Source: Loxodes magnus
Taxonomy: Eukaryota; Ciliophora; Karyorelictea; Loxodida; Loxodidae
Reading direction: 5' to 3'
NCBI GenBank assembly: GCA_946699065.1
Contig: CAMPDV010002073.1
Location: forward strand, 18,180-82,179
DNA length: 64,000 bases
Within the stretch, counting starts at the first letter, position 1. Every line of letters begins with the position of its first letter. The notes under the pieces are model-generated. The model was not told the DNA's origin and searched no databases. It saw nothing but the letters and a program-made list of their open reading frames with translations. Shown in pieces: positions 1 to 64,000 of the stretch. The position numbers and the translations under genes were made by a program.

Positions 1-960
1 GAATAAGCTTCTGCAAATGCGATAGCAATCTTAAAATGTTTTAACTATAATTTTATATAAAAAAGATTTGAGGGAATAAGAATCTAAGGTGCTAATTGAA
101 TGAATCAAATTTTCAAGATTGTAATCTAAGAAACTCAAATTTATAAGTGGTCAATCTAAGGAATGGGAAACTAACCAAATGCAACTTAAACGGAGGAAAT
201 TTAAATAACATGTAATTGAAATTGCCCTAATCTTTTGATACTTTGCTGAAACATATGAATTGAATTTATTCGATAGCGGTCACGAGTGACTAGAAATAAT
301 CATATCAGGAGGTAATGATTCGACTATAAAGATTTGGGATTTTCTGAGTGATTTCTATAAGAGTACTTCGACCGAACGAGCGAATGAAGCTGTAAAGAGG
401 GACTAGAAATAAATAGTTTCGGGAAGTTATGCTAGTACAATATAAGTATGGGAATTTTTGAATGTGACCTTAAAAAGTACTTTGATGGGACACACGAATT
501 ATGCTAGATCAATAATGGAAACAAATGAATCGTTTTGGAAAGTTCTGATTAAACTATAAAAATATGAAATTTTTCAACTGGTTAATGTATTCGAATTCTC
601 TAAGGATATCAAGATTCGATAAGAACAATAGAATTTAATCATGAAAAAAACTCATAATATTTGGAGGTTATGACAAAACAATCAAAATATGAAACTTTCC
701 AACAAAAAAAACATAAACACTTTATTGCTACAAATTTAATGAGAATGTTAGTAATAGCAACTGATAATAATTTTATAATATCTGGATCATATGACAACAC
801 TATAAAATATGGAATTTCTAAACAGATGAGAGGCTAATATTATTACAAGGATATTAGGGAGAAATTTACGAATTAGTGCTGACTGGAGATATAAAAGGAG
901 TAATATCATGAGGATAAGAGAAATAGATAAGAAAGTGAAATATTCAAAATTATTGCAAGA
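1..960 (+). pseudogene. Decayed pentapeptide-repeat/WD40 protein, 5' end outside window
   Basis: Read with TAA/TAG as Gln, 81-231 encodes a run of pentapeptide repeats (units such as CNLRN, SNLQV, CNLNG, GNLNN), followed at about 262-960 by WD40 blades ([13 protein letters not shown], then IVSGSYASTIQVWEF, later GGYDKTIKI followed by a TGA at the Trp position). The frame is broken: one base is missing near 295 between SDQK and IISGG, and the blades after about 520 are scrambled across frames. The right arm has the same first frameshift, so the gene was dead before or when the arms were copied. Pentapeptide plus WD40 architectures are common in ciliate genomes. Probable pseudogene; its N-terminal half lies beyond the window. 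Confidence 0.75.
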
Positions 961-3900
961 TCTTAAAGATGGTTAAGTATAAAAGAAGGTAAGTATATAA
1001 TTTAAATATAAATAGGAGTGAATTTAGAGAGAATTACAATATATATCTTCCATTCAAATAGTAATTTGTCGTTTAGAGAAAATAGTGGCGAGTAAAGCAT
1101 CAAGAAAATGTCGAATATGAAGTAAGTTTGAGAATATGAATTTAAAAAACAAATTCATTGAAATTTAAATTAATACCTTAAAAGATATAATGCAATCTAA
1201 AATAATTTTAGCTTAGCAACAGTCAAATTTTTCATAATAAATAAAAAGCATAAACTTTAAATTATTTTTACTTTGATTTTTTAACTATTAATTATTTGAG
1301 TATGGATATAAAATTTTGGTACTATAAAATTATTTAAAAAATTAAAAATAATATACTAACTTTTATTATAAATTTTACTTTAAAAAAATTAAAAAATAAT
1401 TCTGTTTTAATTTTTGTAAATTTGTAATAAAACAATAAAAATAACGCTTAATTAAAAAAAATTATGATATTATGAAAATATAATTTGCTAAAAAGCTCTG
1501 GATTTTGGACTTCCGGAGATCAGTTAGTACAAACAACAATATCCTCAAGAGAAGTTACTTTACTATTAAAAATTTGAATAAAGAGTTATTAAAACCTGAT
1601 TAAATCTGTGATTCTTTTACAATTAAAGATTAAAGGAAGTAAACTAAATTTCTTGGAAGATTTTTAAAAGATAATTCTTTTGTTAAAAACAGTATATGAT
1701 AGAAAATTCGAGAAGCTTGGCAAAATATCTAAAGAATTAAGGATTTAAAAATTCATAGAATAAAAACAAAAAAAATCTGAAAAATTACAGAATTTTATTA
1801 AATATAATAATTTTATTTCCAAAAATCTTAATATCTAGATAAAAAGTAAACAATTCTTTATATTAAAATGATTTTATTTTAATAAATTAAAAAAATGTAA
1901 GAGATATTTAATAATTATAAAAGAATAATATTTTATTTTTATTTTTACAATAATTTGCACTTAGTCATATATAGTTAAAAATTGTTCGTAATTTTATATT
2001 TTCCAATTCTAATTAGAGAAATTTTTTTAATCGTAAATTATAAAAGTAAAATCTTTTTCATTTTATTTATTTAAATTACATTTTTTATAAGATGCTTTAT
2101 TTAAGAAAAATTAATGAAATATGTTCTTATAAATGATTTTCTTTTTAATTTAGCATTTTTAATTATAAATCTTTAATTTAATAATAAAAATAATATTTTA
2201 TTTTACATTACTAATTAGATTTTTTAGTTTATTTTTACATTATGCTTTATTTTTATTTTTTTTATTTGAAAATAATTTACAATTAATTTATAATTTTCAG
2301 ACTTATGAAAATAAACTATCTTGATATTATTTTTTAATATGTTATAAATTAAGAAAATTATAGAGACTAAAAAATTAAATTCTTATAATATGTGATAAAA
2401 TGTAAAGAAATATTAATTTCTTTGGTATACTATTTTTATTTTTAATAAAACTTATTTTTTATAGAGATTAACATATTAAAACATAAACTAGTTACTTTTC
2501 TTGTATCTTTCTTACAGTAATCAACATTTCTTAAAATATACTTAAAGCATTTTAAATTCCAATAAATATTAGAATTACGATGAAAAATAGTAAAAATTAT
2601 TATATTTTAAATTTATAATTTTCGTAATTTAAACTTTTTTCTGATTTGGGAAATAAATAATTTTATTGCTTAAACTAAAGAAAATAATTTTATTTTCTTT
2701 TGTAAACTAATTTTTATATATGAATAATATAAAATTTGAATTTTAAGTTGTTTTTAATTTTTGAACTTTAAAATATTGAAGTCATCAAATTATTTTATTT
2801 TATTTACTGTAAGTTTCAAAGTTTTTTGTTAAATTTCTTTAAATTATAGCATCTATTTAAATTAAAAACATTTTTAATTGTTTTTTTTAATTAGTATTTA
2901 GTTTTTTTTAATAATTAACAAATCTGTATTAAATCTAAAAATTTAAGCATCAATAACCTAATAATTCTAAATCACTATTACTTCTAAATATTTTTGCATT
3001 CATTCGAAATTTTTTTTCCAATTATCCGTAGTTTACTAAAAAAGCGTTCTATCAATATCTAGTTTAAAAAATGCAAAATAAGTCTTTAGCTATAATCCTA
3101 TTATATTAAATAATTTGCAGATTTAGTAAGATAGTAAGTAAAAATGATTAAAAAATAAACTATTAAATTAAATTTTTAATTTTATGATTAAAGATCTGAT
3201 ATACGAGTTATTATCATTATATTATAAAAATACTTAAGAAAATTTAGGATATCTATACATAATTATAGTTAAAGAAAGTAAAATAAGTTATTTTCGAAAA
3301 CCTTAAAAAGTTTAATTATTTCTTAATAGGTTGCATATAAATAAGAAAAATGGTAAAAATTTAATTAAAAATTAAAAAATTCATAGAATAAAAAAATCTT
3401 TCAAATTAAAGAATTTCATAAAATATAATATTTTTAATGCCAAAAATCTTAGTATTTTAGTTAAAAAAGTAAGCATTTCTTTATATTAAAATGATTTTAC
3501 TTAAATAATTAAATAATTAAAAAAAAACTTCATTTAATAATGATAATAATTTATCTAATTTATAGTAATCAAAATAATTAAAGCATAAATTTAGTATAAT
3601 TAGTCAAAATAAAAATAAAATTTAAGCATTTAAAATTCTTAAGAAACTTCAATTTATTAATAATTTTTTTAATTAATTTAGATGGAAAAATAAATATGTA
3701 TAATTTAAAAAAATATATAATTTTTAGATTATGAAATTTGAAAAGCATAACTATTAATCGTTATAATTTTAACGTGTCTTTTAATAATTCAACAAGGATA
3801 TATTACAAGGCATTTAACACAAATACAAATTTCTATGTAAAATTCATATTATAAAATTTAAATTCCACTTGCAGTTTTTTGGATGCGTTCTCTTCAAGAT

Positions 3901-6900
3901 GTTAATTCTAATTAAGAATCACTTTAAGTTTATGAATTATAAGAAAATACTTAATATTTTTGCTAATTACGATTTTGTTTATATGATAAAAAACTAATGG
4001 AAAACTTGAGAAACTTTTACCAAAAATCTTAAAGTAAATCTGTATCATTTGCAGATAATTTCGAGACTTAAGGAAAATTGATTTCTAAATTTAAGCTTTA
4101 AAAACAAAAAATTTGGCTTTTGTTTGCACTAAAATTTTATTGTAAAATAAGCAAAGGATCAAATCTAAAATATCGAGAAATAAACTATCTAAAGAAAAAT
4201 TCGCAAAAGAGACTTCCTTAAAGAAAATATTTTTCTCTTTAAGATTAAAACTTAAGTCTCTCAGAAATTGTCATTTTACAATTAAGGTTGAATTATTTTA
4301 TTTTTGATTAGTTTAATAAATTTATATTTAAATAGAAATTAAAATTAATTCTCTTTTAATATTCTTTGAAGAGTGCTTATATCTCTTTCTGTTGCTTCTA
4401 AGAATTGATTTACTTTTTTAGATTGTTTAAATGCCAATTTTTAATTTGATTTTATATAGTCCAATTGTTGATCATAGTTAATTAATTTTACAAGTTATTT
4501 GCTTTATTATTGTTTTGACATTTTTATAAAGATTATAATCTATTTATTAATCTTGTTCATTCATAAAAGTTTTAGTTTCTGTATAATGTTTAATTTTAAA
4601 TAATGTCAGTAAATATATGAAACTTATTAGTTTAGATTTTTTACTTATGCTATATGCTTTAAATCTTAATCATCAAAAGATTTATTTTTTAATTCTAACA
4701 ATGTGCAGAATAAACTTAATGAAAAACTAACTTTTTTATTTAATTCTTATAATCAACAAAACTATCTATATTTATACTAATAAATATTTAACTAATGAAA
4801 CTATACATTCTCTCCATTTAGTAAAGTATCTGTTTAAATAATAATTTTAAATAATTATAATTTATAGTAAACATACTATTTTAAACTATAAAAAGTAATA
4901 AAATTTATAAATTTATAGTAAGTAATTTAGACATAGCAAAGATATTCTAGATAATAGAATATTAATAGATAATATATTAATCTTTTACTAATAAAATCAT
5001 TATTTAATATAGGGAAAATAGGTATTATTAGCATAAGAATAAACATTTGGTAGATTTAAATAAGATAAATAAATTAATAAAGTGGTAGCATACTTTTATT
5101 TAAGATTAAAGTAAATCAAATTAAAGATATTTTAAACACAAAATAAACGCTTAATTTGAAAAATTAATAATTATTTATAAATCATAGTAAATAAACAGTC
5201 TTGCTAAGTTTTAGGTATGAAACTTAATAATAGTATCGAAGTTAGAAAAATGTTTTAAATGCTCATAAATTAATAATATCTTATGTCATTTAGATAATTC
5301 TCTTATCATAGTAAAGTATCATATATTGATTCTCACTTTTATATAAATAATAAGAATATAAAAACTCATAAAGAAGGAAATTGCTTATAAATTACTTCAA
5401 AAACAAGTAAAATTTAGATTGCTTTGAAAGGGCTATCTAGATAATTGAAAAACGAAAAACTTAAACCAATTAAGCTTTATTTAAAATCTTTGAAATATCC
5501 GGAAAAAACAATTGAAAATTAAAGGCAATAATTAAGTTTTAATTTGATATCAAGTTAAAGAAAGAAAAAATTGTTTCTAGAATTTAAAAATAAAGAGAAA
5601 ATGAATTACCGCTGAAGTTTCTTATTTAGAGATCATAAGGATGAAAAAGCCTTAAAAAATTTAAGAATTGTTATTATAACTAAGATAATTCACTAAGTAG
5701 CTAAAAGATTTATCAAGTGAATAAATTATTTTAATTAAAGGACTGATTGTTGATATAACTATGCTTGAATATCTTAAAGTTAAATTATAATTATTTATTA
5801 TTTGATAAATCTTAATCCACTTAATGTGTTTATTTTAACTATATGGCTTTTTAAGTAAAATATTATATTATATGGTTTATTATTAGGATAATTAAGTGAA
5901 TATATGAGAATACTATTATTTCTATTTGTTATAATTATTTTACCTAAGATATTTTAAACTCTAATGTTAATAGCTTACTTTATAAAGTGTTAAATTAATT
6001 TTATAGACTTTAGTATATATTTTTTTGATAATTTTCTATTTAGAACTAATTATCTAGGCCCAAAAAAGTTATTCTTGATGCCTTAATTAAAGCCTGGTTT
6101 ATTATTATATAGGTTTAACTTATGTAAGATGAATGGTAATAGAAAATAAATGAAAAGTATGATAGATTGAGTATAATTATATGGTTTACTAATAATAACT
6201 GGAAGTATTATTATTATATCATACAATTACTTATTATAATCTCTAAAATTAATTTTAATTATTATATCCTTTTATAAACTGGATACTATTTCTATTTTTA
6301 ATTCCTATATCATTTAACATTTGTAACAGCATTCTAAAATTATTTAGTTAAAAGTATTAGGGATTTCAATAGCTCTAAGTTTCATTATAACTTAGATTAT
6401 TAAAAAGAATATTCAATTACAAAGAAAATTTAAAAAAATGCTTAAGTATAAAATAAAAAGTCTGTAGGAGTATCATTATGTGCTTCTCTCAATCTTAGTA
6501 TACTAAATAATCTCCTAAAATCCTTAAAAATATTAAATTCATACCTAGGAGGAAATAAATTTATGCTCTAAGAGAGATTCTTAATATGATTGTCTTGAGG
6601 TCTGTAACTATGTTTACTTTATGCTTTAATGAAACTTACTCAAAGTTAATATAGTAACGTAAGGCAAGACTTATAATGGAATATTTCTTGTACTAATGAG
6701 ATTTCAATTATCTTTCCGAATTAAATTTATTTAGCAATAAATAAAAAATGAATGCTTATATCTAATCTATTATATCCTTAATAGGTTATTTTCCTTTCTT
6801 ATCTAGCAAAGTTTAAGGTTTTAAAGTATTGTAATTTAATAATAGTTTAAAAGTAATAAATTATAGAAGCTATTCTATTAATTTTAGCTTTAGTAGATTT

Positions 6901-8089
6901 ATTTTATTTTTAGTTATTTAGTTTAAAAATAACTAAAAATAGATGAAAATATCTAGATTATGTAAAAGGGATATGTAATAAATTAAGTAGCAGTTAGTAA
7001 AATAGCAAAACTAGTTACTTTAATAGAGAATTATAGGGAACTTTCTCTTCACTAAATTATAATAAAGATTAATTTAGATTTGAATTATAAGTATGAAGCA
7101 TATATTACATAATACATTTTATATCATTAATCATATTAATTATATATAAGTATAAACAGCAACATTAGAGAATAATACTTTAATTTTAGCTAAAATAAAA
7201 CATCATTATTGATGTTATAAAATTAAATTAATCAAACTAATTACAATTATAGTTACTATCATTTTACACTAATGCACCTAACATTAAATAAAAACTAAAT
7301 AAACCAACAAATTAAAAAGGAAAGTCAATAAAAATAGCAAAAGAACTAAACAGCAAATTAAGATTATATGTTAAGATATAAGAAATTGGCTTTTTTATTA
7401 AAAGGCAATTATAAAATCCTGACGGAATGATAAATTTATATTGCCGTTCATGAAACCTTAACTTCAATTATGAATAACCAATTAGGATGCTTAGCTCGTA
7501 TTAAATAATAATAGTCTACTAAAGTATAAAATCAAAAAAATGACAAAAAGTAAAATAAAAATAATGGATTGTAAGGGATTTTGTAAATAGATATTTATTA
7601 AAACTCTTATAATGTAGAATAGTAAATTAAAATATATTTGAATTAATCCTTTTTTGAGAAATATAAAATTTTAGAAATACTGAGAAGTTTGGAAAGTAGA
7701 ATAATTTGCAAATGTTCTCATTAGATGTAAAACTAAGTCGAGATAAATAACGAAAACTTAAATTTAATAAAAATTAATCTAATCTAATATCTAATAATAA
7801 TATTTATTAATTTGAAGATATTAATAATAAGCATTATTTTCTGAAGATAAATTACGATATTTTTTGCATATAACTCAAAACAAACTTTACTCCGAATCGT
7901 TTATTTGAGAGTAGTAGAAAAGAATTTAAAAAATATAACTTGTTATTAATTGATTCTATTATTTAGTATAGGAAAAAAAGTAATTACTATAAGAACTAAA
8001 ATTAAAAAAATAATAATCTAATAATTTACTTTTTTAGATTCAAAAAGTATAAACAAAAATCTTTTACCTAAAATTGCTAAAATTAACTC
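961..8089. other. Left-arm interior, no gene recognised
   Basis: Extremely AT-rich sequence matched base for base by the right arm (about 22995-30110). I saw no domain, RNA gene, long GC-richer block or tandem repeat in it. Long frames free of TGA exist in several phases on both strands, but with one rare stop codon this is expected by chance. Some frames may belong to real proteins that I cannot recognise. Confidence 0.5.
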
Positions 8090-8745
8090 ATTTTTATATA
8101 AACCTGTGACATTAAGAAGATACTACCTGCATATTTAAAAGAAATAATACTACAGAAGTTACAATGAAGATGCGTTATAAATATTTGATACAGAATTAAT
8201 AAACAATAAGCATTATCCAACAAAATTAGCTTATAAATTCAGAAAAAAGACTAGAAAATGAAAAATAAAAAAATAAAGTTAAACTTAAAATATTAGAAAT
8301 TATAGATATTCAACTATAAATAAATTAAAAGTTAGCTATTTAATTTATTTAATTTTGAAAAGCAAAATATCTAATACATACTTCTTCCATTAGAATCAAC
8401 TGGAATAGGAAAATTTAAACTATTAAAAATATTTAACAATATGATACTACTAATTAAGTAAAATCCTGGAAATTATAAGAAATTGGCATAATTCCTAAAC
8501 ATACTAACACCTTATTCATTACATAATTTACCAGCTTTTATTAATTAATTAACTGTTTCAAAATAAAAATAAAGAAAGAGTAAAAATAATTAAAATGAGG
8601 TAGATTATTAATAGTAGACTAAATAAATATGCTAGCATCATATATTTGAAAAGTTATAAATAAGATTGAAAGAAATTGCTAATAAATAGGTACCAATTGG
8701 AAATTACAATATAATATATGTTGGTGCCTTAGGATGAATACTACC
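8090..8745 (-). CDS. Membrane-protein-like coding region, left-arm copy
   Basis: Counterpart of 22340-23040. The reading includes NQGV-type and PIPVDPNGRSMYQ segments between hydrophobic stretches. At aligned sites the two arms differ by a TAA/CAA exchange (glutamine in both under the ciliate code) and a Leu/Ile exchange, which fits a protein-coding frame. Start, stop and any short introns are not resolved. No family recognised. Confidence 0.35.
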
Positions 8746-11105
8746 AATAAATGAAATTTATTATATTGATTTAAAACAGTTAAAGATTGTTCAGATTTAA
8801 TAGTTGGATTGTTATGTTCCAATTTAATAAATATAATAATTTACTTACGATAAGAAATAAGGTAATAAATTAAGAATTTTATTAGTTCATATGATTGCTG
8901 AAAAACTAGAAATTAACAGAGATTCATTCGTTGATGGACGCGTTGATAGATAATCTTAGATCTATTGTCAGCAATACATTAAGTAAAATAAATTTGAATG
9001 GAGTTTGATTAAATAACTTTTGATGCGAAAGATGATTGTATATGGTTCCAAAATATCAGCAAAGATAAATGAAATCATAAAGTAAGTTAGATTATGCATA
9101 ACGTACTTTTAGACATTCATATCTTTCTTGTATTTTTAAATATTTAATCTTATAAATGAATCTATATATAAATTAATATTCTAGTCTACCACTCTAGCAA
9201 TTAAAAAACAGGCTTCTCATTTTAGTCTATAAAGGTAAATTTGTAGCTTTTATTATTATTGCAGTTTAATGTATTTATTTAAAGATATTCCTTCAAGAAA
9301 GATCTACTTTTTGAGCTACTTAAATCTATTTTTTAAATAAAATTAGGTTTTTTTCTTACTTTTATATAATAAAAAATAAAGACATTGAAGATTGTAGCAT
9401 ATTGGCTTAATTTACTTATGATTTCATCTGTAAGAAAAATAAATAAAAATAGAAATTAAATTTTTGATTTTATCTTTGAACTATGCTTATAGCAGATGTT
9501 GAGGCTTTTCTAAAAATTGGATGAGAGAATAAAAAGCTTCAAATGTAAATTTACTAACAGATATAAGAGTCTTTCGTGGAACTGTAAGCGGGTCTGAATT
9601 TTATACCAAAACGAGAAGAAAAACCAAAGGTTTCTTGGTATAATGAAGAGACAGGATAAACATGTTAGCAAGATTAAACTCAAAAAGAAGTAGCAATCGA
9701 TGAAAAAATTTGTGCTCCATAGAGAATAAAACTGTAAGAGTAAACCAAAGAAAACAATTAAGTTTTGCAGTAAAAAAGCTTTTAAAGCAAAATATTATAA
9801 TCCACATTAATTCAGAAAAGATTGACAATAAATAGAGTGAAGCCAAATAAGTTAGCAACAGCTAATAGAATGAATAGCGATATTATAAATATAGATAGAA
9901 AGATATAGAAGAAATGAACATCCTTTTGAGTAAAAGCAGAGAAAGTAAGCGGGCATTTTTTACATAACTTCTAGAAGGTAATTGAAACTAACTCTGACTA
10001 TTTAGAAGAGTATAAAAAATTACGGAATAACACAGAGCTTAAACAATTGTGCATATACAAGATATGAAGGAATAGGCAGAGATAGGTAAAATTTACTATT
10101 TTAAGGTGCAGATTTATAAAAAAACCTTTTCATTAGTAAATGAGAGCTAAAATAAAGAAGAACAAAATAAATTTCTGAAAGGTTTACATATTTGCCGAGG
10201 TGATAAACACTTAGATGTTACGATTCAGGGAAAAAACAATTGCCAAATAGCAGAAAAATAAAATTATCCTTATTTTAAGAAGGAAACATCAGAAGAGTAA
10301 GAGAAAAGGAGCTTAATGGAATTCTATTATTTATTAATTTTTAGTAAGGAAAAAGCATGGTAAAACTACATTCTTTTAGTGATAGTAATTATTTTGGTAT
10401 TAGCTGGTCTAATATATGGCTTATATTAATTAATTAAGTTTATAACTAATATAAGAAGCTTAATAGCAAATAATAAATCTTTGTTTTCTATTATTATTTT
10501 GACTTATTTAAGTTTAGCTAATTATTACTTTTAACAAAATGTTTTAATACCTTCTCTATATTATATTAAACAAACACTATCAAGTTTATAATTATCAAAT
10601 AAATGCTATTCGATACTTATTAGTAAATAAGTATTAGAAACCCTCAAAATGGAATTGATATTTTAGCTTTATTCCTAGTTATATTATTTCTTAAGAATCT
10701 TACTAATCTTCACTTTTAATCTAACATATTATAATTATAAAGTCGTACAATATTATTCAAGTCTGTTTGCTAATAGCCTATGGATAAAAGAAATAATCAT
10801 TTAAGGCTCTTTAGAATTTTCCACCTATTGGGTAAATCTTTTGCGAAAATTCCAATATTGATAGAATTTCTATTCCAGGAATTTGTTTGAAGGATAAAAT
10901 TTTGTATTAGTTTTTTTAAAAAAGTCTTTAGCCTTTTTAGCATTATATTGTTTAATAACCAAAAATATAATAAATTAAGCATATTAACTATTTCCACTAT
11001 AAAATAATGACTATTTAATTAGAAAATGAATATGAAAACATTTTAATTTAATTTCTTGATAAGATATTTTAAATTTAAATAAGTGTTTAATCTTTTAAAA
11101 ATCAT

Positions 11106-11120
11106 ATTTATTAAACCACT
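11106..11120. repeat. Left target-site duplication of a non-LTR insertion
   Basis: The 15-mer atttattaaaccact occurs here and again, perfectly, at 11931-11945, flanking an 810 bp insertion absent from the paralogous site near 34430. Long direct duplications of this kind are typical of target-primed reverse transcription. Confidence 0.85.
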
Positions 11121-11930
11121 ACAGAACAATTTTAAAACCTAAGATAATTCCCCAAAATAACATACACGAAATTAAACAAAAAATATTTGAAAGAAATAAT
11201 TTGCATCTATAAGATTAGAAGCCAGTCTTACGCATTTCGAAAGACTCTGAAAGATCGAAATTATATTATTGAAAATCCTTTTTGTATATGCGGAGAATAT
11301 GACACTCTCCAACATGTAATGGAATGTATATATTACATTGATATAAGAGAATGATTGGTCTCCAAAATTGGTTAATGTGATATTTTGAAGCTAATAAATT
11401 ACGATTAACTATATATAAACTCTTTTCCTAAGAAAAAAATAGAAATGGTGGATGAATAAATAAAAATATTCATTCAAATGTTTATCAAAAGGAGGCAAGA
11501 AATTCTATAGCAAGAGAAAGAAGAAGAGCAATACGAGAAATAATAAAAAGAAGCAAATCTAAGAATAGAAAATTTTAATGAAGAGAATGAAGAATAATAA
11601 AATCAAGAAAACAAAGAATAAGATGTCCAACAAAATTAGATGAAAAATGATGAGGAAGAAGAAGATTGGAACGAAGAGGAAAACGATAGCGAAGATGAAG
11701 AAGAAGAAGATTGACAACAGAAAATAGAAAAAAATGAAAGTTAGCTTGAAAATGAACAAGAAAGGAGATACTTAGAAGAAAAAAAAACCTAAACTAGAAA
11801 ATTAGTTCTGAAGAGCAATAAACTTGATATATAATAACATTTAAAAACAATATAATACCTTCAATTGGAAGAACATATTCTGAAAATTGAAGGTACCACA
11901 AATTTTTTTAGTTAAATTAAATTAAATTAA
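11121..11930 (+). mobile_element. 5'-truncated non-LTR retrotransposon (3' end only)
   Basis: The insertion is flanked by 15 bp target duplications and is missing from WD40 unit copy 2. It ends in a (TTAAA)n-like tail rather than poly(A). It contains only the C-terminal part of ORF2: a Cys/His knuckle and an acidic tail. The related, longer element at 58682-63440 shares both the knuckle and the 3' end (aacattataacatctttaat against the equivalent here). Its 5' truncation and tail are the usual outcome of incomplete reverse transcription. Confidence 0.85.
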
Positions 11931-11966
11931 ATTTATTAAACCACTTTAAATATTATTATGTTTTGA
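11175..11966 (+). CDS. C-terminal fragment of non-LTR retrotransposon ORF2 (zinc knuckle plus acidic tail)
   Basis: One frame stays open, reading TAR as Gln, from the 5' truncation into the flank (TGA at 11964). It encodes YKIRSQSYAFRKTL, a knuckle of the type C-x-C then H-x3-C (PFCICGEYDTLQHVMEC), REWLVSKIGQCDILKL and a long Glu/Asn/Gln-rich acidic tail (EEEEDWNEEENDSEDEEE). A C-terminal Cys/His knuckle after the reverse transcriptase is typical of ORF2 proteins. Two TGA codons sit at Trp positions: the one in REWL corresponds to TGG in the element near 62970, and EED-TGA-QQK echoes EEDW. The native stop is unclear because the frame runs into the target duplication. Fragment, no enzymatic domain left. 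Confidence 0.75.
11931..11945. repeat. Right target-site duplication of the non-LTR insertion
   Basis: Second perfect copy of atttattaaaccact, directly after the TTAAA-type tail of the element. Confidence 0.85.
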
Positions 11967-12479
11967 ATATTTAGTATCTTAAATTAAAAATTACTATATT
12001 GTATAATAATCAAACATTTATTAAAGGAATGTGAAATTAAAAATTATAATTTAATTGTCTAATAATTTAGCATATAACAAAAATAGTTCATTATTAAGGT
12101 TGTTTATGAAATTGTGTACTATTAGCATTATTGGCTTAGTAGAAGCTTTGCTTTTTATTATGCTATATATGTTTCTTTTTATATTGTACGAAATATTTCC
12201 CATTTTTTATAGATATAATTATAATAGTTATTAACTTACACTTTGTATATTATTTTAATTATACAAAAGATTAAAGCTTTTAACCTTTTTTGATATAATC
12301 AAAACTATATTGATTTCTTAATTATTTACACTTTCATTTTGGTAATTCTTATTATTTAATATTAGAATATGATTCTATTCTTATTTTAGATGGAATATAA
12401 GATAATTTACAAGAAAGTTAAGATTTTTATCATTTTCCATATATTCAAATTATTTATACAGTTTACTAGCAAATGCTTT

Positions 12480-13100
12480 TATATGATAAATAATCAATCA
12501 ATTTTTTAAAAAGCTTTCAGCTTTAATAAAATAGCTTCATTAGAAATTCAAATTTTAAGATTAATAAATAAAATCGATTTTCTATATACATAGTAGATAT
12601 ATTCAAGTTGCTTAAAATCAGAAAGTTTATCTTTAAAGCTTTTCTTTTAATATTACAGAATGAGAAAAATTTTAAAGAGAAAAAATACTTAATATAGCAA
12701 TTTTTCTTAAAAAACTTGTTTTCCTCTTCTAAATTAACATCTTTTCGCAAACTAAAAACAGATAGTTAGTCGTAGTAAGCTCTTTTCAAAACTCTTTTAC
12801 TAATCTTAAATTTTTAATATTTTTCTAATTATTATAATAAAGCAGAATATTTTTAAACTTGATTAATAAACTTTTGTTTCTATATTTTATATAGTTAGGT
12901 TAGATACATTATTTAGATCCTTGTTTAATTCCTTTTTTTAGATTCTTTGTAAATTGGCCTAAAATTTATTATTACAGATGCATTATACCTCATTTTTTCT
13001 ACTTGATTGATCATATTTTTATAAAGTGATTTTTTAGCTCTTTTTAGATTAGTTATTTTTAAAATTCGCAATATCTATTAAAAAGGTAGTTTTAAGCCCT
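12480..13100 (-). CDS. Unrecognised coding region in WD40 unit, copy 1
   Basis: On the minus strand one frame reads NQVEKMRYNASVIINFRP, YKESKKRNQ, KISKRVLKRAYYDQLSVF, LRKDVNLEEENKFFKKN and onward. Against copy 2 (34977-35600) the differences fit this frame: Asp/Glu at a third position and a silent TTA/CTA Leu exchange. An upstream phase starts at an ATG near 13220 (MDKSFSQRDRILKDL), so the gene probably has a short intron or a shift in between. Basic and helical; no family recognised. It lies downstream of, and on the same strand as, the WD40 gene. Confidence 0.4.
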
Positions 13101-13204
13101 CTTATAGAAAATTTTTTAACTAATTTATTTCTTCCTAAAATTGTAATTTATTTTTTTATCTTTACTTCTTAAAAGTTATTTAAAAAACTTTTCAAATCTT
13201 TTAA

Positions 13205-13750
13205 AATTCTATCCCTTTAAGAAAAGGATTTATCCATCCCGAAAATCTTTTGTAGCGAAAAAAGGATAATTTTTTCACGATTTCATGGTTATTTTATTAT
13301 ATCTCCTTTTTTCTTGAGATCCTTTTCATTTAAGTAAATTCTTATAATATTAAAAATTTTTAAAACAAATTTTTTCATTTACTAGAAAAGATGTTCAAAA
13401 TTAAAAATTGTATTTTTTCCAAAACATAAACAATACATTTTTTTTATAATTTCAAACATAATTAACCTTATCAAAAATATACTTTTAAATAAAAAAGAAA
13501 AAAAGTTTTGTTTAAAATTTTTCAAGAAATTTTCTTAAAAACAAAAATTTTTTTTTAATTTTTACAAAAAACCATTTTGACAAAAAAAATTTCCAAATTC
13601 TATTTTAATATAAAATTTTTTTAATTCCTATTTTTTCTCAAAAATCTTTTATATTTGGAATTTTTTCTTGAAATTTTATTCCTATTTAGGATTTTTTATC
13701 CCGAAATAATTAAATTTATTCCGTGCCGAAAATCTTTGGTAGTGTAAAAC
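13205..13750. repeat. Paired GC-richer motif around a T/A-rich spacer, copy 1
   Basis: Two related blocks, near 13212-13262 and 13690-13760, share the core ccgaaaatctttkgtag and lie about 480 bases apart in sequence otherwise almost free of G and C. The second block continues into cccgaaataattaaattta on its left. The same pair occurs in unit copy 2, and three versions occur in unit copy 3. They sit downstream of the WD40 gene; role unknown (3' processing, unit boundary or a small element are all possible). Confidence 0.6.
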
Positions 13751-13904
13751 GCTGAGCAAAAAAACAAATTTTTTATTTTCATGAAATTTAAGCTCTAAAA
13801 TCGAAAAATAATGATAAATAAAAAACTTAATATCAGAAAATTTTATAATCCAATCGGAAACAAAAAATATTAAACTTAAATATTAAAATTTTATAATAAC
13901 AATA

Positions 13905-13990
13905 AATAATTAATAATAAATAATAAATAATAATAATAATAATAATTAATAAATAATAATAATCAATCATAAAAAATAAATAATAAAAAA
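13905..13990. repeat. AAT-type microsatellite
   Basis: Run of aataataaataataat-type triplets with interruptions. A shorter, rearranged version sits at 36420-36495 in copy 2 and a degenerate T-strand version at about 57540-57600 in copy 3. Confidence 0.8.
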
Positions 13991-14454
13991 ACAAAATTTA
14001 ATTTAAAATAAATAAAATACTTAATTAAATTTTTTAATTAATAATCAAAATTATTAACTTACTTTAACCCTTATAAATAATATTTTAACCACTTCACAAA
14101 AAAAAATGAAAATTTATACTCAACTTGAAATTTTTACAAAATCTAAAAATAAATCCATAAAATTTATAGCATAAATTTAAACTTTAACTTATTTCATTCT
14201 TTCATTTAACAAAATTATATTTTAAATATTTTTAAAAATTACCACTTTAAATCAACATACCTCACTAATTGCTATAACCTATCACTCAACCCTTTTTTTA
14301 AACTAATAATATTTAAGAATATAACAAATTTTTAATTAATAATTAAAAAACTTCATAAAACTAAAAACATAATTAACATTAAACATTCATTTAAATACAT
14401 TACCAATATCTTATATTTAATCGTAAAATTTAATTAAGTCAAATCATAAGTTAC

Positions 14455-15541
14455 TCAACTCGAAACTCTCCACTTTCTTATTGTCCTGTCATCCGCTCCC
14501 GATACCAACCATCTATTATCAACACTCAATGCTATAGACCATATTGATTCTGTATGCCCTTATAAAGTCTAGATACACTCACCCTTATCAAAGTTCCAGA
14601 TCTTGATTGTTCTGTCATCAGAACCAGAAAATATAACACTTGAATCAACACTTAACTGAATACTTGATACAACATCTTTATGGCCTTAAAGAGTACGAAT
14701 ACACTAACCAGAATAGAAGTCCCATGACTTAATTGTCTTGTCATCTGAACCAGATATTATATATCTATTATCCTTAGACATTATCACCGATGAAACTCAG
14801 TCTGAATGCCCAGTAAGAGTTCGCACAAGCTGACCAGTCTAGAAATCCCAAATCTTTATAGAGGAGTCAGCAGATCCCGATATAATATATCTAGAGTCAT
14901 AGGAGAGTACTACCGATCAAACTCAATCAGTATGTCCAGACAAAGTTCTTTGGAGATCACCATTGTGGAAATTTCAAATCTTTATGGTATTGTCATAAGA
15001 TCCTGATACTATATAGCTAGAGTCTGGGGAAATTACTACCGATCTAACTGAGGAAATATGCCCCGTTAAAGTTCTTATGAGAGAACCAGTCTATGAATTT
15101 CAGATCTTTATGGTTAAGTCATCAGATCCTGATACTATATAGCTAGAGTCCTAGGAGATTACTACCGATTAAACATCAGAAGTATGTCCTGTTATAGTTC
15201 TTTGGAGAGAACCTGTCTGGAAATTTCAGATCTTTATCGAATTTTCAGGTCATACTGAACCTGATACAATTCAATTCAGGTCACTTGATATGGCTACCGA
15301 TAACACAGCTGAATAGTGACCAGTAATGACTTAGTCTAAAAAATATTAAAGAAATACCTTTACTTTGGTCATAACTGATCTTATTTATTAACTTTTAGTA
15401 GCATAAGTTAGGCAGAATTTCATACTTAAAATGAAGTAGAGATACTTTCCCTAGAATGTGGCTTCTCGCTCTTAAGAGTTTTCTTAAAAAAATACTTTTA
15501 GTAAATTGCTTTTCTTTTTTCTCCGTTTCTTTTTTCACCAT
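14455..15541 (-). CDS. WD40 beta-propeller protein, copy 1 (intact, one 22 nt intron)
   Basis: Predicted 354 aa: exon 1 15541-15358, intron 15357-15336 (gtatttctttaatattttttag on the minus strand is 22 nt; starts gtattt, ends tttttag), exon 2 15335-14455. Removing the intron joins an N-terminal basic segment ([15 protein letters not shown]... KISYDQSK) in frame to seven WD40 blades of about 42 residues (roughly 64-352). Blades show GH, D and IKIW landmarks, for example GHTSDVQSV and SGSDDLTIKIW. Eight Trp codons are TGA, including conserved blade-ending Trp; the protein ends SS-TGA. TAA/TAG are read as Gln. No catalytic or membrane domain is seen, so it is a protein- or ligand-binding scaffold. 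Differences from copies 2 and 3 cluster at propeller-surface positions. Upstream, a divergent gene starts at 16937. Confidence 0.88.
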
Positions 15542-16936
15542 TTTAATTTTTATAACTTACTTCAATAACTATTTAATTAAAATAACTCAATAAATTTTAC
15601 TTACTTAATTTCAATAAAATTAAACAATAAAATTATTTATTAAGCATACTTATAAGTATCTTCTAAAACATTGATTTTTCTATTTTTGTCTTAAAACAAG
15701 ACAAGATATTAAACTAATAGTTTACAAACTTTTACAATTTTAATTATTTTATATCATTTTACTTTTAAATAAAAGGATAAGTAATTATTTCAAAAGTTTA
15801 TAACGAAGAATTATATCCTTATTATAATAACTTTAATATGCATTTATTAATTATTACTTATTTGTGCTTAAAATAAAAGACTCTTTAATAAGAAAACCTT
15901 ATTTCTTTGTAAACTAATTTAATTGATAAATAAAATATTACAATTCTTTTAAATCTACTGTTATTAATTATTATTTTTCACTTACATTTAATCAAAAAAT
16001 TATTTATTTAATCTTTTTACTAATTAAAAAAAGTAAATAAAATAAGTTTCTTATTAATTAGTTTGAATATATATTAAAAAACATAAAATTATTTAAAACA
16101 AAGCATTTTTAGAATTTATAATATAAACTCTTTTAATCGTCCACTTTCTTACTACTATTTCATTAAAACTTTTTATTTATAAAGGTCTCTCTTATAATAA
16201 TAAACTAATATAATTTATTATAATGTTGATTCTAAGCAAGTTATATAAATTTAATAAATATAAGTAGTAGAAAGTAAATATTTAATCTAACTATAAATGG
16301 TGTATCACTAATTTTATCTTACAATTATTAAATAGTAATATTTAATTTTATTATTAAAATAAGCTTTAATATGTTTAATTATGTCTATTAAATACTTAAA
16401 ATTTCATCCTTTTAGCTTTATTAGTTATTAATTAGTTTCTCTTTAATTTAGATATTAGATTAGTTATAATTAATACATTTAGATAACTTTCTCTTTTATA
16501 GCAAACTAATATTATATTTATTATTTATGTTATTTTTGTAATTATCATTTCTAATTAATAATACCTAAATTATTCTAGATTATTTAAAGATAAAAACTTA
16601 ATTCTATTATTATATACAAATCTATATTATATTGCTAACACTATTAATACTCTCTTTCTTAAAATTAGTTGTTTGATATTTAGAAAATTATAAGCTTTTA
16701 AGTAAGAAAGCATATTTTTAATCTTCTATTATTATTTTCTGAATTAATAGAAAGAGTAAACTTAACATAATATGTTTCTTTGTAGTATGAGATAATATAA
16801 GTATTAGATTAGCTAGTATAAGCTATTTAAAACTAAAATTAAAGCCACAATAAATCCTAGTCTAGTTGACTTTAGTCATAAAATTTAAAAAGAATACAGT
16901 CTTTAGTAGTAATAAGAAAGGATTTAAATAAACATA

Positions 16937-17534
16937 ATGAAAGTGAGAAAAAAATTAAACCTACAAGATAAGAGTTTTAAAGCTTAAATTGAAATTTATT
17001 AATTAAAAGATTTAAGAATATCATTTGCTATCTAGAATGAAATAGCTGCTAAACTTTAATTTTTTCTGAATAAATTAAAATAATAAATTGCAACCAAAAG
17101 GCATGCTTGATATTTAAAAAATATTTAAGTTTGCAAGTAGTTACAAATTGGATATTGAGCATGGTTTAACAAGTGCTTCTTAAGAAAAATAGAATAACAA
17201 AAGTTTTATAGAAGAATAAATATTATAGAATTCCAGTGCTTCTAAATAGAAAAAAAAGAAATCACTAAAATTTAATTAATCAAAGTCTTAAATAAAAAAG
17301 TTGCTATTAAATGAGAAATGTACATGTCCAAAGTGGTTGCCAAAATGTCTACTTTGAACTTATAAATCTAAGAATTGTCCTTTTGAAAAAAACAAAAAAA
17401 TGTAAATCCTTCTAGAACTAGAATATTCAATGACTTTTATAAAATTTAGATTGAAATATTCATGCAATAGCTCGAGATCTAAATTTTCGAAGTAGCATAA
17501 TTTTACACACTCTTTAAATTTTTCAATTTCTTGA
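16937..17534 (+). CDS. Cys-containing basic protein in WD40 unit, copy 1
   Basis: An ATG at 16937 opens MKVRKKLNLQDKSFKAQIEIYQ, continuing to NEIAAKLQ. From about 17080 another phase is clearly better: KLQPKGMLDIQKIFKFAS, SYKLDIEHGLTSASQEKQNN, then a Lys-rich stretch and a Cys cluster, KCTCPKWLPKC, YKSKNCPFEKNKKM, ending TGA at 17532-17534. A short intron or a one-base shift near 17065-17090 must join them. The Cys cluster loosely recalls a CXC/zinc-binding motif, but spacing does not match a known family, so function is open. The original phase also stays open to a TGA at 17714. The gene is divergent from the WD40 gene, with 1.4 kb between the start codons. Confidence 0.5.
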
Positions 17535-18149
17535 TTGTCTTAAATCAAAAATTTTCAGTTACGTTTATTTTTTATTCTCTTAGGAATATAAAAATTGCTG
17601 TTTTTTTCTCCAACTTTGCAATATCTTAGATTGAATTTGCTACTTCATTCACTTCACTATTCAATAGACATAAATTTAAATCCCAAAACTACAACATTCA
17701 TACTTTAGTCTCTTGAAAACATTATCAGTCTAATCCTTTAAAGCTCTATATGCTTAACTTCCCTTTTCTTAATTTAGATCATATTACCCTAATTGATTTT
17801 CCTTATATCTTTAAGCTAAAATAAACCTAAAATATTAACTACCATAAAAAAGCATTAAAGCTAGATTTTATTTTTAAATTAGTTTAATATACTTATTAGC
17901 AAATTTCTTGTAAATAAAAGCTTAGAATGAAATATATAGTATATTTAAAGGTTTAATGTATCTTGTTAGTTTATTAAGATACATAAATAAGAAGTTTATA
18001 CAGAATTAGGCTATCTTTAATTAAAGATACTGAGTCTAGTAATCTTAATAATATATTAATTTAACTAGTAATGCTCCAATAAATAACCAATTAAATACTT
18101 TAATGGATTTATTAACTCTGAGGCTAGTACTTTAAAGTTGTTTTTTTGC

Positions 18150-19480
18150 CAGTTTGAACTTTCTTTCTTCTCTAATCATTTCAATTTACTGCTCATTGAT
18201 ATGTAGTTCCTCGCTCTTACACTTAGTTTGTCTTTCTTTAACATAAATTTTAAGAAGATAAACTGAAAGAAACTAAGCCAGCAACTAAACTATCTTAATT
18301 GATTCATATAAGCAAACAGCTACTTTGAAGTTAAATCTACTTCTTAGCTTCAATAATGTAAATCTTCTAAAAAAGTATCATATGAAGTTGTCTATTTTCT
18401 TTTACGAAAAGCTTTAAAATAAATCTATCAAATGTTTTTTTTTTAAGCTCCAGATTCTACTTATTAGGTAAGTAAATGATATATATGTTCCTTAATCCTT
18501 AAATCTTATAGCTTAGATTTATTATTTTTTTGCTTTTTTCTTCCCTTTTAAAGAAAGTTGCTTATTATCTTTATATTGATAGATTAAACTCCTCATTGTA
18601 GCGTAGCTCTTAGACTAAACTTGTAATTTAAAAAATTGAAAGCAGGGAGTTTAAAAATTTTTTACAAGTCAGCTTTACTTGGCAGTTATATTCAGCATGT
18701 TAAAAACAATAGGAGACTCATTGAGATTCTTTAATTTTAAATATCTATCGTTGATGGGATATTCCTATACTTTTTTCTTTTTTTAATTCCTTTAGTTCAA
18801 ACTATTCTTTCATAGTAATAATTCTTCTAAACCTCTGATGGTTTTATCAGATAATCTTTAAACTATATTTAGTTTCTTTCAAATCTACCCGTTTATATCC
18901 AACGAGGTCTGGATTAAAAGCTAACCGTCTATTTCGTTTCTATCTTTGAAGATGTGACTTTATTTTAAAGATTAAGTTTCATACTGGGAATGTTTTGTTT
19001 TTGGTATTTCGTCTTTTTCTGTTTCTTTGATTTTATTCGGGTATCAGGCTTAATATTATATATATCAAAATATAGCGAAAAAACTTCCAAAGCTTGATTA
19101 GTCTTCTATATATTTTTCTGTTTATCAAGCATTTCTAACTACAAAAATATCGCAATTCTAGCAATGAAGTTAAGTAGAAATCAGACAGCAATTGAATGTT
19201 CTCCGCAGCCTTCATCAAAGAGTTCAAAATTTTTAGCAATCCTTAGAGAAATTAACATCACTAATAAGAATCTCTCGTTTGGAAGTATTTGAGGCTTTTA
19301 AATATTTCTTAGATGAATTCATAGACAAAACCAGTCAAGCAATTAATGACAAATATAAGATTGTCCAAATACCTCGCTTTATCTTAATTTTAAGCTCATT
19401 CTTAGTGTCTATTATTTGCTTCATTCAACATTCTCTACTTTTTACTAAAATTTGGACTATAGAAATTGATATCTGACTCT
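18150..19480 (-). CDS. Unrecognised coding region, loop of the inverted repeat
   Basis: Several minus-strand segments have convincing protein composition: AKNFELFDEGCGEHSIAV and MLDKQKNIQKTNQALEVF near 19050-19230; RRLAFNPDLVGYKRVDLK near 18890-18940; LPSKADLQKIFKLPAFNF near 18640; and FNFKVAVCLYESIKIVQLL followed by CKSEELHINEQQIEMIREE near 18180-18330. They lie in different phases, so the gene has several short introns or is decayed. Basic regions alternate with one or two hydrophobic stretches. No family recognised. The gene starts just right of the WD40 unit boundary and reads towards it. Confidence 0.4.
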
Positions 19481-20079
19481 GTCTTTTAGATCACTGTTTC
19501 TTATTAGAATAGAATTAAATTTTCATCTTGCTGACTTTTCTTTAATGTTCCTTTATTCACCATATAAAGATCTAAAGGAATTGCCAATAAACAACTTCAA
19601 GTAAGTTTTTAAGCTTCACATATTACTAGACTAGACTAAGGTTTTTATTAGATCTCACTATCTTGAATCTATTAAACTGATTGGTATTCAAACGTAGTAA
19701 GCTAATTACACCTCACTCACTATAACTACAAATAATGGTAAACCTTAATATATTTAAAAGAAGTAAAAGCTTGTTATTTTAATAGCAACTTATTTTAACC
19801 TAAATAGACAAATAATTAGATATTAAAGTAGCAAGGATATAAGATTAACAACCTAGCTTAATTAACTAATCACTATATCCTAATTTTAATAGCCTAGCAT
19901 TATTATATTACAGTTACTAAGACTATTAGCAACCCTTTATTTTAACAAAGCAGCTTATTAGTATTATATATTTAGTGCTTTAATGTAAAGACTATAAGAG
20001 ATATACTTATAACATTTAAATAATTATTAACCATGTATCTTAGTAATAGCACATCTATATACTATTGTAGAACTTTTAA
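19481..20079. other. Spacer before right arm, nothing recognised
   Basis: AT-rich sequence unique to the loop, up to the start of the right inverted-repeat arm. No feature seen. Confidence 0.5.
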
Positions 20080-20725
20080 TTTTATAGTGGAAATAGTTAA
20101 TATGCTTAATTTATTATATTTTTGGTTATTAAACAATATAATGCTAAAAAGGCTAAAGACTTTTTTAAAAAAACTAATACAAAATTTTATCCTTCAAACA
20201 AATTCCTGGAATACAAATTCTATCAATATTGGAATTTTCGCAAAAGATTTACCCAATAGGTGGAAAATTCTAAAGAGCCTTAAATGATTATTTCTTTTAT
20301 CCATAGGCTATTAGCAAACAGACTTGAATAATATTGTACGACTTTATAATTATAATATGTTAGATTAAAAGTGAAGATTAGTAAGATTCTTAAGAAATAA
20401 TATAACTAGGAATAAAGCTAAAATATCAATTCCATTTTGAGGGTTTCTAATACTTATTTACTAATAAGTATCGAATAGCATTTATTTGATAATTATAAAC
20501 TTGATAGTGTTTGTTTAATATAATATAGAGAAGGTATTAAAACATTTTGTTAAAAGTAATAATTAGCTAAACTTAAATAAGTCAAAATAATAATAGAAAA
20601 CAAAGATTTATTATTTGCTATTAAGCTTCTTATATTAGTTATAAACTTAATTAATTAATATAAGCCATATATTAGACCAGCTAATACCAAAATAATTACT
20701 ATCACTAAAAGAATGTAGTTTTACC

Positions 20726-21660
20726 ATGCTTTTTCCTTACTAAAAATTAATAAATAATAGAATTCCATTAAGCTCCTTTTCTCTTACTCTTCTGATGTTT
20801 CCTTCTTAAAATAAGGATAATTTTATTTTTCTGGTATTTGGCAATTGTTTTTTCCCTGAATCGTAACATCTAAGTGTTTATCACCTCGGCAAATATGTAA
20901 ACCTTTCAGAAATTTATTTTGTTCTTCTTTATTTTAGCTCTCATTTACTAATGAAAAGGTTTTTTTATAAATCTGCACCTTAAAATAGTAAATTTTACCT
21001 ATCTCTGCCTATTCCTTCATATCTTGTATATGCACACTTGTTTAAGCTCTGTGTTATTCCGTAATTTTTTATACTCTTCTAAATAGTCAGAGTTAGTTTC
21101 AATTACTTTCTAGAAGTTATGTAAAAAATGCCCGCTTACTTTCTCTGCTTTTACTCAAAAGGATGTTCATTTCTTCTATATCTTTCTATCTATATTTATA
21201 ATATCGCTATTCATTCTATTAGCTGTTGCTAACTTATTTGGCTTCACTCTATTTATTTTCAATATTTTCTGAATTAATGTGGATTATAATATTTTGCTTT
21301 AAAAGCTTTTTTACTGCAAAACTTAATGGTTTTCTTTGGTTTACTCTTACAGTTTTATTCTCTATGGAGCACAAATTTTTTCATCGATTGCTACTTCTTT
21401 TTGAGTTTAATCTTGCTAACATGTTTATCCTGTCTCTTCATTATACCAAGAAACCTTTGGTTTTTCTTCTCGTTTTGGTATAAAATTCAGACCCGCTTAC
21501 AGTTCCACGAAAGACTCTTATATCTGTTAGTAAATTTACATTTGAAGCTTTTTATTCTCTCATCCAATTTTTAGAAAAGCCTCAACATCTGCTATAAGCA
21601 TAGTTCAAAGATAAAATCAAAAATTTAATTTCTATTTTTATTTATTTTTCTTACAGATGA
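20726..21660 (+). CDS. Candidate polytopic membrane protein, right arm (left-arm copy 9420-10360, minus)
   Basis: An ATG at 20726 opens a frame reading MLFPYQKLINNRIPL, then NCFFPESQHLSVYHLGKY, LPIPSYLVYAHLFKL and several hydrophobic stretches. From about 20890 a second phase (containing LMWIIIFCF, LNGFLWFTLTVLF, MEHKFFHRLL) stays free of TGA to 21657, so a short intron or frameshift probably joins the two. The opposite strand is also open for about 850 bases (containing KGLHICRGDKHLDVTIQG and one strong hydrophobic helix), so strand choice is uncertain; I prefer plus because it holds no TGA at all over about 300 codons. No family recognised. Confidence 0.3.
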
Positions 21661-22339
21661 AATCATAAGTAAATTAAGCCAATATGCTACAATCTTCAAT
21701 GTCTTTATTTTTTATTATATAAAAGTAAGAAAAAAACCTAATTTTATTTAAAAAATAGATTTAAGTAGCTCAAAAAGTAGATCTTTCTTGAAGGAATATC
21801 TTTAAATAAATACATTAAACTGCAATAATAATAAAAGCTAGAAATTTACCTTTATAGACTAAAATGAGAAGCCTGTTTTTTAATTGCTAGAGTGGTAGAC
21901 TAGAATATTAATTTATATATAGATTCATTTATAAGATTAAATATTTAAAAATACAAGAAAGATATGAATGTCTAAAAGTACGTTATGCATATTCTAACTT
22001 ACTTTATGATTTCATTTATCTTTGCTGATATTTTGGAAGCATATACAATCATCTTTCGCATCAAAAGTTATTTAATCAAACTCCATTCAAATTTATTTTA
22101 CTTAAGTTATTGCTGATAATAGATCTAAGATTTTCTATCAATGCGTTTATTAACGAATGAATCTCTGTTAATTTCTAGTTTTTCAGCAATCATATGAACT
22201 AATAAAATTCTTAATTTATTACCTTATTTCTTATCGTAAGTAAATTATTATATTTATTAAATTGGAACATAACAATCCAACTATTAAATCTGAACAATCT
22301 TTAACTGTTTTAAATCAATATAATAAATTTCATTTATTG

Positions 22340-23040
22340 GTAGTATTCATCCTAAGGCACCAACATATATTATATTGTAATTTCCAATTGGTACCTATTT
22401 ATTAGCAATTTCTTTTAATCTTATTTATAACTTTTCAAATATATGATGCTAGCATATTTATTTAGTCTACTATTAATAATCTACCTCATTTTAATTATTT
22501 TCACTCTTTCTTTATTTTTATTTTGAAACAGTTAATCAATTACTAAAAGCTGGTAAATTATGTAATGAATAAGGTGTTATTATGTTTAGGAATTATGCCA
22601 ATTTCTTATAATTTCCAGGATTTTACTTAATTAGTAGTATCATATTGTTAAATATTTTTAATAGTTTAAATTTTCCTATTCCAGTTGATCCTAATGGAAG
22701 AAGTATGTATTAGATATTTTGTTTTCAAAATTAAATAAATTAAATAGCTAACTTTTAATTTATTTATAGTTGAATATCTATAATTTCTAATATTTTAAGT
22801 TTAATTTAATTTTTTATTTTTCATTTTCTAGTCTTTTTTCTGAATTTATAAGCTAATTTTGTTGGATAATGCTTATTGTTTATTAATTCTGTATTAAATA
22901 TTTAAAACGCATATTCATTGTAACTTTCCGTAGAATTATTTCTTTTAAATATGCAGTCAGTATCTTCTTAATGTCACAGGTTTATATAAAAATGAGTTAA
23001 TTTTAGCAATTTTAGGTAAAAGATTTTTGTTTATACTTTT
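22340..23040 (+). CDS. Membrane-protein-like coding region, right-arm copy
   Basis: From about 22525 one frame reads ETVNQLLKAGKLCNEQ, then FRNYANFLQFPGFYLIS, a hydrophobic segment (ISSIILLNIFN) and FPIPVDPNGRSMYQ, continuing with LQANFVGQCLLFINS and SVSSQCHRFIQK. The mix of Gly, Pro, Asp and Cys is better than expected for random T-rich sequence. Two TGA codons fall inside and would be Trp. The left arm keeps the same frame and shows a CAA/TAA silent exchange. It looks like part of a polytopic membrane protein; T-rich DNA always yields hydrophobic residues, so confidence is limited. No family recognised. Confidence 0.4.
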
Positions 23041-26000
23041 AGAATCTAAAAAAGTAACTTATTAGATTATTATTTGTTTAATTTTTAGTTCTTATAGTAA
23101 TTACTTTTTTTCCTATACTAAATAATAGAATCAATTCATAACAAGTTATATTTTTTTAATTATTTGCTACTACTCTCAAATAAACGATTCGGAGTAAAAT
23201 TTGTTTTGAGTCATATGCTCAAAATATCGTAATTTATCTTCAGAAAAGTAATGCTTATTATTTATATCTTTCAAATAAGTAAATATTATAGATATTAGAT
23301 TAGATTAATTTTTATTAAATTTAAGTTTTCGTTATTTATCTCGACTTAGTTTTTCATTTAATGAGAACATTTGCAAATTATTCTACTTTCCAAACTTCTC
23401 AGTATTTCTAAAATTTTGTATTTCTCAAAAAAGGATTAATTCAAATATATATTAATTTACTATTCTACGTTATAAGAGTTTTAATAAATATCTATTTCCA
23501 AAATCCTTTACAATCCATTATTTTTGTTTTACTTTTTGTAATGTTTTTGATTTTATACTTTAGTACATTATTAATATCTAATACAAGCTAAGCATCCTAA
23601 TTGGTTATTCATAATTGAAGTTAAAGTTTCATGAACGGCAATATAAATTTATCATTCCGTCAGGATTTTATAATTTCCTTTTAATAAAAAAGCCAATTTT
23701 TTATATCTTAACATATAATCTTAATTTGCGGTTTAGTTGTTTTGCTATTTTTATCGACTTTCCTTTTTAATTTGTTGGTTTATTTAGTTTTTATTTAATG
23801 TTAGGTGCATTAGTGTAAAATGATAGTAACTATAATTGTAATTAGTTTGATTAATTTAATTTTATAACATCAATAATGATGTTTTATTTTAGCTAAAATT
23901 AAAGTATTATTCTCTAATGTTGCTGTTTATACTTATATATAATTAATATGATTAATGATATAAAATGTATTATGTAATATATGCTTCATACTTATAATTC
24001 AAATCTAAATTAATCTTTATTATAATTTAGTGAAGAGAAAGTTCCCTATAATTCTCTATTAAAGTAACTAGTTTTGCTATTTTACTAACTGCTACTTAAT
24101 TTATTACATATCCCTTTTACATAATCTAGATATTTTCATCTATTTTTAGTTATTTTTAAACTAAATAACTAAAAATAAAATAAATCTACTAAAGCTAAAA
24201 TTAATAGAATAGCTTCTATAATTTATTACTTTTAAACTATTATTAAATTACAATACTTTAAAACCTTAAACTTTGCTAGATAAGAAAGGAAAATAACCTA
24301 TTAAGGATATAATAGATTAGATATAAGCATTAATTTTTTATTTATTGCTAAATAAATTTAATTCGGAAAGATAATTGAAATCTCATTAGTACAAGAAATA
24401 TTCCATTATAAGTCTTGCCTTACGTTACTATATTAACTTTGAGTAAGTTTCATTAAAGCATAAAGTAAACATAGCTACAGACCTCAAGACAATCATATTA
24501 AGAATCTCTCTTAGAGCATAAATTTATTTCCTCCTAGGTATGAATTTAATATTTTTAAGGATTTTAGGAGATTATTTAGTATACTAAGATTGAGAGAAGC
24601 ACATAATGATACTCCTACAGACTTTTTATTTTATACTTAAGCATTTTTTTAAATTTTCTTTGTAATTGAATATTCTTTTTAATAATCTAAGTTATAATGA
24701 AACTTAGAGCTATTGAAATCCCTAATACTTTTAACTAAATAATTTTAGAATGCTGTTACAAATGTTAAATGATATAGGAATTAAAAATAGAAATAGTATC
24801 CAGTTTATAAAAGGATATAATAATTAAAATTAATTTTAGAGATTATAATAAGTAATTGTATGATATAATAATAATACTTCCAGTTATTATTAGTAAACCA
24901 TATAATTATACTCAATCTATCATACTTTTCATTTATTTTCTATTACCATTCATCTTACATAAGTTTAACCAATATAATAGTAAGCCAGGCTTAAATTAAG
25001 GCATCAAGAATAACTTTTTGGGACTAGATAATTAGTTCTAATAGAAAATTATCAAAACAATATATACTAAAGTCTATAAAATTAATTTAACACTTTATAA
25101 AGTAAGCTATTAACATTAGAGTTTAAAATATCTTAGGTAAAATAATAATAACAAAGAGAAATAATAGTATTCTCATATATTCACTTAATTATCCTAATAA
25201 TAAACCATGTAATATAATATTTTACTTAAAAAGCATATAGTTAAAATAAACACATTAAGTGGATTAAGATTTATCAGATAATAAATAATTATAATTTAAC
25301 TTAAAGATATTCAAGTATAGTTATATCAACAATCAGTCCTTTAATTAAAATAATTTATTCACTTGATAAATCTTTCAGCTACTTAGCGAATTATTTTAGT
25401 TATAATAATCCTTCTTAAATTTTTAAGGCTTTTTATCCTTATGATCTCTAAATAAGAAACTTCAGTGATAATTCATTTATCTCTTTATTTTTAAATTCTA
25501 TAAACAATTTTTTCTTTCTAATTTGATATCAAGTTAAAACTTAATTATTGCCTTTAATTTTTAATTGTTTTTTCCGGATATTTCAAAGATTTTAAATAAA
25601 GCTTAATTGGTTTAAGTTTTTCGTTTTTCAATTATCTAGATAATTCTTTCAAAAGAATTCTAAATTTTACTTGTTTTTGAAGTAATTTATAAGCAATCTC
25701 CTTCTTTATGAGTTTTTATATTCTTATTATTTATATAAAAGTGAGAATCAATATATGATACTTTACTATGATAAGAGAATTATCTAAATGACATAAGATA
25801 TTATTAATTTATGAGCATTTAAAACATTTTTCTAACTTCGATACTATTATTAAGCTTCATATCTAAAACTTAGTAAGACTGTTTACTATGACTTATCAGT
25901 AATTGTTAATTTTTCAAATTAAGCGTTTATTTTGATGTTAAAATATCTTTATAATTTTATTTCTTTAATCTTAAATAAAAGTATGCTACCACTTTATTAA

Positions 26001-29000
26001 TTTATTTATCTTATTTAAATTTACCAAATGTTTATTCTTATGCTCATAATACCTATTTTCCCTATAGTAAATAATGATTTTATTAGTAAAAGATTAATAT
26101 ATTATCTATTAATATTCTATTATCTAGAATATCTTTGCTATGTCTAAATTACTTACTATAAATTTATAAATTTTATTACTTTTTATAGTTTAAAATAGTA
26201 TGTTTACTATAAATTATAATTATTTAAAATTATTATTTAAACAGATACTTTACTAAATGGAGAGAATATATAGTTTCATTAGTTAAATATTTATTAGTAT
26301 AAATATAGATAGTTTTGTTGCTTATAAGAATTAAATAATAAAGTTAATTTTTCATTAAGTTTATTCTGCACATTGTTAGAATTAAAAAATAGATGTGGAT
26401 TAAGATTTAAAGCATATAGCTTAAGTAAAAAATCTAAACTAATAAGTTTCATATATTTACTGACATTATTTAAAATTAAACATTATACAGAAACTAAAAC
26501 TTTTATGAAGAAGCAAGATTAATAAATAGATTATAATCTTTATAAAAATGTCAAAATAATAGTAAAGCAAATAGCTTGTAAAATTAATTAACTATGATCA
26601 ACAATTGGACTATATAAAATCAAATTAAAAATTGGAATTTAAACAATCTAAAAAAGTAACTAAATTCTTATAAGCAATACAAAGAGATATAAGCACTCTT
26701 CAAAGAATATTAAAAGAGAATTAATTTTAATTTCTATTTAAATATAAATTTATTAAATTAATAAAAAGAACTACGAAAATAAAATAATTCAACCTTAATT
26801 GTAAAATGACAATTCCCGAGAGACTTAAGTTTTAATCTTAAAGAGAAAAATATTTTCTTTAAGGAAGTCTCATTTGCAAATTTTTCTTTAGATAGTTTAT
26901 TTCTCGATAATTTAGATTTGATCCTTTGCTTATTTTACAATAAAATTTTTGTGCAAACAAAAGTTAAACTTATTGTGTTTAAAGCTTAAGTTTAGAAATC
27001 AATTTTCCTTAAGTCTCGAAATTATCTGCAAATGATACAGATTCATTTCAAGATTTTGGAAAAAGTTTCTCAAGTTTTCCATTAGTTTTTTTATCATATA
27101 AACAAAATCGTAATTAGCAAAAATATTAAGTATTTTCTTATAATTCATAAACTTAAAGTGATTTCTAATTAGAATTAATATATTGAAGAGAACCCATCCA
27201 AAAGATTGAAATTGGAATTTAAATTTTATAATATGAATTTTACATAGAAATTTGTATTTGTGTTAAATGCCTTGTAATATATCCTTGTTAAATTATTAAG
27301 AGACACGTTAAAATTATAACGATTAATAGTTATGCTTTTCAAATTTCATAATCTAAAAATTATATATTTTTTAAATTATACATATTTATTTTTCCATCTG
27401 AATTAATATAAAAATTATTAATAAATTGAAGCTTCTTAAGAATTTTAAATGTTTAAATTTTATTTTTATTTTTACTAATTATACTAAATTTTAGCTTTAA
27501 TTATTTTGATTACTGTAAATTAGATAAATTATTATCATTATTAAATGAAGTTTTTTTTAAATAATTCAATTATTTAAGTAAAATCATTTTAATATAAAGA
27601 AATGCTTACTTTTTTAACTAAAATATTAAGATTTTTGGCATTAAAAATATTATATTTAATGAAATTCTTTAATTTTAAAGATTTTTTTATTCTATAAATT
27701 TTTTAATTTTTAATTAAATTTTTACCATTTTTCTTATTTATATGCAACCGATTAAGAAATAATTAAACTTTTTAAGATTTTCGAAAATAACTTATTTTAC
27801 TTTCTTTAACTATTATTATGTATTGATATCCTAAATTTGCTTAAGTATTTTTATAATATAATGATAATAACTCGTATATCATATCTTTAATCATAAAATT
27901 TAAAAATTAATTTAATAGTTTATTTTTTAATCATTTTTATTTGCTATCTTACTAAAATTCCAAATTTTTTAATATAATAGGATTATAGCTAAAGACTTAT
28001 TTTGCATTTTTATAATTAGATGTTGATAGAAATGTTTTTTAATAAACTACGGATAATTGGAAAAAATTTATCGAATGAATGAAAAAATATTTAGAAGTAA
28101 TAGTAATTTAGAATTATTAGGTTATTGATGCTTAAATTTTTAGATTTAATACAGATTTGTTAATTATTAAAAAAAACTAAATACTAATTAAAAAAAACAA
28201 TTAAAAATGTTTTTAATTTAAAGAAATTGAGCAAAAACTTTGAAACTTACAACAAATAAAATAAAATAATTTGATGACTTCAATATTTTAAAGTTCAAAT
28301 CTTAAAAACAACTTAAAATTCAAATTTTATATTATTCATGCATAAAAATTAGTTTACAAAAGAAAATAAAATTATTTTCTTTAGTTTAAACAATAAAATT
28401 ATTTATTTCCCAAATAAGAAAAAAGTTTAAATTACGAAAATTATAAATTTAAAATATAATAATTTTTACTATTTTTCATCGTAATTATAATATTTATTGG
28501 AATTTAAAATGCTTTAAGTATATTTTAAGAAATGTTGGATACTGTAAGAAAGATACAAGAAAAGTAATTAGTTTATGCTTTAATATGTTAATATCTATAA
28601 AGGATAAGTTTTAATCAAAATAAAACTAGTATACCAAAGAAATTAATATTTCTTTACATTTTATCACATATTATAAGAATTTAATTTTTTAGTCTCTATA
28701 ATTTTCTGAGTTTATAACATATTAAAAAATAATATCAAGATAGTTTATATTCATAAGTCTGAAAATTATAAATTAATTTTAAATTATTTTCAAATTAAAA
28801 AATAAAAAATAAATCATAATGTAAAAATAAACTAAAAAATCTAATTAGTAATGTAAAATAAAATATTATTTTTATTATTAAATTAAAGATTTATAATTAA
28901 AAATGCTAAATTAAAAAGAAAATCATTATATAAGAACATATTTCATTAATTTTTCTTAAGTAAAGCATCTTATAAAAAATGCAATTTAAATAAATAAAAT

Positions 29001-30109
29001 GAAAAAGATTGTACTTTTATAATTTACGATTAAAAAAATTTCTCTAATTAGAATGGGAAAATATAAAATTACGAACAATTTTAAACTCTTTACGACTAAG
29101 TGCAAAATTATTGTAAAGATAAAAATAAAATATTTTTCTTTTATAATTATTAAATATCTCTTACATTTTTTTAATTTATTAAAATAAAATCATTTTAATA
29201 TAAAGAATTGTTTACTTTTTATCTAGATATTAAGATTTTTGGATATAAAATTATTATATTTAATAAAATTCTGTAATTTTTCAGATTTTTTTTGTTTTTA
29301 TTCTATGAATTTTTAAATACTTAATTCTTTAGATATTTTGCCAAGCTTCTCGAATTTTCTATCATATACTGTTTTTAACAAAAGAATTATCTTTTAAAAA
29401 TCTTCCAAGAAATTTAGTTTACTTCCTTTAATCTTTAATTGTAAAAGAATCACAGATTTAATCAGGTTTTTTTTAATTTTAATAACTCTCTATTCAAATT
29501 TTTAATAGTAAAGTAACTTCTCTTGAGGATATTGTTGTTTGTACTAACTGATCTCTGGAAGTCCAAAATCCAGAGCTTTTAGCATATTATATTTTCATAA
29601 ATTCATAATTTTTTTTAATCAAGCCATATTTTTATTGTTTTATTATAAATTTACAAAAATTAAAACAGAATTATTTTCTTAATTTTTTAAAAGTAAAATT
29701 TATAATAAAAATTAGTATATTATTTTTAATTTTTTAAATAATTTTATAGTACCAAAATTTTATATCCATACTCAAATAATTAATAGTTAAAAAATCAAAG
29801 TAAAAATAATTTAAAGTTTATGCTTTTTATTTATTATGAAAAATTTGACTGTTGCTAAGCTAAAATTATTTTAGATTGCATTATATCTTTTAAGGTATTA
29901 ATTTAAATTTCAATGAATTTGTTTTTTAAATTCATATTCTCAAACTTACTTCATATTCGACATTTTCTTGATGCTTTTATTCGCCACTATTTTCTCAAAA
30001 CTACAAATTACTATTTGAATGGAAGATATATATTGTAATTCACTCAAATTCACTCCTATTTATATTTAAATTATATACTTACCTTCTTTTATACTTAACC
30101 ATCTTTAAG
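23041..30109. other. Right-arm interior, no gene recognised
   Basis: Reverse complement of 961-8050, very AT-rich. As in the left arm, no recognisable domain, RNA or repeat structure was seen beyond the arm homology itself. Confidence 0.5.
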
Positions 30110-31960
30110 ATCTTGTAATAATTTTGAATATTTCACTTTCTTATCTATTTCTCTTATCCTCATGATATTACTCCTTTTATATCTCCAGTCAGCACTAATT
30201 CGTAAATTTCTCCCTAATGTCCTCGTAATAATATTAACCTCTCCTCTGTTTAGAAATTCCATATTTTATAGTGTTGTCATATGATCCAGATATTATAAAA
30301 TTATTATCAGTTGCTATTACTAACGTTCTCATTAAATTTGTAGCAATAAAGTTTTTATGTTTTTTTTGTTAGAAAGTTTCATATTTTGATTGCTTTTTTC
30401 ATGACATCCAGATATTATTAATTTTTTTCATGATTAAATTCTATTGTTCTTATCGAATCTTGATATCCTTAGAGAGTTCGAATACATTAACCAGTTGAAA
30501 AATTTCATATCTTTATAGTTTAATCAGAACTTTCCGAAACGATTCATTTGTTACCATTATTGATCTAGCATAATTCGTGTGTCCCATCAAAGTACTTTTT
30601 AAGGTCACATTCAAAAATTCCCATACTTATATTGTACTAGCATAACTTCCTGAAACTATTTATTTCTAGTCCCTCTTTACAGCTTCATTCGCTCGTTCGG
30701 TCGAAGTACTCTTATAGAAATCACTCAGAAAATCCCAAATCTTTATAGTCGAATCATTACTTCCTGATATGATTATTTCTAGTCACTCGTGACCGCTATC
30801 GAATAAATTCAATTCATATGTTTCAGCAAAGTATCAAAAGATTAGGGCAATTTCAATTACATGTTATTTAAATTTCCTCCATTTAAGTTGCATTTGGTTA
30901 GTTTCCCATTCCTTAGATTGACCACTTATAAATTTGAGTTTCTTAGATTACAATCTTGAAAATTTGATTCATTCAATTAGCACCTTAGATTCTTATTCCC
31001 TCAAATCTTTTTTATATAAAATTATAGTTAAAACATTTTAAGATTGCTATCGCATTTGCAGAAGCTTATTCTACTTTGATATCAGCCTTAGATAATTCTA
31101 TGACATCATTCAATTTTTTTTATCAAACCTTAACTTGATAACTGTTTGAATTTAATCAAAAATTTTAATTATTACATATGTTAGAAAAATTTAAAGCCTT
31201 TTCTTACAAATTAGCATTTTTCAAAACATTATTTTAAAATTTTTCTAATAATTTAGCGACATTCTCTACTGTTAATAGTGTAAAATAATATTTAATTTAT
31301 TATTTAAAATATTTATTTATTATATCTGCAATATTATAATTTTATTGGATTTTAATTCTGCACTTTTCCTCAATAAAATTCATAACGATAAAATAATTTT
31401 AATTAACTTATCTGAAATTTAATTAACATTTACTTCTTCATTTTTAACTTAGTTATATTTCTAAATCATTAACTTTATCTGCTCGTATTGATATTAATTA
31501 TATCTAATAATGCTACTATTTTTTCTTATTACTATCTAGTTTATGATGGTAAATATAATGTTTTTTCTAAATTTTTAATTATTTCTTAGATTTTTCTTAT
31601 ATTATTTTATAATTGCCCTCTAATATTATTTGTGGTTTGAAGAACATACTTAATTGATGATATTAGAAAAGAGTTTTTAGATCATCAATATAACTTTAAT
31701 GAAGTTAATTTACTATATCTTTTATTATTTTAATATTTGCAAATAATTCTATAAATTTTCATTTAGTTTTGCTTTTTATTGAAATTCATTAGTTTCTTCT
31801 CAAATTTTTCAGTTGAAATCTAGTCTTTTAACTCAGATATTTAGCCTTTAAATATTTACTAATGTGTTTTACAAAATATTTATTGAGCGATATAAGGCCA
31901 ATTTTAATGCACTTTGAACACATTAAGCAACTATATTGAAGTATATTAGGAATTCTTTTC
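30110..31960 (-). pseudogene. Decayed B-box-like/coiled-coil/pentapeptide/WD40 protein (right arm)
   Basis: Minus-strand counterpart of 1-960 that also shows the 5' half. Near 31905-31935 there is a Cys/His cluster (CLMCSKC, later FVKHISKY) like the N-terminal B-box-type finger of many ciliate WD40 proteins. A coiled-coil stretch follows across changing frames (for example QISELKDQISTEKFEKKL), then an open stretch from about 31650 to 31000 (ADIINKYFKQQ, LLTVENVAKLLEKFQNNVL), pentapeptide repeats at 30841-30991, and WD40 blades to about 30110. The WD40 part shares the left-arm frameshift and has others. Domain order is what is known for the family; the B-box label is inference from a partial motif. 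Likely non-functional. Confidence 0.65.
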
Positions 31961-32605
31961 TAAGAACCAAATTATTTTTTAGGACTTTTATAATTTTACT
32001 AATCCATTTATTAAACTAAAACAAGCTTATAGATTTTAATTAATTATATTATAAATTAAAATTAAAGAGAATTTGTTTAAATGAAAACAAAGTGAAATTA
32101 ATAAAATAATAAATTTGTTAAAATAGATATTATTTAATGCTTATAGCTAAGCAGTTTATTAAGCTCTTATTTATATTTTATTTATTTATTTTTTACATTT
32201 AAATATTTTAATTTTAGTCTTATCTTAAAAATTAATTCAAATTTTATATTTTTTAATGTCTATATTTTGGTAATATTTCTACATAATAATAGCAATATCG
32301 AGATATAGTGATAATACCTTGGTAAATACTTAAACCAATTGAAAATCATTTCCTTTACTAAATACTTCGCTAGTCTTCCTCAGTTTTGTACTATATCATG
32401 ACAATTCTACTTATTTTCTTTTCACCTATTTTGATTTAGATATTTAACTGAAACGGGGACTATTTTCGAATATTTATTAATACTGACTTATAAAGATTTC
32501 TACAAACATAGCAAGCAAATATTTTCAATTAAGTATTTTAAATCTTTAAATATTATCCTTAGGAGTAATAAGCAGTTTACAATTAATTAATTATAAACTT
32601 TAAAA
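31961..32605. other. Intergenic, nothing recognised
   Basis: AT-rich spacer between the right-arm WD40 pseudogene and the structured island at 32606. No domain or repeat seen. Confidence 0.5.
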
Positions 32606-32890
32606 TTTCTCTTTCGAGGGACTGGAAACTCCTTTCCAGCTAGACGACTCAGGGCACTCTCTCAATGCATATAGAGAGGATATCCTGTTGCTTAATTCAA
32701 TAAGCATCAGTCAGGTGTTCCATAACTAGGAACCGACAGTCTTCAAGTTGCTAGGAAGAGTGGATAATCGGAAAGATTTTATTTTCCTGCTAAGAATGAC
32801 TCTAGCCATGGACCTTCTCAGTGGATAGGAACTTGACCTTATCCAAAATGCTAAAAGGTTTTATGAGAATCAACTTCAGCTCCCATAATC
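32606..32890. ncRNA. Structured GC-richer island, probable non-coding RNA of unknown class
   Basis: About 280 bases stand out from the surrounding AT desert with near-balanced base composition. There is no convincing reading frame. Several hairpins can be drawn by eye on the plus strand: ctggaaa/tttccag (32621-32639), ctctc/gagag (32655-32678), cctg/cagg enclosing tgctta/taagca (32684-32715), gttcc/ggaac (32717-32734), agagt/actct (32758-32805) and ggata/tatcc (32825-32845). This pattern is typical of an RNA polymerase III-type or other structural RNA (SRP, RNase P/MRP, telomerase RNA would fit by size), but I could not match conserved motifs of any of them. Strand is unproven. Confidence 0.5.
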
Positions 32891-33082
32891 TTTTTAATTA
32901 TCTAATTTTTAAATAATTCATACATAATTTTAATATAACTATACATATAATAAAAAGTTTTAAAATTACATAGTAAACTCTTAATTTTACTATTATTTAA
33001 TAATGATAATGAAATTAAAATGTTCAAAAGTGCCAATCTGGACACTGTTTAAAATAAGTTGTTTTATCAGCAATACTACTCA

Positions 33083-34272
33083 TCATTCTTGACTTTCTAA
33101 TGAAATTATCTTCACTAAGGTCTTCTCAATTTCTTTGATTTCTTGTTCTTATTATTTAAAAAGGTACTTCACATCATTTTCTTCTGTAAATATCTCCATG
33201 CTAGTTGCAATAGAGCCTCTAGTATTTTTCTTATTCTTTACGCCAAAATTTTTTCTTGAAATTATAAAATTTTTAGCAATTCCTGTACAAATGTCACTTA
33301 CTATTACAGTAGTTGCCTTTCTTCCTTACTTATCTGATTGGTTTTCGATTTATAACCTCTTTTTATTCTAATTCCATCTAATTTGTCTAATTAGCTATGT
33401 TGTGCTAATATTCTTTTGCTTAATAAACTCCAACTCTTGTTTTTATACGATATTTCCAAGCCTTGCTGTTTCTTATCTATGTTCAGTTTAAATGTTCGAA
33501 TATGCTTGGAGTTCCCTTTCTTGATTAATAATTCTAATCTCTAAGTTATCTTATCCAAGCGATAATAAATTTCTTAGTTCTTAATTTTCCTACTTAAGCC
33601 CTTTAATCTCTTCCTAGAGATTGGATATTTCAAATACTAACTAATAAACATTGATTTCCTTTTTAATTATCTTTGATGGAAGTTCTTTTCCTGTTATTAT
33701 ATTAGATTCCTTTCTTTTCATTACTTTAGGAGGTGTTTATTATAGTTATTAGGTTTTTATTAGTTTTGTAAGTGGGGAGAAGAAGACTCTTGCTAATTTT
33801 TTTATGGCTGCTTTTTCTCCAGAGCTTTTTTCTCTTCTTTGCTGAAGAAAAAGCCGGGAACAAGATTTTAAGAATCCATTTTTTTTAATTACTATTATTT
33901 AATAATAAATAAAAAAGATATTAAGTTTGAAGATAAATTAAACTTCTCAATAAATCTGTTAAAGCAATGCCATATTTCTTATTTCTAGATTAATTTACCA
34001 AATAATAAATCTATTTGTAGTTTAATTTGAGCATCAATTTTTGCATCTATGGCTTTTGGATTACAATATTTTGATATTAACTGTAATATTTTTGCTCTCA
34101 AATTCTTGCACATCTTCAATTGATCTCTTATAAAATTAATTTTTTTGTCTTATAAATTTGTTTGTTAGAATTTTTTTAATTATAATTCCTCTTATTTCTG
34201 TTTATCTTATAAAAGGATTGATTTTAAGAGTTAATTTTTTATCTTTAAATAATCTAACAATTTTTCAGACAT
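33083..34272 (-). CDS. Coiled-coil protein with one 20 nt intron, unrecognised
   Basis: Predicted 389 aa: exon 1 34272-33862, intron 33861-33842 (gttcccgg...ttcttcag, 20 nt), exon 2 33841-33083. Both exons are whole codons. The protein starts MSEKLLDYLKIKNQLLKS, has helical Gln/Lys-rich segments (residues 1-130), a basic Ser/Pro linker (REKSSGEKAAIKKLARVFF, TPPKVMKRKES) and a long coiled coil (ISNLQEEIKGLKQENQELR, about 215-300), ending SQE with two tandem TGA codons at 33085-33080. Trp is TGG here. The tandem TGA fits a code in which a single TGA can be read through. The intron lacks the usual GTA...TAG ends but restores the frame exactly. It lies between the structured-RNA island and WD40 unit copy 2. 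Structural or scaffold role is likely; no family recognised. Confidence 0.65.
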
Positions 34273-34976
34273 TATGAAAACATTAATTACAATCTTTAAT
34301 CATAAATAAAATAGATCAATGAACAAAAAATAATAACTATTTTTAATTAGAAAATGAATATTAAAACATTTTAATTTAATTTCTTGATAAGATCTTTTAA
34401 ATTTAAATTAGTTGCTTTTTTTTATTTATTTTAAATAAAGCACTTTAAATATTATTATATTTATGAATATTTAGTATTTTAAATTAAAAATTACTATATT
34501 GTATATTAAACCAAACATTTATTAAAGGAATGCTTAAATTATCAATTATAATTTAGTTGTCTAATCATTTAGAATCAAACTAGCTCATTATTAAGGTTCT
34601 TTATGAAATTGTGTACTATTACCATTATCGGCTTAGTAGAAACTTTGCTTTTTATTATGCTATATATGTTTCTTTTTATATTGTACGAAATATTTCCCAT
34701 TTTTTATAGATATAATTATAATAGTTATTAACTTACACTTTGTATATTATTTTAATTATACAAAAGATTAAAGCTTTTAACCTTTTTTGATATAATCAAA
34801 ACTATATTGATTTCTTAATTATTTACACTTTCATTTTGCTAATTCTTATTATTTAATATTAGAATATAATTTTATTCTTATTTTAGATGGAATATAAGAT
34901 AATTTACAAGAAAGTGAAGATTTTTATAATTTTGCATATATTCAAATTATTTATATAGTTTACTAGCAAATGCTTT

Positions 34977-35600
34977 TATATGATAAATAATCAATCTATT
35001 TTTTAAAAAGCTTTCAGCTTTAATAAAATAGCTTCATTAGAAATTCAAATTTTAAGATTAATAAATAAAATCGATTTTCTATATACATAGTAGATATATT
35101 CAAGTTGCTTAAAATCAGAAAGTTTATCTTTAAAGCTTTTCTTTTAATATTACAGAATGAGAAAAATTTTAAAGAGAAAAAATACTTAATATAGCAATTT
35201 TTCTTAAAAAACTTGTTTTCCTCTTCTAGATTAACTTCTTTTCGCAAACTAAAAACAGATAGTTAGTCGTAGTAAGCTCTTTTCAAAACTCTTTTACTAA
35301 TCTTAAATTTTTAATATTTTTATAATTATTATAATAAAGCAGAATATTTTTAAACTTGATTAATAAATTTTTGTTTCTATATTTTATATAGTTAGGTTAG
35401 ATACATTATTTAGATTCTTGCTTAATTCCTTTTTTTAGATTCTTTGTAAATTGGCCTAAAATTTATTATTACAGATGCATTATACCTCATTTTTTCTACT
35501 TGATTGATCATATTTTTATAAAGAGATTTTTTAGCTCTTTTTAGATTAGTTATTTTTAAAATTCGCAATATCTATTAAAAAGGTAGTTTTAAGCCCTCTT
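34977..35600 (-). CDS. Unrecognised coding region in WD40 unit, copy 2
   Basis: Paralogue of 12480-13100 with few differences (for example RKEVN for RKDVN). An upstream block has one base fewer than copy 1 (aaaggatag against aaagggatag) near 35715, which would break the upstream phase if that is coding. No family recognised. Confidence 0.35.
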
Positions 35601-35714
35601 ATAGAAAATTTTTTTAACTAATTTATTTCTTCCTAAAATTGTAATTTATTTTTTTATCTTTACTTCTTAAAAGTTATTTAAAAAACTTTTCAAATCTTTT
35701 AAAATTCTATCCTT

Positions 35715-36275
35715 TAAGAAAAGGATTTATCCATCCCGAAAATCTTTTGTAGCGAAAAAAGGATAATTTTTTCACGATTTCATGGTTATTTTATTATATC
35801 GCCTTTTTTCTTGAGATCCTTTTCATTTAAGTAAATTCTTATAATATTAAAAATTTTTAAAACAAATTTTTTCATTTACTCAAAAAGAAGTTCAAAATTA
35901 AAAATTGTAATTTTTCCAAAACATAAACAATAAATTTTTTTTATAATTTCAAACATAATTAACCTTATCAAAAATATACTTTTAAATAAAAAAGAAAAAA
36001 AGTTTTGATGAAATTTTTTCAATAAATTTTCTTAAAAACAAAATTTTTTTTTTAATTTTTACAAAAAACCATTTCAACAAAAAAGATTTCCAAATTCTAT
36101 TTTAATATAAAATTCCTTTTTTAATTCCTATTTTTTCTCTTTGGTAAAAATCTTTTATATTTGGAATTTTTTCTTGAAATTTTATTCCTATTTTATAATT
36201 TTTTATCCCGAAATAATTAAATTTATTCCGTGCCGAAAATCTTTGGTAGTGTCAAAAAAACGCTGAGCGAAAAAA
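35715..36275. repeat. Paired GC-richer motif, copy 2
   Basis: Same two blocks as copy 1: catcccgaaaatcttttgta near 35733 and gccgaaaatctttggtagtg near 36232, with a T-rich then A-rich spacer. Confidence 0.6.
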
Positions 36276-36960
36276 AAACAAATCTTTTTTTATTTTCATG
36301 AAATTTAAACTCTAAAATCGAAAAAATAATGATAAATAAAATAACTTAATATCAAAAAATTTTATAATCCAATCGGAAACGAAAAATATTAAACTTAAAT
36401 GTTAAAATTTTATAATATCAATAAATAATAAATAATAATAAATAATAAATAATAATTAATAAATAATAATAATCAATCATAAAAAATAAATAATAAAAAA
36501 ACAAAAAATTTAATTTAAAATAAATACTTAATTAAATTTTTTCAATTAATAATCAAGATTATTAAACTTACTTTAACCATAATAAATAATATTTTAACCA
36601 CTTCACAAAAAAAATGAAAATTTATACTCAACTTGAAATTTTTACTAAATCTAAAAATAAATCCATAAAATTTATAGCATAAATTTAAACTTTAACTTAT
36701 TTCATTCTTTCATTTAACAAAATTATATTTTTAATATTTTTAAACATTACCACTTTAAATCAACATACCTCACTAATTGCTATAACCTATCACTCAACCC
36801 TTTTTTTAAACTAATAATATTTAAGAATATAACAAATTTTAAATAAATAAAAAACTTCATATAACTAAAAACATTATTAACATTAAACATTCATTTAAAT
36901 ACATTACCAATATCTTATATCTTTAATCGTAAAATTAAATTAAGTCAAATCATAAGTTAC

Positions 36961-38043
36961 TCAACTCGAAACTCTCCACTTTCTTATTGTCCTGTCAAAT
37001 CCTCCCGATACCAACCATCTATTGTCAACACTCAATGCTATAGATTATATTCCATCTGTATGCCCTTACAAAGTCTATATACACTCATCCTTATCAAAAT
37101 TCCATATCTTGATTGTTTTATCCCGTGAACCAGAAAAGATAACACTTGAATCAACACTTAACTGAATACTTGATACATAACTTGAGTGACCTTGAAGAGT
37201 ACGAATACACTAACCAGAAGAGAAGTCCCATATCTTAATAGTACTGTCACCAGAACCTGATATTATATACCTATTATCCTTAGACACTTTTATCGATGAA
37301 ACTCCGCCTGAATGCCCAGTAAGAGTTCGTACAAGCTGACCAGTCTAGAAATCTCAAATATTTATAGTTTTATCCCAAGATCCCGATATAATATATCTAG
37401 AGTCATAGGAGATTACTACCGAGGTAACTCTAGAAGTACGTCCCGACAAAGTTCTTTGGAGATCACCATTGAGGAAATTTCAGATCTTTATAGTTGCATC
37501 GTAAGATCCAGATACTATATAGCTAGAGTCTGGGGAAATTACTACCGAGTTAACGAAGGAAGTATGTCCCGTTATAGTTCTTATGAGAGAACCAGTCTAT
37601 GAATTTCAGATCTTGATCGTGTTATCAGCAGATGCTGATACTATATAGCTAGAGTCATAGGAGATTACTACTGAGTAAATGAAAGAATTATGTCCTGTTA
37701 TAGTTCTTATGAAGGAACTTGTCTGGAAATTTCAGATCTTTATCTTTTTTCAGGATATGCTGAACCTGATACAATCCAATTCAGGTCACTTGATATGGCT
37801 ACCGATAACACAGTCGAAGTGTCAGTAAGGACTTAGTCTAAAAAATATTAAAGAAATACCTTTACTTTGGTCATAACTGATCTTGTTTATTAACTTTTAG
37901 TAGCATAAGTTAGGCAGAATTTCATACTTAAAATGAAGTAGAGATATTTTCCCTAGGATGTGGCTTCTCGCTCTTAAGAGTTTTCTTAAAAAAATACTTT
38001 TAGTAAATTGCTTTTCTTTTTTCTCCGTTTCTTTTTTCACCAT
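36961..38043 (-). pseudogene. WD40 beta-propeller protein, copy 2 (one-base frameshift in blade 1)
   Basis: Same structure as copy 1: ATG at 38043, 22 nt intron 37859-37838, terminal SS-TGA at 36961-36963. Relative to copy 1 it lacks one codon near 37815 and a single base near 37748, where copy 1 encodes PENSIKIW; the latter shifts the frame, and exon lengths no longer sum to a multiple of three. All later blades are otherwise well preserved, including TGA at blade-ending Trp codons in blades 1-4. Either a young pseudogene or a sequencing error in a short A run. At 37776-37778 this copy has TGG where copies 1 and 3 have TGA. Confidence 0.82.
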
Positions 38044-39444
38044 TTTAATTTTTATAACTTAATTCAATAAATATTTAATTAAAATAACTATATTAATTTT
38101 ACTTACTTAATTTCAATACAATTAAACAATGAAATTATTTATTAAACATATTTATAAATATCTCATTTCTTAAACATTAATTTTTCTATTTTTGTCTTAA
38201 AACAAGACAAGATAATAAACTAATAGTGTACAAACTTTTACAATTTTAATTATTTTATATCTTTTTACTTTTAAATGAAAGGATAATTTATTGTATCAAA
38301 AGTTTTATAACGAAGAATTTATATCCCTATTATAATAACTTTAATATGCATTTATTAGTTACTACCTATTCGTGCTTTAAATCAAAGACTCTTAATAAGA
38401 ATAACTTATTTCTTTATAGACCCTTTTAAATAATAAATAAAATATTACAATTCTTTTAAATCTACTGTTATTAATTATTATTTTTCACTTACATTTAATC
38501 AAAAAAATATATTTCTTTAATCTTTTTACTAATTAAAAAAATAAAAAAAAAAAAGTTTCTTATTAATTAGCTTAAATATATATTAAAAAACATCAAATTA
38601 TTTAAAGCAAATTATTTTTAGTATTTATAAAGTAAACTCTTTTAATTGGCCACTTTCTTACTACTATTTAATTAAAACTTTTTATTTATAAAGATCTCTT
38701 TTAAAATAATAAACTAATATAATTTATTATAATGTTGATTCTAAGCAAAATATATAAATGTAATAAATATAGGTAGTAGAAAGTAAATATTTAAACTAGC
38801 TATAAATGGTTTATCACTAATTATATCTTACAATTATTAAATAGTAATATTTAATTTTATTATTAAAGTAAGCTTTAATATGTTTAATTATGTCTATTAA
38901 ATACTTAATATTTTATCCTTTTAGCTTTATTAGTTATTAATTAATTTCTCTTTAATTTAGATATTAGATTAGTTATAATTAATACATTTAGATAACTTTC
39001 TCTTTTATAGCAAACTAATATTATATTTATTATTTATGTTATTTTTGTAATTATCATTTCTAATTAATAATACCTAAATTATTCTAGATTATTTAAAGAT
39101 AAAAACTTAATTCTGTTATTATATATAAATCTAAAAAACATAGTTATCACTATTAATACTCTCTTTCTTAAAATTAGTTGTTTGTTCTTAAGAAAATTAT
39201 AAGCTTTTTAAGAAAGCATATTTTTAATATCTTCTATTATTATTTTCTGAATTAATAGAAAGAGTAAACTTAACATAATATATTTCTTTGTAGTATGAGA
39301 TAATATAAGTATTAGATTAGCTAGTATAAGCTATTTAAAACTAAAATTAAAGCCACAATAAATCCTAGTCTAGTTGACTTTAGTCATAAAATTTAAAAAG
39401 AATACAGTCTTTAGTAGTAATAAGAAAGGATTTAAATAAACATA

Positions 39445-40035
39445 AAGAAAGTGAGAAAAAAATTAAACCTACAAGATAAGAGTTTTAAAGCTTAAATTGA
39501 AGTTTATTAATTAAAAGATTTAAGAATATCATTTGCTATCTAGAATGAAATAGCTGCTAAACTTTAATTTTTTTCTGAATAAATTAAAATAATAAATTCC
39601 AACCAAAAGGCATGCTTGATATTTAAAAAATATTTAAGTTTGCAAGTAGTTACAAATTGGATATTGAGCATGGTTTAACAAGTGCTTCTTAAGAAAAATA
39701 GAATAACAAAAGTTTTATAGAAGAATAAATATTATAGAATTCCAGTGTTTCTAAATAGAAAAAAAAAGTCACTATAATTTAATTAATCAAAGTCTTAAAT
39801 AAAAAAGTTGCTATTAAATGAGAAATGTACATGTCCAAAGGGGTTGCCAAAATGTCTACTTTGAACTTATAAATCTAAGAATTGTCCTTTTGAAAAAAAC
39901 CAAAAAATGTAAATCCTTCTAGAACTAGAATATTCAATGGCTTTTATAAAATTTAGATTGAAATATTCATGCAATAGTTTGAGATTTAAATTCTCAAAGT
40001 AGCATAATTGTACACACTCTTTAAGTTTTTCATTT
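39445..40035 (+). pseudogene. Cys-containing basic protein in WD40 unit, copy 2 (broken)
   Basis: Paralogue of 16937-17534. The start ATG is lost (ataaag for ataatgaaag), a T run has one extra base near 39570, and the Lys-rich stretch differs by two bases near 39760. All three changes disrupt reading relative to copy 1, so this copy is probably dead. Confidence 0.55.
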
Positions 40036-40089
40036 TCTTGATTATCTTAAATCAAAAATTTTCAGTTGCGTTTATTTTTTATTTTCTAA

Positions 40090-40184
40090 AGAACCTAATT
40101 GCTTCAGAATGAGAGTGATATCATAAAAATTATTTTATTAAGCTGAAAGGCAAACATTATTTAATTTAATTTAATATTTTCTAA
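40090..40184 (+). mobile_element. Short retro-insertion with TTTAA-type tail in unit copy 2
   Basis: About 95 bases absent from unit copy 1 (junction near 17583) interrupt the unit. They end in tatttaatttaatttaat, resembling the tail of the non-LTR insertion at 11121-11930, and are flanked by attttctaa at 40081-40089 and 40176-40184. This looks like a SINE-like or extremely truncated non-LTR copy mobilised by the same machinery. Confidence 0.6.
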
Positions 40185-41228
40185 GGAATATAAAAAATTG
40201 CTGTCTTTTTTCCAACTTTGCAATATCTTAGATTGAATTTGCTGCTTCATTCACTTCACTATTCAATAGACATAAATTTAAACCCCAAAATTACAAAAGC
40301 ATTCATACTTTAGTCTCTTGAAAACATTATCAGTCTAATCCTTTAAAGCTCTATCTGCTTAACTTCCCTTTTCTTCATTTAGATCATACTACTCTATTTT
40401 GATTTTCCTTATATCTTTAAGCTAAAATAAATCTAAAACATTAACTACCATAAAAAGCATTAAAGCTAGATTTTATTTTTAAATTAGTTTAATATACTTA
40501 TTAGCAAATTTCTTGTAAATAAAAGCTTAGAATGAAATATATAGTATATTTAAAGGTTTAATGTATCTTGTTAGTTTATTAAGATACATAAATAAGAAGT
40601 ATTATACAGAATTAGGCTATCTTTAATTAAAGATACTGAGTCTAGTAATCTTAATAATATATTAATTTAACTAGTAATGCTCCAATATAATAATCAATTA
40701 AATACTTTAATGGATTTATTAACTCTGAGGCTAGTACTTTGAAGTTGTTTTTTGGTTCGTTTGAACTTGCTACTTTCAGTTTTTTATTACTTTTAATCCT
40801 TTAAATATATACTTTAATTAAAATGAAACGAAACAAATTAAATTAAATTTTCCCTTGGATTATTAAAAAGGTATAAAGAATGCTATATGGTCTAAGCTAT
40901 CAAAAATAATTTCAGTAAGAAGGCTAGCAAAGATGATTGAATATGATCAATAAGTTTATGATATAGTATTTGATGGGAAAAAGGGTTTTTATGCTTATGC
41001 ATTGAATAGCTTTAATGCATATGATGCCGTTTATTTTTTTAATTGTCATTTTGTTATTTTTATTTTGAAGACTTTTTAAATACTAAATACTATTAATTTA
41101 ACTATTTTCATTAAAAAGGAAAAGCTCTAACGAGTATCCACCTACATTTAGCTTCGAGGAAATAAAATAAAAAAATTTATTAGCGTGGATCCACCTAAAT
41201 CGGTATATAACTCTATTTATAATTAAAT

Positions 41229-42043
41229 ATGAAAATTCAGAAGAAGAAGACTGATTACCTGTGGATCACAAGTGTATTCCTCTCATTGTATGTTATTGGA
41301 ACTTATAAAAATCCAGAAATATCTAATTAAGAAGATATAAAGTAGATAGCACAGAATATCAACTTTTTTAAAGTAACTTCACCTTGGGCAATGTGACTCA
41401 TTTATTGGATTGTTGACTTAGCTTCAATATCGTCTATCACTACTTTCCTATATATTATTATTAAAGTTTTAGATAAAGATATGTCTAACGATAGTTTCAA
41501 AAAGTGGATAAAGTCTATTTCAGTCAATATGTTGGTTTTATCTTTGATGCAAACGTTCATCGATTGGATTATCTTATAGGACATAACGAAAGTCACTACG
41601 GGTCGCACATATTTTTAGTCTGTCATTCGTATATTATGTTATGGATGCTAGGTTTTGAACTTTGGTGGTATACATAGCATAGAGCATCATATAATATCAA
41701 ATTTTTAAATCGTCATGGGCATTCATTTCATCCCTAATGGTAAAAACCTGAAGATAAGATTGGAATAACTAATTTTGCATTCGATCACATAGTAGAAACT
41801 TATGTTTCTATATCAACTTTATTCTACCCTATACTAATATTTCCTATTAACTACTGGGCCAAAGTATTTATATCTTTAAGTTATATGATGGTTGCTGTAA
41901 TGTCACATTGGGATAAGTTCCCATACAAATATCATCTCGATCATCATTATAAGATTATAGCTAACTATGAAACAATAATAACAATATTCGACAAAATTTT
42001 TGGAACATATTACAGTCAAGAGAAAAAAGAGCACGACAAATGA
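41229..42043 (+). CDS. Sterol desaturase/fatty acid hydroxylase-like membrane protein, one 23 nt intron
   Basis: Predicted 263 aa: exon 1 41229-41628, intron 41629-41651 (gtatat...gctag, 23 nt), exon 2 41652-42043. The intron restores the frame inside an Arg codon, giving SVIRFELWWYTQHRASY. Family members are di-iron ER membrane enzymes that oxidise sterols or acyl chains. Seen here: hydrophobic helices near 10-26, 56-82, 100-118 and 178-208; histidine region QHRASYNIKFLNRHGHSFHP (142-161); and YHLDHHYK followed by FDKIFGTYY near the C-terminus, the family's third box. Boxes 1 and 2 are altered (HRASY for HRxxH; HSFHP for HxxHH), so catalysis may be changed. TGA at 41394 is read as Trp56 (WAMWLIYW); Gln codons include TAA and TAG. 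Stop TGA, followed by TAA. Confidence 0.85.
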
Positions 42044-42129
42044 TAACTCTTTATAAAATCTTATTTAAAAATAAACGCTTTTTGTTTTCCTTTATTTTAA
42101 CTTTTATTTTACTTTATTTTTCTCTTAAA

Positions 42130-42399
42130 ATGTGAAATTTCTGTAAACCTGTTTCATCTGGGAAACTAGATAAAGAGAATCGTTTTGAAATTTTAGATAT
42201 GTAGCGAGGCGTCATCTCTTTTAAAAAATAGAGAAAGAAAGTAGAAATACCAGCTGGGATTTATATTTCGGTAAAAACGGAAAAGAGTTTAAGAAAATAC
42301 ATTTTAAAACTTGAGGTTGATATAGATATGAAAAATATCAAAGAGGTAACACAAGTATTTGCATTTAAAGAATGGATACTTTTATCTTTATTTGATTGA
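42130..42399 (+). CDS. Small unrecognised protein downstream of the desaturase
   Basis: A frame from ATG 42130 encodes 89 residues ending LSLFD-TGA: NFCKPVSSGKLDKENRFEIL, VISFKKQRKKVEIPAG, KSLRKYILKLEVDIDMKN. Composition is balanced and the block is richer in G and C than its flanks. The second codon is TGA (Trp if read through), so the true start may be a later Met or lie in an upstream exon. It begins 87 bases after the desaturase stop on the same strand. No family recognised. Confidence 0.45.
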
Positions 42400-43560
42400 A
42401 AATAGTAGGACCAGATTTTAAATATTATTATAATTAGTCGTTTTACTACTGAACCACTGAAATCTACGTTTGTTTAGATGTAGTATATTAAAATTTAATT
42501 ATTACATAGAACAAAATGCTAGTGATATGCAATTAATATGAGTTGAACGATTGATAATCGAATTACTTTATAAAAGCATTGTAATGATTTAAATATCAGA
42601 AATATCTGAGATATAAAAAAATCGAAAGAGAAGTTACTTTTAAATCAATGATAGATTTAAAAAATAACACCAGAGAAAACAAAGGTAAAGAAAATGTCTA
42701 CTCTATGCTAGGTAAAGTTAAAAAAATAAAGAGCTGTAATAATTTAAATGTCTTAGTCGTAATTTCGATCTATATAGCAGAGATCTTAAATTATGAATAT
42801 CTTGACTTTTAATTTATATAAAATAGATCTTACATATATCAGCTTATTTAAAATAGAATGCTTATTTATTTTTTGATTAAGATACTACTTAATTCCTTAA
42901 AGCAACATAAAAATTTGTTAATAATTTTTTTCATATTTCCTTAGTTTGATTCACAGCTGTATACGATTTGAGACCTTTGAAATTATTTAATTCTAAAAAT
43001 TATTGATTCCTTCAGACAATATTTTTATTTTGACTTCTATTTTATATCAATTAGCTTTGCTTGGCTTTCTATATTACCAAACAACGTAAGCTTACTTATT
43101 GAATATCGATCTTTTATTTTATGATTTTCGCATGATTATAAACGTTTTAAGTAAAAACTCCTCATTACTATTTCTTGTTAGTGCAAATTTTTTAAACTAT
43201 GACTGAATATGAAAAGCTTTTTAGTTTAATATCTCTTTCATTTACTAAATTTCCTATTTGTTTCGGAAAATAAAAATGTTCGAATATCTTTTTTAGTAGA
43301 TTGTTAATTCACTAAAATTTTATAGCATAAATCACCCAGTTTCTTCTTATCTTTGAACTTTAGATATTGTTTAATTTAAATCTGAGAATATTTCTAGCAA
43401 ATTTTAGTATTTAATTTTGAAATAATTCAAATTTTATCTTATAGAGCTGTAATTATAACTCTCTATTTCAATATAAAATGGAACTATGAATGAAAAGAAA
43501 ATTAAAGGTATAATATAAGACTTTTTGCAAAAATAAATAAAAATAAAAATGCAAAATTAA
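42400..43560. other. Intergenic, nothing recognised
   Basis: AT-rich spacer between the small gene at 42130 and the minus-strand gene ending near 43563. Open frames without convincing composition; no repeats or RNA signals seen. Confidence 0.45.
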
Positions 43561-43562
43561 AT

Positions 43563-44170
43563 GTTTGGCGATCTTGGAGATATTTCAACCTTTTTCCCGC
43601 CAACTTCTAGATTGATCTAGAAACATAAAATAAAAGTTTGAAAATCTCTAAAACTCTTCTCCTTGCCCATGCTTGTTGTCCTTGAATTCTTAAATCACCT
43701 AGATACTAGATATCATTTTTTCTTGCAAGTTTAACATATTTGTTACTATATAGTCTTTCTCTTTATAGTTTTAGTTGTTACTATATCTTCTTTTATTTTT
43801 CCAAATACTTCTACTAGTTTTATTATTCTTTCTTGAAATTGAGAAACTTCTAGCAGCTTTTTCACAGATATATTTGAAAATTACAATATTAACATCTTTT
43901 TACTTGTCTTTTAGTTGAAATCTTGAGTAATTTTTGTCTTCAATTATTATTAGATTATTTCTTATTCTTTCAGTTTCATTTAACGGAGCAATTTTATCTG
44001 ATTTTCTAATATTTTTCTAACTTGTGAATCAACTCTTTCTACTTCTATTGCTAGTTTTGAGTTTAGCTGTTCTAGTCTTGCTAAATATTTCAAAATACGT
44101 TAAGGTCTCTTTCTTATGCCTTTGATCCAATTCTGTATTTAAATTTAAATTTTTACAAAAATATGAAAAT
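43563..44170 (-). CDS. Coiled-coil protein, unrecognised
   Basis: Minus-strand segments read TELDQRHKKE, then LARLEQLNSKLAIEVERVDS, ILENQIKLLRQMKLKEQ, VSQFQERIIKL and, in a second phase, RERLYSNKYVKLARKND and QGQQAWARRRVLEIFKLL. A 19 or 25 nt intron beginning GTA near 43790 would join the phases in frame; which one is used is unclear. A long N-terminal coiled coil and a basic C-terminal part are visible. Start codon not found; the 5' end may lie beyond another short intron near 44165. No family recognised. Confidence 0.5.
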
Positions 44171-44674
44171 TCTATTTTTAATTTTTAAATAAATAAAGAA
44201 AAAACATACTAATTTTTCTATAATTTAAATTTTCTCAATTAATTTACCAAAGTTTGTTTAAATCTTAAATTAAAAAAATTTTGCATCTATCGACTACATA
44301 TCTTTACGTAAAAATAAAGTTTTTAGTAATTTAAAAAATTTATTAGAGATTAAATTAATTAAACGACAAAGTTAATTTATTTTTTTTAAAATTCTTTCTT
44401 TAAAAACATGAATATGAAAAAAAGTTGCCATTTATACAATAAAATAAACTTATATAATCTATGTTTATCTCATTTAATTTGGTTAATTTATCTATTTTTT
44501 TATATAATAAAGAATTTTAATTATAGAGTGCGTAGAACCAGGTTGGTATGCAACTTTTTCAATATTAATATTAATATAAAAGTGTTCTCATTATTCATGT
44601 TATTCATTCTATTCATTCAGTAAATCACATCAGCTTTTCCAAGTGGAAAAAACGACCTATTAATAATTAAAAAA
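44171..44674. other. Intergenic, divergent promoter region
   Basis: AT-rich spacer between a minus-strand and a plus-strand coding region, so it should hold both promoters. No specific motif recognised. Confidence 0.4.
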
Positions 44675-45325
44675 ATGGAAAATTACTAGTAAAAAATCTC
44701 TTCTAAAAAGGAATCATCTTAGTACAGTTATGCGTAATAAAAAATAATTTAAAAACTCTAAATCATGCAATAAAAAATTTTAAGCTATAAAGAACTGTAC
44801 AAGAAATTGAAAGAAAAAATGAAAACTTGATGAGTAATTCAAAAGAGAGAACATTGAAAATGAAAAGCTAGGAATTATAAGAATAGAATAACTAGAAACA
44901 AAATTTAATCAAATCGTAGAGCTAACTGAAAGCATATTACTGCAAAAATTTAAATGAATGATCCGATGATTGTAAAGAGAAAGCCTAAAGAAGATTATAT
45001 TCCCGAATGGAAATCAAAAAGATGTTAAAAATTAAAGCAACCTAAGCAAAAGTTAGAAACTGCTTACATATCAAATAAAAAAAAAATAAAATAGAGAACT
45101 AATAAGAAACAATCTCGAGGATTTTTTGAAAATAAGAAGGTAAATTATACAGGAAAAATAACTCAAGATAAACAAAGAAATTATTAACATAAAGAAGGCA
45201 GCAAACAGTTTATTAAAAAAATGAATGAGAATCGATCTTTCAGAAACTCTAAGAAAAAATAGAATAAAAATTTTTAGAAGATAAGATATGTAAAATGGCC
45301 CGAACCCACCAAATTAAGAGTCTGA
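44675..45325 (+). pseudogene. Coiled-coil/basic protein with two phase changes; C-terminus made of tRNA-derived sequence
   Basis: ATG 44675 starts MENYQQKISSKKESSQYSY, then KELYKKLKEKMK. Near 44825 the sensible reading moves by one base (LDEQFKRENIENEKLGII, QLETKFNQIVELTESILLQ) and near 44950 it returns (MNDPMIVKRKPKEDYIPEW, GKITQDKQRNYQHKEG, NENRSFRNSKKKQNK). No short intron explains either change, so two indels or errors are likely. The last in-frame residues, PEPTKLRV-TGA (45300-45325), are encoded by the antisense of a tRNA-Lys fragment also present at 45954-46009. The protein is helical and strongly basic. No family recognised. Confidence 0.5.
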
Positions 45326-45388
45326 CTGAGCTAGCCGGGCTTATTCTTTATAACTCATCTTTCTTAAATAATTTTTATTTGCTTTATT
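45301..45388. repeat. 88 bp unit containing part of a tRNA-Lys sequence, copy 1
   Basis: Almost identical to 45970-46057, starting at cgaacccaccaaattaagag and extending about 48 bases past the tRNA 5' end. Here the tRNA 3' half is replaced by coding sequence, so this is a partial copy. Confidence 0.85.
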
Positions 45389-45867
45389 CTCAATATAAAT
45401 GTAAATATAATGTGCGTTTTTTTCGAACTTAGAAATAACTCTTTTATGACTGATTTTCATTACTCAAGTATATTCACATATTTTTCAAACTAAATTGTAT
45501 CTATTTTAACCAGTTTTTAAAACTTAAACATCGTAATAGTTATATCAAAAGAAAACGGGCCATAAAGATGTGCTTATTTTTAACTATATTAAACTTTTTT
45601 ACTTTTTAGGAAGTTAAAGATGACTGTATATGGCAGGAAATATTCTGAGATTAAATCTCTTTTTTACAAATTTATTTTTAGACCAAAATCTTAAATAAAT
45701 GTTATTTGAAAATATTAAAAAAAATATTAGAGCATTTTAAATATGCCTTCAAAACTTATGATTTCAAGTTTATAGCAACTACTAAAATGACTAATTTGCT
45801 GTTTTTAAAAATAACATCCTTATAGATACTCATATGAAATAATTTTGCACTAAAAAGATTCAAATGT

Positions 45868-45925
45868 CCAGTGGTTAGAATATTCTACTATAACTCGAAA
45901 GCCCCGAGTTCAAGTCCTGATATTA
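45868..45925 (+). other. tRNA-like fragment (degenerate)
   Basis: Contains an A-box-like cagtggttagaat, a seven-base loop ctataac between near-complementary arms, and a T-loop-like gagttcaagtcc. The T stem and acceptor stem do not pair, so it is at best a decayed tRNA. It faces the tRNA-Lys-like sequence 30 bases away on the other strand. Confidence 0.35.
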
Positions 45926-45953
45926 TCTTTTTATTAATTAATAAAAATAAAAA

Positions 45954-46009
45954 CGCCCAACGTGGAGCTCGAACCCACCAAATTAAGAGTCTGACTGAGC
46001 TAGCCGGGC
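45954..46009 (-). tRNA. tRNA-Lys(CUU)-like sequence lacking the D arm
   Basis: The minus strand begins GCCCGGCTAGCTCAGTC and ends in a T arm and acceptor strand as in eukaryotic tRNA-Lys(CUU). The 7 bp acceptor stem (two G-U pairs) and 5 bp T stem with TTCGAGC loop are intact. Only 56 nt remain: the 3' half of the D arm and the variable loop are missing. CAGA and TTTG still form a 4 bp anticodon stem around CTCTTAA, with anticodon CTT. Either a tRNA pseudogene, a SINE head, or an unusual D-armless tRNA. Functional status unknown. Confidence 0.6.
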
Positions 46010-46057
46010 TTATTCTTTATAACTCATCTTTCTTAAATAATTTTTATTTGTTTTATT
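45970..46057. repeat. 88 bp unit containing tRNA-Lys sequence, copy 2
   Basis: Second copy of the unit at 45301-45388. It covers the tRNA-like sequence from its T loop to its 5' end plus about 48 bases of flank (ttattctttataactcatct and onward). The duplicated flank shows that the unit was copied as DNA rather than arising from two independent tRNAs. Confidence 0.85.
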
Positions 46058-47310
46058 ATTGTAATTTTTTTTTACTTCATTTTTTTTTTACTTTTTAAAC
46101 TTTTATATCATTTTTTTATCAATTTTTATTCGTTTCATTTTTTCTTATTTTTAAAGTTTTGATTTATGTTTTATATTTTTTTCTGCTTTTTTTCTAATTG
46201 CTTTATAATGATTTTTTTTTTATTATAATTTTTTTTAAAGTAAGTGATTTGATATATAGATTTATGATAGATACTTATTTTTATTTATTCGAAAATTATT
46301 TTAATTAATTTTTTTAAATTTTTTATTATAATTTAACTTTTTTTTTTTTTTTCGATGTTTATGTTTACATATACAATATTTAACTTATATACAAATTTTT
46401 AAGAAACGGTAAATTTTCTTTAAATTTAAATCTTTTTATGTTTGACTTTCTTTTAAATATTGATCAAATAGATTTGTAAGATTTTTTATTCTTTAATTTA
46501 TGAATTTTCGTTTTAAGACATATTAACTAATATTAAAAAAATATTTTAAGTGATTTTTTTTATTATTAATCCAAAAAAAGTTTTTTAATCTATTCTTTTT
46601 GAATATAAATCATAAAAAAATTAAAATTAAATAAAAAATAAATAATTTTTTTTCTTTATGTTATGGCTCTTTTTGATTTCTAAGGTTTTTTATATTTTTC
46701 TCGAATCAAGTTTTTTTTTTCTTCCAAAAATTTCTTTTTTCTAAGCAGCCTTTATTTTCAATTCTTTTCTCATTAGTCATAGTTGAAACCTCTATCTTGT
46801 TTTCATCTCTTTATATATAAAATATAAATTTATTTTAAAGGCTTTTATTAAGTAAAGGAATGGATATGAAAACGTGACAGATTTTTTTTTAATTTTAATA
46901 ATTAAGTCTAATAAATAGGTTTGAAATGTTTACATTCTTTAGTTTATATTTACTTTCTTAATTTTAAAAAAAATTCATTTTTCGAATGTTTTTTAGAATT
47001 TTTATTCTCTTTATAGGTGATTTTTTTATTATCATGCTTTTAAACTTTCTTAGTTAATAAAGTATCTTAACTTCTATTAAGATTTAGTTTTTTAATTTTT
47101 TAATTTAGTAAATAGTTTCTTATTATTTTTATCTTTTGTTAATTATTAAGTTTTATTTTACTTTTATATTGTAAAAGCTCTGTTTTTGGTAAATTTTTCT
47201 TTGTATTTAGCTCATATAAAGAATTTCTAAAGGAAAGTTCTGTTTAGGATTTAAACGTTCTAATTTTATATTTTCGAAAAATTTTTAATTTTACTATCTT
47301 TTTAGTGTAA
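46058..47310. other. T-rich intergenic stretch, nothing recognised
   Basis: Dominated by runs of T with few G or C; no gene, RNA or repeat recognised. Confidence 0.6.
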
Positions 47311-47883
47311 ATGTTAGAGACTTTGAGTATGAATTAAAAAATTGGCTTATCAAAGATATAGATGTAATAGTGCTAGTGATGAGGTTTTTTTTGGTATTTA
47401 TGTCCAAATTAAAGTACAACTAAGCTAAAAAAGATTAAAGCCATCTGTCCAGTTATTAAAATTGTTAATAAGAAATATAAGATATAAACCTTAAACTAGG
47501 GAAACATTTTTTAGATCATATAAAAACAAATTAAAGTTTTACATTTTTCTGACCTAAATTATTAGATAATAATTAGAAGTTTGAAATCAAATTAAGAAGA
47601 TAACTTGAAATTTTTAGTTAAACATGAAGCGCTTTCTGTAATTTATAAACAGTTTCAATGAAATAGAATTAATTCCAATTAAAGAAATAAATAAAAATAA
47701 AAAGAAACAAAGAAAGGCAAATATCTCGGAACAAGTTATAGATTAAACAACAATTTTTGGCTTTACGTGTATTTAGATAATTTTATCTTAACATTCTTCA
47801 CATTAAAAGCCTTAATTACAAATATTCTTGCTAGTTTATTGACTCTTTTAATTTAAAATCTTAAAAGCAAAATGGTATTATGA
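47311..47883 (+). CDS. Unrecognised 190 aa protein
   Basis: ATG 47311 (or 47329) opens a frame ending at TGA 47881-47883. It reads KLKKIKAICPVIKIVNKKY, VLHFSDLNYQIIIRSLKS, DNLKFLVKHEALSVIYKQ, KGKYLGTSYRLNNNFWLYV and a hydrophobic C-terminal segment (FTLKALITNILASLLTLL). Three internal TGA codons would be Trp, including FQ-TGA-NRIN. No intron is needed. The C-terminal hydrophobic helix could anchor it in a membrane. It is convergent with the gene at 48244-48738. No family recognised. Confidence 0.45.
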
Positions 47884-48243
47884 TTATTAAAATAGTGATG
47901 AAAAGAAGTTAATGTAAGAAGTAGCTATAATAATAATTAATAAAGAGATTGTTCAAAGAACTATAAATAAAGCAAAATAATAATAAGTAAAATAATGTTT
48001 AATTAAACATAGTTAACTATACTGCTTATATCATTTAATACTTTGAAGATTATTAATAAATTTAATTTTAATTAAAAAGAGTTCTTATTTAATAAGCAAA
48101 TAAAATATTCTATTTTTAAAAGAAATGTTTGGAATACTTAAAAACCTTATCTAAATCCTATTTCTACAAGTACAAGCTGAGTAACAGTATAAAAAATAAA
48201 TAATAAGTAATAGCTAGTAAAATAGAATAACTTAGAACAATAA

Positions 48244-48738
48244 TCATTAGGGAGATATTCTATATAACAAAAATTAAATTTTTATGTTAAAATAATCTAT
48301 TTAAGCTGAATCACTAGTGAGGAATTAAGAACAATTGAAATCGAACTTGTTAAAAAGAAAATCTTCTTTTCTAATGTCTATTTAAAGATACTTAAGTCAC
48401 TGAAATAGTTCTGCTCGGATTTGAATATTCGGACCTTATCACCTTTTTCCATACTTATTTTTGATTGAAAGGTAGTCAGAATCCATTTCTTTTACGCTCT
48501 GAATACTGTAAATGTCGTGCTTTTAAGAATATTCTTTTTAGGATTAAAAGGTAATTTCATTCTTGATTAATCAGAAGTAGATACGTTAAAGATATCTCTT
48601 GATTTCTTCTTTCTATTTTAGCTATAGATCTTTTTACACAGATAAATCCCTTCTAGTGTTTTTCCGAGCAAAAGAATCAAATGTGCTATAGAATAAGAAT
48701 CTTCTATCAATTTGATTATTTTAAATAGAAAGATTCAT
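48244..48738 (-). CDS. Unrecognised 164 aa basic protein
   Basis: ATG 48738 to TGA 48246-48244 without introns. It reads MNLSIQNNQIDRRFLFYST, FDSFARKNTRRDLSVQKD, KQKEEIKRYLQRIYFWLIKN, HDIYSIQSVKEMDSDYLS, RWQGPNIQIRAELFQWLKY and FNKFDFNCSQFLTSDSA. Three internal TGA codons are read as Trp (YFWL, RWQG, FQWL). Composition is balanced over the whole length and the block is GC-richer than its flanks. Basic N-terminal half, hydrophobic/aromatic C-terminal half; no family recognised. Confidence 0.5.
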
Positions 48739-49008
48739 CTTTCATCTCTTCTTTATTTTCTAAATATTTGTTAGTTTTTATTTTTAATATAGATAAGTGT
48801 TTTTTAGTTGTGGCTGAATATTTTCCATTTTGTTTGGCTTTAAAATTTTAAGATTAACTAAAATTAAAAAAATTATTAAGTTAGATTACATCTAAAGCAT
48901 TTAAAGAGTTAAAGTTAAAGTTAAAAGATAATTAAAGTGCTTTAGTTAAGCTACTATATTTAATATCAAAAATAATCTTAAAGTAAAGGAAAACTAAGAA
49001 GAAAAAAA

Positions 49009-49854
49009 ATGGATTAATCTCTTAGACTCTCAAAAAATTAACTTAGAAACCTAAAGAGAAAAGCGGCAAAAGAAATTTAGAAAAAATAATAACAATAGGA
49101 GGAGTCAAGCTCTTCTTCAGAAGGTAAATTTATGGTAGGATAAATAGAGATAAGTTAACCTAAAAACGAAACTAATCAAAAACTTTAAATTTAATTAGAC
49201 CAAATGTAAAAAGTAATCTCAAATTATGAAGAAACAACTTACAACTTAGGCGAAAAAATATGGGAACTAATGAGTAACATAGAAGATTAGAACAACGAAT
49301 TACTAATACTTAGAAGATAACTTATTTGTAGCAAATTAATAACGGAAGAATAACTCTGAACTTAATCATAATAAAATTTTAAATACGACACAAAAATGGA
49401 AATAGAAAAAATACCAATAGAATTAAAAACAGAATTGAATCCAGAAAAAGAAATGATTGCTACAAGTTTCATTAAAAGATTAGAAAATATAGAAAATAAA
49501 TTATCATAAAAAAGAACGAAATAAAGATAATAATACAAACTTTGTTATGTTGCAAATCAAATCAACATATTTTAAAAAACTATTGATAATGAAAGAAAAT
49601 AAACGAATAAGAGCAGAAAAGAACATGGAGACAACTCAATAAACTATGAATAACTCCAACAGGGATCTACAAATAAAAGCTTTTTGCAAGACCACTCGAA
49701 CGGTTACAGTGGTAACCTTCCACTTAATAAAAAGGTCGTGGATCACACCCACGTTAAAAAAACTGTCCGCAGGTACTGGTTGCAATTCCAGAGAATGCAA
49801 AACTCTACTAACTTTAAGTATATTATTATTATTATTATTAAAGGAAAACTTTAG
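49009..49854 (+). CDS. Coiled-coil protein with basic C-terminus, unrecognised
   Basis: One unbroken frame from ATG 49009: MDQSLRLSKNQLRNLKRKAA, a Gln/Glu/Ser tract, coiled coil (LDQMQKVISNYEETTYNLG, LMSNIEDQNNELLILRRQL), KMEIEKIPIELKTELNPEKE, and a C-terminal basic/aromatic part (NKKVVDHTHVKKTVRRYW, LQFQRMQNS). One internal TGA is read as Trp. After an ATT run the good composition stops at TAG 49852-49854; in this frame no TGA occurs for several hundred bases more. Hence I place the end at that TAG, giving 281 aa, though a 3' intron is possible. If right, UAR also terminates. No family recognised. Confidence 0.55.
49818..49842. repeat. ATT trinucleotide run
   Basis: Tandem att repeats just before the presumed end of the gene at 49009; read in frame they would give an Ile run. 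Confidence 0.8.
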
Positions 49855-50648
49855 CTCTTTATAAATAATAAACTTCTCTAGTTTTAATTTTCTAAGTTTC
49901 TTTTGTCTATTATAAGCTTATAAGTCTAACTTAATTGTATTTTAATTATTAGTTATGTGAACTATAAATAATTAAGTTTTAACTTGTAGATTCTATTATT
50001 CAATCTTATATCCAAAATAAAGATGCTATTTAAATACTTGAGGTAAATAAATTTACCATAGTTTGCTATTTTAGTGATTAGATCTATATTTCTTTTATTC
50101 ATTTATTCTAGCTGTGTATCAAGCTCAGTAGTTTACTTGTTTTCTTTTCAAATCTTTTGTATTTTTCTAATATTTTAAGATAATTTTCATCTAATGTAGT
50201 TCATTTAATTATTTTAGTGGAAATATTGCTTAATAATAAAAATAAATAGAATGCTAATAAATATATAGTAATAGTATAAGATACCTATTGATTAAGATTA
50301 ACTTAAGAAAGGAATAATTAATTTATTAGTTACTTTTAAAATACTAAGCTTCTTAATATTAGTTATATAGCCTTAGTTAGATTACTTATATAAGCTTACT
50401 AATGCTATTATTTTTAACTTTAATTTGTATTATAATTTCTTTATTTAGTTTATAATACTTTATTATTTTAGCTATATACATTTCCTTATAATTAAAAGCA
50501 TTAATATCTATATATTAGTTAGTGCTTCTTTATCTATTATTAATATAGTTTATATTTTAAAGAATGCTAAGAATAATAATTTAAATATAGTTAACTTAAA
50601 GACTTGTATTATGTCATTTATTTTTAATTCTCTATCTCTCTGCAAAAT

Positions 50649-51597
50649 TCAAAGGCTAGTTTTATAATCTCCTAATTTAGCTTAAGATATCTTTAATAAT
50701 TTTGTGAAATCATTGTTAAAAATTCCTAAGTTCCTTTCTATTAGTACATGATAACAAAATTTTATTAGAAGAAATAAAAATTAGCTTTCTAGGTTGCTTT
50801 TGGTTTTTAGATGCTTTTATTTGAGTCTTATTTCCTAAATTTTTTCTTATTCTATCATTAAAGAACTTCCTCTAAATTCTATTTTTTCACTTCCCATTTA
50901 TTGAACTGAAGGTTGTAGCTCATTCTATGGTCTAAAATTATCCTGCTTCGTTATTTTTGCCACTTTTGTAATTATTTAATGAGGCATTTCTTTTGTTTTG
51001 CGAAGATTTTTCTGAATTCTCAAAATCAGAATTCAAACTGATTATAATATTTCCTATTTGTTTATTTTATACTTCTTAGATTTTATTCTTAACAGGTATT
51101 TTTTGTAGTTTTTTACTCTTATTCTGCTCAATTAATCCTTTTTCACTTTCAAATAAAAATAATTTCCAATAGCTTCAGTAAACCTTAAAATCTAAATATT
51201 TTATTTTTGATTTCTATTAATTTCTTTTTGATTTATGACTTAAAATTTCTTATTTGCAAATTATAATTGTTATTCTTATTTACTTGCTAAGTCTCAAATC
51301 CTTATTTTGGGATAATTTTTCAGTCAGTTTAGATGGAGTTAAGACTTTAGTGAAGTTTAGAAGGTATTAAAACATTTATTGTTCCCAGTTAAGTCTTTTA
51401 TTTCTTTAATTTAAATGAAATAGGAATCTTTCTTTTATTTAATAAAGATTTATATAAAATTAAAGATATTCAATTAATATATTAATAGAAATACTTTTAG
51501 TTAAGAAGTCTTCTACTATTATTATTTTTCTTATTCTTAAAATTATACTAATTTCCTTTATCTAAAATTGAGTCTTATTATTATTATTTTAATCCAT
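50649..51597 (-). CDS. Unrecognised protein, one phase change
   Basis: ATG 51597 starts MDQNNNNKTQFQIKEISII, then LTKSISINILIEYLQFYIN, LTPSKLTEKLSQNKDLRL, FESEKGLIEQNKSKKLQK and SLNSDFENSEKSSQNKRN. Near 50930, in a short T run, the good reading shifts by one base: NELQPSVQQMGSEKIEF, LMIEQEKIQEIRLKQKHL, KLLKISQAKLGDYKTSL, then TGA 50651-50649. No 19-25 nt intron fits, so one extra T (mutation or sequencing error) is the simplest explanation. Mostly polar and helical with a Ser/Asn-rich middle. It lies downstream of the gene at 51767-52460 on the same strand. No family recognised. Confidence 0.5.
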
Positions 51598-51766
51598 TCC
51601 TTATTTTTAAATAAGATGATATTATGATTTTGCTCTAATGCTTTATAGCTAAAAGATTAAAATTTAAATTCTATTAAAAGATAACCAAGCAAACTAATCT
51701 TCTTAATCTTCTTAATCTAATGAATGTTAAAATTTTAGATAAATCAAGTTCACTTGAAGGCTTAAA

Positions 51767-52460
51767 TCATTATTTCATATCTATAACTTGTTCCTAAACT
51801 CTTCCTTTTTCCACTTCTATTCCCTTTTAGTTATTTTTGTTTTTTGGAGTTCTTGATGTTCCAGCCAACCGAGAATTGACTTCTATAAAATCCTTGATCT
51901 TAAATTACAACTTTCAACTAATCTCTTCAATTAACTTCAATGCTTTTAAACATCTTATTTGGAATATTCTTTTCTGCTTAAAAATTGTCTCTTTAAGTTA
52001 ATCCTAATATTTTTAAGAATTGATATCTCAGCATGGTACCATTTAAGAATTTTAAGTGGAGCTTGAAATTTACGCCTTTAAGTTTTATTATTATTAAGTT
52101 ATAATTATACATATTAATGTATTAAAGTGTTCTTACCTTAGTCTTCATTTGTTACTTCTAATGCTTATATTATTCTATTAAGATTTAAGTCTCTTCCTCA
52201 ATCTTGCAAGCTAACTGTTCACAACTTGTTTATGAATATTATCACAAAATAGAAGGTTTAGCTGATTCTATAACTAATCTATAATAAAATTTAGTCTCTA
52301 CAGCTAATAAAATCGCTTAGTAAGTTTTATTAAGTTGATAATGATTTACTTGCTTCAATAAATTAAGGATTAGCTTTTTTTCTTTTTTAATAAATTTAAT
52401 TTAAAAATTAATAAAATATAAGTGTTTATTTATTAAAATAGAGCCAAGAAAAGAGTTCAT
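51767..52460 (-). CDS. Unrecognised 210 aa protein with a probable 61 nt intron
   Basis: ATG 52460 opens exon 1 (to 52137): LILNLLKQVNHYQLNKTY, AILLAVETKFYYRLVIES, SCEQLACKIEEETQILIEQ, KHQKQQMKTK. A consensus-like donor GTAAGA starts at 52136; joining to 52075 after AAAG keeps the frame, giving KETIFKQKRIFQIRCLKAL, LIEEISWKLQFKIKDFIEV and RLAGTSRTPKNKNNQKG, ending TGA 51769-51767. At 61 nt this intron would be longer than the others in the window, and an alternative phase within exon 2 is also plausible. Helical, basic; no family recognised. Confidence 0.45.
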
Positions 52461-54255
52461 TAATAACTCTTCATTACAGTTAAGTCTTAAATTATTAAAA
52501 ATTAATAAAGTAATTTAAGCTTTTTAAGTAAACAGAACATAGATAGTCCAAGACTACAATTATAAAAAAAAGCCTGAATATTTACCTATACAGCTAAACA
52601 TTCCTATAGATATATCTCATTGGAGATTAGATGAGAAGTTAAATTTATAAAAGACGGAACTGTATAAAAAATGTAATAATATGAAAGATAATCTATATTG
52701 CAAGATGCATAAATAATAAAAGAGTAATTATTTGTAAATTTAGAAAAATTAGAAGCATAAAGTTAATTAGAATCTTAATTAGTAAGATAATAAGACTAAT
52801 TAGTTCATCAATTGAAGAAAGTTTTAATAAAGAAACTAAAATTTATAATAAACCAGAGGAAGATTAATTATTAGGGAAATTTAAGAAAATAAGCTAATAC
52901 CTATAGGTACTAAAAGATAATAGCCTGCTTATATAAATTAGTCTTCATTGATCTTCAAATTAATATCCTAAGATATATTCTTAGATATTATATTTCTCAA
53001 CTGATGGAATTTTTTAATGCAAAAATTATAAATTTAAGAAATAGAAGAGCTATGAAAATGTACAAATTTAATTGAGAGACACTAAGAAATAAAAAAATAT
53101 GCAATTAATTTTGCTAGAATAATTAAAGGCAGAAAAATAAATTAAAATTTAGGTTTGAAAGAACTTTAAAGGCTTAAATAAGCCAAAGCACGCACGCAAA
53201 ATTATCATAACATCTTTATAAATCGCAATTAGAGCTCTAATTCTTGTTCTTTTAATTTTTGTTCGAATTTCTACAGTGATATATCGAATGTAAGTTCTAC
53301 GCATTAGAAACAAGTATTGCTTGAATTTATAGTTATTCAACTTTTTTTCTAGTTTTCTTTTCATAGTTATGTTTATATTCACCATGCATCATAGTTCTTT
53401 TTTTTTTAGCGCTGATATCTAGCAGAAAAATTACACAAAATAACTTTATCAATAGATTTAGGCCTTCTTTTAATTTTATAGCATTTTAGTTTTTTTCTTA
53501 AATTTTTCTTTTTATTATTGTTGTTTCTCTCATTTTATCTTTTGTTTTTATTCTATTTATCTTTCTTAAAATTGCTTTATGCAATAGCTATTTCATACAA
53601 TTTTTCAGCTTTTGAAGGTAGTTTTCATCAAAATTGCAATCTCAAATTCAAGCTTTAACTTTAATATAATTTACTTAGTTATAAATTTTCTAGATGTAAT
53701 TTATTTTGGTTGATTTAATGAAGTTCTTATTTTACTAGATTATAGATTTTCATTTAGCTTTTATCATATTAGACTTGCTATCTTTTTCTTGATAAATGTT
53801 TAACTAGCTTTAATTTTATTGTTTAACAGCAACACCTAGCATGATTAAAAATGAGATCCTTAATTATATAGTAAAATAGCTTATTAATAGAGTAGATTGT
53901 TAGCCTTAGTTAAAGAAATGTAAAGTAAGTTAAAGCTAAAGGCTTAATATTAAGATGATAGTAAATTTAGTATAAATAAGTAATTTTTAAAGGTTTAATC
54001 CATAGTTATTATATAAGGTAGTCTGTTTTTAGTTGTTAGAGACTTAATTTTAGTTTGAAATGGATTGATTGAAATAATTAGAAACTTAATTTTAGTTGAT
54101 TGATTTTATAATGATAATTGATGTGAGTATCTGATTAATAGAAATGAGATTATGCAATCTAATACAATTTAATTAAAGATAAGTGGTTAAAATAAGATAT
54201 AATTTTAGCCTATGGTTGGCTTTTAATTAAGCATAATATATATAATTAACTAATT
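52461..54255. other. Intergenic, one ambiguous minus-strand region at 53150-53500
   Basis: Around 53150-53500 the minus strand is GC-richer and all three phases give passable proteins (for example MKRKLEKKLNNYKFKQYL, MMHGEYKHNYEKKTRKKV and LQKFEQKLKEQELELQLR), so something is probably encoded, but I cannot choose a frame. The rest shows no recognisable feature. Confidence 0.35.
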
Positions 54256-54850
54256 CTAAACTTTTTTACGCTTAATTTTAGTTCTTAATTCATTTTCACT
54301 ATCTGTTAATCTTTTTTTCACTTACCTTAGATTAAATTCAACTTTTCTCTAAAATTCCTCTTGCTCTCCCTTGCTTAGTTTCTATTTTCTTTGTTTAGTT
54401 AATTCATTATATAATAACGTATGTTCATTAGATCCCAAAAAAATATTTGTCAATTACTTTTTTATTTGATAAAATTCTTTCAATGTATCTTTTCTTCCTT
54501 TTTTTAATATTTCTTTAATGTAATCTTTTACTATAAAGTCTATTTATTACTTCAGTTTTTCTTATTGGTTACGTATTCAGTAATTAAATTGTTAACTGCC
54601 TCATATATGTGTATTAGTTCAAAGTTTGGTAAATCTATTAATTCTAACCTGCTATGAGATAAATGTTGTACAATTAAGATTTACATCTTTCTCTTTCTTC
54701 CATATATTATTCTCATGTACTTATGATGGGAGTTTCGTCTTATACCCCAATATTGCAGAATTTACAAATTATGATGTGCTATAAAGCAAAACATGAAGTA
54801 TTGCTGATTAGGAACCGAAAGATATAGAATAATAGTAGACTAATAAAATG
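54256..54850 (-). CDS. CxxC-containing basic protein, three exons with 20 and 23 nt introns; 5' end at edge of WD40 unit
   Basis: Exon A (from about 54850 to 54672) reads FLISNTSCFALQHIIICKFC, NIGVQDETPIISTWEQYM, EERERCKSQ. A 20 nt GTA...TAG intron (54671-54652) joins to RLELIDLPNFELIHIYEAV; a 23 nt intron (54572-54550) joins to IDFIVKDYIKEILKKGRKD, TNIFLGSNEHTLLYNELT, LSKGEQEEFQRKVEFNLRQ, ending KIKRKKV-TAG (54258-54256). Both introns restore the frame exactly, strong evidence for the model. The C-x5-H...C-x2-C cluster suggests a metal-binding N-terminus. No ATG is seen upstream before WD40 unit copy 3 begins, so the 5' end may have been cut by that duplication. No family recognised. Confidence 0.6.
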
Positions 54851-55959
54851 TATTAAGAGTAAATAATAATCTATTAGATTAGTTTTAAATAGTTTATATT
54901 AGCTAATCTAATACTTATATTATCTAATACTACAAAGAAATATATTATGTTAAGTTTACTCTTTCTATTAATTCAGAAAATAATAATAGAAGATATTAAA
55001 AATATGCTTTCTTAAAAGCTTATAATTTTCTAATATCAAACAACTAATTTTAATAAAGAGAGTATTAATAGTGTTAGCAATACAATATAGATTTGTATAG
55101 AATAATAGAATTAAGTTTTTATCTTTAAATAATCTAGAATAAAGGTATTATTAGATTGAAATGATAATTACAAAAATAACATAAATAATAAATATAATAT
55201 TAGTTTGCTATAAAAAGAGAAAGTTATCTAAATGTATTTATTACATTTATATATTTTGCTTAGAATCAACATTAAAGGTAATAAATTATATTAGTTTATT
55301 TATTTTAAGAGAGACCTTTATAAATAAAAAGTTTTAATTAAATAATAGTAAGAAAGTGGGACAAATAAAAGATTTATCTTATAAATTCTAAAAATACTTT
55401 GTTTTAAATAATTTAGAGTTTTTTAATATTTATTCAAACTAATTAATAAGAAACTCAATTTTATTTACTTTTTTTTAATTAGTAAAAAGCTTAAAGAAAT
55501 CCTTTTTTTAATTAAATGTAAGTGAAAAGTAATAATTAATAGCAATAGCCTTAAAAAATGCTAATATTTTATTTACCAATTAAAAGAGTCTATAAAGAAA
55601 TAAGGTATTCTTATTAAGAGTCTTTGATTTAAAGCACAAATAAGTTGTAATTAATAAATGCATATTAAAGTTATTATAATAAGGATATAAATTCTTCATT
55701 ATAAACTTTTGAAATAATAACTTATCCTTTTATTTAAAAGTAAAAGGATATAAAATAATTAAAATTGTAAAAGTTTGTACATTATTAGTTTTATATATTG
55801 TCTTGTTTTAAGACAAAAATAGAAAAATCAATGTTTTAGAAGATACTTATAAGTATGCTTAATAAATAATTTAATAGTTTAATTATATTGAAATTAAGTA
55901 AGTAAAATTATTGAGTTATTTTAATTAAATAGTTATTTAAATAAGTTATAAAAATTAAA

Positions 55960-57031
55960 ATGGAGAAAAAAGAAAAGCAATTTACTAAAATTATTTTTTT
56001 AAGAAAACTCTTAAGAGCGAGAAGCCACATTTTAGGGAAAATATCTCTACTTCATTTTAAGTATGAAATTCTGCCTAACTTATGCTACTAAAAGTTAATA
56101 AACAAGATCAGTTATGACCAAAGTAAAGGTATTTCTTTAATATTTTTTAGATTAAATCCTTACTGTTCATTCTTCAGCTGTGTTATCGTTATCCATATCA
56201 AGTGACCTGAATTGAATAGTATCAAGTTCAGGATATCCTGAAAATTCGATAAAGATCTGGAATTTCCAGACAGGTGCTCTCCAAAGAACTATAACAGGAC
56301 ATACTTCTAATATTTTATCGGTAGTAATATCCCCAGACTCTAGATATATTATATCGGGATCTTTCGATAACACGATAAAGATCTGAAATTACCACAATGG
56401 AACTCTCTAAAGAACTATAACGGGACATACTTCCTCAGTTTACTCGGTAGTAATCTCCCCTGACTCTAACTATATCGTATCAGGATCTTACGATAACACT
56501 ATAAAGATCTGAAATTTCCTCAATGGTGATCTCCAAAGAACTTTGTCTGGACATACTGATATAGTTATATCGGTAATAATCTCCTATGACTCTAGATATA
56601 TTATATCGGGATCTTGGGATAAAACTATAAAGATTTGGGATTTCTAGACTGGTCAGCTTGTGCGAACTCTTACTGGGCATTCAGGTTCTGTTTATTCGGT
56701 GATAGTGTCTAAGGATAATAGATATACAATATCAGGTTCTGGTGACAGTACTATTAAGATATGGGACTTCTCTTCTGGTTAGTGTATTCGTACTCTTTAA
56801 GGTCATGTAGACGGTGTATATAGTATTCAGTTAAGTGTTGATTCAAGTGTTATCTTTTCTGGTTCATATGACAGAACAATCAAGATATGGAACTTTGATA
56901 AGGGTGAGTGTATATAGACTTTGTAAGGGCATACAGATCCAATATCTTCTATAGCATTGAGTGTTGATAATAGATGGTTGGTATCGGGAGGATATGACAA
57001 TACTGTGAGAAAATGGAGCATTTCGAGTTGA
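55960..57031 (+). CDS. WD40 beta-propeller protein, copy 3 (intact, one 22 nt intron)
   Basis: Predicted 349 aa: exon 1 55960-56128, intron 56129-56150 (22 nt, gtattt...tttag, identical to copies 1 and 2), exon 2 56151-57031 ending SS-TGA. Exons sum to 1050 bases, a whole number of codons. The N-terminus starts [10 protein letters not shown], five residues shorter than copy 1. Seven blades follow; TGA encodes Trp at 56213-56215 (SDLNWIV) and at the end of blades 2 and 3, whereas blade 1 ends with TGG. Surface positions differ sharply from copies 1 and 2, for example GHTDIVISV and SGSWDKT in blade 4. Context is an inverted partial unit without the other two unit genes. Probable binding scaffold; the partner is unknown. 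Confidence 0.88.
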
Positions 57032-57724
57032 GTAACTTGCTATTTGACTTAATTTAATTTTACGATTAAAGATATAAGATATTGATTATTCATTTAAATG
57101 AATGTTTAATGGTAATAATGTTTTTAGTTTTATGAATTTTTTTTAATTTATTTAAAATTTGCTATATTCTTAAATATTATTGGTTTAAAAAAAAGGTTGA
57201 GTGATATGTTATAGAAATTAGTGAGGTATGTTGATTTAAAGTGGTAATGTTTAAAAATATTAAAAATATAATTTTGTTAAATGAAGACGTACAATAAATT
57301 TAAGTTTAAATTTATGCTATAAAATTTTATAGATTTATTTTTAGATTTTGTAAAAATTTCAAGTTGAGTAAAAATTTTCGTTTTTTTTTGTGAAGTAGTT
57401 AAAATATTATTTATAAGGTTAAAGTTAGTTTATAATTTTGATTATTAATTAAAAAATTTAATTAAATATTTATTTTATTTTAAATTAAATTAAATTAAAT
57501 TAAATTTTGTTTTTTAATTTTGTTTTTTTTATGATTGATATTTAATATTAATTATTATTATTATTAATTATAATTAATTATTAGTGTTTATTATAATTAT
57601 TAAATTTTAACATTTAAGTTTAATATGTTTCGTTTCCGATTTGGAAAATTAATTTTTCTGATGGTAAGTTTTTTATCTTTCAGGTTTAGAGCTTAAATTT
57701 CATGAAAACAAAAATTTGTTTTTT

Positions 57725-58605
57725 TGCTCATAGTTTTACACTACCAAAGATTTTTGGGACGGAATAAATTTAATTATTTTGGGATAAAAAATTCTAAATA
57801 GGAATAAATTTTTTTTTATTTCGGAATAAAAAAGCTAAAAAGGAATAAAAAATACCTAAATAGGAATAAAAAATTTAAAAAATATTTTTATAAAATATTT
57901 TTGAAAGCGATTTTTGAAAATATTTGTTGGAAAATTTTAAAAAAATTTGTTTTTTTTTTAGGAAAATGAATTTTTATAGCTTCCTTTGATTAAAAATTTT
58001 TTCGAAAAAATTACAAATTTGTTATTTGCTCAGTGATTTATACTACCATAGATTTCTGGGACGGAATAAGTTTAATTATTTCGGGATGAAAAAAGTTAAA
58101 AGGGAATAAAATTTCAAAAAAAATTTCAAATATAAAAGATTTTTGAAAAAAATAGGAATTAAAAAAATTTTTTTAGTATAATTAGAATTTGTAAATATTC
58201 TTTTTAAAATGGTATTTTGTAAAAATGAAAACACTTATTTTTGTTTTAAGGAAAAATATTTGATTTTTTTTGATTTTAGCAAATTTTTTGTTGCTTTTTT
58301 TATTTCAAGAAAAAAAATTTGATAAGTTTAATTTTTTTGAAATTAAAAAAAAAAGTTATTGTTTATGTTTTTGATAAAAATGAATTTTTTTTGACTTGAA
58401 CTAAAATTAAAAAAAATTTTAATTTCTTTTCAAGTAAATGAAAAACCAGTGATAAAATTTTTAAATTTTATAAGAATTTACTTAATTGAAAAGGATCTCA
58501 ATTAAAAAGAGAGAAAAGAAAGTAAAGAATGAAATTGGGAACAATTATTTTTTATTTTTTAGCTCTAAGTCTTACACTTCAAAAGATTTTCGGGATGGAT
58601 AAATT
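57725..58605. repeat. Three related GC-richer motifs, copy 3
   Basis: In the opposite orientation, blocks near 57733, 58045 and 58575 share ctaccaaagattttygggac or a close variant. The first two extend over about 60 bases (gctca... actacc... ggacggaataa... tttaattattt). Copy 3 has one block more than copies 1 and 2, so the array has expanded or contracted since duplication. Confidence 0.6.
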
Positions 58606-58681
58606 AAAAAAAGGGTTAGATTTTTGATAGATATAAAAATTTTTAGCAATGGTTTTTAAATTAAGATATCAAAGATTAAGC

Positions 58682-58930
58682 TTATGAACTTCTTGACACA
58701 TTGCTAAATAAGTTTGATGAGAATCCACATATACTGACGGGAAACTTCAACACTCTTTTATAAGGTTTTGCATACAATCCTGAAAATAATTTGATAATAC
58801 ATATAAATTATAAGAATTTCTCCTACAAAATGATCTTGAAATAATGAATGATAGTAAAGTTAAATACATGTATACAAAGAAACTGTATAATTGTGGTGTA
58901 ATGATTATATCATTATAAGTACCAATTTAA
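58682..58930 (+). pseudogene. Fragment of non-LTR retrotransposon endonuclease
   Basis: Reads AYELLDTLLNKFDENPHILT followed by GNFNTLLQGFAYNPEN, clearly homologous to NQFLNSPHILMGDFNAPLQD of the longer element near 61900. The key GDFN motif has become GNFN (loss of the catalytic Asp expected in AP-like endonucleases), and the frame decays after about 58830. A dead remnant directly right of WD40 unit copy 3. Confidence 0.7.
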
Positions 58931-59445
58931 AGTAAAATAAATAAAAATTCTTAAAATTCACTAGTTTTAACTAGCGACTCTTCTTTAATTGATTATAAAG
59001 AAGCTTTAAACTCGTAGATAAAGCACAGGCAGGCGCATAAAAACCTCCAAATAAAAGAATTAGAGTTGCTAAAAATCAAATAAGTAAACATAATAATGGA
59101 TTTATTAAGAAAATTACTAAGTATCTGTAGTTAAAAACTAGAAAATAAGTTCTTACGCGTTCCACTGAAATCACTTCGGAATTCTCTTCATCATGGACAT
59201 CAATTTTAGCATCTATTGAAAGAAAAATAAACCTATAGGTAGAAAACTAGCTTAACCACCTAAAATACTTACGCCGAATATTTAAAAAGATCATCCAAAA
59301 AATCTTCTCAAAATTAAGATATTATCTAAGACACTCCGATCTCTTAAGATATGCTTTCAAATCTGAATTAAATATTAAATAAAAATATACTTTTACAATA
59401 GTCAAAAAGTACGTAAAATTTTATTTATTTTTGAATAATAGTAAC

Positions 59446-59900
59446 CAGTAATTCGATTAAATTGAATGTAATGAAAAAAGTTAAAAGTAAGACAATAATA
59501 TTAATTCTGTTAATTCAAAGTATCACTATTTATCTGATCTTAAGAATTAAAATAAACAACTTTAATAAAATGTTGATCCAATAAATGCAATATAAAATTA
59601 AGCAATTAATAATTAATTTAATGAAAATTAGTTTATTTAATAAATAAAAGTACTTAAATATGATATATAAAGACTAATAGATAAGAACTTTTTATTAAAT
59701 GAAAAATTAGATAGTACAGAAACAAAATACGAACTAGAAAAATAAACCTTGATAAATAACTAAGAATCATCAAAAGCATATTATAAAGCATATATTAATA
59801 AAATTAATTAGAAATTAAAAAAAAATTAGTTACTAAAATTTGCCTTATAATATTATTAGGAAAAGCTATTGAAAAATAATTAAATATTATAACAGATAAA
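59446..59900 (+). CDS. ORF1-like coiled-coil protein of the retrotransposon (partial)
   Basis: A clean frame reads DNNINSVNSKYHYLSDLKN, QQNVDPINAIQNQAINNQ, KVLKYDIQRLIDKNFLLNE and KLDSTETKYELEKQTLINN, then a Lys/Asn-rich tail. Coiled-coil ORF1 proteins bind the element RNA in known non-LTR elements. The N-terminal boundary is not defined, and whether it belongs to the same element as the endonuclease is inference from order and strand. Coding-like segments continue beyond 60200 (NRNIQNNKFLSTNSNFLDNN). Confidence 0.5.
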
Positions 59901-61066
59901 AAATAACTTATTAATAATTTTAAAGTAGAAGATTAAATTGAACAATCTCATTAGATAATGTTACTTATAAATAATATCTTTCTTTAGTAAAACATAATTA
60001 ATAACTACTTTTAGAAAATTTTTCAATAAAAATTTGAGAGGAATTAGTTTTAATTTTAATCCAAAGAGTAAATAAGAATTCATGAATAATCAGTATAAAC
60101 AACTTATGTTAATTCTAAAGAGATAACTGTTTAAACAGATTTTATAATAAAATATATTGAATAAAGAACTTAAACTAACAATAGAGTTTTTATAAATTAA
60201 GAAGCGTAAACGCAATAGATAAATTAGAAATGGACCAAACATAAACTGAAGATTCATAATTATATTCAAAATAGGAATATTTAAAATAATAAATTTCTCT
60301 CTACTAATAGTAATTTTCTGGACAACAACACATTTGGTAACTACTTTAAGAAGTTTGATAATAAAAGGCTAATATTGAACTTGAATTAAACTATATTTTT
60401 AATTATAATTAATAACTGAAATCTTAAAATTAAAAAGTAACTGATTAAGTATAAATATTATAAAGCTAACTTGAAATTTTTAACTTTGAATGAGAAAAGA
60501 AATATTCTTAGAAATCGGATTTTTGTAATAATCATTAATAGAATCTATAACTTAAAGAATTGGATTATTAAAGCATATTAAGTTCATTACATTTGTAAAA
60601 AAATAAGTATATCCAAGAATTTAAAGATGCTTTCAGATAAACAAAAATACCTTAACTATAGAATGATTACACACAGGTTGAAATTTAATCCAGTGATTAA
60701 AAAATTCAAACTATTATTTTGACTTTAGATATGGCTACTGGAACAGACCTACTACATTTGAATTAAATTTCCTAGTGCGACTATATTGATTCTAAATACA
60801 TAATAAATAATATGATCAATTAAATGAGTAACTAATCAATCAAATCAAAGCTTTTGATAAAGTTGCATAAGAAAAATGTACTTTAATGGAAAATCTGAAT
60901 AGAAACCAAATTTTTAAGTAGTTAATTTCTTCCAATTTAACATTTCTATCCATAAAATTCTGTGAATAATCTTTTTAGATTTTCAACAACTCTCATTCAT
61001 GAAATCTAAAATAGGATACTTAAGCAAATTCTTTGGAATAAGATTTTATAAATTAATTAAAGAGAA

Positions 61067-62330
61067 AACATCCAGATCCATACTTTCCATCTACTAAATA
61101 ACATATCAATAAAATGGAAGAAAATTAGGCTTTTATAAAAAATTACAATGTTAATTCAAAATAGCTAAGAGACTTTATATTATCTAACTTTTGAAGAAGA
61201 ACTAATTTCTAAACTATAATTTAAAGCAGATACGTTGTACTTGACTAAGAACTTGATAAAGGATAGATTGACAGTCAAGTAGTTAAAATTAACATTGATA
61301 AGAGATTATTAAAGATATATAGCAGAAAATATCTCTATATTATAATTTAATTTTATGACTAAAATAAATAACATTAAAAAAATAGGTTCATCTTGAAATC
61401 AGTGGACAAAAAAGAAATTTTAATTTATGAACCTGGGTGGAAAAGAGGCTCTTAACTAAATCAACAAGGAAAAAAAAATTATTTTAGATCAAGATAATCA
61501 CTAAAGAGAAGTAGCGTCAATCAAATTAAGATTGGATATGTCAACATAAATGGATTAGCAAGTAAACTATATAAAATAGAAGAATTCATAAGAGAAAATA
61601 GTATTGACATTTTTCAATTAATGAAACTTGGTAAAAACAAGATTTCCATCCAATATTAATATAAGGTTATAAGACTTATTACAAAAATTCAGGAAAAGGA
61701 GGAGTGTATGTCTAGTTATTAAAGAAGAACTCAATAGTACTGAAGAAACTAATATAATTGATATATCCTAGAATCGATTTATCATAGCCAAACTAGATAA
61801 TATATTAATTACGTCCAGTTACATGCCAGATAATAGCTAAAATGAGAACATAAAAAACCAAGCATATAACTATATTAATTTGCTACTTAATCAATTCCTA
61901 AATAGCCCACATATTCTAATGGGAGATTTCAATGCTCCCCTATAAGATTATGGAGATAATCCTAATAATGACTATGATAATACAAACAGATTCTAGGAAC
62001 TTCTTATTCAGAAGTATCTTGAAATAGTAAATAATATGAAAAACAACATTTGCATACATAAAGGAACATATTTTATGTACTGCAATGACTATATTGTAAT
62101 AAATAATCACCTGAAAATTAATCAATTTGAAAACTTCTAGGTTCATTATAACTAACTATTTACTGATCACATACCAATTACGGTAAATTTTCTCTTCAAC
62201 ACAATTCTCTATTTGGACATAATTACCTAAAGAAAATATAAAATTAGCAGGCCACAAGACCCTATTGACAGATAAAAATATTAAGAATCTTTTTTTTTGA
62301 AACTTATAATGAATTTTTCAAATTGATAGG
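61067..62330 (+). pseudogene. ORF2 endonuclease domain of the non-LTR retrotransposon (frameshifted)
   Basis: Upstream part: FILSNFWRRTNFQ (Trp by TGA), RYVVLDQELDKGQIDSQVV, LIYEPGWKRGSQLNQQGK. Endonuclease begins near 61525: IKIGYVNINGLASKLYKIEE, then after a one-base shift NETWQKQDFHP and GYKTYYKNSGKGGVYV, and after another, SSYMPDN, HILMGDFNAP (61915) and TDHIPI (62165). These are the usual blocks of APE-type endonucleases that nick target DNA for reverse transcription. Two frameshifts make the protein non-functional as it stands. The domain ends shortly before the reverse-transcriptase deletion. Confidence 0.75.
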
Positions 62331-62809
62331 AATAATTTAGAGGATTAATACTAATGTATTAAACGCAATATATAATATAATGCAGATGTAATATTAGGTT
62401 CATTTATTCCAGACCCTAAATATAATAAACTTACAAAAGACCTCATGAAGAAGTATATTGAAGTTAAAAGAGCTAATCAAGTATATAAAGAAACTCACAC
62501 GAAGTTTGGAAGAATTAATTAATAAGTAATTCCCTTTTTAAGAACAATTGGTAAGAAGGATATTAATATAGAGATTAAGTAACAAGACTATCTGAATGTT
62601 ACGAAATAGATATTAATAATTAGGAATATAGTAGTAGCTTTAATACTTTTACAAAATATATTAAAAGTAAGATTCAACATTAATTTTATGAAGTAACTAT
62701 TAAAAGACTAAAAAGAATGACCACTGTAAAGTTATTTATAGAATAATTAGAATAATAATAATAATTCCCGTAAATTACCTATCCAAAACTAAATAAATAG
62801 TATCGAAAA

Positions 62810-63420
62810 GAAATAATTAGTATATACAAACTCAGAACCTGAAGTTACAATTCTCGCATGGATCTTTAAGACAGACATTATTTAGTTGAGAATTCCCATT
62901 GTATGTGTGGAGATTTGATTAATTTGAACATATTCTGGAATGCGATTGCTATATAGATATGCGAGAATGGTTAATAGCAAAAATTGGAAAATGCGACATT
63001 AGAAAATTAATAACCTATGACCAAATTATATCAATTAATTTCCAAAAAACAAATTAGAATACATTTATCTGCAAATTAAAATTTTTCATAGGATGCTACT
63101 TAAAAGGAGATTAGAATTATTCGAATTAGAAAAAAAACTTATAATAAGAAAGTTCTGAGACTAAGGGTAAAGAAGCGAAAGAGCAAAATAAAGATGAAGA
63201 GAATAATGAAAATAAGGAAGGAAAAGAAGAACAAGAAGAAAAAGATGAGCAAGTGGAAAATTAGAATGAATAAATTGATAACGAAGATAATAAAGCTGAA
63301 GAAGAAGATGAAGTAGAAAGTTTTTGAGTTGAAAAACTTTAAAAAAACATTATAACATCTTTAATTGAAGGAAGTAATTCCAACAATGAAAAGATGTCTC
63401 AAGACTCTTTTAGTTAAATT
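62810..63420 (+). pseudogene. ORF2 C-terminus with Cys/His knuckle and acidic tail
   Basis: YKLRTGSYNSRMDLQDRHYL then CMCGD, a one-base shift, and EHILECDCYIDMREWLIAKIG, followed by a Glu/Lys/Asn-rich tail (EENNENKEGKEEQEEKDEQ). Homologous residue by residue to the fragment at 11175-11966, where REW uses TGA instead of TGG. The knuckle normally follows the reverse transcriptase in ORF2. Confidence 0.7.
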
Positions 63421-63440
63421 TGAATTTAAGAACAACATGT

Positions 63441-64000
63441 GTAAGAGAAGGATTTAGATTAGCTATCTATAATTAAATATTGCACTAGTGTTGGGAATAC
63501 TAGTTGATTTTTGCCTTTCATTATAATATCAGTAATGCTAGCTCCAATTTAACAAAAAAAATTCTACTTAGTAAAAAGATAAAAATTACACCATTTAATC
63601 TTTATTCTCAAAATCAGAGCAAAGAAATAAATCTGAAGTAAGATAAATATTTATTAAAAAATAAGAATTGTCAAGATAATCAAAACCTTGCTTACTTATG
63701 AATATTTGCAAATAAATATTATAATTGATGATTTCAAAGAGTTTAATAAGCATAGCAATATTTAAATAAAAATGTTTATTCTAAGAATGCCTTTAAAGAA
63801 TGCAGTCATGTCAACAGTAAAAAGATTTGCTAAATTAATAAAATATATATAAAACATTTTCTCTTTAATAATATACGCTAAATACAATAGATATCTAATT
63901 TAAGAAACTATTTCAATCTAAAATCTAATTACTTATACATATAATTTTTAATATGAACTGAATCATCGATATATCAAATTCAATTTAATAAACTTTGCTT
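63441..64000. other. Window end, nothing recognised
   Basis: AT-rich sequence right of the retrotransposon remnant. No domain or RNA recognised. Confidence 0.5.

Follow-up and report, generated by a model that had tools for sequence, protein, structure and literature searches.

The window analysed here, a stretch of 64,000 nucleotides from the ciliate Loxodes magnus, contains three WD40 genes which probably encode kinase-less, single-propeller recognition proteins, members of a large and diversifying family of this karyorelictean ciliate, in relatives of which the propeller is coupled to a kinase. The combination of a constant propeller frame, fast-changing residues on the putative binding face and kinase-fused relatives suggests a large molecular recognition repertoire.

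Gene structure of the three window copies

The three WD40 paralogues of the original prediction were located at the positions given for them, on the minus, minus and plus strands respectively, and the motifs quoted for blades 4, 6 and 7 were present in the copies. Their features are as follows:

15358..15541, minus strand: copy 1 exon 1, 61 amino acids with a constant basic N-terminus
15336..15357, minus strand: copy 1 intron, 22 nt, GT..AG, joining the exon frames
14455..15335, minus strand: copy 1 exon 2, with seven WD40 blades and a TGA stop at 14455-14457
37860..38043, minus strand: copy 2 exon 1
37838..37859, minus strand: copy 2 intron, 22 nt
36961..37837, minus strand: copy 2 exon 2, WD40 propeller whose blade 1 carries a 1-nt frameshift
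55960..56131, plus strand: copy 3 exon 1, 57 amino acids, 12 nt shorter
56132..56153, plus strand: copy 3 intron, 22 nt
56154..57031, plus strand: copy 3 exon 2, propeller of seven WD40 blades with its TGA stop at 57029-57031

Each gene is therefore composed of two exons, a short exon 1 and a WD40 exon, separated by a 22-nt intron; TAA and TAG are read as glutamine, while TGA is read as tryptophan within the gene and as the stop at its end. The intron motif was present in 27 of the 32 copies searched and an indel inside it was found in only one of 42. Copy 2 has six matched WD40 stretches downstream of its blade 1 frameshift (Pfam PF00400, 240 bits against a curated cut-off of 27, six stretches) and copy 3 matched PDB entry 2ymu with an E value of 2.5e-200. 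The Pfam scan returned nothing over the cut-off for exon 1 of the window genes, with no NACHT, HET or kinase domain, and no known effector domain for the window genes as a whole.

Family size and coding capacity

The genome surveyed was very probably the L. magnus macronuclear assembly. Using an exon-1 consensus as the query, at least 150 exon-1 copies were identified (150 of 150 scored matches were full-length). The analysis supports both a large family and a ciliate origin. Among these matches, equal coordinates were observed on the contig pairs C940/C7030 and C1733/C6321, which are probably duplicated contigs that inflate the copy number; the authors of the assembly report that low-complexity repeats were misassembled. 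The 40 matches taken forward were those nearest to copy 2 by DNA and form a non-random sample. The coding sequence was intact in 36 of the 42 copies examined, the other six being frameshifted and excluded before dN/dS counts, and collapsing three identical exon-2 pairs reduced the 36 intact copies to 33 distinct sequences.

The copies examined carry several signatures of coding sequence. Within the coding sequence 14 of 23 indel events were a multiple of three in length, compared to one of 217 in the upstream flank and 14 of 253 in the downstream flank. Among the 36 intact copies, no coding TGA occurred within the 20 codons preceding the stop, where TGG was used 85 times, while two framework tryptophan codons were TGA in all 36, a pattern which agrees with the TGA stop-context rule described for karyorelict genes (PMC11441545). 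On the strength of the intact copies, the indel lengths and this rule, the majority of these copies were judged not to belong to a pseudogene family.

The window copies lie within duplicated segments:

11937..17586, no strand assigned: segment with copy 1, 93.6% identical to 34436-40093
34436..40093, no strand assigned: segment with copy 2, a direct repeat of 11937-17586
55235..57967, no strand assigned: unit with copy 3, 2.8 kb, in inverted orientation with respect to 13529-16260 (86.7% identity) and 36026-38769 (85.7%)

The duplicated unit common to the three window copies is 2.8 kb, compared to approximately 2.9 kb across the aligned family, and family copies also lie in larger duplications. 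Such units, along with the six frameshifted copies, would be expected of a dispersed and partly mobile repeat bearing a gene remnant, in which sequence differences are non-functional. This explanation is very unlikely given the maintained frame, the indel lengths, the TGA stop-context rule, the conserved intron and the purifying selection on both exon 1 and the blade frame.

Selection on hypervariable blade positions

Variable sites were not spread evenly over the blade but were concentrated at six residues, namely the three that follow GH, the residue directly behind the next V and the two x residues of SGSxDxT. When the three window copies were compared, approximately 122 of 200 replacement differences fell at these positions (the table used for this sum extends by a few codons beyond the stop), and among the 33 distinct sequences the 36 corresponding codons, out of 234 blade codons, held 58% of amino-acid heterozygosity. 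The concentration at surface positions noted in the window copies thus extends to the sampled family, although the assignment of the six residues to the top face of the propeller rests on the cited papers.

Across the 36 intact copies dN/dS was 2.43 at the six positions (bootstrap 2.16-2.73), above 1 as diversifying selection at the GH-flanking and SGSxDxT sites would require, compared to 0.24 (0.22-0.27) at the remaining blade residues and 0.29 in exon 1, which is constrained; these pairwise values pool comparisons that are non-independent under recombination. Nucleotide diversity, calculated from 28 of the 36 intact copies, was 0.101 in the WD40 exon, 0.065 and 0.052 in the 600 bp upstream and downstream, 0.032 in exon 1 and 0.007 in the intron. 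Variation at the hypervariable codons affects each of the three codon positions and involves many bases, and targeted mutagenesis such as that by diversity-generating retroelements was consequently rejected.

The original prediction likened these positions to those of the fungal HET-type proteins. The four positions under selection in Podospora have as their counterparts the four most variable positions of the Loxodes family; no set of 24 codons among 100,000 drawn at random reached the heterozygosity of the latter, and their dN/dS was 2.76 (2.45-3.13). The likeness in position held, but it was not specific to the fungal proteins. In a control set of 51 of 120 listed WD40 homologues (those with at least three consecutive 42-amino-acid blades by motif, 69 being dropped and origin not checked individually), the phases most variable between blades were 27, 3, 26, 29 and 5, which are five of the same six positions. 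It follows that the fungal match marks a binding face rather than allorecognition, and that position alone is no proof of recognition; the match was rejected as proof of allorecognition. The proposal of a recognition repertoire accordingly stands in part, supported by diversifying selection at the predicted binding face and weakened in its specifically fungal likeness.

The same control is what would be expected if top-face residues drift freely in any WD40 propeller, the frame being constrained and change itself not being selected. Relaxed sites should, however, remain at or below the neutral rate, and pN at the hypervariable sites was 0.40-0.45 compared to a linked pS of 0.20-0.21, well above a flank diversity of 0.05-0.065; structural tolerance is therefore considered an unlikely explanation, and selection for change at a putative binding face is preferred.

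Exchange between copies

A search for shuffling revealed that the copies are mosaics, with 54-68% of site pairs, depending on distance bin, in conflict under the four-gamete test, and blade-to-blade distance correlations of 0.15-0.42. This indicates that variants move among copies by ectopic recombination or gene conversion. Synonymous diversity (pS) was 0.190 near variable codons compared to 0.110 far from them. Both versions of a patch of difference between close copies were present in other sampled copies for only six of 15 patches, so that donors were mostly unfound among the copies sampled. Loop alleles common to different blade positions numbered only two, both between blades 3 and 4.

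Kinase-linked relatives and blade arrays

The earlier statement that no effector is visible is accurate for the window genes, but relatives carry a kinase on the same kind of propeller. A kinase was joined to a variable WD40 propeller at all seven relative loci read in the same genome, the N-terminal kinase being identified by Pfam scan in one and by similarity to that one in the other six; neither NACHT nor HET was found in the one kinase exon scanned. The best Pfam match of the ciliate kinase was PK_Tyr_Ser-Thr, and its top PDB matches include EGFR, CTR1, ITK and ABL1. The copy 3 propeller was 55% identical to a kinase-linked propeller over 290 amino acids. In 28 kinase-linked blades dN/dS reached 2.30 at the six positions compared to 0.12 at the other residues, motif-unmatched blades having been dropped (L062 gave four blades and L063, whose blades lie in several frames, one).

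Window genes and kinase-WD40 relatives also have in common an intron just before DQ(V/I)(F/L)T. A GT..AG stretch was located there in L049 (20 nt) and L064 (21 nt), and conceptual translations point to an intron at this site in the other five kinase genes; the frame is open through the putative intron in L061, L062 and L064, such that continuity of the frame does not require splicing at this site.

Long arrays of WD40 blades, largely in frame, were found linked to kinase-WD40 genes and share exact tracts with them of up to 168 nt, some sharing being expected from conserved frames. Single stretches of 8-10 kb held 62-78 matched blades, a count based on seven of ten array-region loci fetched and leaving out L056 and L057 (contig C9), the blades of which lie in three frames (25, 22 and 5 in L056). 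None of 36026 20-mers was common to the arrays and the window family in the stretches sampled, for which the arrays were rejected as donors to the window family.

Comparison with known systems

In the Podospora HNWD/NWD genes (HET-E, HET-D, HET-R) the WD40 frame is near-constant and positive selection acts on four top-surface codons per repeat (PMC1805685, PMC2873952, PMC12222747). The Loxodes family resembles them in its near-constant frame, its matching hypervariable positions and exchange between members. Podospora codons 7, 9, 25 and 27 correspond to Loxodes phases 27, 29, 3 and 5 if the register is set by equal spacing, and with a register deduced in the same manner six of the seven Podospora positions of high dN/dS (10, 11, 12, 14, 30, 32 and 39) coincide with the six top Loxodes phases. 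The systems differ in that a NACHT domain lies N-terminal to the WD40 repeats in Podospora, together with a HET effector domain in the HNWD subset, while the N-terminus in Loxodes is a 61-amino-acid exon, or a kinase in relatives. The fungal proteins also have allelic specificity in non-self recognition. Podospora repeats are exchanged within and between genes, whereas each Loxodes blade position keeps its own frame, and the fungal family has 10 members compared to at least 150 exon-1 copies.

Judged by protein names, the linkage of a kinase to a repetitive propeller is shared with bacterial kinase-WD40 proteins, including Thermomonospora PkwA (PDB 5yzv) and the Tolypothrix and Microcystis proteins P0015, P0069 and P0104; unlike these, the Loxodes kinase-WD40 genes form a multigene family and the window genes are without the kinase. 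The work on Tetrahymena describes an expansion of LRR genes with 90-bp exons into thousands of young genes, some fused to protein kinases, with diversification proposed to occur by ectopic recombination (PMC6564038). Those exons are separated by introns, while in Loxodes the propeller occupies a single exon free of introns and selection is focused on six residues of each blade. The highly repetitive beta-propellers of Pereira and Lupas, among which WD40 is widespread, arose by recent blade amplification and reach at most 47 similar consecutive blades in the data set of these authors, compared to the 62-78 matched blades per 8-10 kb in Loxodes; the word "ciliate" is absent from the main text (PMC9218822). 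The literature search returned no open-access paper combining Loxodes and WD40 and, at the level of titles and the beginnings of abstracts, no account of such a Loxodes repertoire.

Proposed function

Many solved sequence relatives of the family are WD40 adaptors (e.g. WDR5 and FBXW7) and a kinase fusion is compatible with scaffold roles, as would be expected if the proteins were intracellular adaptors for many self proteins (for instance substrate adaptors of kinases or of ubiquitin ligation, or factors in cortical patterning) that had specialised for purposes other than defence or allorecognition. The abundance of near-identical exon-1 copies, the variable putative contacts and the mosaicism would seem to fit open-ended targets better, and self adaptors are regarded as improbable. 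Under the preferred explanation of a recognition family, the top face of the propeller would bind varied or fast-changing protein ligands, whether from pathogens, symbionts, prey or non-self cells. Kinase signalling would be controlled by such binding in the kinase-fused relatives, and the kinase-less window genes may serve this pathway as sensors, adaptors or decoys.

In vls and VSG cassette systems an expressed gene adjoins a donor array of the same orientation with which it shares exact tracts. A broader and rather doubtful proposal is that Loxodes has an open-ended, recombination-driven recognition system comprising kinase-coupled receptors, array libraries that provide specificities by gene conversion and a kinase-less fleet. 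The kinase-coupled WD40 receptors would carry approximately five exchangeable hypervariable blades, and blade libraries of tens of kilobases on the same contig and strand would supply new specificities by gene conversion, a layout resembling bacterial vls or trypanosome VSG loci but serving a kinase-linked receptor; dispersed kinase-less propellers, such as the window genes, would complement these receptors.

If this broader proposal is true, the system would be the equivalent, within a single cell, of repertoire-based immunity or allorecognition. Hypervariable WD40 sensor repertoires are documented in fungi; a kinase-coupled ciliate version at this scale would mean that repertoire-type recognition arose independently outside fungi, plants and animals, and the repertoire could account for part of the repeat load of the genome. 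Two questions are made testable, namely the targets of recognition in ciliates and the possible role of tandem blade arrays as libraries of donors.

Gene models and coding capacity

The original prediction placed three WD40 copies in the window, at positions which agree with the gene models obtained on re-reading:

14455-15541, minus strand: copy 1, exon 1 of 61 aa
36961-38043, minus strand: copy 2, exon 1 of 61 aa, 1-base frameshift within blade 1
55960-57031, plus strand: copy 3, exon 1 of 57 aa

In every copy a 22-nt GT..AG intron separates exon 1 from exon 2, the propeller exon, which encodes seven WD40 blades and ends in TGA. GC content is 19-25% across the window (contig C2073:18180-82179; 4-kb bins) and its genes are consistent with the Loxodes magnus code (translation table 27), in which, according to the genome paper (PMC11441545), UGA is both W and the sole stop; the same paper gives an intron mode of 17 bp, with 93% of introns at most 25 bp, and a macronuclear assembly of 706 Mbp. 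Copies 1 and 2 lie in duplicated DNA (11937-17586 and 34436-40093, 93.6% identity), and the 2.8-kb unit containing them is also found around copy 3 at approximately 86% identity.

An 11-kb inverted repeat (1-11005 and 20079-31071, 96.7% identity) surrounds a 9-kb spacer carrying copy 1. A different, apparently degenerate gene at 81-1000 (plus strand), with an inverted copy near 30290-30990 (minus strand), has pentapeptide repeats and WD40 blades dispersed over three frames. Two short GC-rich islands (32481-32951, up to 43%; 49521-49911, up to 40%) had no Rfam match at the gathering threshold.

The assembly (7843 contigs, 705,730,643 bases) was searched at the DNA level with copy 2, giving 2834 first-look candidates; the best 40 of these, together with copies 1 and 3, made up a sample of 42 copies in which the propeller sequence was read. 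The frame was intact in 36 of the 42. Indel events were scored against one reference copy, those common to several copies once per copy; lengths divisible by three made up 14 of 23 events within the CDS, compared to 1 of 217 over 600 bp on the upstream side and 14 of 253 over 600 bp on the downstream side. The last 20 codons before the stop held 85 TGG and no coding TGA in the 36 intact copies, and two framework W codons farther 5' were TGA in all 36; this use of TGA follows what is described for Loxodes genes and argues for translation of the frame.

A search with the exon-1 consensus returned at least 150 copies (listed down to E 7.7e-31, from 2806 first-look candidates), each matched over its full length (61 of 61 residues) with 92-98% identity. 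Two pairs of matches share coordinates on different contigs and may represent duplicated contigs.

Selection on the propeller

Pooled pairwise dN/dS was calculated for 33 distinct exon-2 sequences, with intervals bootstrapped over copies. It had been claimed that the residues after GH and within SGSxDxT change on a constant blade frame, and this was upheld: at six positions per blade (the three residues following GH, the residue following the next V, and both x in SGSxDxT) dN/dS was 2.43 (2.16-2.73), compared to 0.24 (0.22-0.27) for the rest of the blade codons and 0.29 (0.24-0.36) for exon 1. With dN/dS above 1 at these sites and variation unevenly spread (58% of amino-acid heterozygosity in the 36 of 234 codons at the six positions), two of the outcomes named as refuting that claim did not occur. 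Since dN/dS was 0.61 over the whole of exon 2 in the sampled copies and 0.49-0.56 among copies 1, 2 and 3, the selection signal is strictly local. Across 28 copies, pi was 0.101 in exon 2 versus 0.065 upstream, 0.052 downstream, 0.032 in exon 1 and 0.007 in the intron. It was also observed that a stretch of approximately 400 bp upstream of the gene (38700-39118; copy 1 counterpart near 16190-16610) varies less among copies (pi 0.01-0.03) than the upstream flank next to the gene (0.05-0.10).

Numbered as phases of the 42-aa blade, the six positions are 25, 26, 27, 29, 3 and 5. Four selected positions are reported for Podospora repeats (Paoletti et al.); their spacing equals that of phases 27, 29, 3 and 5, the exact register being set from spacing, and dN/dS at these four was 2.76 (2.45-3.13). 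A 2025 paper (PMC12222747) uses seven high-dN/dS positions (10, 11, 12, 14, 30, 32 and 39), the first six of which, with register again set from spacing, match the six Loxodes phases; the seventh (39, phase 12) is unremarkable in the Loxodes family. A control set was taken from a protein search (best 120 of 3434 matches, 8000 scored candidates, top identity listed 54%), and the 51 of 120 homologues carrying three or more 42-aa blades in a row showed the greatest between-blade variability at phases 27, 3, 26, 29 and 5, five of the Loxodes six. The fungal match therefore marks the ligand face that repetitive WD40 propellers have in general; the predicted likeness to HET-type positions holds in spacing and dN/dS but is not specific. 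The notable feature in Loxodes is that paralogous blades diverge at those phases above the neutral rate, in a rate comparison covering Loxodes copies only.

Exchange between copies

Depending on the distance bin, 54-68% of pairs of biallelic exon-2 sites had all four combinations; mean r2 dropped from 0.13 to at most 0.08 past 62 nt. Between-blade correlation of distances was just 0.15-0.42; 32 of 51 pairs with one near-identical blade differed by at least 12 nt in another, and blades 3 and 4 were the only different blade positions with loop alleles in common. For the close pairs L026/L028 and L034/L037 the differences were grouped in short patches (for example five clusters holding 33 of 42 differences, 25 of those 42 falling in hypervariable codons), and four further close pairs had one to six scattered base differences each. 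Both versions of a patch were present in other sampled copies for 6 of 15 patches (ten close pairs). These data fit ectopic gene conversion, by which variants would pass between copies with selection acting afterwards, the majority of donors being absent from the sample.

Kinase-WD40 relatives and blade arrays

Pfam matches for exon 1 of a gene at the start of contig C1503 are PK_Tyr_Ser-Thr (E 6.2e-59) and Pkinase; a 20-nt GT..AG stretch and in-frame DQVFTGHADSVRS... blades follow this exon, three blades being visible up to the contig end. A kinase search of the genome gave at least 126 matches including the query (4456 candidates), 22 of the 126 listed at 65% identity or more; a WD40 domain lay 3' of all six examined among these 22, made up of about five near-identical blades and, C-terminal to them, two distinct ones. 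The blades of one locus, L063, are spread over several frames. In 28 motif-matched blades of the seven kinase genes the six positions had a dN/dS of 2.30, compared to 0.12 for the rest. The L064 propeller is 55% identical to that of copy 3 across 290 aa, and in both the window family and the kinase-WD40 genes a short GT..AG stretch (22 nt in the former, 20 nt in L049, 21 nt in L064) lies directly 5' of DQ(V/I)(F/L)T; in L061, L062 and L064 the reading frame is open across it. Given this homology and like-placed stretch, the window genes are related to kinase-WD40 proteins but lack the kinase; the earlier remark that no effector domain is visible stands for the window genes but not for their relatives.

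By eye count, 41 of the 126 listed kinase matches begin less than 30 kb from a contig start; 33 of the 41 are minus-strand matches, which face that start, and 8 are plus-strand. The genes may thus lie in subtelomeric DNA and face outward, or the assembly may break at arrays.

The best 150 of 98,991 first-look candidates in a WD40 family search fall on nine contigs, largely in long runs spaced by multiples of 126 bp. Seven stretches of 8-10 kb were sampled, each with 62-78 matched blades (9-56 distinct), spaced almost always by 126 bp and therefore in one frame; three frames occur in the portion of the C9 array read. In 7/7 stretches dN/dS was higher at the six positions (1.1-12) than elsewhere (0.20-0.67), though weakly in L058 (1.14) and L050 (1.90). 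Seven of the nine array contigs also bear one of the 22 closest listed kinase copies, and on C1503, C9, C1832 and C620 kinase gene and array matches, in runs of tens of kb, share a strand. Exact tracts of up to 168 nt, more than one blade, are common to kinase-gene blades and the sampled arrays of C1503, C119, C9 and C620; with blade frames almost invariant, shared ancestry would be expected to yield part of this overlap. L064 shared no 60-nt exact tract with the sampled arrays, the C272 array no 20-mer with kinase-gene blades, and the window family none of 36,026 20-mers with the sampled arrays. The layout recalls gene-conversion cassette libraries, with the arrays as putative donors.

Two C272 stretches (270001-280000 and 345001-355000) form a separate array subfamily with frame GHENWVVAIALSNDTKWIVSGS, having no 20-mer in common with other sampled arrays and the same variable phases.

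Biological meaning

WD40, kinase and propeller are never mentioned in the main text of the Loxodes genome paper (PMC11441545), no paper joining Loxodes and WD40 was found in open-access full text, and none of the open-access papers listed in further searches describes such a system, judged by titles and abstract openings. The family combines a constrained frame, diversifying residues at known interaction-face positions, mosaic exchange, and kinase fusion in relatives. We infer that the propeller recognises a ligand, that relatives would signal through the kinase, and that the kinase-less window genes would act as sensors, adaptors or decoys; candidate ligands are those of a pathogen, symbiont, prey or non-self Loxodes.
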